From Alviniconcha marisindica (taxonomy: Eukaryota; Mollusca; Gastropoda; Provannidae): DNA of 64,000 nt. Under the pieces are notes generated by a model. That model did not search any database and was not told where the DNA came from. It saw nothing but the letters and a program-made list of their open reading frames with translations. The DNA lies in NCBI GenBank assembly GCA_018857735.1, contig JABMCL010002470.1:1026001-1090000 (forward strand). The letters are read 5' to 3'. Numbering within the stretch: position 1 is the stretch's first letter; every line of letters begins with the position of its first letter. Position numbers and translations under genes: made by a program. Positions 1 to 64,000 of this stretch are shown in pieces.

Positions 1-1011
1 ACAGTGCACCAGACCAGATACGAAGTGAAGTCCCAAGGGTGCCATCACCTACAAAGTCAGGTCATGAACACAGTCCTCCTAGTGGTCCCTGACTGTTCCT
101 CATTCCACTACCCCAGTTGCACATGGTCTCGCTGTTCAAGGAAGGGAAAAAATCTTTCCCCTTCTTTTAGACCTCGACCCCACCCCTCCTCTCCAACCCA
201 ATTCATGTAAAGAAAAAAGTGTGCAGGTATCACTTAAGTCACTTTCTTTCCCATCCAAAAACGTTACCCTATGATGAAAGAGTAAGCAATTGTAAGAACA
301 TACCAGTTCAGTAGCTCTCTCTGTCATGCTTTGCTTGTGTGTTATTTTTTGACACTGCTTATCTTTGTGTTTGTGTCAGTATGAGTATACCACAGTATAC
401 CACACGTATATTGTCACTTGAAGGGGGCAATCTTTTAAAATAAGGCTACGCATTTACTTTTATCTTTTGGCTATACCACTTTGCATGCGTGGGTGTGTGT
501 GTGGGTGGGGGGATTGTAGCTGTTTTTGTTTTATTTGTTTGTGATTTTGTTTCGAAGCAACAACACTCAACAGACTGTAAGATTAGGCTTTTGCCTTAAA
601 TCTTCATCCTTCAGTTTTAAAGATCAAGAAGTCAGTCTCCGCCTCCTCTCTCACTCTCTCTCACTCCTTCCCTCCCCCGCCCCTCTCTCTCTCTCTCTCA
701 TGGGTCAGATGCTCATCAGTGTGTGTCTCTCCCTCTGTGAAAGCAGTATGTATTCAGCAACCTCTTACCTAGTGCCTACAGTGCTTCCCACAGCAGCAGC
801 ACCATTTTACTGAAAGCAACTGATACGGAAATAAAGATGAAGATCTCTTCTTATTAAAATGCAGGTTTTCTTTTCATCTTTTGATGTACGTGTCATTTTT
901 TATTGAAGTTTTCAAAATGAAAGCCAGTTTGACAAAAACCACTTGTGGCCCAGCAAGCCGCAGAACTCAAAATCAGCATACAAGTAGAAACATACAGCAC
1001 AGCAAACACTT

Positions 1012-1066
<55 letters not shown>

Positions 1067-2934
1067 GAGAGAAGAAGAAGAAAGTTATTTGCATAACTGT
1101 CAGTTTGAAGTCTAAGCTTATAAAATATATACTCAGCTAGAAAGAATAGGCCCTTTACTGCCTGTTTTAGTGCTTAAACCACATCAGCCATTGTCTTTTA
1201 GTTCAGTCTAATAAATGACAAAGTGACTGCAAATAAATCATGTGCATATGCGTGCATGTATGACGTGAAGCTCAAACCTCATTTCTTTGTCATCATTTGT
1301 TTGCTCTTTTCTTCTTTAAAAAAAGAATATTTATCACTTATTGTACTGCATATGCTTGTTTGAAAATCTGTTTTGTTATTTTTCGTTTGTTTTCTCACCA
1401 ATTATGTTGCAAAACCATACTGAAGTAAAGATAAAGGTACCACACACAGTAAATTATGTGCCGGTAAATAGAAGTGTGGTACTCTGAAACCAGTCCCGTT
1501 GTGTGGGATTTCCTTGGAGTTGGAGATGTGCTGGGACATAATGGGAGTTGGGTGGGACACAGAGGGCCAACCTCTGTCCCTATGCGCACCAGTTCCATCG
1601 TGTACCAGTCCTGTGTCCTGACCCTAACCCTGGAACACAATGGAACCGCCACTCATTGGGAGTGTGGCAGGATGGGACTGGAACATAATGGGACTGGGAC
1701 ACACTGGAACACAATGAGACTGGAACACAATGGGACTGGGACACTCTGGAACACAATGGGACTGGAACACGGCAATTTACACAGTAAGACTGAAGCAGCA
1801 GAATCCTGCCCTGGGGCATCCTGGGACCGTTCTGGTTGTCGTCACTGTGGTGACCAAAGCAAACGATCATCATGATGCCCACCATGGATCATTATTTTGA
1901 ATGGGTACAATGCTACAACTGTACATTACAGCTTCTGAAGGTGCTAGTTTGAATAAAATTAACAGTACAGTTGTTAATTTCTTTCAGTTTATTGGACCAA
2001 AGTAGTGATGAATTGTACAGGTAAGTAAGAAACTTGGTGTTTTACACCCAGTCAACAGATAATGGTGAAAAACATTATCTTGCTTTAATGCCACCACATG
2101 CAATGATACAAGTTATGTGGCTTGAGAGGGGGGGGGGGGGGGGGGGGGGAGGGGGGGGGATTTTTTTTTTTAATTCTTTAATTCAACAACAGACCAAACA
2201 ATCAGAGAGAGACACAAAGGATTTTTATTTCATAACATCCTGTCAACCATACTGGTACAAAAGCAGTGAAACATGTAACTCTTTACAGATCCAAGATGTA
2301 AAAACAAACAAAACAAAAACTGTCCCAAGTGAAATATACTGTAGTGGGTGCAATGAAACCCAGCACAGCAACATTATGCTAACAATAAAATGCAAATGAC
2401 TGTGTATATAGAATGCACACACAACACGGGGCAAAATGACATCGGTAAAAGTTAGCATTATTCTCCTCTTCCAATATGCACTAATGCTACCAGAGTACCA
2501 CAGTATAATACTTTGTACAATCTTACACAAGTAATTAACACTAATAACAGGTGCACATAGTAAAACTGGGAGCCCAAAACAAGTAGGCAAAATATCTGGC
2601 AGAACATTTATATCAAAAACATCCCAAAGAAAGAAAGAAGAAAAAAATGCCTTTGGTTGGTTGGTTTTTCTGCTTCTTTTTCTGTGTAGCATGTGTTCTA
2701 TACACATTATTTCCATCTGAACCTTCAGTAACTCTGTGAGTGAGTGAGCGAGTGAGTGAGTGAGTGAGTGTGTGTGTGTTTGTGCGTGTGTGCGTGCGTG
2801 CGTGTTCGTGTGTTTTGCACATACTGACACCAACAATAAAGTGACATGTGCCTGCCTATCATAATCATAAAAAGTAGATGACAACTGACATAGGCGTGCT
2901 GTGGATTTAACGTCTACACCTCAGCGGGCCTACT
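1..2934. other. Left end of the window: repeats only
   Basis: It contains an (AG)n tract (1014-1058), short ggaacacaatgggactgg repeats (about 1630-1770), a long poly-G run (about 2128-2159) and a (GTGA)n/(GT)n tract (2735-2812). No zinc-finger exon or other gene is recognisable. It is either intergenic or a further intron. Confidence 0.55.
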
Positions 2935-3550
2935 GCTGCAGGCCTAAATGCCTCGGTCTAAATGGGCATGCCAACGGCTCAACTCAGTGGGCTTGCTGTG
3001 GGCCCAGCTGTTACAACTCAATGGGACCACTAAGGGCACTACAGGCTCAGCTCAAAGAGCTGCTACAGGCTCAACTCAATGAGCCTGCTGTGGGCCCAAC
3101 TGTTACAACTCAATGGGACCACTAAGGGCACTACAGGCTCAGCTCAAAGGGCTGCTACAGGCTCAACTCAATGAGCCTGCTGTGGGGCCATCTACCTCAA
3201 CTCAATGGGCCTGCTATATTATAGGCTCAACCCAATGGCCTGTTGTGGGCCTAACTGCCTCACCACACTGGGTTTGCTGTGGGCCCAAATGCCTCAATGG
3301 GCCTGCTGTGGGGCCAACTGCCTCAACCCAATGGCCTGTTGTGGGCCCAACTGCCTCAACTTAATGGGCCTGATGTGGGGCCAACTGCCTCAACTCAATG
3401 GGTCTGCTGTGGGCCCAACTGGCTCAACTCAATGGGCCTGCTGTGGATCCAACTGCCGCAACTCAATGGGCCTGCTGTGGGTCCAGCTGCTTCAACTCAA
3501 TGGGCCCGCTATGGGCCCAACTGCCTCAACTCAATGGGCCAATGATGTGG
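2935..3550. repeat. Minisatellite, basic unit about 34 bp
   Basis: The unit ctcaa(c/t)tcaatgggcctg + ctgtgggcccaactgc recurs about 17 times. Two copies of a 90-base higher-order unit with gggaccactaagggcactac are present at the left end (3009-3190). Confidence 0.9.
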
Positions 3551-4330
3551 TTTAAGCCCTGGGCAAAAGCCCTGTTCGCATCAAATTTACAGACACAGCC
3601 CATATGGGCCTTCTAAGACACTGGCCCCCTCTGGAACCAACTATTTTTCAGGAAATCAGCTTTATGATGCTGGTCCTCTGTGGACCCAACTCCCAGTTTG
3701 CCAAACTGAACTCCTGACACTGGTCCACCGTGGGCTGTCTCAACTTTACTGACTGAATTAATGACACTGACCCACGGCAGGCAACCTCATCTGTCAGAGC
3801 CCAGTGGGCCTGTCTCAGTTTCTGGGATTGGATTAATGACAGGGTCCAGCTGTGAGCCTGACCCATTTTTCAGGACTCCTTTCACTCCATGGGCCTGCGT
3901 TAGGCATATATATTAATGTCAGGGACTGGATCGACCATGACAGCTTTTTCTGTGGACCACAACTGTCTTATTTGCCAGAACTGTATTCATGGCATGGGCA
4001 CACCCACGTAGGTCTGTCTCAATTTCCAAAACTGGATTCACCAAACAGACCCACCATGCGCCTACTTATCTCAGTTTTCCAGAACTGGAATTGTGACAGC
4101 TGGGTCTGATGTGGGCCCACCTCGATTTCCAGAAACGGATCCATAATGTGGGCCAGCTGTTGGGCTGGACTGTCCAGAATTCATGGACTGGATTCATGAC
4201 ACGGGGCTGCTAGGCTCTTGTCTCACCTAGTTATTTCAAGACAACTGGGTCTGCTCTGGGTCTGTCTCAATTTCCAGTGTCAGATTTCAAATGTCACAGG
4301 ACAATGGTCTGGAGGCCTTGTCTACTGCAT
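3551..4330. repeat. Related degenerate repeat, period about 60-70 bp
   Basis: Phrases of the type gtgggcc(t/c)gtctcaatttccag + aactggattcatgacac recur about ten times with strong divergence. It continues from the 34-bp array and may be its older flank. Confidence 0.65.
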
Positions 4331-4866
4331 GCAGAAGTTTGATTCTGCTCCTGCCAATGGTGTACACTGCTACAAGTACCCATCCCCGCTTCATACCCGC
4401 AGTTCAGACCTTTTTCTCATTTTCGTCTGCTAGCGTCACAAGAATCTACAAATAGCTGATGCATAAACTCTTCTCTAAATCATATCACCGTCACAAGGTA
4501 AAGCATGTTATCCCTGATATAGGGGATCCAGCAATCACCATCAATTTTCATCACACTGACATTCACTTCCACTAAAAAATAGTCCACAAATATGTCAGCC
4601 CTTCAGTTGTACAAAACTGGCCAATGAATAAGTCAAACAGTACACAAAACGACTTACTAAGTCGGCGACAGGATAAAAACAAGACATTCCTTGACTGGAA
4701 ACATACAAACAGCTGCTGGCATTATGGTTAACAGTCTCTGAACTTTCCGATCCATATTCCATGAACAAGCAGACAGCACAAGGACATTTCCTTCCTCCGT
4801 CTTGCCTAAGGGCCTCTGCATTCTCGGTCTGTACTTCTTAGAAACAGACGTCTCCATGCCTCTCGC

Positions 4867-5315
4867 TCAAATGTCTTCTTCCACCGACACCTCTCTGCCA
4901 TGTTTGTCACGGATGTGCGGATACAGACTGGTTTTGTAGGCAAAGCGACTGGGGCAATACGGACATTTGTGTGACTTGATGTTGTTGTGTACGTTATAGA
5001 TATGATCCTCATGGCGGTTTTTATCAAAATAACCTTTCCCGCAGAAAGGGCAAACGTATGTGGCTTTCTTCAAGTGAATTCTGTTCTTGTGTTTCCACAG
5101 GCCGCTGTCAGATGAGAACCTCGCATCGCAGTAGTCGCACATATAACTCTTCTCCTTCTGACCTACGTCCTGATAAAAGATGGTTTTGTGTGCAGAAGCA
5201 GCTGCAAGAGCTGACACAACCTGCTGCTTGCTCCCTGATCCTGACGGCTCAATGCTGTCGGGGGAAGCAGGGTGGACCTGGCTCTCAGATGCTCTTGGAT
5301 CAGGCTGGTGAGACC
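4867..5315 (-). CDS. T33: last three-finger terminal exon seen, C2H2 finger 3
   Basis: The acceptor tgtgtttccag|GG gives Gly (GSHQPDPRASE). The fingers are F1 CDYCDARFSSDSGLWKHKNRIH, F2 CPFCGKGYFDKNRHEDHIYNVH (an extra residue gives H-X4-H) with linker NNIKSHK, and F3 CPYCPSRFAYKTSLYPHIRDKH (C2H2). The tail is GREVSVEEDI. It lies about 55 kb from the last shared donor. No further exon is found in the remaining 4.9 kb, so the bank may end here. Confidence 0.88.
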
Positions 5316-5615
5316 CTGGAAACACAGGTAGCATACTGGTCAGCTTATGTTAAAACTGGGGGGGGAAAGGAGCACATAGTCATGTATGGCAACTGTCCAA
5401 AAAACAACAGCTTCCTAGTACATCTGTGCAAACAGACAACTGACACTGAAAGCCTGGGCACGACAAACACACGACACATTCCTGCTTACAAAACATACGC
5501 ACAGAAACTGCATGTACCCAACTCTGCTTCGCTACAAAGTCGGTGAAAGTTTCATACCTTGTGGGAAATTTTAAAGGCAACAGCCTGAGAATTTGAGTCC
5601 ATCCTGCCACTGGGC
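5316..5615 (-). other. Spacer between T32 and T33
   Basis: Three hundred bases with no recognisable feature. Confidence 0.5.
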
Positions 5616-6052
5616 TCAACTTTGTTTTAAAGCAGACTTCATCCCATGCTTGCAGCGGATATGGGTGTACCAGTTCCCCTTATTGATGAACTGGCTGGGG
5701 CAGTAGGGACATCTGTGAGCGTGGGCGCGTTTATGCACGTTCGCATGATCAATATAATGAGTTCGATCCAAGAAACCTTTCCCACAAACTGCACAAACAT
5801 GAGTTTTCTTTTTCTTCAGGTGAATGATGTTTCTGTGCTTCCACAGTCCACTGTTGGTTGCAAAGCCTGCATCACAATAATCACACCGGAAACATTTCCT
5901 CATCTCAACATCTTTCTTTCTGTGGCGGGCTGTGGTAGTTCCAGACTCATGATCAAACTGCTGCACTTTCACTGTTCTGGATGGCTGGAGATGGACTGCT
6001 GAAGCAGGGTGGACGTGAGTGCTGAGAGTTCCAACATACTCCAACAGTGATC
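5616..6052 (-). CDS. T32: three-finger terminal exon with C2H2 finger 3
   Basis: The acceptor tgtacttccag|GA gives Gly (GSLLEYVGTL). The fingers are F1 CDYCDAGFATNSGLWKHRNIIH, F2 CAVCGKGFLDRTHYIDHANVH with linker KRAHAHR, and F3 CPYCPSQFINKGNWYTHIRCKH (C2H2). The Lys-rich LKKKKTH between F1 and F2 is unusually basic. It is sister to T33: both share CDYCDA, GLWKH, CPYCPS and a C2H2 F3. Confidence 0.88.
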
Positions 6053-7289
6053 CTGGAAGTACATGCAGGACAGAGTCAGACGCAAAATTGCCATGGTATG
6101 AAACAGTTTCAATGCCTCCAAAACATCCTTTTGAAATGAATGTAATCTTAATATGATGATGCTCAGTTTAAACATTGGCTAAAAGCATTTAAATCCGTCA
6201 CTGCCAGCTTAAAGCTATGCCAGTTACACATCCAACACTGATGTCTGCAAGGGCAGGCCAAAACTGGTCAAACTTCTGCTACAACCAGATGGAGTCTATC
6301 CAGTCTGTTCTTGAAAGCCCAAAGGAATGGAACAGGTTTTCACACTCAAACCATTTTCACTTCAGTCACTCATCTGAAGGCTCTCGTGCCAGTAAATGCG
6401 TATCCAGGTCACGGAGAAAGCGTGTGTCTGTCCATATCAACAGACAGCTACTTGTCTCCAGGAAAAAGTGGAGGCAATCAACAGTGTCAAGTACTTGATA
6501 TTTGTTCATGTCCACAATAATACTGTTCAACCTGGGGACAGGAAACTGTGTAGACTATCACCTTTGTCCGCAACAATACAGATGATCTTGTCAACAACAG
6601 AAGGGACCACATGCCAAGTATGCCCACAATAACACAACATCAAAAAGATGCAGGCTGTTAAATGCTTCCACAACAATGCTGACCAACCTCTCACCAGGAA
6701 AAGCATGACCCCGTAAGTAACCACACATACACTTAAGAGTATTTTTTACATGGTGAACAGGTCCCACAAGACAGAAGTCAAATCCACCTAGAATCAAACT
6801 CCCAGAAAAAAATATGAGAACCGTTGCTCATAGACCAATTAAGTGTGACTGCACTAAATAAAGATGATCCAGTCAGATGCTTCCTGGTCCAGGTCCTGTG
6901 AATCCAGAAGCTGCGACAAACTTCATATACTCATATAGACATGTCCTCTTGCTCTCTGCGTCTACACTTACTGGTGGTAATGCTGCAACATTGTTACTAT
7001 GGAAATCTCACAACTTGATCAATCAGACTCCAGGTGCCTTCAAATAGCCTTATATACAGTGTAGTGACACTTAAGGCTGGACCTTTCTCATTTCCCATTT
7101 TATACTAATCAAATCTCCTAGCATGCATGTATTAAATAAAGCGACTTCCATGTATACTGACAGCCAACATTCCGTATCTTTAAGCAGCTTTTGCGTGTCA
7201 AAATGCTCCTGAACGGCCAGTTCAAATGTGGTACGTTCCTGAACAGTCAGTTCATAATATGCTTGTCATCAAGAGTCTCATCAGTCAAA
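6053..7289 (-). other. Spacer between T31 and T32
   Basis: There are 1.2 kb without a supported exon. A weak period of about 60 bases (ccacaataataca phrases) at 6.5-6.7 kb may be an old repeat. Confidence 0.45.
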
Positions 7290-7729
7290 CTATCTTTTGT
7301 CTGAAGCAGCGGGATTGCTGTGTCTCCGAATGTGATGATAGAGGCTGGTTTTGTAGGTGAAGACGCTGGGACAAAGAGGGCACTTGTGAGCTTTGATGTT
7401 GTTGTGCATGTTCATGTGGTCTTCAAAGGGCTCCCTCACGTTGAACCCTTTCCCACAAACATTGCAGTAGTGCCTAATCTTATTCAGGTGCACGCTGTCT
7501 ACGTGTCGACTCAGGCCACTGGTGGAAGAAAATGAAGCCTGACAGAATTCACACAGCAGAGGCTTGGTCGGGTTGGCACAATTGGGACCCGCATGGGGCA
7601 AGCTGGGACTACGGGTGGAAATGTTCCATCCTCCTGACGCACGCAGCGACGGCTGAAGAGAGGGTGGTAAGGAAGGCTGTGAACCAACAGCTGAAGTGTC
7701 ACGTGCTTTGGGGTAGTTTGGAGCCAAGT
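7290..7729 (-). CDS. T31: three-finger terminal exon with C2H2 finger 3, Asp junction
   Basis: The acceptor tccctttacag|AC gives Asp (DLAPNYPKAR) and lacks the ttccag core. The fingers are F1 CEFCQASFSSTSGLSRHVDSVH, F2 CNVCGKGFNVREPFEDHMNMH and F3 CPLCPSVFTYKTSLYHHIRRH with the short H-X3-H spacing. The tail is SNPAASDKR. The leader is Pro/Ser-rich (SLPPSLQPSLRAS). Confidence 0.88.
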
Positions 7730-8166
7730 CTGTAAAGGGAAACACAGAGGATCTCAATCAGTCGTAGGATCTCCCTTCACCTTCTCTTGTTTCTTGCCTA
7801 GGCAAAATATTGGTAATAAACAGTGTTTTTAGATCTCAAATGGATTGAAGCCTAAATGGTGTGTTACTGCGGAATGTATCAACTATAAAGCCAGTGCTTT
7901 GTTTTTCAATCAACCCTCCTTTACTTTCAGCAATTCCAGACAAATTCTTCGCCCTGATACAACTGCCATGGTTGACTGGACGCAAAAAACAAGTTCCTTC
8001 CAAACAAATGCTGCTGAGGTAAATGTGCTTGCCAACAAAATAAACATGGCTGATAGTCAATCTGGGAATCACTTCAATAGTGTTGAAAATATTGACATCT
8101 GCTGCAGAATCTCTCTCAAGAACTTATTCCCATGCAACTTGATCAGTGTGCAAGTTTGAGACTGAA

Positions 8167-8247
<81 letters not shown>

Positions 8248-8276
8248 GAAGTAGAGAGTGATACACTGAGAGAGAT

Positions 8277-8307
<31 letters not shown>

Positions 8308-8989
8308 GAGACAGACAGAGGCAGAGACAGAGAGAGATCACTTTGTGTTGATTTCAGTTAGTTTATTTTGCACAAATTTCTCTATGTACAGTAAAAACAA
8401 AATATTAAAAAATCCATTTTTGCTCCCATTTGTCAGGGTCTGTGTGTCAGTCTTCCCTGCTGGAAGAGCGCAATAAACCAGCTCCAAAGTAGTGGGATAA
8501 CTCAAAGGCATAAAATGGCAGAAGTGGTCATATTCTGATCACCAGAGCCATAATTGTTAACCTTTTGCCCTCCCCAAGATGATGGACAGGTATGTCTATT
8601 TCCTAGGAGACGAAAGTACATGGCTGAGTCCAGGTCAACCCATTACTGGGCAAGTTGGGAACCCAGCTAACCAACAAAGGTCAGGGTGAGGACCTCCCAC
8701 TCTCAGTCACATCACAACCTTTGTCCTGGTGAATTGCAGCCCTTCAGTGTTTACTAGCAAGTTTCCTAAACCTGTTATAAACCACAGTAGATTATGTCCG
8801 TAGCACCAAGACTGACGCAGTTCCATGACATCCCACAAATACCAGTAGACTGACCATGCCCATACTGCATCATAACCATCAGAATGACATCAGACTAATG
8901 TATTGTAGACATGTAGACTGTTCAAATAAATCAGAAATGACATGAACCTGTCATCGTAGACTTTGTTCACAGTCACAACGACAAAGGAC
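7730..8989 (-). other. Spacer upstream of T31
   Basis: Apart from the (AC)n and (GACA)n tracts and faint outer copies of the T30-type repeat (catcagaatgacat near 8877), nothing is supported. Confidence 0.5.
8166..8246. repeat. (AC)n microsatellite
   Basis: About 80 bases of perfect ac repeat, followed at 8270-8338 by a gaga/gaca purine-rich tract. Confidence 0.97.
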
Positions 8990-9815
8990 ACAAACCTGTA
9001 CATGCAGGCTTTGTCAGAGCAACATGACTCTGTACAAGTAACCTGTACTTGCAGGCTTTATCAGAGCAACATGACTGTATAAGTAACCTGTACTTGCAGG
9101 CTTTGTCAGAGCTACATGACTGTATAAGTAACCTGTATTGCAGGCTTTGTCAGAGCAACACGACTCCGTACAAGTAACCTGTACTTGCAGGCTTTGTCAG
9201 AGCAACACGACTCCGTACATGTAACCTGTATTGCAGGCTTTGTCAGAGCAACACGACTCCGTACAAGTAACCTGTATTGCAGGCTTTGTCAGAGCAACAC
9301 GACTCCGTGCAGGTAACCTGTATTGCAGGCTTTGTCAGAGCAACATGACTCTGTGCAAGTAACCTGTATTGCAGGCTTTGTCAGAGCAACATGACTCTGT
9401 ACATGTAACCTGTATTGCAGGCTTTGTCAGAGCAACATGACTCTGTACATGTAACCTGTACTGCAGGCTTTGTCAGAGCAACATGACTGTACAGGCTTTG
9501 TCAGAGCAACATGACTCTGTACAAGTAACCTGTATTGCAGGCTTTGTCAGAGCAACACGACTCCATGCAGGTAACCTGTATTGCAGGCTTTGTCAGAGCA
9601 ACACGACTCTGTGCAAGTAACCTGTATTGCAGGCTTTGTCAGAGCAACATGACTCCATGCAAGTAACCTGTATTGCAGGCTTTGTCAGAGCAACATGACT
9701 CTGTACATGTAACCTGTACTTGCAGGCTTTGTCAGAGCAACATGACTCTGTACATGTAACCTGTACTTGCAGGCTTTGTCAGAGCAACATGACTCTGTAC
9801 AAGTAACCTAGCTCT
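8990..9815. repeat. Minisatellite, unit 46-48 bp, about 18 copies
   Basis: The unit gtaacctgta(c)ttgcagg + ctttgtcagagcaacatgac + tctgtacaa repeats head to tail with few differences. One shortened unit is seen near 9489. The unit appears to be a younger amplification of the T30-derived repeat, since cagagcaacatgactctgta parallels the T30 end. Confidence 0.9.
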
Positions 9816-9824
9816 GTTACGCAA

Positions 9825-10667
9825 AATCGAGAGTTGCATGATCATACGCATATAGACTTGGCTCAGAGCAATCAGACATACTCCTGTAGAACTAACCTCT
9901 ATTCATGGCAGTCACAATATGGCTGATGCACTTGTAGACTCAGTTTATCGCACTCACTATGACATGAATGTTCAAGACTTAATTAGTTCATAGCAATCGG
10001 AGACCAAGTGACGTAATGCAGTACTTGATACAAACACCATCAGACCTTGTTCATGATGGTCAGAGTAGAGTGATCAGCACCCATCAGAATGACATTTTCT
10101 TGTATTTATGAAGCAAACACACACAAGATTGCCATGGCGTAATACCCTGTATAGTTTGAAGTTGTCCAAACTCCCTTTCTAATGTCTACTGCCATAAATG
10201 CACATTCTTATTAAATCAAATAAAAACAAATGTTAAGATATTGGAGGCATTAAAGTACATAAATGAGCAATTATTCCATGTTCTAATAACACCAAGGGGC
10301 TGTGTCCATAGCAACCAAAATGGTGTGATCCCAAGACTGGTACAAAGCCCAGCAGATTACATTTCCATAGCAACCAGAATGGCCAGATTCTAAGGCTGGT
10401 TGGTACAAGGCCCAGCATACTATACATGTCCATAGTGCCCCGATGAAGTGATGCTTAATGCCCTCAGATGTCAGTTGACATATTAGGGAAAAGTTGTGAC
10501 CAATGCCGAAGCATGGTTCAATAATTCTTTACGTCCACGGAAACCAGAAGGCTCGTTAGGACAGACAGCTCAGGATGGCCACTTCGGCTCTCACACAGCT
10601 CCTGAACTATGATAATGCCCAGAATGGAATGACTGGTATAAACCCTAGCAGACTAAGCCCATAGCAA
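9825..10667. repeat. Old, diverged repeats derived from the 3' end of T30
   Basis: Copies of catagcaatcagaa(c/t)gacat...cctgtatttg(t/a)tacaaacacc, which in T30 codes for GVCNKYRNMSF-stop, recur near 9.98-10.03, 10.08-10.12, 10.31, 10.37 and 10.43 kb with about 25 percent or more divergence. The copies are non-coding. Confidence 0.65.
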
Positions 10668-11074
10668 TCAGAACGACATGTTCCTGTATTTGTTACAAAC
10701 ACCACTCCTCATGTGGTGTCGGAGGTTGTTCTTAAAAGTAAACTGCTGAGCACAGTGCGGACACGTGTGAGCTTTGATGTTCCTGTGTCTGTTCATGTGA
10801 TCCTCAAAGTCATCTTTGCGAGTAATCCCTTTCCCACAGATGGTGCAGATGTGCTGACTCTTCTTCACCAAGTGGGCACGGCTTTTATGTTGATTCAGCT
10901 CCCTGACTGAGGTGAACGCCAACGGGCAAAATGGACAACACTGAAGGTTCATCCCATTGATGTCTGCGCGATCAGCCGCTCCCTGCCCAAGAGATGATGA
11001 CTGTCGCAGAGTGCGCGATTCAGAAGTAGAGCGGGCCTGTCTGAGGGGCACTTCTGGATATCTCCATTGTGATC
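10668..11074 (-). CDS. T30: three-finger terminal exon; 3' end amplified
   Basis: The acceptor tgtgattccag|GA gives Gly (GSQWRYPEVP). The fingers are F1 CPFCPLAFTSVRELNQHKSRAH, F2 CTICGKGITRKDDFEDHMNRH with linker RNIKAHT, and F3 CPHCAQQFTFKNNLRHHMRSGVC (C2HC). The tail NKYRNMSF and the following bases recur as diverged copies across the next 1.9 kb. The F1-F2 linker LVKKSQH is one residue longer than usual. Confidence 0.88.
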
Positions 11075-11562
11075 CTGGAATCACACAGGGCATCCATGAT
11101 TGGTTGGAACAGAAAATCAAATTCACGTCCATTTCCAGCTGGTAACGGCTGTACTTCATTTACTTCACTAAACATCGCCACAAACACCAACCATTCCTAA
11201 TGCAAACATTCATAAAACTGTGTCAAGTCATATACGTGCATTAATGCATGCATGTCGGTGTGCTGTATGCAAGTTTTGTGAATAGGCTCGACGCCGATTC
11301 CTCTCATCTGATCAACACATTGCTTGTACAGATATACAGGAGAACATAGGGAAGAGCACTCACTGCACAAGTGTCTCGGCCCAAGAACAGAAGTGTACAA
11401 AGTAAGAGGCAGATAATGTGTGTGTTATAACTAATAAGGACACTGTAATGTAGACTTTAGTCTGATTGTCTTCATTCATTGAGAAAGAAGAGTGCACCAC
11501 GAAAGGCTACAAAACAGCTTCTGGCTACTCAGTCAATACCTCAAAAGAACTGTTCTGCTGCC
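11075..11562 (-). other. Spacer between T29 and T30
   Basis: There are 490 bases with no recognisable exon or repeat. Confidence 0.5.
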
Positions 11563-12005
11563 TTAAGAAGATGGTGTCTTCAAACCGTCACAAGTGCCAT
11601 CGCGCACATGTTTCCTGAAATTTGTGCGATGCGAAAACTGAAGAGAGCACTTGGGACACTTGTGAGGTTTCACATTCTCATGGCCGTTCATGTGGTCCTT
11701 CAGGCTCTCGCTGCGCGTGAATGTTTTTCCACACAGCTTGCACTCATGGGGTGCCCTCTTGAAGTGAACGCTTTGTCTGTGTCGCCAGAGAGCGCTGGCA
11801 GCAGAAAACGAAGTGTTGCAGATTGAACACAGCCATGCTCTGTACCGAACGCCTTCCACCTGAGCTGAAGCAGTGCCCTGCCAATGGGCAGCCCCGCGTC
11901 TGTGAGATGGCCAGTGATACGTTGATGCTGATCCTGAGAGTCGGGTGCTGCCACCTGAGGTTCGGCGGTCTAGGACTGAAGCTCCAGGGTATCTCCACAA
12001 TGGTT
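11563..12005 (-). CDS. T29: three-finger terminal exon with Glu junction
   Basis: The acceptor tgtatttccag|AA gives Glu (EPLWRYPGAS), the only Glu junction in the bank. The fingers are F1 CSICNTSFSAASALWRHRQSVH, F2 CKLCGKTFTRSESLKDHMNGH and F3 CPKCSLQFSHRTNFRKHVRDGTC (C2HC). The F2-F3 linker is ENVKPHK and the F2 start FKRAPHECK, nearer to ordinary C2H2 linkers than in other exons. The tail is DGLKTPSS. Confidence 0.88.
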
Positions 12006-12849
12006 CTGGAAATACATGGCAGCCTTAAGTGTTGGAAATGACCAAGATTCTCCAGCTCACTCAATCATTATCATTCATTTGCAAAGTTCTATACACTATA
12101 GCCTTACTTTGGGTGTCTGCTTTTCTTGAATTTCTTTTTGAGTAGCAGCATCCAAGACAGGTCTCCAGCATCCCCTTTTTCTTGTGAGGCAAAAAACTAA
12201 CAGCTGATTTGAAACAGTATCAACATGTCAAATGAATGATTGTGATACTGGATGGCAGTATTCCTCTGGTTTCACTGGCTATTTTTCTCTTCTGTCTTCA
12301 TTATTTTCAAGGCATGAATCAGACATTTGACGACACCCATAATACGCTGTATGCTCTGTCAGTCTGTGTGTGTGTGTATGCGAGCGTGCGTGCATGCGTG
12401 TGTGCATGTGTTCGTGCGTGCATGTGTGTGTGTGCATGCAGGTATGTGTCACTGTGTTGGGGGAGGAGGGGGAGTTGGTAATATTGACACACACAGCAAC
12501 ACATCCATATTTAAACAGAAACTCAGTTCCACCACTTTCAACCATAAATGTTTACTTTCAGCACCATCAGTATTAGTTGTTACATATTACTATATATGAC
12601 ATTCACAATGAGAGACAGTTTGTAAACTACACTGTTACAGAATAAAGAAACACTAACAAATTAAAATCGAAGCATTTGACAATAAAACTGTATTAAAATG
12701 TAAGTTGATTAAAAACAGACCACAAAATATGATAGCCATTCTATAGACATACATGTAATGTAATCATCAACACATTTTTAGTTTCATGCCCAATTCAAAT
12801 ATGATCTGAACATTTACAAATCATCAAACTTCTAGTAAACGTCTTGCAA
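12006..12849 (-). other. Spacer between T28 array and T29
   Basis: It contains a mixed (GT)n/(GC)n tract near 12366-12440. I see no exon. Confidence 0.5.
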
Positions 12850-13386
12850 GTATTCACTCCATTTCCAGCCACTACAGTCAAATGTGGATAAGATGCCTAA
12901 ACTTCAGTCGCAAGTACTTCCTCAACTTCAGTCACAAGGATTGAGAGTGGATGTGAAGTGTGATGCAATCACACTTATTTAGTCAAATATTTGATGCCAC
13001 CAGTTAACCCAGCTCAACCATACTATTTACTAAATTTGTTAAAAAATCTGCTTTTTCAAGTTCAACATGTGTCATGTGCGGATGTGAGGTGCTCCAAGTT
13101 CAGCCACTGATGTTCAGTACGGATGTGATGCAACATGTTCAGCCGCTAATATTAAAAGCATCGGTGACTGCCTTCAGTGCCACCAACAATGCACAATAGT
13201 CAGTGTGGATGCGATGCCCACTGCTCAATGGTCAATATAAATGCCACGACGGAAGTCCAGGTAACAATGCTTCACAGTCAATATGGATGTGAAGCCACTG
13301 GTTCAACCAATAACGCTCAACAGTCAAGTCAACAGAGAGATGACGCCACAACTTCAGCCAGCAATGATCAACGTGGTTGTATTCCA
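12850..13386. repeat. Degenerate minisatellite derived from the 3' end of T28
   Basis: Units of about 50-60 bp recur with the plus-strand pattern ccactgatgttcagtacggatgtgatgc...gttcagcc. On the minus strand one unit reads LHHIRTEHQW where T28 reads LRHHVRTQH-stop. The array abuts the exon and decays with distance from it. Confidence 0.7.
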
Positions 13387-13793
13387 CTAATGCTGAGTGC
13401 GTACATGATGCCTCAGCTTGTTCTTGAAGGTGAATCCTTGCCCACACTGTGGACACCTGTGGGCCTTGATGTTGTTGTGCATGTTCATGTGGTCCTCAAA
13501 GTTCTCCTTTCGGGTGATGCCTTTCCCACAGATGCCACACACGTGAAGGTTCCTGTTCAAATGCACGCTGTTCCTGTGTCGATACATGGAGCTCTCAAAA
13601 GTGAAGGAAGCATCACAGAAATCGCACACAAACAGAGACTTGGCCTGACTGCCATCTTTCTGAGCAGATGAAGCAACAGGGGCTGTTGACATCTCGTGTA
13701 ACAGAGATGGCTGTGGAGTGCTGGAAGGTTGGGTCATGTAGTCATCTGAAGCTATAAGACTGTCGACGATTCCTGTGTGATCCAATACCGATC
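13387..13793 (-). CDS. T28: three-finger terminal exon with C2H2 finger 3; 3' end amplified
   Basis: The acceptor atatgtttccag|GA gives Gly (GSVLDHTGIV). The fingers are F1 CDFCDASFTFESSMYRHRNSVH, F2 CGICGKGITRKENFEDHMNMH and F3 CPQCGQGFTFKNKLRHHVRTQH (C2H2). The protein stops right at the last zinc His. The DNA coding for KLRHHVRTQH-stop continues as diverged tandem copies downstream. F2 (GKGITRK) and F3 (FKNKLRHH) are closest to T30, which suggests a T28/T30 sister pair. Confidence 0.88.
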
Positions 13794-14120
13794 CTGGAAA
13801 CATATGGGATCTGTTATTACCAGAAAGCTCGTCATGTGGTGTGCTAGTAAAGTTTTCATCCAGACTGTATCAAACATCAACAAGACAGACACACACTAAC
13901 CTGCAGTCTCAGATAAAGTTCAGTCTTATCTGTGCTCAGTCGCATACCATGGTATGAATATACATATACATTGTTTTAGAACTGTTCTTCTCAATCTTTG
14001 TCTTTACTGGTTACAGAATCACTTGATCAGTGTTATCTTGTTACCGTAAATGAAGGCACAACAGGGAAGCACCAGCAACATCAAACTACAGACATGCAAC
14101 AAACATGCAGGCGTGGGGAT

Positions 14121-14539
14121 TCAGACTGAAGCTCCACTGTGTTTGTCGCGGGTGTGGCGCCAGAGACTGGCCTTGTAGGTGAACTGGCAGGCACAGTCCG
14201 CGCACTTGAATGCCTTGACGTTGTTGTGGGTGTTCATGTGCCCCTCATAGTGCCGCTTGAAGTTAAACCCCTTGCCACAAATCTCACAGGTGTATGGTGT
14301 ATAGTTCAGGTGCACTTTGTTAATGTGTCCTCGCAGTCCATTGGAGGATGAAAATGAGGCATCACAGTATTCACACAGAAGGGATTTGGGATGGTAGGCA
14401 TCCCTCGGGCCTGGGTGGAATGGAGGGTTGCTGGAAAATCCAGTGCGCGATTGAGATGAGAGCTGAAGTGTCGACGGGTGAGATGAATGTGGGGGTGTGG
14501 CTTTACTGTCCAGCATTTCTAGACTGCTCCATGGTAATC
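14121..14539 (-). CDS. T27: three-finger terminal exon with C2H2 finger 3
   Basis: The acceptor tgtgtttccag|GA gives Gly (GLPWSSLEML). The fingers are F1 CEYCDASFSSSNGLRGHINKVH, F2 CEICGKGFNFKRHYEGHMNTH with linker NNVKAFK, and F3 CADCACQFTYKASLWRHTRDKH (C2H2, and CAD instead of the usual CPN). The tail is SGASV. The GC content is higher than in the surrounding introns, as in the other coding exons. Confidence 0.88.
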
Positions 14540-14748
14540 CTGGAAACACACCGAGCTTATGTCACTGATATTGGCAGAGAAAGTCATTTTGCTGTGAACA
14601 AAATTTGCATCTGCATCTACATCTCATCAATGCTTTCCAAAATTAGATGGAACTTCTTCTTTTTTCAAGAGTGAAACAACAAACAACACCTTTGAGAGAA
14701 AAAGAAACCAATCAACAGAATGTTTTCATGGACATGCAATGATATATA

Positions 14749-14787
<39 letters not shown>

Positions 14788-15507
14788 TACATGTATATGG
14801 ACATATAAATCAACAAAACAGGAACAGCTCGGTCAGTCATGGATACCCACAGTCAACAACCTCTTCATTTTTTTCTTTTCTGTTTATTATTCATATCAAA
14901 TGCATGTTCTGAAGCTCCACGGGTTACAAAACATGTTCTCTGGGGTATAACAAAATACCAAACTATAGAACCTGTCTTAAGGCAACATAATTCAGGAAAT
15001 GACACAAAAACAGCTGCGCAACAAATGCACAGAAGAAAAAAAATGTGCCTCAGCTACATATAGTTTCACATACTCTGGAACAGACCACTCCTGCAGCATG
15101 GTAAATTTCAGGTAGTCTTTCTTGTTCGTGAAAGTACACATCAGAACAGTGAGGCATTGGAGTCCAGAACAATACACAGGCAGTGTCAAAATTTTGTTGT
15201 TCTGCCATGCTTGCTTAAATATATACACACAATTTGGTCTGTAACATACCACAGGTATGCCCACAGCACACGGGACCTTTGTTATCAACATAGACTTCAG
15301 GACAACATGGATACAAGTCTTGTCTGCTAAACACTGAAAACACTAAAGACACAAATACTGTTTATTCAAACCATTTATCTTTACGGTAGGTCCTGAGAAG
15401 CAGTTTTCACTCAGCCACTATTATACTTTATATCTTACTCTTAGACCATGCATGACTGAAAGAAAAGCTGGGATCAGGTGTAAATTTTATATTCTCATTA
15501 ACATACA
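14540..15507 (-). other. Spacer downstream of the T26 array and upstream of T27
   Basis: It contains a (GT)n run near 14752-14786. No exon is supported. Confidence 0.5.
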
Positions 15508-15509
15508 TT

Positions 15510-15566
<57 letters not shown>
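15508..15566. repeat. (AG)n microsatellite
   Basis: A nearly perfect ag run of about 58 bases lies in the T26-T27 spacer. Confidence 0.95.
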
Positions 15567-15568
<2 letters not shown>

Positions 15569-15779
15569 TCCAGATGCAGACGCATGTATTCACATCACAT
15601 ACAACAATACATAACTTATGATGCTAGCATTCATGCACCCCCATTGAAGAAATCAAACGTTGTCAAATTTATCTGGGATTATGGTCAAGTACTGAACACT
15701 TCAAGAGGTTGCAGTTATCCCCTCTACTACAATTCTCTTCCCCCACTTTTGGGGTGCTACCTCCGGTTGGTACAGTCTA

Positions 15780-16958
15780 CTTCTGAGGCGCAGTAGGTAA
15801 AGCCTTCTTTAGAAGGGAAAGCCCAGACTAAGCAAGTTCCAAGACCTCAAGAAGTGGCGGCTGTCCTCTGCCTCCAGCACACACACACCCCCTCCACACA
15901 CACTCTTGCTACAGATCCATTTCTGAGGTGCAGTCTCTACCTGCTCTAGAAGGCAAAGCCACAGACTAAGCAAGTTCCAGGGCCTCAAGAGGTGGTGGTT
16001 GTCCTCTTTGCTACAGACCCTCTTTTGAGGTGCTGCCTCAAGCACCCCCCCCCCCCCACACACACACATTCTCTCTCTCTCTCTCCCCCTCTTGCTACAG
16101 ATCCATTTCTGAGGTGCAGTCTCCACCTGCTCTAGAAGGCATAGCCACAGACTACGCAAGTTCCAGGGCCTCAAGAGGTGGTGGTTGTCCTCTCCTTGCT
16201 ACAGATCCTCTTTTGAGGTGCTGCCTCAAGCACCCCCCCCCCCCACACACACACACACACACACACACACATCTCTCTCTCTCTCTCTCTTGCTACACAT
16301 CCATTTCTGAGGTGCAGTCTCGACCTGCTCTAGATGGCAGTGCAGTCTCGACCTGCTCTAGAAGGCAGAGGCACAGACTAAGCAAGTTCCAGGGCCTCAA
16401 CAAGTGGCGGCTGTCCTCTGCTTAGGACTGCCATTTGAAGTGCTGCCTCAAGCACACACCGCCTCCACACACACTCTTGCTACAGCTGTGCAGTCTTGAC
16501 TTGCTCTAGAAGGCAAAGCCACAGACTAGGCAGTCTCGACCTGCTCTAGAAGGCAGAGGCACAGACTAAGCAAGTTCCAGGGCCTCAAGAGGTGGTGGCT
16601 GTCCTCTCTTTGCTACAGACCCTCTTTTGAGGTGCTGCCTCCGGCACCCCCCCCCCCCCCCACACACACACACACACACACTCTCTCTCTCTCTCCCCCT
16701 CTTGCTACAGATCCATTTCTGAGGTGCAGTCTCGACCTTCTCTAGAAGGCAAAGCCATAGACTAAGCAAGTTCCAGGGCCTCAAAAGGTGGTGGCTGTCC
16801 TCTCTTTGCTACAGACCCCCTGTTGAAGTGCTGCCTCAAGCACCACCACTATCCGACCCCCCTCTGCACACACACCCTCTTGCTACAGATCCATTTCTGA
16901 GGTGCAGTCTCCACCTGCTTTAGAAGGCAAAGCCACAGACTAAGCAAGTTTGAAGGCC
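15780..16958. repeat. Minisatellite derived from the 3' end of T26, about seven units
   Basis: Units of roughly 150-200 bp each contain tgtggctttgccttc...ctgcacctcagaaa...tctgtagcaa on the minus strand, which matches the finger 3 coding end of T26 (CGFAF...HLRKGVC), followed by the post-stop sequence (ctcttgaggccctggaacttgcttagtctg). Internal stops and indels make the units non-coding. Embedded poly-C, (CA)n and (CT)n tracts vary between units and account for much of the length difference. Confidence 0.85.
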
Positions 16959-17416
16959 TCAAGAGGTGGTGGCCGTCCTCTCTTTGCAACAGACCCCCTT
17001 TCTGAGGTGCCGCCTCAGTCCACTCTTGAAGGCAAAGCCACAGGAGCAACGTGGACACCTGTGAACCCTCACATTGTTGTGCATGTTCAGGTGATCCTCA
17101 TAGTGGTCCTTCACTGTAAACCCTTTGTCACAGACATCACACCTGTACAGGAACTTGTTCAGGTGGAAGTGGTTGATGTGCTTGTTCAGCCCTTGGCGGG
17201 TGGTCAGAATAGCATTGCAATATTGGCAGAGCAGTGCAGTCTTTGGGGGAACAAGCTCTTCCTGGCCAGAAAAGGAGCCTGCTGCGAGAGAAAGGGTAGC
17301 ACCGTGTCTCTGCAATGAGGACTGTGAAGTCCCAGGTTCGGATGGCCGGAGAGTTTGAGGTGAACCCTGGTGACCACGAGTGTTCAGTGCAGCTCCATAG
17401 CGGCGCCGTAATAGTC
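16959..17416 (-). CDS. T26: three-finger terminal exon whose 3' end seeds a minisatellite
   Basis: The acceptor tgtgttctag|GA gives Gly (GLLRRRYGAAL). The fingers are F1 CQYCNAILTTRQGLNKHINHFH (the usual aromatic after the Cys pair is replaced, AIL), F2 CDVCDKGFTVKDHYEDHLNMH with linker NNVRVHR, and F3 CPRCSCGFAFKSGLRRHLRKGVC (C2HC). The tail is CKERTATTS. The DNA from CGFAF to just past the stop is the ancestor of a tandem array that begins immediately downstream. Confidence 0.87.
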
Positions 17417-17963
17417 CTAGAACACATGACAGAGGATCCGCTATGACTTGCTATATCATCAGCTCCCTCAAAATTTATGCAACAAAGCGACTTCAAGACA
17501 TTAGTTTAACTACTATTTACAAAGCTAGAGCACAAGTACACAAAGTACAACAAAAAGCCACACGCATGTTGAAATCTGTTTTTGTGTTTGCAGCAATGTG
17601 TAGATTTTTTTGATTTTTTTTTGATTGAGCGATTCTGCTGTAGCTGAAATAACACAGCCCAAAACACAAAGTACAAATGAATGCATACAAGTGCATTTTG
17701 CATAGTGCACGCCTGGAACTACTGGAATCGGAGATAAACTGAGCCCACCAGAAACAGCCATCAGTGAAGGAAGTCAAACAAACCCAGCATCACATTATGC
17801 AGAATGCTACCCAAATGACAAACAGGATATAATGATGCCACCATTCACACTCCGCTCACAATACATGATCCCACCGACTTACAATTTCCAGAAATCCTTA
17901 ATCAATAATGTGTGTGGGTGAGACAGTGGGTTGGAGTGGTCCTTTACAAAATGTACCCATGTT
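17417..17963 (-). other. Spacer between T25 and T26
   Basis: It is AT-rich with a short poly-T stretch near 17607-17622. I see no exon. Confidence 0.5.
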
Positions 17964-18400
17964 TCATTTGTTACATACACCTAGACGAATATGCCGCCTA
18001 AGGCATGTTTTAAATGTAAACCGGCTGGAACAATTGGGACACCGGTGGGCCTTGATGTTGTTGTGCATGTTCATATGATCTTCAAAATGCTCCTTGGACA
18101 TGAACCCCTTCTCACAGATGCCGCACACATGAGCTGCTTTGTTCAGGTGGACTCTGTCTCTGTGCCCTTTCAGGCCTTGTAGAGTTGTAAATGAAGCATC
18201 GCAGAATTCACACAACAGAATCTGGGGCTGACTGACATCTGCCAGACCAGGACCGGCACTGAAGACAGAGCAGGTCTTGCTAAGTCCATGAGTTGACTGA
18301 CTGAGACTCGTTGATGCTGATGCTTCTTTGTGTACTGCTGCGTGGGTGGCCTGAAGTTGAACGACCAATGAATCTGGGTGGCTCCATGGTAGCTCGGAGT
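17964..18400 (-). CDS. T25: three-finger terminal exon with Asp junction
   Basis: The acceptor atatattttcag|AC gives Asp (DSELPWSHPDS). This differs from its near-twin T24, which has a ttccag|GG acceptor, so the acceptor changed after duplication or was exchanged. The fingers are F1 CEFCDASFTTLQGLKGHRDRVH, F2 CGICEKGFMSKEHFEDHMNMH and F3 CPNCSSRFTFKTCLRRHIRLGVC (C2HC). The protein ends NK. Confidence 0.88.
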
Positions 18401-19266
18401 CTGAAAATATATTGGACACCTTCCCCTGTTTAACTTGAAATTACATGGTAAAACTGAACGCAGACTGTGTTGCTTTGTGTGCACGTGTGAATGCTTGCAT
18501 GCAGGTGTGCGAGAGAAGGGGGCGGCAGGGATCTGACATTGGAGGAGAATCCAATACAGGAAAGTATGCTGTGACAGAACTAAAGTCCCACTGGGTTTAA
18601 CAATACTTTACCGGAAATGCCAACCCTCAACAATGCCAACAAAAAGACAGCCGCCAGCCAACAACTGTTTACTACAATCCACCAAAGAGAAGACAAACCA
18701 TGCCAATGACACACAGCCATCAAATCAAGTGAACCAGTGATCAATAACACATATTCTTTTTTTTTTTATCCATCATCGATCATGCCATGCATACTACTCA
18801 AAAGAAAGTCACTTCCGTGCTCAACCACCAGCCTCTGGAAAACCACAGGACTTGTTATTTACTGGATATTCAACAACCATTCAGCCTGAATGGACTGCAG
18901 AACAGTGGTGAAGGCTATGACAATGTACAAATTCACCAGCGCCAGAAGAAACCCTCTAATCCAGCACAGGACCATTAAACTATGAAGGCACCCATCTGCA
19001 CCAGGCCTGCCATCTCCAGACACGCAGTGGTTTCTCCGACAACACAGGCATTCAAACACAGAGTTGATGACAGAGTAAAATCTTTGCTTTTACCCATTTT
19101 GTTGTTGTTAGATACTTGTACTGCCAAAATAAACTTAACTGAGAGAGCAAGTTCTTTGGCACTCAAAAAGAGAGACAGACAGAGACAGAAACAAAGGGAT
19201 ATACAGATGCCTCATGAAACTGGAAACTGTTCTGTAAAAACAAGACAAAAAAACTACCACCAACTG
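18401..19266 (-). other. Spacer between T24 and T25
   Basis: It contains a poly-T run near 18758-18767 and a short (GACA)n-like stretch near 19171-19190. I see no exon. Confidence 0.5.
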
Positions 19267-19652
19267 TCATTTGTTGCATACACCTTGGCGAATATGCCGT
19301 CTAAGGCATGTTTTAAATGTAAACCAGCTGGAACAATTAGGACACTGGTGGGTCTTGACCTTGTTGTGCATGTTCACATGATCATCAAAATGCTCCTTGG
19401 ACATGAACCCTCTTCCACAGATGCCGCACACATGAGCCGGTTTATTCAAATGTGTTTTATCTCTGTGCCGTTTGAGTCCCTGTGGAGTGGCAAATGAAGC
19501 GTTGCAGAATTCACACAACAGTATCTGGAGCTGGCCAAACGTGTGACCAGAGCTGGCACTGGAAACAAGGCTGGTGTCAAGTCCCAGAGCTGACTGACCA
19601 AGATTGGTGGATACTGTCGCTGGTTTGCTCTCTGGGTGGCCCCATGGTAACC
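19267..19652 (-). CDS. T24: three-finger terminal exon, recent duplicate of T25
   Basis: The acceptor tgtgtttccag|GG gives Gly (GLPWGHPESK). The fingers are F1 CEFCNASFATPQGLKRHRDKTH, F2 CGICGRGFMSKEHFDDHVNMH with linker NKVKTHQ, and F3 CPNCSSWFTFKTCLRRHIRQGVC (C2HC). Finger 2, finger 3 and the sequence around the stop are highly similar to T25 at the DNA level. The leader is about 15 residues shorter than in T25 and the first residues (GLPWGHP) also resemble T27. Confidence 0.88.
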
Positions 19653-20697
19653 CTGGAAACACAGCCGACATTTTCCTCTGTTTAGATTATCTGAAAACCA
19701 TGCAACTTCAGCTTTGGCTCGATTAATTTTTTTGTTTTAGGTTTGTTTCTTGTCCACCAGAGTATCTGACTTTTGACATTTCCTATCATCAGTTACCTAA
19801 CTGTACCCACAGCAATGTGCAGTAATCACTTTGCAAAATAATGGAAGTGACCTGTGGATAATCTCCATTGTTGAGAAGACTTCTTGAACACTAAAATCTT
19901 CAGTGTGTGTGAAGAGAGAGAGAGAGAGACAGTGACAGACAAAGACAGAGGGAGACAGAGGTGTGTGCCTGTGATACAAAACAGGGCAGACTGTAAGATA
20001 ATTAGTCACTGTGAGATTACTTCACAGAATTAAGCCCATTAAGAGGATTGCAATCCAGCTGTTACACAAGACATCAAATCACCATCAGTACCAGTCACCT
20101 GGCCTACAGGAAATACAATGGTAAATCCATCAGACCACACTATGGATGGGGTGGATCTTCCCAACCATCTTGCATACCAAGGAGTACATCATGTCAGTTG
20201 TGTAACTGAGCTAAATCTCTCCCTTTTGTTGTGAACTGATGCACTGACGATATTTATATTTGCTTTTATCACTCCTGGAAGACCTTTATGTACCTTACCG
20301 TAATCAGAAAACCTTTCATCCATTTGTTACACACCAATGCCCTGCGATATGGGGTTATATTGGATCAGATATTCAGCCACCAGGAGCAAGGCTCATACAA
20401 TGTATTGCTGTGGAGTTGCAATGATGTGTGCTTCCAGTTACAGGAAGCTAAGTGTATGTGTATGCCTTGACCTTTGGCTTCATGCAATGACAAAATATTA
20501 CATAACGGAAGTCCTTGGCTTGAGCCAGCATTAGAATTACAAAACTAATCCTCTAGTCCATTCCAATTTTTTCCCATAACAGAAAGGCAAAATGGGCTCC
20601 ACTGATTGTTTCTTAAAATCCACGCTCCAAACTAGACAAACATTCAATGACATTTTGAACCTTTGCTGTGACCTTGAACTTGAACACAGTGAAGCAA

Positions 20698-20737
<40 letters not shown>

Positions 20738-22137
20738 TGGTGTGGTGGGGGGGGGGGGGGGGTTATAATAAAAAGAACTGCTGCCACCTAACAAGATGCT
20801 ACATTAAGTACTACTACTAGGAAACAAGGAAATGAAAAACATTCTTCCAAATGTTTTAATTCATAATTTAAAAAAGTATTTAAAAACAACAGGTACATCA
20901 CAAAGGTATATTTTCCCAATCATTATGATTATATGAAACAATTTTGGAAGCCATCAAGAACAGCTAAACTGAGCTTTTGGTGTAGGCAGACATGACAATC
21001 AGCTACAGGTAGGGTAGTAGTGCACACATAAAAACTAATACAACACTTCCAGCAACAACACTTTAGATTTTACACAAAGCCCACTTTTTGCTGTCATTAT
21101 TGTTCAGAACTATTTCAGCCTACTCCAAATAAGTCTATTCAAAAAGACGCAAGATGCCCATCTTTCACAAATCAATCGGAATGCTGTCGATGATAGCAGA
21201 TAGGTACATCCTTCAACAGCTTGCAACTGTCAAAATATTGGAAATATATACACAAAGGTTCCTAATACAATAATTAGATATAAAATTTAAAAACAAAAAC
21301 TACCAGGTAAAAACACAAATGCCAATGACTGAAGGCAGTCAATTGTTATTAAAACAAAGTACAATATTCTGCTGGACACATACACCCACACACACAAAAT
21401 CTTTTGATAAAACTAACAATTCTAAAAATGGATCAAATTAGACATTTCAGTTTTCCCGCTCCTAAATCCTTTTCATGAAATACAAACATTTGGGGCAATT
21501 TGATCATTTGACAAATAAATCTTGCCCATATATCAACAGAAAAGAAACAAAAACTACTTGCAATAGCTATACATAAATTCAAAAAGTATCACTAAAATAT
21601 TAACAAGTTTAACCTGTAACACTCTCTTTCTACTTCACGCACACTGAAAAAGGTACTGGCCAAAAAATGAAAGATGCAGTAAACTTGTGATTGTTCTGCG
21701 CTATTTTCAGCATATTCCCGCATGCCACCCCCATCCCTCTCCCCAAAATGCACTTTCAGTCATATATTTACACACAAAATAAAATAATTTTCAACAGCTT
21801 ACAAACTGAAATAATACTGACTGTGAAGCTAACCAGGTGTAAACTATTGCTAAATATAGGAAAAGTACAATTTGAAAAGATGGCACTAACTGTGTAACCC
21901 AATATACACATTTCCACAGTGTCCTTCCTTTCTTCACAGTGTCCTTCTTTTCGTTGTTATTTCTCCCTTTATTACAGAGTTCTGACTGCACACTTTAATA
22001 CAGTGGTCAGTCAGGGTGGAGATGGGGTGTGGGGGGGGGGGGGGGGGGGGGGGTCATCAGTTCAGATGCTTAATCATTTCTCTTAACCATTCAAACTGAA
22101 CAAAAAAGACTGCTTTTATTTGCTGATCTATATTCCA
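19653..22137 (-). other. Spacer between T23 and T24
   Basis: This 2.5-kb AT-rich spacer has an (AG)n tract near 19911-19930, a (GT)n plus poly-G tract near 20699-20763 and a poly-G run near 22027-22053. No exon or pseudo-exon is recognisable. Confidence 0.5.
22115..22120 (-). promoter_or_regulatory. Candidate poly(A) signal for T23
   Basis: This minus-strand AATAAA is about 18 bases downstream of the T23 stop, so the 3' UTR would be extremely short if it is used. Confidence 0.4.
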
Positions 22138-22574
22138 TTACATGTGCCGATGACGAATGTGCCGACGCAAGCTCGTCTTGTAAGTAAACTCATGAGAACA
22201 ATGAGGACACTTGTGCGCCTTAAAATTGTTGTGTCGATTCATGTGTCCTTCAAAGTGATCCTTCTCTGTGAATCCCTGTCCACATACAGAGCAAAAGTAA
22301 GGAAGCTTGTTCAAATGCACCAATTTCTTGTGTCTTTCCAAACCACTAGATGAGGCAAATGAGGAGTTGCAGTACTCGCACAGCAAAATCTTCGATGGAA
22401 GGGAACTCTTGTGAGCAGAGGCTGATTTGACACCAGCAGCAGTTCCAGACCCAGTTCGGACAGAGTGATAGGGGTGAGGAGTCGTTACTGAAAGTGATAG
22501 GGATGGGTGGATACTGCTTGAAGACAGGGGGCCGTCTCCACAATCTGATGCCAATCTGTGGTTCCAAGGCCGTC
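22138..22574 (-). CDS. T23: three-finger terminal exon with C2H2 finger 3
   Basis: The acceptor tgtgtttccag|GA gives Gly (GRPWNHRLAS). The fingers are F1 CEYCNSSFASSSGLERHKKLVH, F2 CSVCGQGFTEKDHFEGHMNRH with linker NNFKAHK, and F3 CPHCSHEFTYKTSLRRHIRHRH, a classical C2H2 ending. The protein stops one residue after the last zinc His. An AATAAA lies only about 18 bases past the stop, followed by a poly-G tract (plus strand) near 22027-22053. Confidence 0.88.
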
Positions 22575-23623
22575 CTGGAAACACACGGTATCCACTGCAT
22601 TACATGCAAGTAATGGCTGTAGCGAATCATATCAAGCTAATCATCGCAATTAGCAAAATTGCGCTAGTCTCTTTAGTGTCATTACTACACTGATTCACAT
22701 CACCCTTGCTTAACTGACTTAGTATTAGGCATTTGACATTATATGGTTGCAGCTATTTTCCTTTTGCACATTTTTGTTATTTGTGTCTCTGAAAATCTGA
22801 TCTTATTCATCATTTGCTACCAATCAACACAATAACCATAATTAAATGGATCACTTTTGTGAAGAGAAAAGAAAAACACTTGCAAGCGCAAAGCCTTTGC
22901 ACACAAAAACACAAACAACAAATCGCACCATGTACTAATTAGTCTATTACTACAGTAGAAGCACCAAAAACATTTAAAACAATCGACTTGTAAAATCTTT
23001 GCCCACCAAGTAAGTCCAGTGCCTACTGAGTTCAACAGAACACCAGAAAGCAACTAAAACTATTCTTTTCTAACTCTTGTGTTAAGCATGATGAATATTT
23101 TGATTAAAACCCTCCTCTGTGATGTCCAGGGGTGTTTCTATTGGATCTACAGTTTAGCTGTCAATACAATGTTTAAAATCCTATCTGCCACAGGAGAGAG
23201 AGGGCTTGGTTAAAACAGTCCTATTACTTTGGCAATAGGTGCTAACAATAATACTGCCACTGTCTGGATAGCCCTGAATGTGACCCCTCACCAAATGAAA
23301 AATTAAAAGTCAATTATGGAATTAAACAGAAAAGATCAGCCCAAGTAACCTGAGAGCACATAAAAAATAATGGCACTAACCATCACAACACTCTTTGTAC
23401 GCACACACTGTGGAACACGGAGGCAACAGTACCCAGCTTAAAATAATACCTTAATTATGCCGTTACAATTATAATGAGGTGCTGTCAGCTGTCAGACACA
23501 TCACACAGCCAACACAATGCTAAGTACTGTGACTTCATGGCAATACAGTCTTTGTACATGTATTACACATGCCGCAAGGACCAAGCTACTGTAGGGGCCA
23601 CCATGAGAAGGAAGAATGTGAAG
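22575..23623 (-). other. Spacer between T22 and T23
   Basis: There is about 1 kb of AT-rich sequence. I see no exon, repeat array or regulatory motif. Confidence 0.5.
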
Positions 23624-24303
23624 TCAAGGGGTTTCGACATGTTCATCTTGTGAATCTTTTCGCTTATTTTCACATGACCCATTGCGAAGGTGAAGACTAA
23701 CACCAGTTTTGTAGGCAAACTTCTTGGGGCAGTTTGGGCATTTAAAGGCTTTGATGTTGAAGTGCATGTTCATATGCCCCTCATAGTGCTCTTTAAACAT
23801 GAACTTCTTTTGGCAGATGTGGCATTCAAATTTCCATTTATTCAAATGAACTTGTTTCTTGTGATTCTTGAGTCCACTCGTAGATGTGAAAGTTGTGTCA
23901 CAAGCATCGCACAAGTACAGCTTTCTGGGGCGAACTTCCACCTCATCAGAAGCCGTCATGGATGGTGAAATCGTCCGATTCCTTGGTCCTTGGGCCAACA
24001 TGGAGCTTATGCCACAGTGGTGTGATGTTTCTGATGATGTGATTCTGAATGCAGCTTGAGCTAGGGTTGAGCTGCATGCAGCGAGTCCCATGTCAGCTGA
24101 CAGTGAGAGCAGTGGATATTGAGGTGAAGCTTCTATTTTTGATGACTGTGAATATCGTGGCGAAAGTTGAACAGTGGATGACATCGATGTCCCAGGATAT
24201 TGTGGTGAAGCTTGAATGCTGGATGACACAGAAATCCCTGGATATTGTGAGGAAGCTTGAATGTTGGACGACACTGATGGCCGTGGATAATCTGACAGTG
24301 ACC
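23624..24303 (-). CDS. T22: three-finger terminal exon with a 15-residue repeat leader
   Basis: The acceptor gtgtaattccag|GG gives Gly (GSLSDYPRPS). The leader is the longest of the three-finger exons and contains four to five imperfect tandem repeats of 15 residues (YPGISVSSSIQASPQ type, 45 bp each). The fingers are F1 CDACDTTFTSTSGLKNHKKQVH, F2 CHICQKKFMFKEHYEGHMNMH with linker FNIKAFK, and F3 CPNCPKKFAYKTGVSLHLRNGSC (C2HC). A 17-residue acidic tail follows (ENKRKDSQDEHVETP). Confidence 0.88.
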
Positions 24304-27075
24304 CTGGAATTACACACGCCTCCTTATCAGTATCATACATCTATGTATAAAAATAAGTTGTTGTTCTTTAAATCACCCACAGCTGGGGCCACAATATCAA
24401 ACTAAAGAAACATGCTCAAAAATCAAATCACAGAAAAATCACAACACTTAACAAGAACATGCTAACAAAAACAAAAGTCCACATAAATACACAAATGACC
24501 AGTAATGCAGTGCAAAAGGGGTTTGGGCGTTTGGGGGAAGGGGGTATTCAGGATTTGAAAACTAACATTCCTTACTTTGTTCCACACACAAAATTGCAGA
24601 TGACCCCCTAAAAAAATCATATTTTTTATTTAATCTAACGAGAAATTTGACAGGGTGGCTTACGTCTGTACCTACTAATTACATGCACAGGTCACTGTCA
24701 TCAGTCATATTAATCATAGTACAGATCATCAGAAAGCAGGTTGGCTTACAAAGTGTCCCCAACACCCACTTTTAGGTTAGGTGAGGGTTTTAATATCCGT
24801 ATCCCACAGTTTGCAATCCTTTCTTCCCCCAAGTGTTCATCTTACATCATCACCATCATCAGGTACTTGCATGACGTTTTTGTCCCTCTCAGCTCAACAG
24901 TTGCATTCCTCAAGTCATCCTTTCACACAATACTCTTGAACACAGACCATCTTCCAGCTGGACTGAACTTTTGTCAGTTTTAATTGGTACCAGTTCAGTC
25001 ATTCTCATTTCATGCCTGGCTTCTACACAATACCCTGCCACACTTATTGAGTGTATACGTTTATTAGGCCAAAAGCTCTCTGGATACAGTTTTCACCCTA
25101 TACAATTTCTTGATGCAGGGTTCACCCATGGACTATTCTTCCTGCTCATAGATCTCATTGTTGGTGTCACAGTCCTGGTAAGTGTCCAAGTTGCAAATTA
25201 TGGATTTCATCTCCTTTGTTGTTGTTTGTATTGGTGAGTTTCCATGAATGGGAAAAATCTATGCAAAACCAGCTCTTTCTTTTTTAGCTTTTGTTTTGTC
25301 ATTGCACCCGAACTATTCATCCTGATGTGCCCTGTGCATTTAACAGGACATGAGAACCAACCAATCATTACCAGCTGTGCATGCAAAGTCATGGGTTCTT
25401 CAAATTTGCATTGTGTTGCATTGTCGGTTACTCCTAATGCTGAGGTGACCCTGTGTGACTGGACAAGAACTAATTAATCTCTTCTGTTTGTCTGTTGCTA
25501 TCTCTGATGGGGGGGTGGGGGGGAGCAATGTTTTGCACATTTTGTGTATATCGTTTGGAGTTGGCCGTTTTTAAGTTGAACGTGAAATGCATGCACCTAG
25601 GGCTCGTGTGAAAAAGAACCCACTATTATTATTTTGCATTGTGGTGTTAAACTGTTCCTTGTAACCTTTTCCATGTTTCAGTCTTGCTGGCATACTCATG
25701 GATGTGCATGTCCATTGGAAATTAATAACTGCATTAGCTGTGCATAGTGGTTCAAAGCTGGAAGTTCAAACACCAGGACTTGACGAGTCAAAGAACTAAG
25801 ATGCACTGCTGTCAACTTGATCCATGTAACTGTAATGGCACCAAATGGTGTCACTGTCAGAAGCAATCTTCCTTGATCACAGGTGGTGGTTCCATGAACA
25901 GTTCTCTTCTTTCTCTCTCTCTTTTTTCTTCTTCAAAGATTGTGACAGACTTCCTCTGATGCATTTTGTTATTTCAATTTCAGTTTAACAATGTGATCAG
26001 AATGTAACACACTTTCTTCAGTAACGTACATGTTACCTAGCTTTAAAGTTTTGTTTTGCATGAGGGTTTGTTTGTTAGTTGGTGCTTTGAGCCCAGTCAA
26101 CCACATACTGCATGAGGGAGATGGAAAGAAAGACAGGGAAGAGAGAGAGACTGGAGATGTGCAGAATTTCACACAACAGGGTACAACTTGATTCATAATC
26201 ACATATTCACTCAGCATAACATTTATTTTCCACTCAGTTACTTTTGCTTCCTTTTTATTGGCTTTTTCTGTTGGTACATCACACTTTCAACTTCCAGACA
26301 GGCAACTTTAATCCATAACTGAGCACATGCTCTTGTACCAACATCAACATCACAATAACAAACAAACATACTACTGGAAAACTACTGACAAAACCTAGCC
26401 CTCTGCCTCCATGGGCACAGGGTAATACAACAGACCATACACATGTACACACTCTCCAACACAGCATGTAAAACATTTGCAGCTGCTGTGAATGTGATTA
26501 TGCACAACAGACAGGTCATGAAAAACTAGAATGCTCAGAACCCTTCTGTAGGTAACTTAATGGGTCATAATATGCTCATGGTAAGACATCACAGATAAAT
26601 TAATGCACAACATTCAGTAAGTATACAATGCGTAATGGACCTGCCCGTATGCAGCATTTCCAGTCTGTGAAATATTAGAGCAACTCCACAGCAGCCAACC
26701 TTGTTTATGAAACGTAACATGAATTTCTAACTGGGGAAAAGTAAAATCCAATTCAAGCACTCTCCCACCCCTACCCCCACCCTGCCGCACACGCACATTC
26801 AAAAAGATGACCCACCTACCCACTATAGACAGGGAATCTGAACAAAAACAAAAATTATAGTTATTAAGCCAACTATCCTTTGACAACTGCCCAACTCGGC
26901 TCCCATGGTGGAAGTACCAGCTGGGTTTTTTTTTTAAAGTACACAATCTCTCCAAGACACCGTGACTGCTTTTCTTCCAACACATTACACTTGTGAGTCT
27001 TTTGCAAGACCTTTCCAGGCACCAAAACCCCCATTCCAACATTTTTGCCAAGCTGCCTTGCAGTCCTAAAATCCT
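24304..27075 (-). other. Spacer between T21 and T22
   Basis: About 2.8 kb without a supported exon. A trace of finger 1 (LLCE-like, then TGLKAPTNK) may survive at 26.04-26.19 kb but is too weak to call. A retroposon-like phrase (cacctagggctcgtgtgaaaaagaaccc followed by attatt) lies near 25.59-25.64 kb. Confidence 0.5.
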
Positions 27076-27593
27076 TCAGTCTCCTCCACCATCCTCTTGG
27101 TTACCCAGGGCAGTGGGAAAAGATTGCAAGGCTTTGAGTTTGTTGCAGTGTCCTTCACGAAGATGCTGACGAAGGCTAGATTTGTAAGTGTAAGAGTTGG
27201 AACAGAACGGGCACGTGTGAGCCTTGATGTTGTTGTGCATATTAAGATGATCATGAAACAGCTCTCTGACAGTGAAACCTTTCCCACAGACAGGGCAGGT
27301 GTGGGGGTGCTTTTTCAGGTGAACCCGATTTGTGTGTCCTATCAGACCAGTCCTTGAGGTGAACACGGCACCACACATTTTACAGCAAAGGGTACTTGAA
27401 GGAGATTTGGCTTTAGAAGGCAAGAGTGCAGAAGCTTTACTGTGAGCTTGATAATGCATAGTATTCAAACCAAGCAGGACCGAGGTGGAGGAGTCGGAAT
27501 GCCCAGGAGGAAAGTGTTTTGGGTCAAGACTTTTCATCACCATGGCCTCAGGAGCTGCAGTATCTGACAACCCTGGGTACATCCATTCCGACC
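27076..27593 (-). CDS. T21: three-finger terminal exon
   Basis: The acceptor gtatttccag|GG gives Gly (GSEWMYPGLSD). The fingers are F1 CKMCGAVFTSRTGLIGHTNRVH, F2 CPVCGKGFTVRELFHDHLNMH and F3 CPFCSNSYTYKSSLRQHLREGHC. The F3 end has both H at X4 and C at X5, so it could close as C2H2 or C2HC. The tail of 23 residues (NKLKALQSFPTALGNQEDGGGD) is acidic at its end. Confidence 0.88.
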
Positions 27594-27769
27594 CTGGAAA
27601 TACATTGGATTTTTGTGTAAATATTATCTCAGTCACATATCCACAATCAATTGCACACAGAACAGTTATATTTCCTACTTGAAGAAACAAATCCCTCTAT
27701 ATAAAGTGAACACAACTCCACTAATGGCCAAAGTGGGATGGTATTACAACAAAAGTTACATTCAAATCT

Positions 27770-28220
27770 TTCTACATATTGCACATGGACATGTTTTTGG
27801 AGGCTGGTCTTACGGGCCTAAGAGACGCAACAGAGGGGACACCTGTGAGCTTTTATGTTGCTGTGCATATTCATGTTGTCACTGCAAATCTCTGGTACAG
27901 CACACCTTTCCCACAGATGCTGCATACGTGTGGTTCTTTCTTTGAAAGGACAGCACTGCCACCAATGTGCTGTTGGAGACTACCTCCCATGATAAAGATG
28001 GCTTCACAAAATTCATACGGCAAAATCCTGGACGAGGCTTTTCTGAATAAAAGACATGGAATGCCCATGGCTGGTTTCACCGAGTTGCAGTTGGGGCAGT
28101 AAGCTGATAGCCCAGTGGAGCGTCAGTGGTGCCTTCACTTTTCAATGCAGGCACTTGCAAACTGTGCAAGCTAAAAAATTAGGATTTTTGGTGAGAATCT
28201 TGGCAAGTTCCGTCTTGACC
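27770..28220 (-). pseudogene. Pseudo-exon 6 (decayed three-finger terminal exon)
   Basis: The acceptor gtgtttccag|GG is intact, but the phase-1 frame stops at TAG after 16 residues (GSRRNLPRFS...). Finger 1 survives as ILPYEFCEAIF with the first zinc Cys changed to Tyr, and finger 2 starts well (HVCSICGKG) before a frameshift. In another frame MNMHSNIKAHRCPLCCVS*ARKTSLQKH is the linker and finger 3 with one internal stop. The decay appears relatively recent, since splice site and motifs are still clear. Confidence 0.8.
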
Positions 28221-28750
28221 CTGGAAACACCCATCAGTGAATGTCTGTCCATATCACTTGTCCTGTTTGTCCTATGGACAACCAAAAACTACCTCAATCC
28301 CATTCCACATCTCAACTACATTCCACACAGATTCCTTCCGATATGTATTCAAAGAGAATCAACTGAAGGAGTAATGAGCCTTATGTGTAAACTGTATGAA
28401 TGAAAAAGATGTACATGATAAAAGTGGCCCTGACTCAAGCAGAAACCCTAAAACAAAGAAGAATAAGAAAAAAAGAAAAAAAAGTGCAAAAGGAGAATAA
28501 AAAATATAAAACAATATTAAAAAAATGGCAGAGGCAAGACAGTATCAGATAGTCTTGCAAAATAGCCCTGGAAAAAGAACCAGAAACACTGTACTGCCAA
28601 CAAACATACTGTCTAAAACTGTAAAAGTTAAAGGAAATGCATAATGAAGCACTGTGCCATTTTTTTAATCTCTCTAATTGCTACTTTTGTCAACTTGATC
28701 AGGGGTTGCAATGCCCATCTTCATCCTAAATTATGAAAGAGTCCGAGATT
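28221..28750 (-). other. A-rich spacer between T20 and pseudo-exon 6
   Basis: There is a run of AAGAA/AAAA near 28455-28530. Nothing else is supported. Confidence 0.5.
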
Positions 28751-29241
28751 TCACAGCACATACTTGTTTTTTGTACACACTCCATCCCGCACATGCTGCC
28801 AGAGATTCCTTTTGTACGTAAATGTGCTGGAACAATTGGAACATTTGTGTGCCTTGACATTGTTGTGCATGTTCATATGGTCCTCATAGTATTCTCTTCT
28901 GTCAAAACCTTTCCCACATATTGGGCAGACACGGGAATGCCTTTGTGCCGAAAGAGCATGATCAGTGTGCGCCACAAGTCCACTCTTAAAAGCTTCAGCA
29001 GGGGTAATACAGGAAACCCCTGTCCAGATGTTCCGAACACGATTTCTGTCACGTATGTCAGTATCACTCATTTGATGCTTGATTGAGCTCATATCCTCAG
29101 GCACAGATGCAGAAGACTTAGGTTGTTGAAGGGAATCTCTTGACCAAGATGACATTCTTGACAGCCTTGAAGGTGTTGGCTGACTGATGCTCGTTTGATC
29201 AAGCGAGGCTTTAGACAATCCAGGAGGAGTCCAGACAGACC
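28751..29241 (-). CDS. T20: terminal exon with eroded finger 1
   Basis: The acceptor atatttccag|GG gives Gly (GSVWTPPGLSK). Finger 1 is damaged: the region reads VSCITPAEAFKSGLVAHTDHA, with the second Cys replaced and the final His displaced. F2 CPICGKGFDRREYYEDHMNMH and F3 CSNCSSTFTYKRNLWQHVRDGVC (C2HC) are intact and the frame is open throughout. The linker between the F1 remnant and F2 is unusual (ALSAQRHSRV). A minus-strand ATTAAA lies about 85 bases past the stop. Confidence 0.78.
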
Positions 29242-29458
29242 CTGGAAATATAGGGCATTTCTGTCACACATCACAGCTGTAGTATACGACACAGTACAGA
29301 CAACCAGACAGAAACTTTTCCATGGACACAACAGAGCAAGCACTGCAGGGAAGGGTCAATTATCAGTGCAGAAATAAAGAAATAAATACACTAAAACCAA
29401 AAGTAAGATTCAACACCATCAAACTCGCACTACACAATATGCCTGACATCTGTCACAT

Positions 29459-29874
29459 CTAACTGGAGTTTCTCTGTTTCTTGCAGACACCAGAACGAAC
29501 ATGGCGTCTGAGATTGGTTTTGTATGTAAAGTAAGCAGAGCACTGTGCACACTGGTGCGGCTTGATGTTGTTGTGCATGTTCATGTGGTCGCTGAAGTGC
29601 TCATTCTGACAAAATCCCTTTCCACACAGGGTGCATACAAACTGATGCCTGTTCAAATGAACGCTGTTTGTGTGTCCTATAAGTTCCGAGTTGGAGGCAA
29701 ACGTTGCAGAACAGAATTCACACTGCAAAATCTTTGAAGCAGTCATGTGACCTGCAGGTTCATGGTCAGTGAAAGCTGATATCTGTGACATTGAGCCCCA
29801 CAGCGGAGTGGTGTGAGCTGCTTCACTGGCTGCTGGTTTTGACAGTCCTCCATAGCTCCTGTAACTCTCTGACC
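29459..29874 (-). CDS. T19: three-finger terminal exon
   Basis: The acceptor tgtgtttccag|GG gives Gly (GSESYRSYGG). The fingers are F1 CEFCSATFASNSELIGHTNSVH, F2 CTLCGKGFCQNEHFSDHMNMH with linker NNIKPHQ, and F3 CAQCSAYFTYKTNLRRHVRSGVC (C2HC). The leader is short (about 60 residues) and the tail is KKQRNSS. Confidence 0.88.
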
Positions 29875-29884
29875 CTGGAAACAC

Positions 29885-30770
29885 ACAGGAGCATCAATGT
29901 CACACTCCAGGAGAAAAAGCACCGACGTCCCACTTGACAAGATAAAACATCAATGTCCCACCAAACATGATTATGCATTGGTGTTCCGCTTGAAAACATA
30001 AAGCATTAATGTCCCACCTGATGAAATCAAGAACTGATATCCCACCCGACACAATATGGTTGAAATGTTCTCAGAAACACAATAAAGCATCTATATCCCA
30101 CCAAACGAGATAAAGCATCAACACACAATCCCTGAGGTGATAAAGTACCAATGTTCTCCTACACAAGAAAGGCATCAATGTCCAACTCATCAGAATAATG
30201 ACTCAAATCTCCTACTCAACAGGATACAAATCAATGTCCCACCAAACAAGACAAAGCATCATGTCCCACAAAGCGAGAAAATGCATCTATGTACCATCTG
30301 ATGACATACAGTGATAAAGAAGACACATGAGAAACGAAAGCTCTAGATCCTCTCCAACCAGAAGGAAAACGTTATGTCCCACCTGACAAGATTAAGCATC
30401 AATGTCCCACTCAACAAACGCATCCGATGTCCAAGTGACACAAAAAAAGAATCAGTGTTGCGCCTGACGAAATAAAGTATCAACAAGATCAAGGATCAAT
30501 GTCCCATCTGCTGATCCAGCCACAAAAAGAATCCACCTAACACGCAGTGAGATAAGCCTCTAAGTCTAATCCTATCAAGATGAGTAGGACTATGAGATGA
30601 AGCATCATAATCACCCTCTCACCCAAGATAATGTATCTATGCCATGCCTGACAAGATACACTATGTGTCCCATCTGAGCAGACAACACATCAGTCATTGT
30701 CACACCTATGAAATAAAGCACCACCATCACGCCAGACATAGACATCAATGTTGGCTACAAAAGAGCTTTT
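29885..30770. repeat. Degenerate minisatellite, unit about 35-40 bp
   Basis: The phrase (gat)aaagcatcaatgtcccacc(tgacaa) recurs some 20 times with heavy divergence. The array begins within about 15 bases of the T19 acceptor and fills most of the T18-T19 spacer. Beyond it (30.8-31.3 kb) I see no exon. Confidence 0.8.
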
Positions 30771-31320
30771 CGCAGAGCTTAAACATGCTCAAATTGTAAG
30801 TCTAGTTTGTGAATTACTTGCTATTCAACTTCTTTCAGCGGCCAGTAACCTGTGATGGTCAGAAAGGCAAAATGAAATTATTAAATCATAAATCCGAGTT
30901 TGATCCACAGTTCGTCACTTGCACTAGATTATCATTAATGCATGTTGGAAGAGATTTGAGGAAATGATGCTGAATGAACCAGGAAGGCAGACTATTTCGG
31001 TAGGTGAAGCATGCTGATCTATTCCAGGCAAGACGACCTTAGGTAGTGCTCTGGATTATCAACAGAAGGGAGCTTAATAGGAGTGCTGTGCAAAGTGCAC
31101 ATGAATACTATCAAACCTTTCAACCTACACGCCTTCATTCAAAGACCGAATGTGTACAGCCTCTCTGGAGCACCAATAATGTTACTGAAACTTCCCAAAC
31201 TGACCCAAACTTCCAAAATCCTTCTGTTCATTTTTCTGTTGCATTCACTGGCTGTGATTTTTGTTAACTAAAACTATACTCTATAGTGTTTTGATGCTGA
31301 CTGGAGGCCCACAGACCCGA

Positions 31321-31326
31321 TTTATT
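31321..31326 (-). promoter_or_regulatory. Candidate poly(A) signal for T18
   Basis: This minus-strand AATAAA lies about 217 bases after the T18 stop codon. Confidence 0.35.
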
Positions 31327-31542
31327 CACTCGTGTATTTAACTGTTAGTGAGCCTTCGTGGACGTATTTATAAGTACATCTGATCTTCTGCTGTGCACGC
31401 CTGTTATGGTGATGTACAGATGGTGTACCAAAGAAGTACTCTGCATTCTTTCACCGAGTAATGATCCAAGCCCAGCACTACTTTCAACAAAATGAAAAAA
31501 TGGTTTTCAACCCACATGGATCAACTGCAGAAACGGACGAAC

Positions 31543-32036
31543 TCAGGATGTGGCATGTCTGTGCATCCATTTGTCACAGGTACCACTGCGGATATGTGTA
31601 TTGAGATTAGTCAGCTGAGTGAATGACCTCAGACACTTGGGGCAGGTGTGTGCCTTGATGTTGTTGTGAGCATTAACATGGTCACTGAAGCGGTATTTCC
31701 TTGTGAATCCCTTGCCACAGATGGGGCAGGTGTAACTGTACTTCTTCTTTAAATGAACTACATTGAGGTGCTCTTTGTGCCGTATCCCCGATGTGAATGT
31801 AGCATCGCAAAATTCACAAAGAAATATCTTGGGAGTTCTCTTCCTAATGTTTGCAGATGCTCCTGATGTCCTTCCCTCCAGGTGAATTTTCCTGTCATCT
31901 GAAAGCATTCCTGGAGGGGCCAAGCATTCTGGATAGTAATCCTTGGAACGCTCTTGCAAATCAACTAGCACTTCATGGCTGGCTGTAGTTTGGTTGGCAT
32001 GATGTTCCGACAATCCTGTGCAGTTCCACTGTGACC
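31543..32036 (-). CDS. T18: three-finger terminal exon
   Basis: The acceptor gtgttcccag|GG gives Gly (GSQWNCTGLSE). The fingers are F1 CEFCDATFTSGIRHKEHLNVVH, F2 CPICGKGFTRKYRFSDHVNAH and F3 CPKCLRSFTQLTNLNTHIRSGTC (C2HC). The leader LVDLQERSKDYYPE matches those of T15 and T16 in spacing, so T18 may preserve the finger 1 that those exons lost. An AATAAA lies about 217 bases past the stop. Confidence 0.88.
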
Positions 32037-32346
32037 CTGGGAACACACGAGATTGAGAGTGTTCATAATCCTCAGCCATCCCCAACTCACCACCCAACAT
32101 GCCATATCCTCTACTCAAGAATGACCATTCATATTATAGCAAGATAACAGTTCAGTACAGCAGTCACCTGGGTTATCTGCGAGTGGCACAAAGATACAAT
32201 AGACACAGAAGTCATATAAACCACCTGGAACTGATCGTAGACTAGCTGTGTGTGAAACCTGCGGACATGTTGTGCACGAAACACAACTTCAGATAATTTG
32301 CTCCAATAATGAAATTCTCAAAGTGCACACTTGAGAGCGAGAGATT

Positions 32347-32867
32347 TCAAGAGTGTGCAACATCAGCTTGTTTGACTGGAGCATAGAGTGGCAGTGCTTT
32401 TTTGTTTGAACAAACACCACGTCGAAGATGCCTGCGCAGATTGGTTTCAAAGGAAAAAGAAGACAAACATGTTGGGCACTTGTGAGCCTTAATGTTCTTG
32501 TGCTTGTTCATGTGATCATTATAGCCTTCTTTCCTGGCAAAGCCCTTCCCGCAGAGGTCACACAAAAATGGATATTTCTTTAGATGTATCCGGTCAGTGT
32601 GTTCACGGAGACCACCTGGCGAAGCAAATGTGGCATCACAAAATTCACACAGCAGAATCCTGGAATATATTTTGTGAGCAGAAACCGAGCCAGACCCACT
32701 CAGTGAGCCACTCTCTGGTGAGATCTCTAGTTTCACCCTTGCAGGGATGCCAGGGGACCTGCCCGGGTCTTCGTGCAATTCCTGTTTGAAGTGATGGATA
32801 TCTGCTGAGGAGGAGAGAAGCTGCATTCCCTCAGCTCCCATTAATCTTGAATATCTTCGCCGAGGCC
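32347..32867 (-). CDS. T17: three-finger terminal exon
   Basis: The acceptor tgtgtttccag|GG gives Gly (GPRRRYSRLMG). The fingers are F1 CEFCDATFASPGGLREHTDRIH, F2 CDLCGKGFARKEGYNDHMNKH with linker KNIKAHK, and F3 CPTCLSSFSFETNLRRHLRRGVC (C2HC). The leader of about 80 residues includes acidic and Ser/Gly-rich stretches; the 17-residue tail (SNKKALPLYAPVKQ...) is longer than usual. Confidence 0.88.
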
Positions 32868-33158
32868 CTGGAAACACATGGAACTTTGTCATTTCTCTCA
32901 CTATGCACAGCCATTTGAAGTTGTCTCAATCCTGACAAGAAACCACATGAAGATGTCTCATTCCTTACAAGGAAACACAAAAGAAACTGAATAACACTTT
33001 AATTGTGGAACTCAAAGTAACAAAACTTTAAACACCACATATAGTGATATACAGTAACACATTTATGTGCACTTGCAGTTACACACTGACACAAGTTAAG
33101 CAAGGTTCAGTTATGCTAGCACTTTTACATAAACACACTCATTTTGCAATCAAAATGT

Positions 33159-33556
33159 TTACAGTGACGACATGTACTTTGTGCAAACGCCATTACGAAG
33201 ATGTCTCTTGACATCTGAGGCGAATGTGAAACGTTTGGAACATTTTGGACACGTGTGTGCCTTGATTTTGTTGTGTGCGTTGACGTGATCCATGAAGCGA
33301 TACTTTTTGGTGAATCCTTTATCACAGACCGGGCAACTGTAAAGACCCATAGCACGAGTTCTCTTTACGTCAAACGATGCTGCCAAAATATTGCTCCCTT
33401 GATGGCTTGCTCCTCTATTTGAAAGGATCCTATCAGGTTCTGAGGAATCCTGGTTGCATCTCTTGGACTGACGATGCACATAAACTAACGATTCGTGGAC
33501 AGTTGGAAGTGGGTTGGCATAAGGTTCCGACAATCCTGGGTAGTTCCACTCTGTCC
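33159..33556 (-). CDS. T16: terminal exon with two fingers (finger 1 absent)
   Basis: The acceptor gtgttgccag|GG gives Gly (GTEWNYPGLSE). The acceptor has ttgccag instead of ttcccag, the only structural difference from its twin T15. F2 is CPVCDKGFTKKYRFMDHVNAH and F3 is CPKCSKRFTFASDVKRHLRNGVC (C2HC). The F2 helix KYRFMDHVNAH is also close to T18, a three-finger exon, so this group of exons shares segments. The tail is TKYMSSL. Confidence 0.86.
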
Positions 33557-33849
33557 CTGGCAACACACGAGATCGACTTTCCATCATTTCTTGGTCATAC
33601 AACAGAATTCCTTTCTTTCTTTTTTTTTGATACATCAAACAGAACTTAAATTTTAAAAATGCCTGCATTAACTCCAAGTAACACAAAAATATCCCACTGA
33701 ACATGTTAAAACAAGTCACGCATTTGTTATATGAGCAAAAAGATCATGCCAACAAATTCAAAATCACATGCACATTTGCTACCCGGTTCTACATTTTTAT
33801 AAGCTCTCATTCTGTCTTGCAAATGTAAGCAAGTTTGATGCCAATGTTT

Positions 33850-34110
33850 TCCCTCCTTGCAATCTTTATCAGATTTTTTGGACAGCTGAGAGTTATGCAA
33901 TATTTAAGTATAGTGTGAAACATTTAAAACACACTGGACATACATGTGCCTCAATCCTGTTATCTTGGGACCATTCATCTTTCTATGCAATCCTACTCGA
34001 ACAATCCTGTATCGTATATGGGCTGTATTCTCCTCTCATTCAGTCACTAGCAAGTTTTAAATGTGACACAATGCCCCCTGTGACCATCCACACACCACCA
34101 GACAAAAACC
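33850..34110 (-). pseudogene. Pseudo-exon 5 (decayed two-finger terminal exon)
   Basis: The readable core is NRIEAHVCPVCFKCFTLYLN, the linker and finger 3 of a T15/T16-like exon, preceded by degenerate sequence with an in-frame stop (CSSRIA*KDEWSQD). The helix and the last zinc ligand are lost. It sits between T15 and T16 and may be a third copy of that duplication. Confidence 0.55.
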
Positions 34111-34281
34111 AAGATGTTTTTTTTAATTAAATACTGTTTTGAATATTTATCTCAAGTGACCTGTTTTGTTCTTTGCAAATGAAGAACCTTAGGAACACAT
34201 TTTATATTTAATTCTTACAATAAAAATCAGAAATGAACTTTCCTCCCAACGCACACCCCAAAAAATCTAGTTAATATAACA

Positions 34282-34287
34282 TTTATT
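34282..34287 (-). promoter_or_regulatory. Candidate poly(A) signal for T15
   Basis: This minus-strand AATAAA lies about 48 bases after the T15 stop codon, which would give a very short 3' UTR. Confidence 0.45.
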
Positions 34288-34334
34288 AAAAGAGGTTCCT
34301 TCTGTGAAGGCACATGTGTTCAACACTTTGTTAT

Positions 34335-34732
34335 TTAGGCTGATGATGAGTGTTTAGTGCAAACACCATTACGTAAATGTCTTGTGACATCCGACGAGAA
34401 TGTGAAGCGCTTTGAGCACTTGGGACAGGTGTGTGCCTTGATTCTGTTGTGCGCATTGACATGATCAGTGAAAAACCATTTCTTTGCGAACCCTTTGCCA
34501 CAGATGGGGCAAGTATAACGATTCTTTGCAGGAGTTTTCTTCACACTGGCCGATTCTGCTAAAAAACTGCCGTCTAGATGGCTTGTTCCCCCATCTGAAA
34601 GCATCCTTTGAGGGTCTCTGGAATCGAAGCAATATCTCTTGGATTGATGAGGCAAAGAAACTAATGATTCATGGACAGTTGGAAGTTGGTTGGCACGCAG
34701 TTCCGACAATCCTGGGTAGTTCCACTGTGACC
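34335..34732 (-). CDS. T15: terminal exon with two fingers (finger 1 absent)
   Basis: The acceptor gtgttcccag|GG gives Gly (GSQWNYPGLSE). No Cys pair precedes F2 CPICGKGFAKKWFFTDHVNAH, linker NRIKAHT and F3 CPKCSKRFTFSSDVTRHLRNGVC (C2HC). The 398-bp length is identical to T16 and most of the sequence aligns without gaps, including the GLSE...HQSKR leader, so the two are tandem duplicates and the finger 1 loss precedes the duplication. An AATAAA lies only about 50 bases past the stop. Confidence 0.86.
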
Positions 34733-34952
34733 CTGGGAACACATGAGATCGAGAGTTTCCGTCAGTCCTTGCTCATCCGCATCATTAAACACAATTCAAG
34801 CAAACATGACAAGGCACAACTACCTTTCATGACACAGTACCTGAGACAAGGTATCTGGACTACCTGTTAGTGCCAAAGATTCCACTAAATGCGTTTTACA
34901 AACAAGTGATAAGTGATGAGAAACATACACATCTGTTTCAATGCCCCGTTGA

Positions 34953-35443
34953 TCAGGTAGGCGGTGTGTGTTTTGTACAAACACCATTACGAAGATGCCG
35001 TGTGACATCTGATTTGAAAACAAAACGTTTGGAACAATTTGGACATTTATGTGCCTTGATGTTCTTGTGCATGTTCATGTGATCTGTGTATCGTTCACTT
35101 GCAAACATCCCTTTTCCACAAATTTCACAACAGAATGGGTACATCTTGAAATGAATACTGTTGGTGTGTTTCTTCAATCCTTCAGACGTAATGAACTCGG
35201 CATCACAAAATCCACAATGCAGCACAATCTTTGAAGGAATTGTTTGAGAAGATGGAATTATCCCAATCATTTCATTTTGCGGAGTATTCCCAAGGTTCAC
35301 ATCCACTGGTGGTACAGTCTTATTGCCTTGACGATTTTCCAATGAGGCTGGTGATCGAGAGTGAGAGCTGTATGACTGAAGACCAACGGCTGAAGACAGC
35401 ACTTGACCTGTTTCTGCCAATGCATGATGGCGCCAAACTGAAC
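34953..35443 (-). CDS. T14: three-finger terminal exon
   Basis: The acceptor tgttttccag|GT gives Gly (GSVWRHHALAE). The fingers are F1 CGFCDAEFITSEGLKKHTNSIH, F2 CEICGKGMFASERYTDHMNMH with linker KNIKAHK, and F3 CPNCSKRFVFKSDVTRHLRNGVC (C2HC). Finger 3 and the tail TKHTPPT are very close to those of T15 and T16, although T15 and T16 lack finger 1, which points to a mosaic origin by unequal crossing over or gene conversion. Confidence 0.88.
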
Positions 35444-35988
35444 CTGGAAAACACAGCACTGACCTTCCATCATTCGACTCACATAAAATTGTGGTAGATA
35501 CAACTCAACAGTGAAGCAGAACAATGCACTAATCCCATCATCCGAGAATATCCACAACAGAAACTTAAACACAAAAGACGTTCAAAACAAAACAAACAAA
35601 AAACACTGTGAGAAAAGCAGACTGTAGTTATTTTTGTTTTTATTTTTAAAGTTTGTGTGTGCGCACATCAGTTCAGTTTTAGGTGTGACATTTCTTCTTT
35701 TCTTGTAACATACTTGTTAAATACTAAATATGGTGATGACTATAAAACAACCCCCTACACCCCCTGGAAAAAAGCACGACAAAATCCAAAGCTCTGTGGC
35801 AGGGTCTTTGCTTGATTATTGGTTGCAGACACTATCTCACAGATGTTTTCTAAGACTTGTGTTGAATGCATATACTGATCAACAACTTGTGCACCTTGAT
35901 TCCATTGTTCCAATTAAAATGGTCAGTGTAGCTTAAAAACCTCTTTTTTCTTAAAAGCCTTTTCTTCAGTCCAATTGCCCTGATATAC

Positions 35989-36028
35989 AAGTGTGTGTGT
36001 GCGTGTGTGTGCGCGCGCGTGTGTGCAT
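35989..36028. repeat. (GT)n/(GC)n microsatellite
   Basis: An alternating purine-pyrimidine run of gtgtgtgtgcgtgtg with a gcgcgcgc core lies inside pseudo-exon 4. Confidence 0.9.
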
Positions 36029-36049
36029 GTGTTGAATTTTGAAAATATG

Positions 36050-36120
36050 TACATTTAAAGAATGTGTAAGCGCTTAGGGCCTGTGCAGGTTAGGCACTCT
36101 AAGTATCCATTATTATTAAA
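36050..36120 (+). repeat. SINE/LINE-like 3' tail with ATT microsatellite end
   Basis: The phrase taagcgcttagggcc...ggcactctaagtatccattattatta resembles the common invertebrate retroposon tail in which an agcgc...ctataagtatcc segment ends in an (ATT)n run. It is inserted next to, or within, pseudo-exon 4. I recognise the style only, not a named family. Confidence 0.4.
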
Positions 36121-36504
36121 TAGTAGCTCTCTTTCCTGGCTAGGTCTTTCTTGCAAACAGGGCAAGTACACAGGTACTTTTTCAGGTAACAATAGTTCAC
36201 ATGCCCATATCATGAGAAGGATGAAAAGAAAACTTGCGTTTGAACAGACATTTCGCAGCAGAAACACAACAGAAACAATGCAGTTATCGGTGATGATGGA
36301 GTTGCTACGTACAAAACTAGATGAATAATTAGCTGCTCATAGTTTGTTCACTGTCCAGCGTGTCATTCCTGCACACTTCTAAATGAAAATTTTTGATGCA
36401 CAAGCCCCAAGGTGTAAAAGAAAACAGTATGGGCAGGTATGGCCCAGTGATACATGTAACACTCTCCCAAAATGCACAGAACAGAGTAGACACAAAAAAT
36501 CAAC

Positions 36505-36510
36505 TTTATT
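36505..36510 (-). promoter_or_regulatory. Candidate poly(A) signal for T13
   Basis: This minus-strand AATAAA lies about 160 bases beyond the T13 stop codon. It is plausible by distance only. Confidence 0.4.
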
Positions 36511-36669
36511 AGTTATGAGCTGGCAAACTATAATAAATAAATAAAATTCACACAAAAAATGAAGTTCTCAACAACTGAACCAAGGATTTTCCAAAAATGT
36601 ATCCCAGATGTACATGTATGTCAGACACCTGACCTCAAACGAGAACTGCAGCATTCTGCATTCTTGTGT

Positions 36670-37157
36670 TTATTTGTTGCAAGTATTGTCATGAAGATGT
36701 TTCCGCAGGTTAGCCTTGAAGGTGAACAGCCTGGAGCACTTCGGACACTGGTGTACCTTGATGTTGTTATGCATGTTCATGTGGTCAGTATAGCGTTCTT
36801 TGGTTGTGAACCCTTTCTTAATCCTACAGATTCCACAAGTGTATGGGTAGTTCTTTAGGTGGACGCTGTTGGTGTGCACCTTGAGTCCACGGGCTGAGGC
36901 AAATGTGGAGTTGCAGAGTGTACACACCACAGTCTTGGACTTGTCAAGCAAAGGCAAACTGGGGGTCAGAAAATTCTTATTCTGGTGGGGATGCCTTGTT
37001 GTTGAAAATGCAGGAACAGATGAGAAGGAAGCTGTGTCTCCGTAGAAGCTAGCTACAGACTGAGGAGTGTTCATGGATGCTGATGACCAGCGCATGTTGC
37101 TCACTGAGGTGTGGACAGCAGCAGCTTCTGACAGTGTTGGGTCGGTCCAAGACGTTC
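36670..37157 (-). CDS. T13: three-finger terminal exon with an expanded finger 2
   Basis: The acceptor ttgtatttccag|GA gives Gly (GTSWTDPTLSE). F1 is CTLCNSTFASARGLKVHTNSVH. F2 reads CGICRIKKGFTTKERYTDHMNMH, with 14 rather than 12 residues between the second Cys and the first His, because of a two-residue insertion in the beta-hairpin. F3 is CPKCSRLFTFKANLRKHLHDNTC (C2HC). The protein ends NK after finger 3. A minus-strand AATAAA lies about 160 bases past the stop. Confidence 0.87.
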
Positions 37158-37470
37158 CTGGAAATACAATCATCTTCTGTCACTTTGAACACTTCCTACT
37201 GTTTTCTAACAGGACTTTATAAGTTTGCCTGTACACAAATTCATGTAAGTGGACCCCCTACCCCACAATGTCGTTCACATGCCGAATAGTTTTTGCGCAT
37301 ATTCAGCCACGATGATGACAATAGTATTTATGGTGACAACAATAATACCAACACTGTATACAATTTCCAATGGTGCACAGCAAGTTTTCTCGTTTGGCTC
37401 AAGCACTGCAAAGAATGTTGTGTCAAGTGCTCACATATGAGTGAGAACCAAGTGGAACTGGGGCCCCACG

Positions 37471-37925
37471 TCATATGCTATAGGCCCCACTGTCATGCCA
37501 TTTTTTGTGGTTCATGTACCGCTGTTTCAAGAGAAATCCTTTCCCACAAACCTCACATGCATACGGATATTTATTCAAGTGAACACTGTTCGTGTGTCTC
37601 CTGAGGCCACTGGAAGAAGCAAATGTTGCGTCACAAAATTCACACAACAGAATCCGAGGGGATGTTATCTGAGCAGCAGATGCAGGAGAATCCAAAGCGC
37701 TGGCTGTTGCCGTCTCATTAATGCTTTCATGCTGATTCAAAGGTTCACCATCTTCAGTAACTGAAGTGGTGTCCATTTGATCACAATAAAACTTTTCTTT
37801 TATGTGGCCACCTTCCACAGAAGAAGTCAATGGAGTCTGTGAGTACAATGGCCACACACTGGGACTGAATGCAGAAGCCTCATCCTTTGAACTTTCCGAC
37901 AATCTGGGATATCTCCTCGATGACC
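37471..37925 (-). CDS. T12: terminal exon with two fingers (finger 3 absent)
   Basis: The acceptor tgtgtttccag|GG gives Gly (GSSRRYPRLSE). F1 CEFCDATFASSSGLRRHTNSVH and F2 CEVCGKGFLLKQRYMNHKKWH are complete. The frame then ends DSGAYSI-stop where intact exons continue NIKAHKCP. Downstream sequence shows no readable finger 3. The F1-F2 part is well conserved, so either this is a functional two-finger form or the exon is at an early stage of decay. Confidence 0.75.
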
Positions 37926-38129
37926 CTGGAAACACACAGGATTTTTGGTTATTTCCTGGATAGTCAGTGTTCTGACCAATCATACAACATTCTTACCACA
38001 GCAATCAGACTGCTTGGTAAAGCGTGGCAGGTTCCTTCCACAAATGGCGCAAACATTGAAGTACAGTTAGTGCACAGTGCAGAGGCGAGAAAGCAATATA
38101 CCCAATCTGTTCTTGGGCAAAGCACGTTT

Positions 38130-38543
38130 CCTTCATGCAGATATCCAAACGAACATGTTTCCAGACTTCTCTTAAAAAAGAGAGGGGGAAAAACTGGGCA
38201 CTTGTAAGCATCAATCACCTTGAGCACACGTGACCTGTGTAATCTTCTTTGTACAGAAATCATTTCCAGCAAATCTCACAACTCTCCAATTCAAGCAGTC
38301 CCTCTGGTATGCCTTTCAAGTCACTGAAGAGAACAGATCACAAACAAATTCTGCAACATTTCAGCAGAAGAACCCACACTTGAAACACCCACTGCAACTG
38401 AATACAAAACAGTATTCAACTGTCTTCTAAAATACTCCTTCTCCAAAACATCCCTTCCACAGACAACCATTCAATGATGATAATGCAGAGTTACACAAGT
38501 ATGCAACTACATAGCTCTGGACAAACCTCGAACTCCAAGAACC
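38130..38543 (-). pseudogene. Pseudo-exon 3 (decayed three-finger terminal exon)
   Basis: An acceptor-like tgtatttttccag|GG begins a phase-1 frame that stops after 17 residues (GFLEFEVCPEL...). Downstream, a CEICWK*F remnant of finger 2 with an internal stop is followed, after a frameshift, by VIDAYKCPVFPPLFFKRSLE, clearly the linker and finger 3 with the second zinc Cys lost. It lies between T11 and T12. Confidence 0.65.
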
Positions 38544-38828
38544 CTGGAAAAATACAGGATTTTCTATCAAAATAATGTTTTTCTAACACTCTGAGCATAG
38601 TGTAACAGCAGAGCCTTGTTAGTGCAGGGGTGACTGATCAACGCTTCGCCTTCATTGTAACAGATTTACACTACACAGCATGCCTCCCCCCCCCCCCCCC
38701 ATCAACCAACCATTCAACAAAAAATATCCAACCTGTTAAATAACAAGATTTATGACTGAAAAAGAGTTGCACCAACTATACCTACTATTTTGCATGGAGA
38801 TGACTGTGTATGAGACTATGACACGTCT

Positions 38829-39340
38829 TCAAGCCAATGGTGATTTCTCCAGGGCCGAGGACAGTTTGTACTTATTACAGACACCAAACCGAAGATGTCT
38901 CCGTAGATGTGTTTTAAAGGTAAATGATCTGGAACAGTTGGGGCACTGGTGAGCTTTGATGTTGTTGTGCATGTTCGTATGATCGATGCAGTGCTCCTTG
39001 ACAGCAAACCCTTTGCTGCACACGTCGCAGAAAAATCGGTACATTTTCAAGTGAACACTGTTGATGTGAGATTTCAGTGCGCTGGCTTTCCCGAAAGCTG
39101 AAGGACACATTTCACACACAAAAACCCTCGACTGAGCTTCTGAAGCTGGGCCTGCAGCAGCATCACCACCTCTAGTCTTTTTCAGCCCATGGTTTGCAGA
39201 CTTTTTTGTGGAACTGGTCACATGTCTACTGAGGGTGCGTTTCCAGTGAGGAATATTCACAAATGCTGGCGGACCAATGTTTCCAACTGATGCCTGGGAG
39301 GCTGAGAATGCAGAGAATCCCCGACTGGTCCATGGCAAGT
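38829..39340 (-). CDS. T11: three-finger terminal exon with Asp junction
   Basis: The acceptor tacacttttccag|AC gives Asp (DLPWTSRGF). The fingers are F1 CEMCPSAFGKASALKSHINSVH, F2 CDVCSKGFAVKEHCIDHTNMH and F3 CPNCSRSFTFKTHLRRHLRFGVC (C2HC). The segment before finger 1 is about 95 residues with a Lys-rich patch (TKKSANHGLKKTR), so it is one of the longer leaders. The tail is NKYKLSSALEKSPLA. Confidence 0.88.
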
Positions 39341-39655
39341 CTGGAAAAGTGTAAACACAGGTGTTCTGTCACATGCATGTCTTCCTTACAAATGACAAAC
39401 AGCTATCCCAATAAGAGAACAGGGCAGTGAGCTACAAGGAAAATCTCCTTTGCATCCATCACTTCACTTAAAGGAATCAAGATTCATGATAGCTCGATCA
39501 ACTATCATACGGATGCAGACGCTCACAGATCTACCACTCACAGAAGCTACCCACAAAGACAAGCCATAGATGCAAAAGCGGGCACTGTTTTGTAATCCAC
39601 TCAACATTAATTTCTGCTATCTTTTTTCATTTTCTTTTTAAGGCATTCCCTGCAG

Positions 39656-40092
39656 TTATTTTTTACTGCATATTCTGTCTCGTAGGTGTTTCCGGAGGCT
39701 GGTTTTAAATGTAAACAGTCGGCAACAGTTTGGGCATTTGTGTGCTTTGACTTTGTTATGCATGCTCATATGATCGTTGTAGTGCTCTTTCAGGGTAAAC
39801 TTTTTGTCACAAATAGCACAGGCATACGGGTGTTTCTTCAGATGAGTAAAGTTTGTGTGCGATTTCAGCCCCGAAGGTGAAGTAAATGTTGCATCACAAA
39901 GTTCGCACAGAAAAATTCTAGACAATGACAGGTGGCTTGAGGGTGGGTTGGCAGTAGAGGTCCTTGGATGAAGTAGCATTGCCTCTCTTTCAGCAGGCCA
40001 AGCTGAGGGGTCACGCTTTGGTTCCCCAGGGACTCCAGGGAATGAAGTACTATTTCCTGGCCATCTGGGACTGGGGAAGCCAAACACAGGGC
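39656..40092 (-). CDS. T10: three-finger terminal exon
   Basis: The acceptor tgtgtttccag|GC gives Gly (GPVFGFPSP). The fingers are F1 CELCDATFTSPSGLKSHTNFTH, F2 CAICDKKFTLKEHYNDHMSMH with linker NKVKAHK, and F3 CPNCCRLFTFKTSLRKHLRDRIC (C2HC). The protein ends SKK directly after finger 3. The segment before finger 1 is about 70 residues and Pro/Ser-rich. Confidence 0.88.
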
Positions 40093-41493
40093 CTGGAAAC
40101 ACACCGAACTTTCCATCACACATCCATCTTCAGCATTGTGCAGAAACTCCCATCACACATCTATCTTTAGCATTGTAAAGAACTGTCCACCACAAAGCCA
40201 TCTGCAATAGCCTGAAAAATCTTTGCAGGGGCATTCGATTACATACATACTGCAAGTGCAACACAAACTTCTTACAGCAGTTTTTCAATTTTTTATTTTT
40301 TAGTCTTTTTTATTTAAATTATGTGTGCATCAACAAAATGTACAAAGACAAATGTAAGAGGGGGGTGGGGTAGATGGGGGAGGGGATGGAAAGGGCGGAG
40401 GGGAGGAGACAGACTGCAGCAAGTCTATACAACAAACCTGACTAAGGCCGGAGTAGGGAAGTAATGGGTTTTTAACACCCAGTTAACCTCTTGTCATATC
40501 GGGTGGATTGATTCATACTGCTATCAAACAATCAAAGGTCCAACAGCGTTAATAAAAACTTGAATGTTCAGTATTTCTCCAGTTACAATTTGTTAAAAGC
40601 ATGGATATCCTGGAGAAAACTTTCCATTGTAAAAAAGACCATATGGTAACTCCAGAGGCAACACAATATTCCACCATTAAGGCAATGTCCTTAAAACCTC
40701 TCACTTCCCTATTAAACAGTTTAACTGTAGTGGTATGCATAGTCTCCCTCTCAGATCAGTTCTAGATACAACGGTTAACAGCAAATGCACATCCTGGTAT
40801 TTACATTTTACACAACCACAGCGACAAGTACCCCACATTTTCCACAAACAATATTCACTTTGTACTCAACTGAGGCGAGTTATTATTAAAAATCAGAAAT
40901 GCCTCCAATTCAATGTTACAATAATACACTGTCTTGCATGTTTCAAAACATGTTTATACTCCATAGGCACTCAACACAGGAACCTACACCAAACAATGTG
41001 CTGACAAGCAGGATGGCCAGTTTTATTCCTCCAGAGCACTCTACACAGAAACCTACATCAATCAAATGTGATGATAAGCAGGATGGGCTAACATTAAAAA
41101 CTGTGTTGCTCAAATCTCAGTTAAAAAGTAGGGAAGGTACCAATTAGGACAAGGTCTCAGGAAGAAACTCCTGGCAGCGGGTGAAGTGTGCATGGCTGTA
41201 CTCTTACCTACTCAAGGCTTTATTTAAAGGTGGAACATTTGTCATTTAGGTAAGGGGGAAATTTGTGTCCACAGTAATTAGGTCACTTAATTTTGTTGCT
41301 TTTCCAGCCCATGCCTAATTGTACATGCATGTTCTGCTGGCGTTCTCTTTCGTCGTTCTTTTCACACTAAGCTGTTCCAGGATATGGTTTGGTGACACAA
41401 TCTGACTGTAAATGGCATTTAAAACATTGATCAATGTTGAACTTTTCATACAGGCCACCCGGTGCACAAAGCCAAGGCAATCAGATCCACACA
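40093..41493 (-). other. Spacer between T10 and pseudo-exon 2
   Basis: A 45-base block beside the T10 acceptor is duplicated (catcacacatc(c/t)atcttnagcattgt, about 40116-40178). The rest is AT-rich with a purine-rich G tract near 40360-40410 and near-identical phrases around 40960 and 41030 (agcactc(a/t)acacagaaacctaca). There is no exon. Confidence 0.5.
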
Positions 41494-41948
41494 TTACAAG
41501 GCTGTGGGACTCATGGAATCAAGAACGTGCTCCAATCTTGCTGCAAGCCCCACCACAGATATGACTGAAGAGAGAGGTCTTGTACACATACTGCTTTGAA
41601 GACATTTGTAGAGCTGGACATTCTTGTGCTCGACTAGCACAGGCAAATTTGGTGGTGAACCTTTGCCACACACTTCATCTGGTTTGCAGAGATGCAGTCT
41701 CTGTGTCCCCTCAGGCAACTGGCTAACATGAAATGCAGTCTCTGTGTCCCCTTAGGCAACTGGCTAACATGAATGTTGCATCACACCACAGACTTGGATT
41801 TTCCTAACCATGGCCTCTCTTGTTCCCTGCTGCTGAAGCACCAGCCGATGAAGCCAGTCACCTGCTTGGAAGGGAAATCATCAGGCTTCATTGCAGAAGA
41901 TGGTTGAATGTTGTCCTTGCAGAAAAACTGTATCCATGACCCATGAAT
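41494..41948 (-). pseudogene. Pseudo-exon 2 (decayed terminal exon with internal duplication)
   Basis: The acceptor tccttttccag|AT is present, but the phase-1 frame stops at TGA after about 22 residues (DSWVMDTVF...). Farther on, VCGKG and remnants of the linker and finger 3 (SVISVVGLAARLEH region) are visible in other frames. A 42-base block around the F1-F2 linker (aaatgcagtctctgtgtccc...ggctaacatg) is directly duplicated at about 41691-41774. Several changes together make it non-coding. Confidence 0.65.
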
Positions 41949-42523
41949 CTGGAAAAGGAAGGAGTGTGGTTGCAGATGTCTGCTCTGCAGGAGGGGTCAT
42001 CAAACTGCTCAGTTTCCACCACAACAGAAGACAGCAGAGAGGTGTCTGAGGTATTATTCATAGAGTGGATACTGCTTCATAGCTCACTGCTGTTCCCCGA
42101 ATGCCAATGAAATCAAACTACACTGCCATTTCTTCTCGTGAAGCAGGATTGGTAAGTAGCACAAGTGAACATATACACAGTGTGTCTTGTTAGTGTTATG
42201 TTTTCAGGGTTGTGCTTTTTTTAAATATATGTTTTGTTTTTTGTTTAAATGCCCAGTCAACCATGTAGATTTTACCAAGGTAAAACAGCCGTACGGATCC
42301 TTGAGTGACTCGCACATGGGGCAGCAGAGAAATTTGATTCTTCAGTCCACACTCAATGTCAAATCTGATTCTTTTCAGTCCACACTCAACATTGAATTCA
42401 CTACATCAGTCAGTCACTCATAGTCACCCAACTTTTTCTATTTATCGCAAAACAACAAAAAATTCACCTCAAAAATAAAACTTTCTGCAATCCAGAATGT
42501 TGACAAAAATTAGCACAAAGTGA

Positions 42524-43029
42524 TTATTGTGAAGTGACACTGGTCCCAGCACAACTATTTTCCCGACAGTGTCTTCTGAAGCTTGTCCTGTAGGCAAATG
42601 CTTTTGGGCAGTTGGGGCACTTGTAGGCTGGAACATTGTTGTGAGTGTTCATGTGGTCTCTGAAATACTCTTTGATGGCAAACCCTTTCCCACAGATAAG
42701 ACACCTGTGCAATGCCTTCTTCAGGTGAACAGCCAGCATATGACGTTTGCGACTACTCTCTGCAGAAAAGGAAGCGCTGCATAAGTCACATAGCAGAATC
42801 TTGGAGCTGGTTGAAAGAACTCGACCAAATGGGACACTGCCATCCTTTCCCACTGTTGGTTTTTCAGAATAAGATTCAGTCTTGACTACTGGTTTCATGG
42901 ACTTGTTTACATTCTCAAGGCTCTGGGTGGTATGACAGTTAGGGCGCAGAAAGCTTGAAGTGGATGATGGTATGTTGTGCAAAGTCCATGCTTGCCCATC
43001 CTGTCTAGGTGTTCCACTCCACTCCACAA
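42524..43029 (-). CDS. T9: three-finger terminal exon with Val junction
   Basis: The acceptor is tgtgtttgcag|TT, not the usual ttccag|G; it completes a Val codon (VVEWSGTPR) and keeps phase 1. The fingers are F1 CDLCSASFSAESSRKRHMLAVH, F2 CLICGKGFAIKEYFRDHMNTH with linker NNVPAYK, and F3 CPNCPKAFAYRTSFRRHCRENSC (C2HC). The open frame extends far upstream of the acceptor by chance. About 80 residues separate the junction from finger 1. The tail is AGTSVTSQ. Confidence 0.85.
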
Positions 43030-43716
43030 CTGCAAACACAGGAGAATCCTTCATGACCATTGAAAACACTGAAGAAGCACAAGAAACCAATAGAATGCAA
43101 TGCCAAACACAGAAAAAGTAGGCTGTGATGAGTTTACGAGTCTCTTCTCTGTGTGTGTGTGTTTGTGTGCGCGCGCGCGTACGTGTGCATAACTGGCAAC
43201 CATGAACATGCACAGAAGACGGAGTGTGTTCACATGACCTGCATGTGCATGTATACTTCTCACACCGTTCAGACTGATACAAGTATACATATATACAGCA
43301 GCTGCCTTCAACTTCTTTTAATATTTTTTTATTACAATAATGGGCTGACAAAACATGTCAATCAAGACTGACAAAAAGGTGATGAACTAACAAAATAGCG
43401 TTATTCACCACTGCTAACTTTACTGTTCTCCAGCTAAATATGCATCATATTCAGCCATGAGAATGTGATGGCACGACAGTTTGAAATCCCCTATAATCCC
43501 ATTGAAACAACCGTGCAGTAGGATTTTGCAGGCTTTCACTTGGTTGAAATTTCTAATGCCAGTATATTCTTTTCTTGCCATCAAAATTACTAATTGGTTA
43601 ATAGTTCAGAACCACAAAACAAAAAGACAAAGCAACATGAAAGATCAAGAATTGCTCTTCAAATTTCATCATTAAAACACCCAACACATCTTCAAATGGG
43701 AATTGCTAGGGCATTT
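43030..43716 (-). other. Spacer between pseudo-exon 1 and T9
   Basis: It contains a mixed (TG)n/(CG)n tract near 43149-43184. I see no exon in it. Confidence 0.5.
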
Positions 43717-44026
43717 CTAAGCTTGGGTGTTGTGCATGTTCATGTGTCCTGAGTTCTCTTTCTCATTCTCTCCATTTCCATAAATACTGCATACATGGCA
43801 AGTACAACTACACGTGATTCTTGTCAAAATAATCCACTGCCAGATGAAAAACTTTGTCACAAAATTCACACAGCAAAATAAACCATGTTCCCTAGTGCAA
43901 ACATCCTGTGTATCACTTTTTCTAGGCACTGGCAGTTGTTCAGCTAAGGACTTGAGTAGTATGTGCTATGACTGTGAGTGAAGCGAGCTGAATCATCCCC
44001 AGTATCAGAGTAACTTGGATCTGATC
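43717..44026 (-). pseudogene. Pseudo-exon 1 (decayed three-finger terminal exon)
   Basis: The acceptor gtgcttccag|GA is intact, but the phase-1 frame reaches TAG after 26 residues (GSDPSYSDTGDDS...). Finger 1 survives in part (LLCEFCDKVFHLAV) and the finger 2 end and linker survive as HMNMHNTQA in another frame, so at least one frameshift separates them. Finger 3 is gone. It lies between T8 and T9. Confidence 0.72.
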
Positions 44027-44377
44027 CTGGAAGCACAAAGGCATAAGGCATGACACTATCTGACAATAAACTGAAGTTCAGACATCCTCACAATGGGGAG
44101 GGTGGAGGGGGGAGGACAGCGGGGCCAAACTGTTTCTCCACCCTTTGTTTTTTTTAGCCAACTGCACACAATTCAGACCAAACCAAACAACAATTTAACT
44201 TTGCTTAACAAACTTCATAAAAATGGGCTAGACCACAGACATCTCATCTAATACTTTGTGTGTTCAGCAATAATGATGGGTCCACTTCACACTCGACCAA
44301 TGATCACCAGCTGCATAAATACTCTGCACGTAACTATTGTTGCCTGTAAAAAAGGTAAGAGAACCTAAATCAAGCAA

Positions 44378-44383
44378 TTTATT
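44378..44383 (-). promoter_or_regulatory. Candidate poly(A) signal for T8
   Basis: This AATAAA on the minus strand lies about 180 bases downstream of the T8 stop codon and before the next pseudo-exon. The motif is common by chance in this AT-rich DNA. Confidence 0.4.
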
Positions 44384-44564
44384 TTTCAACAGATAATATA
44401 AGAATGGCCCTATTACCAGTTAAAAATGTCTCCAAAAGAGGGGGGTAAAATGGGGCCCTCATTTGTTGCATACCAACATCTGTTCTCGTTGACATCTGAA
44501 AATATTACACAGACCGATGGACCTGCATCTACTTCAATTCCTCTTGAACTCCTTGTGTCAACGC

Positions 44565-45007
44565 TTATCTTTTTTTCTTACAGCCACCCAGCCGAATGTG
44601 ATCTCTCAGATTTGTCTTGTAATACCATCCCTTTAAACAGTTTGGGCATTTGTACGCACGGATGTTGTTGTGCATGTTCATGTGACCTTCATAAGCTTCT
44701 TTATAGTTGTATCCTTTTCCACAAAGATTGCACACATGTGGCAGTCTCTTCAAGGAGTGGACACGGTTCTTGTGTTTGATCAGTCCACTGACAGAGATGA
44801 AAGATTTATCACACAATCCACACAGGAGAACTGATGATGGCACTCCTTTATCAGCTGGGATGTTAGTTTCTGTGCTGGAGCCAAAACCCTTCGTTTTTTC
44901 ATCATGGGGTACAGCAGGTTGTTGAAGACTGACTGCTACAGATGTGCTATGATCTTGACTGAACTGAGCTGGATTGTCCATCACATATGAGTAGGTCCAG
45001 TATGATC
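44565..45007 (-). CDS. T8: three-finger terminal exon
   Basis: The acceptor ttccacttccag|GA gives Gly (GSYWTYSYV). The fingers are F1 CGLCDKSFISVSGLIKHKNRVH, F2 CNLCGKGYNYKEAYEGHMNMH and F3 CPNCLKGWYYKTNLRDHIRLGGC, the last a C2HC finger. The F1-F2 linker SLKRLPH is one residue longer than in most exons. The protein ends KKKR just after finger 3. A minus-strand AATAAA lies about 180 bases past the stop. Confidence 0.88.
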
Positions 45008-45251
45008 CTGGAAGTGGAAGTAGAAAGGCATCAAGGTCCACCCACAACAAGCCATCCCCTCACATTCCGTCATTCGTTACAGTTATAGACAATAACCTGT
45101 TCACACCCACCTCAAAACCCACCACAACAAAACTAAGGCTGCTTCTCTCAGTTCCAATCACAATTCTGCAATCAGCTGTCATGCTTTCCTGTCCAATCAA
45201 ACTAATGCTCTATATATGTACTACTAGCATGCTCATTGTGCTGTAAATTGT

Positions 45252-45652
45252 TCAATTCGCGTCTTTAGGCTTTTTGTTGCAGGAACGATTCACATGCAGT
45301 CTGAGACTCGTTTTATAGGCATACTCTTTGGGGCAGTATGGACACTTGTAAGCTTTAACATTGTTGTGCACATTGACGTGTCCTTCATAGTGTTCTTTGA
45401 AGGTGAATCTTTTTCCACATAAAGCACAAACATACGGCAGCCTTGACACAGGGCCATCTCCTCTAGGATGATGAAACTCGGAATTCTCATTTGAAAATAT
45501 GTTGGTGCTGTGGGTTGTCCAGCGACCATTCTCACTCTCAGGGAGCTGAGAAATGGCCGACTGTGTGCAAGGGAAAGCACTTTGGCGAGCTGAGGTTCCT
45601 GGCCTTAGAAAGGCTGGGGTATGAAAGCCTCCAGGATCACACCAGGTCTGTC
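45252..45652 (-). CDS. T7: terminal exon with two fingers (finger 1 absent)
   Basis: The acceptor tctgtttccag|GA gives Gly (GQTWCDPGGF). The first 70 residues, where the family normally has finger 1, hold no Cys-X2-Cys pair. Finger 2 (CALCGKRFTFKEHYEGHVNVH), the linker NNVKAYK and finger 3 (CPYCPKEYAYKTSLRLHVNRSC) are intact. Finger 3 ends H-X4-C, one residue shorter than the common H-X5-C. The tail is NKKPKDAN. The clean acceptor, correct phase and complete F2-F3 argue that the exon is used. Confidence 0.82.
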
Positions 45653-47102
45653 CTGGAAACAGATCAGGAGAGAGGTTGGATACACTTTTTAAGTCTGTTC
45701 ACCATGTTCCTACAGGACCTAGTTCACACACAATGCTGCAAAAGAGGGTTGTCCAACTTTATTCTCTGTCCTTTTTTACAACTGAATTCTCTCAAAAAGG
45801 TGCAAGTGCGCTGCAATTCTGCACGTGATGATGAGCATGTCACCTTTAAACATCTAAATGCAAATGTAATGGTTCAAAACACTGACAGCATGCAGCTGTA
45901 AGCAGAGTCACTACTGAGCATGGACACTGGAGTGCTGGTGTACATTCAAAATAATGGCCACCAGTGTCCTGCATGCTTAACAGTGTTGCACAGACGCAAC
46001 ACAAGTTGTTGTTTTTGGAAGTGTACCGTGTTTCCAAATTGTGGTCTCCAAAGTAAATGTGTTGCAATTATGGGACAATTGGTTAGTATTACTCTGGAAA
46101 CTGCTGCCCTCAGTCATAGCAAAGCCTATTTATAGGTCAACATCAACGTAATGACAGGCAACACAGAAGATGGCCAGAATGGTGCTTGGGTCCATTTGAT
46201 TATAAATATGCCAGTTCCCCACAAGCACCTTCTCCTCCATTCTGTTTACATGACTGACAAGTCCAGTATCAGATATAATGGGTCACTCCAGTTAGATTTA
46301 AGTGGGAAATATTTTCAAAAATGATGTTGCATGAACTTCTGATCACTGGAAAAAAAAGAAAAAAAAAAAAACTTCACTGGCTTCAGTTACAAGACATTCC
46401 CCTCTAAAAGCAAACAACTGACAGCCATTCTAACTCAGGTTCTTGCTCAGTTGCACCAACTGAGAAATCAAGACAACAGCTTCAGCACATTCTTGCTGAA
46501 CAGCCTTTGTCAAGGGGAAATCGAATGAACATGTTAACCCAGGACACATACAAGTATTTGTGCCAACTGTCTCACCCTCGCAACTGGTTTTATAGTTTTA
46601 ATATATTAATACACACTGTGTAAACATGCATGCGTGTGTGTGTGTGTGTGTGCATGTGCGCCCACACGCAACTGATCAACGCTAATTATTGTACTTTGAA
46701 TTGTATACATCTTTTGTTTTATGGCTTTCAAATTCAATCAAACGAACCAGAAGGTAAATATACTTCTGGTATAGTGTGTACAAGCAAATGCATTTCCAAA
46801 TCAATTCTTCCAGCAGTGACGGGCAGTGTGTGTTACAACAGGTTGTGTACAAATGGATAACAGTAGTGGGCTCTGTGCCATGCAAACAAAACTACAACCT
46901 CCTCCTAAATTGCTGAAGTTGCATCACCCTAACACATAAGAGGTTAAAAGGAATGTTTATTTAACTTGACAAAATGCAGCATGCAAATTTACAGGGTACT
47001 TTTAGAATGTTAGCAGTCATCCACGTTTCAGATTTTTTTAAGTTGCATCAGTCAAATAGAATGCCTTCTGTTTGTTTACCTGGCATGTGTGTGTGTGTGT
47101 GT

Positions 47103-47139
<37 letters not shown>

Positions 47140-47702
47140 ACTGTAAGGGCAGGCCCAGGGAAATACAAATATACACACCACACACCACATCTTGAAAAAC
47201 TTTTTAAGCTTTGCAATTTAATAAGCACAGAACAGTCACAATCATTTGCTGAAATGCATGTAGATATGTGCTAAATAAAGTATACAATGTACAACATTGT
47301 TCACAAAAAAATGTACCACATACTACTTGAACAACAGCAACACAACTGTCCATGCAGTAACTTTACACACACAAAGATCACATTGCCCACATTCATTCCC
47401 TGTGGTGTCACCTCTTTTTTCTTTAAAACTAGACTATGGCAACTAACCACACAATCTAAACCAATACCAAACACTTTGTCTCAAACTTTAAAGGTTCTAA
47501 AAATTTGAAGTACAAATAAATCTGAAAGCACTTTTGATTATGTTCTGTGACCAAAACAGCAAATATTCAGCATAAGGACACACCAGGAAACAATCGACAG
47601 TACAAAACAATCACACACACGCACACTAGGAAACAATCCACAATCTCAGGGAACATACAAATTTACAACTTCATAATTACTTCAACCCTCATGAAAGCTG
47701 CT
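45653..47702 (-). other. Two-kilobase spacer between finger-pair cluster and three-finger cluster
   Basis: This spacer holds (GT)n tracts near 46635-46652 and 47087-47138 and an A-rich run near 46350-46370. It also contains the weak pseudo-exon candidate at 45.85-46.10 kb. Nothing else is supported. It marks the boundary between the two finger architectures. Confidence 0.55.
45850..46095 (-). pseudogene. Possible strongly decayed terminal exon
   Basis: An acceptor-like cagtttccag is followed on the minus strand by scattered finger-like remnants: LCCVCATLL, then ECTPALQCPCSVV where intact exons have the linker and CP-C of finger 3. Spacing is lost and no continuous frame links the pieces. It could be chance; an alignment to T7-T33 would settle it. 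Confidence 0.3.
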
Positions 47703-48019
47703 TCAACCAGTAACCAAACTTGAGTTCCCATGCTTCTTTTTCTGATGTGTGACCAGATTGTGCTTAGAGTTGTACTGCATACCACATTCCTCACATTTAA
47801 ACATGTTGCCAGTGTGAAGACGCATGTGCCTTTTTAAGCTGTCACTGCGGTCAACACGGTATGCACATATGTTGCACCTGAACACTTTGTTCGATTTTTC
47901 AAAAGGTGGAGTCAATTTGTCTGTAAAGTATGGGCTTTGAAAGGCTTGAGAAAAGGGAACAAGATGGTGGTTTATCTGTGCCTCTGGTTTCACCATCGGC
48001 TGGCCTAGGGCGGGGAATC
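47703..48019 (-). CDS. T6: terminal exon with a C2H2 finger pair
   Basis: The acceptor ttctacttccag|GA gives Gly (GFPALGQPMVK), so this exon has the pair-type fingers of T2-T5 but the Gly acceptor type of T7-T33. The fingers are CNICAYRVDRSDSLKRHMRLH and CEECGMQYNSKHNLVTHQKKKH with a TGNMFK linker. The tail is short (GNSSLVTG). An AATAAA lies on the minus strand about 740 bases downstream (46956-46961). It is the last member of the two-finger cluster. Confidence 0.87.
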
Positions 48020-49135
48020 CTGGAAGTAGAAAAGATCAAGACGGTAATGTGGTCACAGAGTAAAAGACCATTTAAAGCCAGTACTACCTTCTACATTAAG
48101 ACCAGATGACCACCTTCTACATTTAAGACCAGACGGTCATTGAGATATCACTTGTAGCTCACAAGATGTGCATTGTGATTAATTCAAAAAGTAACCTGCT
48201 AAACAAAATCTATCCCAATTTCATTTTCACGCACAGCAAAACACTACAATTGCCCTATTTTTTCACCTTTCTATTGTTGTTTTGAGGAATGCCACCCGTC
48301 CCCCATCCTCTTTCCACCCAAATTCAACAACTGACTGCATTTATCAAGTTGCTGCTACCTTCTGCCATACTTCAGGTGAAAATCTTGCTGAAGTTGCTAA
48401 CTACCAAAATAGACCCAGCATTTTACGCTTTTCTTTCTTTTTCTTCTTGTCATTTGTATCTTATAATGATATTTATACCATTTTTACAGTCATACGTATA
48501 CTCATTCATACAGACTTTGTTTCAAGGAACTAAGTTCATCTGGTGTGTAATATCATATGTATTTTGGTACAATCGTTCCACTCTGCCCTGAGACACATAC
48601 ATTTTGGTTATATTTTACATTAATGTGCTTCATACGTTTGACATACATCTCCACAAAAACACACATACAAAAGCTCCAGTATCCAGAAGTATTTGGCAAA
48701 CAGCAGTAACCATCTGTGTACTTCTGTAAAAGTCCAGCACTGTTCAGATCAACAAAACTTTTCTTACAGCATCTCTGCTTGCACTTTTTATCTTTGTTTT
48801 GGACACTGACAAGCCACATGATCATTATGGCACCAATTTATCCTGCAAGTGATTATAAGTCCCTTTAATGGCGTCAAGGAAGTGTCCTCCACAGCCTAAA
48901 CCTTGCATTTTCAACATCTGAAACGATACCAGTAATAAGATCACAGTTCTCTTAATCACCTAACAAGGCAGCATCCACAGTCACCAACTTCACACCACTT
49001 GTGCTGAGGCTGAGCAAACTGTATGAAACTAAAGAAAGGAGGTTGGCTCTACATTGTAGCCTCTGCTGCCGCCTGTTAATTTTGCTGGCCAGCCTTCCTT
49101 CGGCCTTCTCCAGATAGGCCTTGTACAGCATCCCA
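48020..49135 (-). other. Spacer between T5 and T6
   Basis: No exon is supported in this 1.1-kb stretch. A 90-residue open frame around 48.55-48.82 kb shows only a faint resemblance to a finger (see rejected items). A short duplicated phrase (accttctacattaagaccagatgaccaccttctacat type) lies near 48.09-48.13 kb. Confidence 0.5.
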
Positions 49136-49776
49136 TCAGCCTACAACCTTTTCTAGCTCATGTTCATCACTTGTGGACATGCTAGCCATTTTTTCTTTCT
49201 CTTTCACTTGTAGCAGATTGGCTTTGCCTCCACTAAGGTGATCGATGACTTCTGCTGGTCCCTGACCACCAGTACCATCAGTGTCAACAGGAGCTGAACA
49301 ATGGTGGGTCTGTTTATAATCATATCCCAGAAGAAAGTTCTGCTCAAAGCCATGCTTCAGCAATCTGTGTTGTTGGAGCTTGTACTTGCAGTTGTATTCA
49401 GCCCTGCACATGCTGCACCGAAACTTCTGGCCTGTGTGGCAACGCATGTGTCGATTCAGATTATACATGCGAGAGTTGGCATAACCACAGAGTGGGCATT
49501 TAAATATTCTGCTCACTTTGGCTGGATTCAATTCTGTGTCACCAAGATTACAAAGCATTTGATCATTAGAACTTGCAATGTGGTCAGCTGCAGGCTGCTG
49601 TCCACACTTGGAGTTGCTGTTCATCTTACTACTGAGGGTGGCTGACTGGGATGCACGTTTAATGTGGTGGCTACTTGAAGACCAATGATTCATATTAACG
49701 GGGAAGTTTAAACTGGAAACAGCGCCATCCAACATATTCTCTCTGACAGTAAGGCTGTCTGTGGTCCACAGTGCAT
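49136..49776 (-). CDS. T5: terminal exon with a C2H2 finger pair and long flanks
   Basis: The acceptor ttcactttcag|AT gives Asp (DALWTTDS). It is the longest two-finger exon, with about 100 residues of Ser/Asn-rich sequence before the fingers. The fingers are CPLCGYANSRMYNLNRHMRCH and CSMCRAEYNCKYKLQQHRLLKH with a TGQKFR linker, followed by an acidic, Lys-rich tail of about 60 residues. The long tail and leader set this isoform apart from T2-T4 and may carry additional contacts. Confidence 0.87.
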
Positions 49777-50417
49777 CTGAAAGTGAAACAGACAGTCTTA
49801 CTTTATTTCGCATCTTTACTGCCGTTTCTCTTAACCTGGTACAGAGTTGTAAAGTTAAAGCACAAACTGTTCTGTGTTCATTATAAAAATGTCAGAGCCG
49901 TTGTGGTCACAGAAGACAACCAGTATGTACAAGCTTAAATGAGGACATAAAAGCCGGTACAGGTTTATAAAACTAGAACCAAGACAGCACAAATTTCACA
50001 ACACATTAAGCACCAAAGCAGTACAACTGTAGGATATTTTTGCTAACCACCCTGCAAACATTCAGTTACACCATGTGTGGTGCAATCAAAGCTCCATACA
50101 CTTGTTTGCTATACTCAAAGAGATGACACACATTGTGGGTTTGCAGTGTACTGCAGGCATCAACACCCAACTATCAGCACATCACACCACAGTAGTGACA
50201 TGCACTAAACATGAGAATCCACAATGCTGCATCAAGTACATGTATCCCCATTTCATTGAGATAAAAATGGACATCAAAATCCTGTAAATGACTAGTACAT
50301 CCCATACGAAGTTGCAAAGCCACGATTGTCACAAACTGCTCTGATTACGACACATATATGTATTTGTGAATCTCCTTTACATGCCAAAACCCATTTTCTT
50401 GAACAGCATCAAACCAT

Positions 50418-50746
50418 TCATTTAGAACCAAACATAGCAGCAAGAGAATCACGGGTGTCATCATAATTCATGAACTCAACACCATGTTTCTGCTCCTTGT
50501 GTTTTTGCATGCCGTATTTACAGACAAACTGTGCCCCACAAACATCACACTGGTGCATTTGACCAGTATGCCGACGCATATGCCGTTTGAAGTTGTCGAG
50601 ACGCGACACTGAATAGCCACACATACTGCAAGTGTATTTCTTCTGGGTCTCGTTTGAAAATGATGGCTGCAGTTCCTCCACTATGTGTGGAGAGCTTAGG
50701 AGCGTACCTAACCGCCTGCCCATTTCACCACTTCCCAAGGCTGAAT
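50418..50746 (-). CDS. T4: terminal exon with a C2H2 finger pair
   Basis: The acceptor tcttttcag|AT gives Asp (DSALGSGE). The fingers are CSMCGYSVSRLDNFKRHMRRH and CDVCGAQFVCKYGMQKHKEQKH with a TGQMHQ linker, followed by a 17-residue tail ending in AAMFGSK. The open frame runs on upstream of the acceptor by chance; the acceptor and the phase rule place the exon start here. It is close to T3 in sequence and position. Confidence 0.87.
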
Positions 50747-50936
50747 CTGAAAAGAAAACAGAACTTTTCTTCAGCCTTGGGGTAAAATAGATACTTATCA
50801 GCCTAAGCACAACCAAACTGACTTGATGGAATCCAACACTCTTCCATAATAAACGCAAGTTTGGTTTTACAGTCACTACCACCCTTCAATCCATTTCAGA
50901 GTAATATAACTAAAAATTAATTAGCAAGTCTGATCG

Positions 50937-51220
50937 CTAACAAGCCTTGCTTCCCAGCACGCCATGTTTATTCAGCTTGTGTTTCTGTAGATAGTACCTA
51001 CAATTAAATTCAACATGACAAACTTCACACTGAAACAACTGTCCCGTGTGTCTGCGCATGTGCCTTTTGTAATTGTCCAGGCGAGTAGAAGAATATCTGC
51101 AATGACTACAAAAGAAGGTTTTTACACGATCACAGGTTTCATTTAAAGTATTCTTTCTAGCCCAAGTGGAGCCGGTGGCTGGGAGCAACTGTCCAGTGCC
51201 AGTGTGGGGCCAGACCACAT
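50937..51220 (-). CDS. T3: terminal exon with a C2H2 finger pair
   Basis: The acceptor cctttcag|AT gives Asp (DVVWPHTG). The exon is the shortest of the bank at 284 bp. The fingers are CSHCRYSSTRLDNYKRHMRRH and CEVCHVEFNCRYYLQKHKLNKH with a TGQLFQ linker. The RLDNYKRHMRRHTGQ stretch is nearly identical in T4 (RLDNFKRHMRRHTGQ), so these two neighbours are probably duplicates. The C-terminal tail after the last His is only GVLGSKAC. Confidence 0.87.
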
Positions 51221-51599
51221 CTGAAAGGAAACCAAACAGGCTCTTAACTTCCCAGATACCACCAAAATATTGTCAACCAATTTACACTTTAATTTTTCTT
51301 CTTATTTAAACAGGAAAACCCTCTTCTCTTTGTGTATTATAAGCCCTGGTGGCCCAAAGTCAGAAAGACCAACCCTACATTCTGAACACCAGTACTTGTA
51401 CAAGTCACAATCCACACAATGAAGACAGGTGAAACCAATGCTGAACTGGTACGGCTGCTGACATTTCGCAAGCACATGAACTCCAGGCCAATGTATTCAG
51501 TAAGAATCCAGCCACATGCCACCATCCAAATTCCTCGGTAAATGCAGACACAACACCTTCTGCTCAGACCCACTGGTCAATGGATCAGTCTCACCAAAT

Positions 51600-51895
51600 T
51601 CACTGCCCATTTTCAATGCTCTTGTCACTGCTGGTCCCAATCGTGTGTTTGGTTTCTTTGTGCAAGCGCAACATATACTTGGAATTGTATTTCAACCCAC
51701 ATATGTGACATTCAAACAAGTGCCCTGTATGGCAACGCATGTGTCGCTTGTAGCTGTCCAACCGAGACAGGACCTTGTCACAAATACTACACTTAATTGT
51801 CCTTTTCTGGCCGTTCGCAACTAAAGAGGTGAAATAGTGGAGCTCACGAGCATGAATAGGTAGGTTGTTCATTTGACCGTCGGACTGGAAAGAAT
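51600..51895 (-). CDS. T2: terminal exon with a C2H2 finger pair
   Basis: The acceptor tttctttcag|AT gives an Asp junction (DSFQSDGQ), followed by 97 residues and a stop. Finger 1 is CSICDKVLSRLDSYKRHMRCH and finger 2 is CHICGLKYNSKYMLRLHKETKH (C-X2-C-X12-H-X3/4-H), joined by TGHLFE, a relaxed form of the TGEKP linker. It is the most 5' member of a five-exon cluster (T2-T6) whose finger pairs resemble one another and recall the finger pairs of insect lola-type C-termini. No internal donor is seen. Confidence 0.87.
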
Positions 51896-52512
51896 CTGAA
51901 AGAAAAATGAGAGTCTTTCAGCAGAATTTCAGACTGTGGCTTATTAAAGAACATTTAGTCAGGTTTCATTCAAGTCCATGGTCATTTCTTGCTTATAGTC
52001 AACACCCTCATAGTTCTACATGATATAATGTAAGTAATCTTCCTGAACTACATCTTCCAACTTATAACCATTAACTATACCACTACCACAGGTAGCACAT
52101 TTATGACGCTTGAATGTTTGTATGCATTCTGCTAATGCAAGATCAAGCCAGCTTCATTCCAATTCAACCTGAAACCAAAAGGAAGAGAGAAAGAGACAAC
52201 AAAATCAAACCTCCACACCTAAAACCCAGTTCAATAAATTCTGTTAAAAATGAATGCTTAAAAATGAAAACCGATTTGGACTTATCCATTTCAAGAAGTG
52301 ACAAACACTCCAAGATTCTCATACAATTGGAAACCAAATATCTAAAACTGAATGTGAATGTGGCATCCACCAATTACAGTGCACAGCTGTCCAAGTTCTT
52401 CTAAAAACAGTTTTCCACAGTTTTTTCAACGCTGTAGGTTTTCCAAGTCCTGGACTATGTTTAAGTCTGCCATTTACAGCTGTTCATCACTATTCACGGC
52501 TAGCTGTCTCTA

Positions 52513-53435
52513 CTAATCCAGCTTCATGGGATCCTGACCATCACTTGGAATACTTGCAGAGCTGACAGCTCTTTCCTCAACTCCAGTATCAAAAGAAACG
52601 GAATCAATCCAAGAAACACTTTCCACAGAAGGAGTGGCCATGCCTGAAACACCCCTGACAGAACCAGACCCTAACCTTGGAATAGTACCAGCAGTCTGGT
52701 GGCCCATCTCTGATAAACCCACAGAACCTGAGCCAACACCCGAAATGTTTCCAACAGAACCAGTACCAATTCCAAGACCACCTCCAGCAGAACCAGTGCA
52801 TGTTCCTAGACTACTTCCAGCAGAATCAGAACCAGTCCTGGAATCAGAGCCAGTCCTAATAGTATTCTGAATGGAACCAGAACCTAACCCAGGTACACTG
52901 TCTGAAAATCCCAAGGAGAACTGCTGAATAATGTTAGATACTGACTCGGCATTGGCCGATCTTGATGCCCTCTTCATTCTTTTCCGCTCTTTGTCCTTTT
53001 CTTTAATCTCAGCCTTTTTCCCTTCAGATAAGGTTTCCCTGTAGAGTTTTTTAGCCACTCTCCTCTTCTCTCTTTCCATTGCTTTCTTATAGCCCTCTGC
53101 AGAAGACAACCCCTTCTGTTCCAAGAGCTGCCTGTAGCCGGCACTCATTAGCTCCAGTCTTTCTTTTGTTTTCACCTCCTCTTCTCTACGCCCTGCCCGC
53201 CTTTTGCGTTTGTCATCTCTGTACAAAGCAAATGCACGTTGCAGTGACAAGTGGCTACTGCTGTAGTTAGATCTTTGACGGTAGAAAGACAGGTTTGAAC
53301 TGGACGCCCTTGGTATGACTCTGTTCTGTCTTGAGGTGCCAGGACCACCACGAATCTGATCAAGAGGAAGTCCAGAGGGTCCCATGGGCCCAAATGCCGA
53401 CAACGAGTTGCCATAACTCTGGGCACCAGACATAC
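52513..53435 (-). CDS. T1: fingerless terminal exon with basic helix-rich segment and Gly-Ser tail
   Basis: This is the first terminal exon downstream of the shared part. The acceptor tctctccag|GT fits phase 1 (junction Gly), and 306 codons then run to a TAG. There is no Cys2His2 finger. After a Gly/Ser/Pro-rich start, residues 65-160 are dense in Lys, Arg and Glu and likely helical (DDKRKRRAGRREEE, KRRVAKKLYRETLSEGKK, EKDKERKRMKR). This resembles basic nucleic-acid-binding or nuclear-localisation segments, but I assign no family. The last 130 residues are imperfect Gly-Ser repeats. The isoform would be the longest (about 650 residues) and either lacks sequence-specific DNA contact or uses a different mode. 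It could be the default isoform because it is nearest to the donor; that is inference. Confidence 0.75.
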
Positions 53436-53885
53436 CTGGAGAGAGAAAACACTCTTGAAAATTTCTCACAAAGTCGGTTATTCCAAGAAAATGTACTACT
53501 CTTACAGAGAAACCACCGCATGCCACACAAGCAAGAAAGAACTCAACCCGATGAACTGACAACAAAAGCAGTAAGTACTGAACCTGTTATGCTTTGACAA
53601 TTGATCAACCTACTACTACTACTGTTGAACTACATACAAAAGGTCAACACAACTTCTCACACATCACCTTCATATTCAAGACTCAAGCAGAACTTGATAC
53701 CACCTCAAGAGAAAAAGGATCCCGAATATGTTTTCACTTAACAGAAAGATACCAGCAGAAAAATACAAGGGCAGGAGTGACAGTCATGTGAACAATGGAT
53801 TTTAAATATTTTAAGATCAAGCAACTTTCAACAAGGTTGCTGTTAAAAGAGTACAAGGGAAATAAAAGCTGTAAAACCTTTGTAT

Positions 53886-53941
53886 GAGCAAGGTGAAGAG
53901 TATAAACTGTATAATGAGCAAGGTGAAGAGTATAAACTGTA
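53886..53941. repeat. Tandem duplication, unit about 29 bp, two copies
   Basis: The segment gagcaaggtgaagagtataaactgta is repeated directly with a short ta spacer. Confidence 0.8.
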
Positions 53942-54447
53942 AGTGTGAGTGCACTTCTCAGTATGTAGGTACAGCCACGTGTGTGCATTATGTATGCAGT
54001 ATTGCTCCATCAGTAAAGGTGGTTTTTCCCTTTTAAAACAGTATGGGTATTTTAATAATAAAATGGACTTCGTTGCTTCTCGCGCAATTGATTACCACTG
54101 TATGAGCGCACATCTTTGCCCCAGATAATACATTCAGTTTTTCTTCATAACACACTCCATCCTGTACAAGTCAAATCCTTCAGTTTCTTGACGAGTTATA
54201 AACCACAGAAGGCTAACCTAAGTTACATATTTTCATCCGCATATTATTTTCCCTTAGGATATTGTTACCACGCCACATTCAATAATCAGCACATATTTTC
54301 TCCTCAGCTGTTCTTTTCGAAAACAGGAACCATACAATATTCACCACAATCACAAAAAAAGAAAATATATGTACAACAGAACTTGTTAACAGGCATAAAG
54401 AAAACCATAATCACACCAGATTTAGAAGCAGTTTCAAAGCAAAAACT

Positions 54448-54588
54448 TTGAAACACTGAACAGGAACACGTTAATAAAATAAACCATACTTTATCTTAAG
54501 CCACTCTTTCACAAATCCAACAGTGAACAGGAACAGGTTAATAAAATAAACCATACCTTATCTTAAGCCACTCTTTCACAAATCCAAC
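54448..54588. repeat. Tandem duplication, unit about 67 bp, two copies
   Basis: The block gaacaggaaca(c/g)gttaataaaataaacc through ctttcacaaatccaaca occurs twice back to back with two or three mismatches. Confidence 0.85.
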
Positions 54589-57500
54589 ACAATCACCTCC
54601 AAAACCCATGCTTGAACTTGCAAGCCACTTGCCAAATCCACCATTTTCAATGATTTATACCATTCTTTCTACTGATAAAACATGGAGAAAAATCCCATTC
54701 CATCAACCATGCATAAAGCACAGATCTCTTCCACACTGACCTTTCACAAGGGTAAACAATCGTAGAAATGTTCACAATGCAAGTCCAGTGGGTGTGAATG
54801 TGTTTTATTGTCACAACAGTTCAGACAAAGAGGCAAAGTACAAAATTCACAATGTCCAACACCAATCAACCAACCACAACATTCTAAACCAGTCAAGCTA
54901 GGTGTCTCTAAAAAGCGCTTAGGCTGCTTTGCCTGTTCTGCGCTCCTTGTCTTCGCAGCCAATCTTGTCATTCCATTGTTTCTTCTCGTTTCAAACATTC
55001 ATGTGATGCGTGCAAGAGTAGATCAAATAAAAAAGAGAACTACAAACGAAAGTAGACAAATGACAGAAACCTACGCCATGACAGACTGACAAACATGAAC
55101 TGCAAGATATGGGGAACTTTCAACTGTTAGATGTAGCACTCAGTAGCACTCAGTATACATAATAATTTGGGGAAAGGTGCTTCGCAATTTCAGCAAATGC
55201 CTCAATTTCAGCTCAGGGAAACAGCACATTACTTTGCCAGTCAGCTCCAAAACAGGTAGCCCAAATGGCTCTTGCCAAAAACAAAAAGCTGCAAACCTTG
55301 TGTGCGGTCAAGTTCATTATTTATTTATTTTTATTTGGTTGAACTGTTCTTTCATATTCTTTAATTAACTCTACCCCTTGATGTCCAGCCAGGATGAGTG
55401 GAATAATTCAGAGCCATTAAAGCACCTACTGTTACCATGTATATTAGTAAAGTATTCACCATGTGCAGCTTTCTCCACTCTACACAACTGTTAAGACAAT
55501 CTCTTCAAACACTCCTTCATCTATGTGGCATAACCATCACACAGACCACTGTCCAAAGAATGAACAAGCTAGGTAACAAAATATGTGCTTTCAATTCTGC
55601 CTCAATACAATTATTTGATAATACTGTCTTGCTGTTAGTCAATGGTTTCCAAGTCACATTTCATGGAGTGAAAAGATGCTGTGCTAATTTGGTACATCTT
55701 GGGAGGAACAAAGACTAAAATGTCCTTTCTTAAGTTCATTTCCACCATATAATTAAACAGGTATAAATTACCTGATGCACTGGTTAAGTAAGCACTTGCA
55801 GTTCATGTCTGTTATGGAAAACAAAAAAGGAGGACAAACACACAGAACAATAACACACACAACTAACTGTTAGGACAGACAAGACATACAAAAGGAGGAG
55901 AGAACATAAGGGTTCTACAGCACCACCTTCAGACATGGCATCATATTAATCCAGGTAAAAAGCCAGTTGTTGTTTTGGAAAAAGTGCTTTCTGGCCAAAG
56001 TGAAGAAGCCATTCAGTAGTTCTTGTTTTTGGATGTTTTGTTCCAGCCCCATCAATTAATCGATGAAGCTTTGGATCTTAAGCAAAGTACCATTTTGCAC
56101 ATCCTGTCCGTAAAAAAATATTTAAAAAATAACAAAAATTCACGCTTGCAGCTGGTGCACATTTTATCCAAAGGGTGCACTAACTTGACTATCCATCAAG
56201 CTTACTTTCTCATTAAGTGACCCAGGTTCTCTCTTCCTTTTGAGATCTGACCAGTGAAATCGATTCACACACAAACAATTTACAATTTATTTTTTTATTC
56301 AATAGAATGGACATCAGGTTTCAGCATCAGATGATGTGTATAAAGACGTGTGCGCCTATTATGTGCATTTTCAACTTTGTTTATTTGTTTTTTTTCCTGT
56401 TGTCTTTTCGTGTTCCTCTGCTCAATTTCAACCGTTTGTCCAGTGAAACAGCAAGAGTTTTCCAAAAGCTGTTTAACTCTTTTCAAAGTTCTGACTGCTG
56501 GCATCCCCTGCCATTTTAATAATGAAATTTGTTTGTTCCATAAAACATTGACTGGTGTATATGTGTATATGCAATCAAGTGCCACATAAAGCTTTTGGTG
56601 TTAGAAGTCAATAATAAAATAAATTGTTCCAGATACCCAACACCTAACACTGTTAGAGCATGCATGTTCGCTCGATGCACTGCACTGGATTTTACCAATG
56701 AAAATTGGTTGCACTTATTGTATGTTCCAGATTAGCAAAACCAATCTACAATCATGCCCCCCCAATCTATTTCTGCTCTGGTCAAAAGGAAGGTATGATC
56801 ACTGCTTAAACCTGTTCAATCAATCAACAATTCAAAAAAAAAAAAAAAAAAGCAGCTTGCTTCAGTTTATGCAGGCTTCAAATCCTAGCCAGAAACCTCA
56901 CTTGTAACTACAATAAACAAATTTAAAAGGGACCAAGCGAAAAACAATGCTGGTCTGAAAACATGGAACATGTGCAAATAGTTTTCTCTTGACATTTATC
57001 AAACAAATTTGGGGTGGGGGGTCTTTTTTTCTTTTTTTTGAATTAAATTACAAGACACAGCAATGCTGGTTCATTCTTTACCAACAAAGAGCAGAAAGGG
57101 GTTGGCTTATGCAATAACACAATTCTACCACACATACCTATGTGCCTGATCAGACATTAAAATCCAAGAACTTCAGGACATCAAAGACACAAAATGCCAG
57201 ACACAAAATGGGAGTGCTCACAGCCACATTTTTGTGACTTTCAAACACTGGTTTTTAACAAATACAGATCAAACATTGACTTGAAAACTGCTCAGTTGTT
57301 TCTGTTTTTTAATTCCATTCCCATCATTAGGGCCTGTGATGTTTCAACGCCAATGGTCCCTTTAAAAGCCATGGTCTGTGTGCATCTAGTGCCTTTGTCA
57401 GTGAAAATCAAGAACAGCAAATGCTCAGTAAACTCGCATTCAAAACTGAAACAAATAATTATGCCCCCTGTGACCTCAACAAAGTGCCAAGCCATTGTAC

Positions 57501-60109
57501 ATAATCAAAACTGGCATGAACTAATAGCTCACTTGCAGTTATCACAATGTGGAATAAGGGCGAAATGCTCACTGTGAGCTTGTTCTGTTGCAAAATTTCA
57601 TCCAAACACCTATCACACACTTGCCTTTTAAAATCAAAGTCAAAAGCATTCTGCACATGATCTTGCCCACACACAGTCTGAACCCAGTTCTTTCAGTTCA
57701 AATTTGCAATATCACTGTGACTCCGCTTTGAGCAGCAAATTAATATTATTGTCAAAATAGGTCAGGGCGAGGTTTATACACGTTTTACCTTCAAAAATCC
57801 CAGGCTTTGCCCAGTCCACAGTCCAGAGTTTTTACATTAAATAAGAATGTTGCTTTTATCATCTTTTGTCTCCCCCCCCCCCCCCCCCCCCTCTCCAGAA
57901 CCTCCCTTCTGGAGATAATAATCTGAGGACCATTACCATCAAATTCCCAAGCTTTCCAAAACATGGCCAAAAAAATCTATTTTGCCAAAACTTCCCAAAT
58001 TTTTAAGACTGCACAAACCTGCCCCCCCCCCCCCCCCCCCCCCCCCAAAATCTGTGAGCATCCAAGCACTAGGTCCTCAAATTCACCCTTTTAGACTTTC
58101 ACCATACACGTGAAATTTGCTCTTTAAAATCCCTACCAAGGAGTGAAAATACCCTTTAAAAATCTTCCACCAAGACAAACTGTCCAATGTAAACAATGCA
58201 ATACATTGTCAAAGCTGCAGCAGAAAAAACAGTGAGGTCAGGCACAGTGTCACTGACTGAAATGGCTTCTAGATTTTCATTGGCTGTCATATTTCACTTT
58301 ATCCAATCCCGCAAGCTTAAGTGTAAATGAAAGTGGACATGTACGCGTTAAATGCAATGGCACCGAAGCCATGGCTAGTCGGTACACCAAACCAAAAACA
58401 CTCTGAATAAGTTTCAGCCGGTGCAGCAATCCAGTAGGCCTACAGCAAAGTCAGACTTGTAGTTCACAATTCTTTTGGTGTGCATGGCTATGTCAGTTTA
58501 ACTGTCTAATCTACTGGTACAGCTGTGCCAAACATTGAGGTGCTGCATTTGCACAGAAGAGATCTGTGGTCATGCTTCAAAACTAGCTTATGAAAACCAA
58601 TTCATCCTGGGTTCAGCAAACTTTCAGCATTTATTGACAAAAAATTGAAAAATGTGACCACCAGAATCTAGTACCAGCAAAAAAAAAAAAAAAAAGCTGA
58701 TACACTGAAATCTCCAGAGAAAGTTGAGATTTCTGTTACAGCACTTTACTCCCAGCTTGGAGCAGCCTTTCTGTTCACCTGTGCATGATCTCTCAGATTC
58801 CAAATTTGATGACCTCGTTCATGCGAATGCTCTAACACTACCAGAGCCACGACACACTTCCAAAATTGGTTAATATGCGACACTTCTGTCTTGATAGTGC
58901 ATGTATAATGGTGATGGTGGTGGTGTGTGTGTGTGTGTGTGGGGGGGGGGGGGGGTGGTACTGATACCCAACAGGTCTAACACTCAATGTAGATTATCAT
59001 AACATTAAGTTTGAAAATGAGACAGTATCATGAACACTCATCTTTACACAGACTTGCACGTTTTTTTATGCTGGTCCAAAATTGGGGCATAAGCGCAAGA
59101 TGCCATGTCAAATTCCCTCCCTCCCTTTCTTTACTGTGGGAGGAGGAAATTAGTTTTCATTATTATAGTTTTGTTTTTCAGTTGTTTTTTGTGTGTTTTC
59201 AGTTTAAACATGGGACCATTACGCCAATATGGGTAAACAAAAACAAAAAAGTGATGCTGACCCTTCTGTTCTCTCTCTCTCTCTCCAACATAGATAATAA
59301 AAATGCCTCAACCTGACCAGGAACTCTGCTCTTGGAAATACTATTATCTATTTTCACCTCACAGAAACAAAATGCATCAAAACACAATCTCATCAGCTCA
59401 TTTAAAACATGTTCACAAGCAGTCAACATAATTACAAGGATAAGCAATGGTTAGTCACACCAAGCCCCTGAACACATCTGAGTTTACTTTAAAAGCAGCA
59501 ACACTTTCCCAGCTAACTTTAATCTTGAAAACAATATGGGCAGCTTATTATTCAGCTTGTTTCAACATTGTAAATGTTCATTTTGGTTAAAAACCAGTAC
59601 TGTAAACACCAGGCACCTTCATCTAGATCCTTCCTTTGGACCCGTTTCTGGCCCTGGGTTTGTTTTCCCAGTTATAAATTAAGCTGGCATCTGTTGCATT
59701 TGTGAAAATACCTGTTCCTTCCCTTATGGGTGTAATTACGCTTGGGTAGTGTTTTTCTGGGGGATCCCTTTCTTTTTTTTGCATTTGGAGTCCCCCCCCC
59801 CGCCCCCCTTCTTTCAAGAACCTTTACAATCACACAGCGTATCTGTTTTACGTTACTGCTTTAATTAAAATGATTCTCTATTAGACCTGAACTCTCATCC
59901 ATCCAGTTTTGTTTTCAATTTTCTAAAGTTTTCAAAATAAATTCTCATTTGCCAATTTTCTTACAGACAGTTCCTAATTCTTCTAACTTCCTAACAGCAA
60001 ACTTGTAATTACTCATTTTTATTTTTCCACATTTCCAACAGACAGCATTACTTCTCTTGAGAAGCATCAACTTGTTCCGAATGCTCTTAGAACTTGCACT
60101 TTCCTCCTT

Positions 60110-60230
60110 TTACTCAATTTTAATGAAACCTTCATTGTTCATGCTTTGGATGCTGTTTTTACTCCCTTACTCAATTTTAATGAAACCTTCATTGTTCATG
60201 CTTTGGATGCTGCTTTTACTCCCTTTATAA
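60110..60230. repeat. Tandem duplication, unit about 58 bp, two copies
   Basis: The segment starting ctcaattttaatgaaacc and ending before ttttactccctt is present twice in direct succession, with a single base difference near its end. It is probably a recent slippage or unequal-crossover event. Confidence 0.85.
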
Positions 60231-60306
60231 AAAGGGAGATGAGGAAAAAAAGCAATCACAGAGCAGAGTTCCTGCCCAAGGCATCCAGACTGAAAAAAAG
60301 GCCAGG

Positions 60307-60316
60307 ACTCCTACCT
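60307..60316 (-). promoter_or_regulatory. 5' splice donor of the short exon (phase 1)
   Basis: On the minus strand the junction reads ATGAGAG|gtaggagt. It is the last donor found before the bank of terminal exons, so it is the probable common partner for all of them, over distances of roughly 7 to 55 kb. Confidence 0.75.
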
Positions 60317-60491
60317 CTCATGCTGGAGGGACCAGGCTGAGGCTGGGAAGTGGAGGGTCCTAAACTGCCTGGTGGGAAATGCTGACCACCTGCTCCAAGA
60401 TCATGGGCACTTGGTACGTATGTTGCTGAAGCTGACGAACTGGTGTGAAGTGCGACAGGAAAGAGGGAAGGGTCTGGCATACTCTCTGAGC
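60315..60491 (-). CDS. Short symmetric exon (phase 1-1), Pro/Ser/Gln-rich linker
   Basis: This 177-bp exon sits between the acceptor atgtttcag|GC and the donor AGAG|gtaggag. Its 59 codons keep phase 1 at both ends, so inclusion or skipping leaves the downstream frame intact. The peptide (SESMPDPSLFP... QPQPGPSSMR) is low-complexity, without a domain, and would act as a flexible linker between the constant module and the variable C-terminus. Whether it is constitutive or a cassette cannot be decided from sequence. The reading frame continues into the intron for a few codons only. Confidence 0.75.
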
Positions 60492-62307
60492 CTGAAACAT
60501 AAAATTCAAAATATCACAGCCCCGGCACGAACTACAGTAGCAAGTCAAATTTCACTTGTCAAAAACCTGCCAGGAAAACGGTAACAATAAAAAATAGTCC
60601 AAAGACCTAGTTTCACTTAGTAGCTATCTAAAAACAAAAGTGGTAAGATTTTGCATGCGCAATCCTGACCTCTGTCCCAAGGCTTGCGACAGACTGCACA
60701 AACGTCATTTCAATACTAGTTCCACCAGGTTGCAACTGATCAACATTTTCTCCCAGATAAAAAGCTCATAAAACTGACATGAGTTTTGGCTGTTATTACA
60801 TAAAGAAGAGTCCCAGGCTCAGTGCTTCTGCACAGGAGTGTGCGACAAATAAAAGTGCACCATACTGGAAAATATCCTTTGATTGCAATGGTGACGAACA
60901 AAAATATGAACCACTGTCCTGACCTTCCCCCCAACTCCCCAACACTTCTGTCTCCCTTTCACAAAAAGGGAACCTACTTACTGTACAAACACAACAGACT
61001 GATTAAAATTAACCAACAGACCATACCAAAATGCGACCAATTACCTCTAATCTCCCAAAAAGCAAATGCTTAAATGAAAGGGAAGTTGAGACATGCACAT
61101 TCTCTTGTCAAATTCATAGCATTCATAAATCATACCTTTATTTAGTACATTTTGACTTCAGACTTAGCATGCTACTCATCCAGCCACAAACATGCAATGA
61201 TGAAGACACAAGATACAATGCACCTTTTTTTTTTTTTTTTTTAGGTAAGTACTGTTTCAATATGCACTTGTTCTGGTAAAAAATCTAAGATTCAAATGTT
61301 TGTGTTTAAGGCATTTTTACATTTTAAATAAAACAAAACAAAAATCTGCTGTTGGTCACCTGTGATTGGAAGAGAGAAAAACTGCCGTGTACTGTCAACC
61401 AGAATGGGCGACTTAGCTGCGGATCGCCCCGCTTGGTGGCGCTGGGCATATTTGGGGCTTTGACAAAGCTGAAGTCAGCTGCAAATGATCTCCCCTACAC
61501 TACTAGCCAGGTGGCGCTGGGCCTATTTGGGCAGTGCAATGCTCAAGCCAGCAAAGTCGCTCATGGAAAACAAAAGTCAAGCAGTAGCAGCACTGTGAAA
61601 GCCTGAACAGTCTGAAAGTTTAAATATCTGTGTGGTCAAACTGCCCCAGAGAATGCAAATACCAAGACAGATGTAAAAGATTCTACAAAACCTCTCACCA
61701 TTTTTAGCACTGCATCTCATTACCAGATACACCTCTTACTATCTCATTATTACAATATCAGATGGAATGACCTTCCTCCCTGTCACTAAGTCTATTATAC
61801 ATGTACTTCGATCATGAAAGTTCTCTAAGCAGCTACAAAAACCAACTGAATTCAGTGCTGTCTATAACAGCAAGCAGGGATAACTCTGTTGGTAGAGCAT
61901 CCAACCAAAAAGCTAAGCATAATACTGACACAGGTGCGGCAAGGGATTTTTCTCCCAGTCTACTTCCAGTGCTGACTCTTCTTACGAAGTGCATACAGCC
62001 CCTGTGTGCCACTGCATTTATAAACATCTGCACACACATTAAAAATCCCAAATGCCGTCAGCCACTCATTTGGCCACACAAAAATACTGCACAGACCAGT
62101 AAGAATGGGTAGCACTGTTCTTGCAGCTGCCATGCCTTACCTGGTAAGGTGACCCATATTTCCTGCAAGGGACAATGAAGTACATAAAAATAAAATAAAA
62201 GTTACTGCTGTGGCACAACCAGAAAATGGATGTCTTTCATATCTGATGTCAACTGTATTATTTTCAATGACCAGTTGTAAAGCTTGTCAATGGATTAGTT
62301 ACTTTAC
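60492..62307 (-). other. Intron between the two shared exons
   Basis: No exon is evident. It holds a tRNA-like SINE fragment near 61.87 kb, a short poly-T tract (about 61224-61243) and a GGTGGCGCTGGGC-type 20-base direct repeat near 61435 and 61510. Confidence 0.6.
61871..61965 (+). repeat. tRNA-derived SINE-like fragment
   Basis: The sequence ataactctgttggtagagca matches the D-arm/A-box portion of a tRNA gene (TAGCTCAGTTGGTAGAGCA type). About 50 bases later comes a degenerate B-box-like gggatttttctccc. The acceptor stem and the anticodon arm are not recognisable, so this is better read as a decayed SINE head than as a working tRNA gene. Confidence 0.5.
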
Positions 62308-62310
62308 CTC
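62301..62310 (-). promoter_or_regulatory. 5' splice donor of the shared exon (phase 1)
   Basis: On the minus strand the junction reads AGAGAG|gtaaagt. The last coding base is the G of a split Gly/Asp/Val/Glu codon, which matches the phase of every downstream acceptor identified here. Confidence 0.85.
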
Positions 62311-63172
62311 TCTGATGTGGGCCTCCGACAAACTGCTGACCACTAGAGTTTTCATATTCACACGCAGACCTCTCCCCTTCCACATACTCTTCTTTAATAA
62401 ACGTCACTTCAAGATCACCATCACTGTCATCATCCCTGTCAGCAAGGTCAGGATTACTTTGATCGTCCACTGGTTCAAGCACACTTCCAGCAAGATTCAC
62501 ACCAATATCAGCAGAACTGTCACTTGTAACATTTGCAGTCTGTGGAAGCATTGTTTCTGACATATCAGCTTCTGAAGTCCCAAGCTGCTGCAGAGCTGCT
62601 TTGGAATCTACTGGACTAGATGAGGTGGGTGGGAATGGAGACTCGGACGATGAATGTGAAACATTATCATGATGAGATGAGACTTTGGAGGGACGGAATT
62701 CGCTGCTGTGGTCATCAGAGGCTTTTCGTTTTGTAGTGCTTTGTTGGGAATGAGAGGAGTCTGAGTCTTTGGTGCCAGAGCTTCGTCGGGATCTTTCTCG
62801 AGACCCCGACAAAGCTGAACTAATACTGGATATTGCAGAAGACAATCTGCCAGTCTCCCCTGTTTCAGTGGACTGTTTATTTTGCACAACCTGATTCCCT
62901 GACTGCTGTGAGTTCTTCCCTGAAACCTCCTGTTCACACTTTGGCTCTGCATGGAAGCTGTTGCTAATGAATAATGTAGAGTTCTCAGCATTCTTGCACA
63001 CTTTTTCCTTAAGAATGTAGTCCAAAGAGGTCCCTTTGTCAACCATGAGGTTGATGTGTCCAATGATTTCGATGCCACTGCTGAATTCCAAGTAGCCATG
63101 GCACAGAGTCTGTACTGATTTGATTAATGCATTGATGAACTTGGTTGCCGCTTCGTCCCCTACTTTCTCCAT
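62308..63172 (-). CDS. Shared 5' coding exon: constant N-terminus of the multi-isoform zinc-finger gene
   Basis: This exon gives the first 288 residues common to all inferred isoforms. The exon itself begins at 63208, after an acceptor. The 36-base leader contains in-frame TGA codons and the ATG has A at -3 and G at +4, so the start is well supported. Residues 1 to about 75 look like a folded module (IEIIGHI, NLMVDKGTSLDYILKEKVCK) that I do not recognise; it does not resemble a BTB domain. Residues 85-200 are rich in Ser and Gln with a basic TTKRKAS patch (about 146-152) that could be a nuclear signal. Residues 235-275 are acidic and contain IKEE (259-262), which fits the SUMO consensus. The coding sequence runs out through CAG AGA G into a gtaaagt donor, phase 1. 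The reading frame continues a few codons into the intron and stops, as expected for intron sequence. A role as a dimerisation or cofactor module is inference. Confidence 0.88.
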
Positions 63173-63208
63173 GGTTCAGATCGCAGTGGGTCAGCAGTAT
63201 CAGTAGTC

Positions 63209-64000
63209 CTGGAGAAGAAAAAAAGATTGTATCAAACAGTTTCAAATGTAAATTTCAGTTCATATTTTTATTTACATAAATGTGGCCAAATGTGAAAGTA
63301 CAGCAGAATCTACATGAAGCTATGATCTGTACCAACTATTAATGAAAGTAGTGGTCTCAACATCAGTAGGTGATCTTTTAATTTCTGAGGTTCACTTTCA
63401 TGTTTTGTTGTTTTTATGAGGAAACAGTTCAAAAGAATGTAGACATAAAACCAACTTTCTACCATCCAATTTATACTCATCCATGTTATGGAAAGGCTTC
63501 ACTGCATGGGTTCTTTCATCCACCCAAGTTTTCAGTGTAACTTTGTCAGGTTCTTCTGCATTATTCTTTACAAGTGGCAGTCAGTCTACAGTAGCCAGAG
63601 TTATCAGCACTTCAGCAGTGACAAAAAAAACTAAACAAACAAGTGTTCCTTTTTCTGGTATCAGCTATTTTTGTGAATTGTATTCACTTGTGATGGAACT
63701 GTCAATTAGAACACTGCAAAATTCCCAAATAAGAAATATTTTCCACTCCATGCACAGACACTTCCAGAACTGGAGTGGTGACTTCAAATCAAATCAGCAC
63801 TCAGTCAATGCTGGTATCGTACAAATTATGACTTTACCTCCAAGGCACATACATGCATAGATGACTGACATCAGTAATAACCATCAAAGTCCACAAAACT
63901 TTTTAATCTGACATAAATTTCAAAATAATTATATTTCCTTAAAATACCACAATGATTGTCAGAATCACTGAAATACAAAATCCATGCATAGCAAATAATC
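63209..64000 (-). other. Intron upstream of the first coding exon
   Basis: This stretch lies upstream of the shared coding exon and ends in a pyrimidine-rich acceptor (ttcttctccag) just before position 63208. The acceptor means that at least one more upstream exon, probably non-coding, lies beyond the right edge or is hidden here. I see no convincing exon, promoter or CpG-rich segment in it. Confidence 0.6.

Follow-up and report, generated by a model that had tools for sequence, protein, structure and literature searches.

The window, a 64,000-nucleotide stretch of an Alviniconcha marisindica contig, harbours on its minus strand what is very probably one gene, whose shared N-terminal exons would be spliced to about 42 alternative ends, with the choice made mainly in cis by the acceptor that is used. 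Sequence alone established the exons, the phase common to them, the selection acting on the finger frames and a junction of the same type in proteins of related snails; acceptor choice along a long pre-mRNA is the best model.

Structure of the locus

Within the window the gene consists of an ATG exon (62308-63208), a linker exon (60315-60491) and 33 terminal coding exons (53435-4867), designated T01 to T33, all on the minus strand. The ATG exon lies behind the acceptor tttttcttctccag, has its ATG at 63172-63170, codes for 288 amino acids and ends in a phase-1 donor (AGAGAG/gtaaag). It encodes a conserved N-terminal domain (residues ~4-77) and a less conserved part closing with a conserved VTFIKEE motif, and it has homologues in gastropods. 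The linker exon (tttcag/GCTCAG at its start, TGAGAG/gtagga at its end) is symmetric (phase 1-1), codes with its 177 nt for 59 amino acids and is followed by a donor intron of 6.9 kb. It was matched by 35 relatives at 42-80% identity, and a non-systematic comparison gave no support for a direct junction from 62308 to a terminal exon, as the original prediction had allowed for. Each of the 33 terminal exons has an AG before its start, a frame that fits the phase-1 donor and a stop at its end. The predicted layout of a shared ATG exon, a symmetric linker and 33 same-strand exons with acceptor, open frame and stop was confirmed, coordinates included.

The same prediction spoke of at least 33 zinc-finger C-termini; in the window, 32 of the 33 exons carry C2H2 fingers. 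T01 (52513-53435) has none and codes for 307 amino acids with a basic region. Two fingers are found in T02 (51600-51895), T03 (50937-51220), T04 (50418-50746), T05 (49136-49776), T06 (47703-48019), T12 (37471-37925), T15 (34335-34732) and T16 (33159-33556), and also in T07 (45252-45652) and T20 (28751-29241), which belong to the three-finger class. The three-finger exons are T08 (44565-45007), T09 (42524-43029), T10 (39656-40092), T11 (38829-39340), T13 (36670-37157, with an irregular finger 2), T14 (34953-35443), T17 (32347-32867), T18 (31543-32036), T19 (29459-29874), T21 (27076-27593), T22 (23624-24303), T23 (22138-22574), T24 (19267-19652), T25 (17964-18400), T26 (16959-17416), T27 (14121-14539), T28 (13387-13793), T29 (11563-12005), T30 (10668-11074), T31 (7290-7729), T32 (5616-6052) and T33 (4867-5315). 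A further finger exon (27755-27934, minus strand) has decayed, its frame interrupted by stops and breaks, and was left outside the count of 33.

The C2H2 array is not due to chance, because 74 strict motifs were found on the minus strand, none on the plus strand and a mean of zero in 20 shuffled sequences. In all 210 pairs among 21 three-finger exons pS exceeded pN in the finger region (means 0.82 and 0.34), and the finger frames therefore represent maintained protein. Acceptors of the terminal exons were chosen by homology and then compared with a simple acceptor score of our own. The top-scoring acceptor, picked ignoring phase, has the common phase in 31 of the 33 exons, with p ~1e-12 under the assumption of equal and independent phases, an independence that duplicated exons do not have. 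The homology-chosen acceptor is not the top-scoring one in five exons, namely T17 (where the AG at 32804 scores higher), T22, T25, and T23 and T32, where it ranks second. The finger helices of the 21 exons vary in finger 2 at positions -1 and 3 (entropies of 3.2 and 2.6 bits), while in finger 1 the variation along the helix is greatest at +1. In a C2H2 finger positions -1 and 3 are DNA contacts and position +1 is not. Strong diversification of DNA-contact residues is not claimed, the entropy being mixed and the finger 1 peak falling on non-contact position +1.

The array runs past 4867, so that T33 is the last terminal exon in the window and not the last of the gene. Six more zinc-finger ends (T34-T39) lie just past the window on the strand of the shared exons, followed by an internal exon with probable ends of the finger, HTH and BEN-like kinds. 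The whole locus is predicted to hold about 42 alternative ends over ~95 kb; the set, proposed to number at least 33 and to be larger than or comparable to those of the fly loci, thus exceeds 33. Of the tails outside the window, P0003 (E 1.2e-4, 22.7 bits) and P0025 (E 6.5e-6, 26.7 bits) are candidate HTH tails, both matching HTH_17 below the Pfam cut-off of 27. The tail of P0004, also outside the window, we take by eye to resemble a BEN domain; it had no Pfam match for BEN at E up to 10, and its best E among PDB sequences was 0.31.

The N-terminus is encoded at 10 places in the host genome; of the nine besides this locus, C2215 and C988 were each read in part. With the T23 fingers as whole-genome query (150 of 1343 candidates scored), the best 36 matches all lie in loci behind an N-terminal exon: 28 in this locus, seven in the paralogue C2215 and one in C2584. 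In C2215 the best acceptor is in phase 1 for 9 of 12 finger ORFs and in other phases for three. A further locus, C988, has a single isolated finger motif and no array within the 70 kb read.

Homologous proteins in other gastropods

In proteins of related snails a homologous N-terminus and linker are joined directly to single tails homologous to the window exons. Isoforms of 18 locus groups from 8 gastropod species (163 of the 220 listed proteins were grouped) share a prefix of 294-378 amino acids and then diverge. Isoform pairs part within 4 residues of the prefix end, with the exception of one Babylonia pair that shares 48 more. The first residue after the prefix is G, A, V, D or E in 158 of 161 cases (17 of 18 groups; background 23%), the residues required if a fixed G precedes a phase-1 junction. 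The three exceptions belong to a single locus whose four isoforms have an additional D in common. A phase-1 donor ending in G and followed by alternative tails is thereby seen in the gastropod family as well as at the donors of the window. Most isoforms of the relatives seem to come from automatic gene prediction. In five relatives, the N-terminus continues through to the fingers on contigs of 1357-1815 nt, which are presumably cDNA because they are too short for introns like those of this locus.

The T01 junction is found at the predicted residue in two species, in Littorina V1264_013861 and Babylonia LOC143293559 X1; a search with T01 returned three relatives among 7708 candidates. For six of the 29 tails with a match the alignment runs from residue 1 to residue 1: T05 with the Babylonia tail P0008, T07 with P0016, T13 with P0026, T20 with P0013, T27 with P0023 (64% identity) and T33 with P0018 (T33 also shows 72% with P0028). 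In the remaining matched tails a variable front part is unaligned, and 6 of 35 relatives' tails have no match among the window ends. Comparison of 39 terminal exons with 30 Babylonia and Nucella tails, an incomplete set, gave 16 reciprocal best pairs. Together with T01 and the six residue-1 matches, these directly joined proteins strongly support the proposed joining of a common N-terminus to alternative C-termini.

The N-terminal exon is, over its full length, 80% identical to that of Littorina and 73% to that of Babylonia, and an alignment of relatives has invariant columns. The locus shares a homologous N-terminal exon with the gastropod family. All genera among the homologues of the N-terminus that were listed (120 of 154; 120 of 271) are, as far as known, gastropods, in support of the molluscan lineage proposed originally, here Gastropoda. 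A search of the 288-residue exon against Pfam at E up to 10 gave only Roughex at 0.93, with no BTB and no other family match; of the 74 BTB matches across the host genome, none lies on the contig of the window. The predicted structure of the domain is a helix with three strands, and this weak model (pLDDT 69) matched no known fold. The locus very probably represents a single gene in a gastropod family that comprises several loci. Littorina saxatilis V1264_013861 and Babylonia areolata LOC143296877 and LOC143293555 share its N-terminal family and architecture and are nearest to it; Aplysia californica LOC101845285 and Biomphalaria glabrata LOC106079054 have the same family and architecture. Automatic names track the tail and thereby hide the common gene; a single contig of Aplysia, for instance, carries both a 'protein glass isoform X4' and a 'transcription factor btd isoform X1'.

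Selection of the 3' end

In the proposed mechanism the phase-1 donor at 60315 would be joined to a single member of a set of about 42 alternative 3' ends, of which the window contains 33. The choice would be made mainly in cis, via which acceptor of a long pre-mRNA gets used, and many terminal exons would share downstream poly(A) sites. The acceptors differ along the array. Their score falls with array position (Spearman -0.64), the best-scoring acceptors coming first. Plain first-come splicing would consequently favour T01-T06, so that either restraint is needed or the ends come from other transcripts. UGUG or GUGU occurs in the last 14 intron bases of 19 of the 33 acceptors of T07-T39 (six of which lie outside the window) and in none of the six of T01-T06, as compared with 30 of 303 decoy acceptors on the sense strand and 25 of 340 on the antisense strand. 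A UGUG-binding regulator may act on the acceptors of the main finger class; the likeness among these acceptors could partly reflect inheritance by duplication. No 9-mer upstream of at least 4 of the 33 exons had a complement in the opening 1.3 kb of the donor intron, and a Dscam-like docking and selector model was rejected for lack of evidence over this part of the 6.9-kb intron.

The exons could also be ordinary alternative last exons, each having a separate poly(A) site, and the isoform would then be decided by which of these sites is used. An AATAAA does lie close behind some ends (T23 at +17, T15 at +47, T13 at +159, T08 at +181 and T18 at +216), and the sense total of 25 exceeds the shuffle mean of 13.4. 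However, the antisense strand has 37, and the five ends with AATAAA within 400 nt past the stop compare with a shuffle mean of 3.6. Counting the canonical signal, AATAAA precedes the next acceptor in 12 of 33 intervals (shuffle mean 9.9) and is absent from 21; of the 15 intervals of at most 650 nt, 12 have neither AATAAA nor ATTAAA. Non-canonical signals may nevertheless serve some ends. This reading appears unlikely.

Trans-splicing in the style of mod(mdg4) would join terminal exons made from their own promoters to a separate N-terminal transcript, with the same protein logic. Documented cases are mod(mdg4) and lola (PMC12692577, PMC11426971 and PMC4667647). Against it stands that the 33 window exons and the six beyond all run in the same direction as the shared exons, but this argument is weak: some ends of Drosophila mod(mdg4) lie on the opposite strand, while none do in the mosquito Anopheles gambiae (PMC4667647). 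The high scores of the early acceptors, awkward for plain cis choice, also speak for trans-splicing, which is nevertheless considered quite improbable.

C2H2 genes do occur in tandem clusters, and 25 of 33 exons have some in-frame ATG before the first finger. That the array is such a cluster, made up of independent C2H2 genes or pseudogenes that happen to follow an unrelated exon, is nevertheless most improbable in view of the single shared phase, the absence of such an ATG from the other 8, the purifying selection and, already contradicting it, the relatives' proteins that fuse the same N-terminus to single tails.

Comparison with lola and mod(mdg4)

The original description of the locus as lola/mod(mdg4)-like stands as an analogy, with a common N-terminus and many ends, and fails as homology, no BTB domain having been found by Pfam. 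The snail locus thus appears to work like these genes without being a member of their families. A common set of N-terminal exons with many C-terminal exons is indicated by the anatomy of the window, by phase and by the relatives' isoforms. The C-termini are of the C2H2 type in 32 of 33 window exons, and the mod(mdg4) type of tail, FLYWCH, occurs at a related Babylonia locus outside this window (P0094). In Drosophila mod(mdg4) a common set of 5' exons is combined with more than 30 alternative 3' exons (PMC12692577), and insect relatives reach about 40 isoforms (PMC4667647). The number of ends is comparable. A BTB domain and trans-splicing mark mod(mdg4), and in flies some of its ends are on the opposite strand; the snail locus lacks BTB, its ends seen so far share one strand and are mostly C2H2, and its splicing would be mainly in cis. 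Of 20 isoforms of Drosophila lola, 17 differ in the C2H2 fingers that follow a common N-terminus (PMC11426971). Lola differs from the snail locus in its BTB N-terminus of the TTK group and its fewer ends. The snail N-terminal domain may, like the BTB domain in lola, mediate self-association or cofactor binding, a role that is a guess. We know of no HTH, FLYWCH or BED ends in lola.

Implications

A literature search found no paper describing such a locus or the gastropod family as a system, in line with the original statement that no description in this lineage was known. A wider picture, held tentatively and rather doubtful as a whole, is that gastropods have an insect-independent multi-locus system. 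In it a new non-BTB N-terminal domain would be spliced to C2H2, FLYWCH, BED, HTH and BEN-like tails, perhaps hundreds of them in each genome. Acceptors with a class-specific UGUG element and shared 3' ends would compete, and the outcome might form a combinatorial code for the identity of cells or neurons.

Among insect loci, lola and mod(mdg4) are regarded as exceptional. If the gastropod family follows the same logic with another N-terminus, several tail classes and as many ends, this logic arose more than once and can be compared. The necessary role of the shared N-terminus, the need for trans-splicing and the way in which one of forty acceptors gets picked become testable. In gastropod annotation a single gene now has its products scattered over many zinc-finger names that bear no relation to one another, and counts of C2H2 genes could be distorted. 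One locus would give rise to many presumed transcription factors with a common N-terminus and differing DNA-binding tails; with about forty interchangeable ends, it could encode dozens of them.

Organisation of the locus

The common part of the gene consists of an ATG exon (63208-62308, minus strand; ATG at 63172, 288 codons) and a 177-nt linker exon (60491-60315, minus). On the same strand these are followed by 33 terminal exons, T01-T33, from 53435 down to 4867, each with an AG before it, an open frame and a stop. Every one of them completes the split codon from the phase-1 donor of the linker exon. When the best-scoring acceptor was picked blind to phase, phase 1 was found in 31 of 33 exons; the acceptor chosen by homology differs from the top-scoring AG in five of 33. 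In the window the minus strand carries 74 strict C2H2 motifs and the plus strand none. T02-T06 form a single class of five exons with two fingers each, distinct from the class of the 27 exons T07-T33, which have two or three. The original prediction of a shared ATG exon, a linker and 33 same-strand terminal exons is right in substance, and zinc fingers are indeed encoded by 32 of the 33 window ends, but not by T01, the sole finger-less exon. The first intron contains 22 nt flanked by AG and GT, resembling a micro-exon (62162-62141), which was not counted since it would shift the frame. Right after the shared donor, in the intron crossed by splicing to every terminal exon, ~58 bp are repeated twice in tandem (~60110-60224, minus).

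The window (C1063:1026001-1090000, in an assembly of 818 Mb) does not hold the whole array. Six further phase-1 finger ends, one with five fingers, lie beyond its edge (T34-T39; C1063:1025514-1015542, minus), followed by an internal exon (GNVSQQQ...KWM; C1063:1012277-1012183) entered in phase 1 and left in phase 0. Phase-0 acceptors come after this exon. A multi-finger ORF (C1063:1001937) was assigned to the locus by phase alone. A probable helix-turn-helix end with a phase-0 acceptor (C1063:999648), of which the tail has a Pfam match below cut-off, and a split BEN-like end, read as two exons from C1063:994764, show equivalent joining in the Littorina proteins P0003 and P0004. With these, the locus would comprise about 42 ends across ~95 kb, the final three less certain, so that the at least 33 ends predicted are borne out and the set appears larger still. 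No homologue was found in 30 kb upstream.

Isoforms in gastropod relatives

The product of the ATG exon has matches among gastropod proteins: identity reaches 80% within named species (Littorina saxatilis, Caenogastropoda), and in heterobranchs it is 31-36%. Automatic names of relatives track the tail, not the gene; one Aplysia contig carries 'zinc finger protein 526', 'protein glass' and 'transcription factor btd'. Sorting of 163 of the 220 listed relative proteins by name, tag and contig yielded 18 loci in 8 species. Within each group the isoforms have a common prefix of 294-378 residues, and pairs diverge at most four residues from its end, except for one Babylonia pair with 48 further residues in common. 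Across 17 groups, 158 of 161 proteins continue with G, A, V, D or E, against a tail background of 23%; these are the residues of GNN codons, as the phase-1 donor ends in G. The three exceptions are from Pomacea, where all four isoforms carry one extra D in common. Window-end matches were found for 29 of 35 tails of the relatives, with alignment from residue 1 on both sides in six (T05, T07, T13, T20, T27 and T33), and the T01 junction is present in Littorina and Babylonia. Five proteins (P0072, P0104, P0117, P0132, P0167) run from the N-terminus through to the fingers on contigs of 1357-1815 nt, too short for introns of the window's kind, which points to cDNA. Three Arion vulgaris entries, presumably transcriptome-derived, have 326 residues in common and then diverge. 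The phase-1 fit and these isoforms and tails support the proposed joining of one N-terminus to alternative C-termini.

In Babylonia the counterparts of the window locus are split over two contigs (LOC143296877 versus LOC143293555/558/559), with relatives of T23 and T33 on both; duplication of the locus followed by partition of its ends is possible.

N-terminal domain, family and exon turnover

For the product of the ATG exon nothing convincing was found in Pfam, nor in structure searches. An AlphaFold model suggests a helix and three strands in residues 3-76 (pLDDT 69). As a guess drawn by analogy, the N-terminus may oligomerise. VTFIKEE, near the end of this exon (62407-62387), is invariant or nearly so, except for its I, among 44 aligned family members; it resembles a SUMO-attachment site.

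Ten places in the host genome match the N-terminal exon. Besides the window locus they comprise contig C2215, at 65% identity, and eight places of greater divergence; the window's own contig carries one of these eight, ~150 kb below. Downstream on C2215, 12 finger ORFs lie within 40 kb, the two-finger class before the three-finger class as in the window, with phase 1 for the best acceptor in nine. In a genome-wide search with the T23 fingers, the best 36 matches among the 150 of 1343 candidates scored were all in family loci (window locus 28, C2215 seven, and one on C2584 adjoining another N-terminal exon), so that the nearest kin of these fingers lie within the family; at lower ranks family members are mixed with other C2H2 genes.

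Among 21 exons, all 210 pairs show more synonymous than nonsynonymous change in the finger region, and synonymous sites are close to saturated, indicating that the terminal exons are old and maintained. Closer exons are more similar (32 exons; identity versus distance, Spearman -0.29, Mantel p 0.0005), which, together with a decayed finger-exon copy (27755-27934, minus), suggests tandem birth and death of exons. Between T15 (34732-34335) and T16 (33556-33159), pS is 0.25 before the fingers and 0.73 within them, so that their front parts are much the more similar, possibly through gene conversion.

Proposed splicing mechanism

The shared donor at 60315 would be spliced to one acceptor, chosen in cis along a long pre-mRNA. 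Choice in cis is favoured because all ends seen share the coding strand, an argument of little weight, given that mosquito mod(mdg4) has a one-strand layout too and is considered to trans-splice (PMC4667647).

Of the 33 intervals between a terminal exon and the acceptor after it, 12 contain AATAAA (shuffle 9.9; T33 interval fixed at 4 kb), and both AATAAA and ATTAAA are absent from 12 of the 15 intervals of at most 650 nt, some of just 190-330 nt. A few ends do have AATAAA close by. Many ends may lack a private poly(A) signal, although the sense-strand excess of AATAAA over shuffle (25 versus a mean of 13.4; antisense 37) counts against this. Transcripts of isoforms without their own signal would extend to a common site, with the finger exons in between serving as 3' untranslated sequence.

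Acceptors score lower the further they lie from the shared exons (Spearman -0.64, p 6e-5), which implies that the first ends would have to be restrained. UGUG or GUGU occurs within the last 14 intron bases of 19 of the 33 acceptors T07-T39. The rate among decoys is 7-10%, and none of the six acceptors of T01-T06 has the element. No pattern is apparent at bases -17 to -20. Given the near-saturation of synonymous sites, this enrichment looks like constraint on the element, perhaps a CELF/Bruno-type site. We infer that the poly(A), acceptor-score and UGUG features may constrain the mechanism.

Comparison with lola and mod(mdg4)

Lola has 20 isoforms (PMC11426971), mod(mdg4) over 30 (PMC12692577) and its insect relatives up to ~40 (PMC4667647). 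The snail locus has comparable numbers and the same logic, but the BTB domain of lola and mod(mdg4) was not found in it. The predicted likeness thus holds for the working of the locus and not for family membership. A FLYWCH tail in Babylonia (LOC143293577 X14, P0094) and a BED tail in Bradybaena (BsWGS_01360, P0116) occur in sister loci with an N-terminus of the same family and show apparent convergence on the same types of tail. No description of such a gastropod locus was found in the open-licence PMC literature. What is apparently new relative to lola and mod(mdg4) is an unrelated N-terminus, more tail classes, a multi-locus family and distinctive putative splice-site and poly(A) features.
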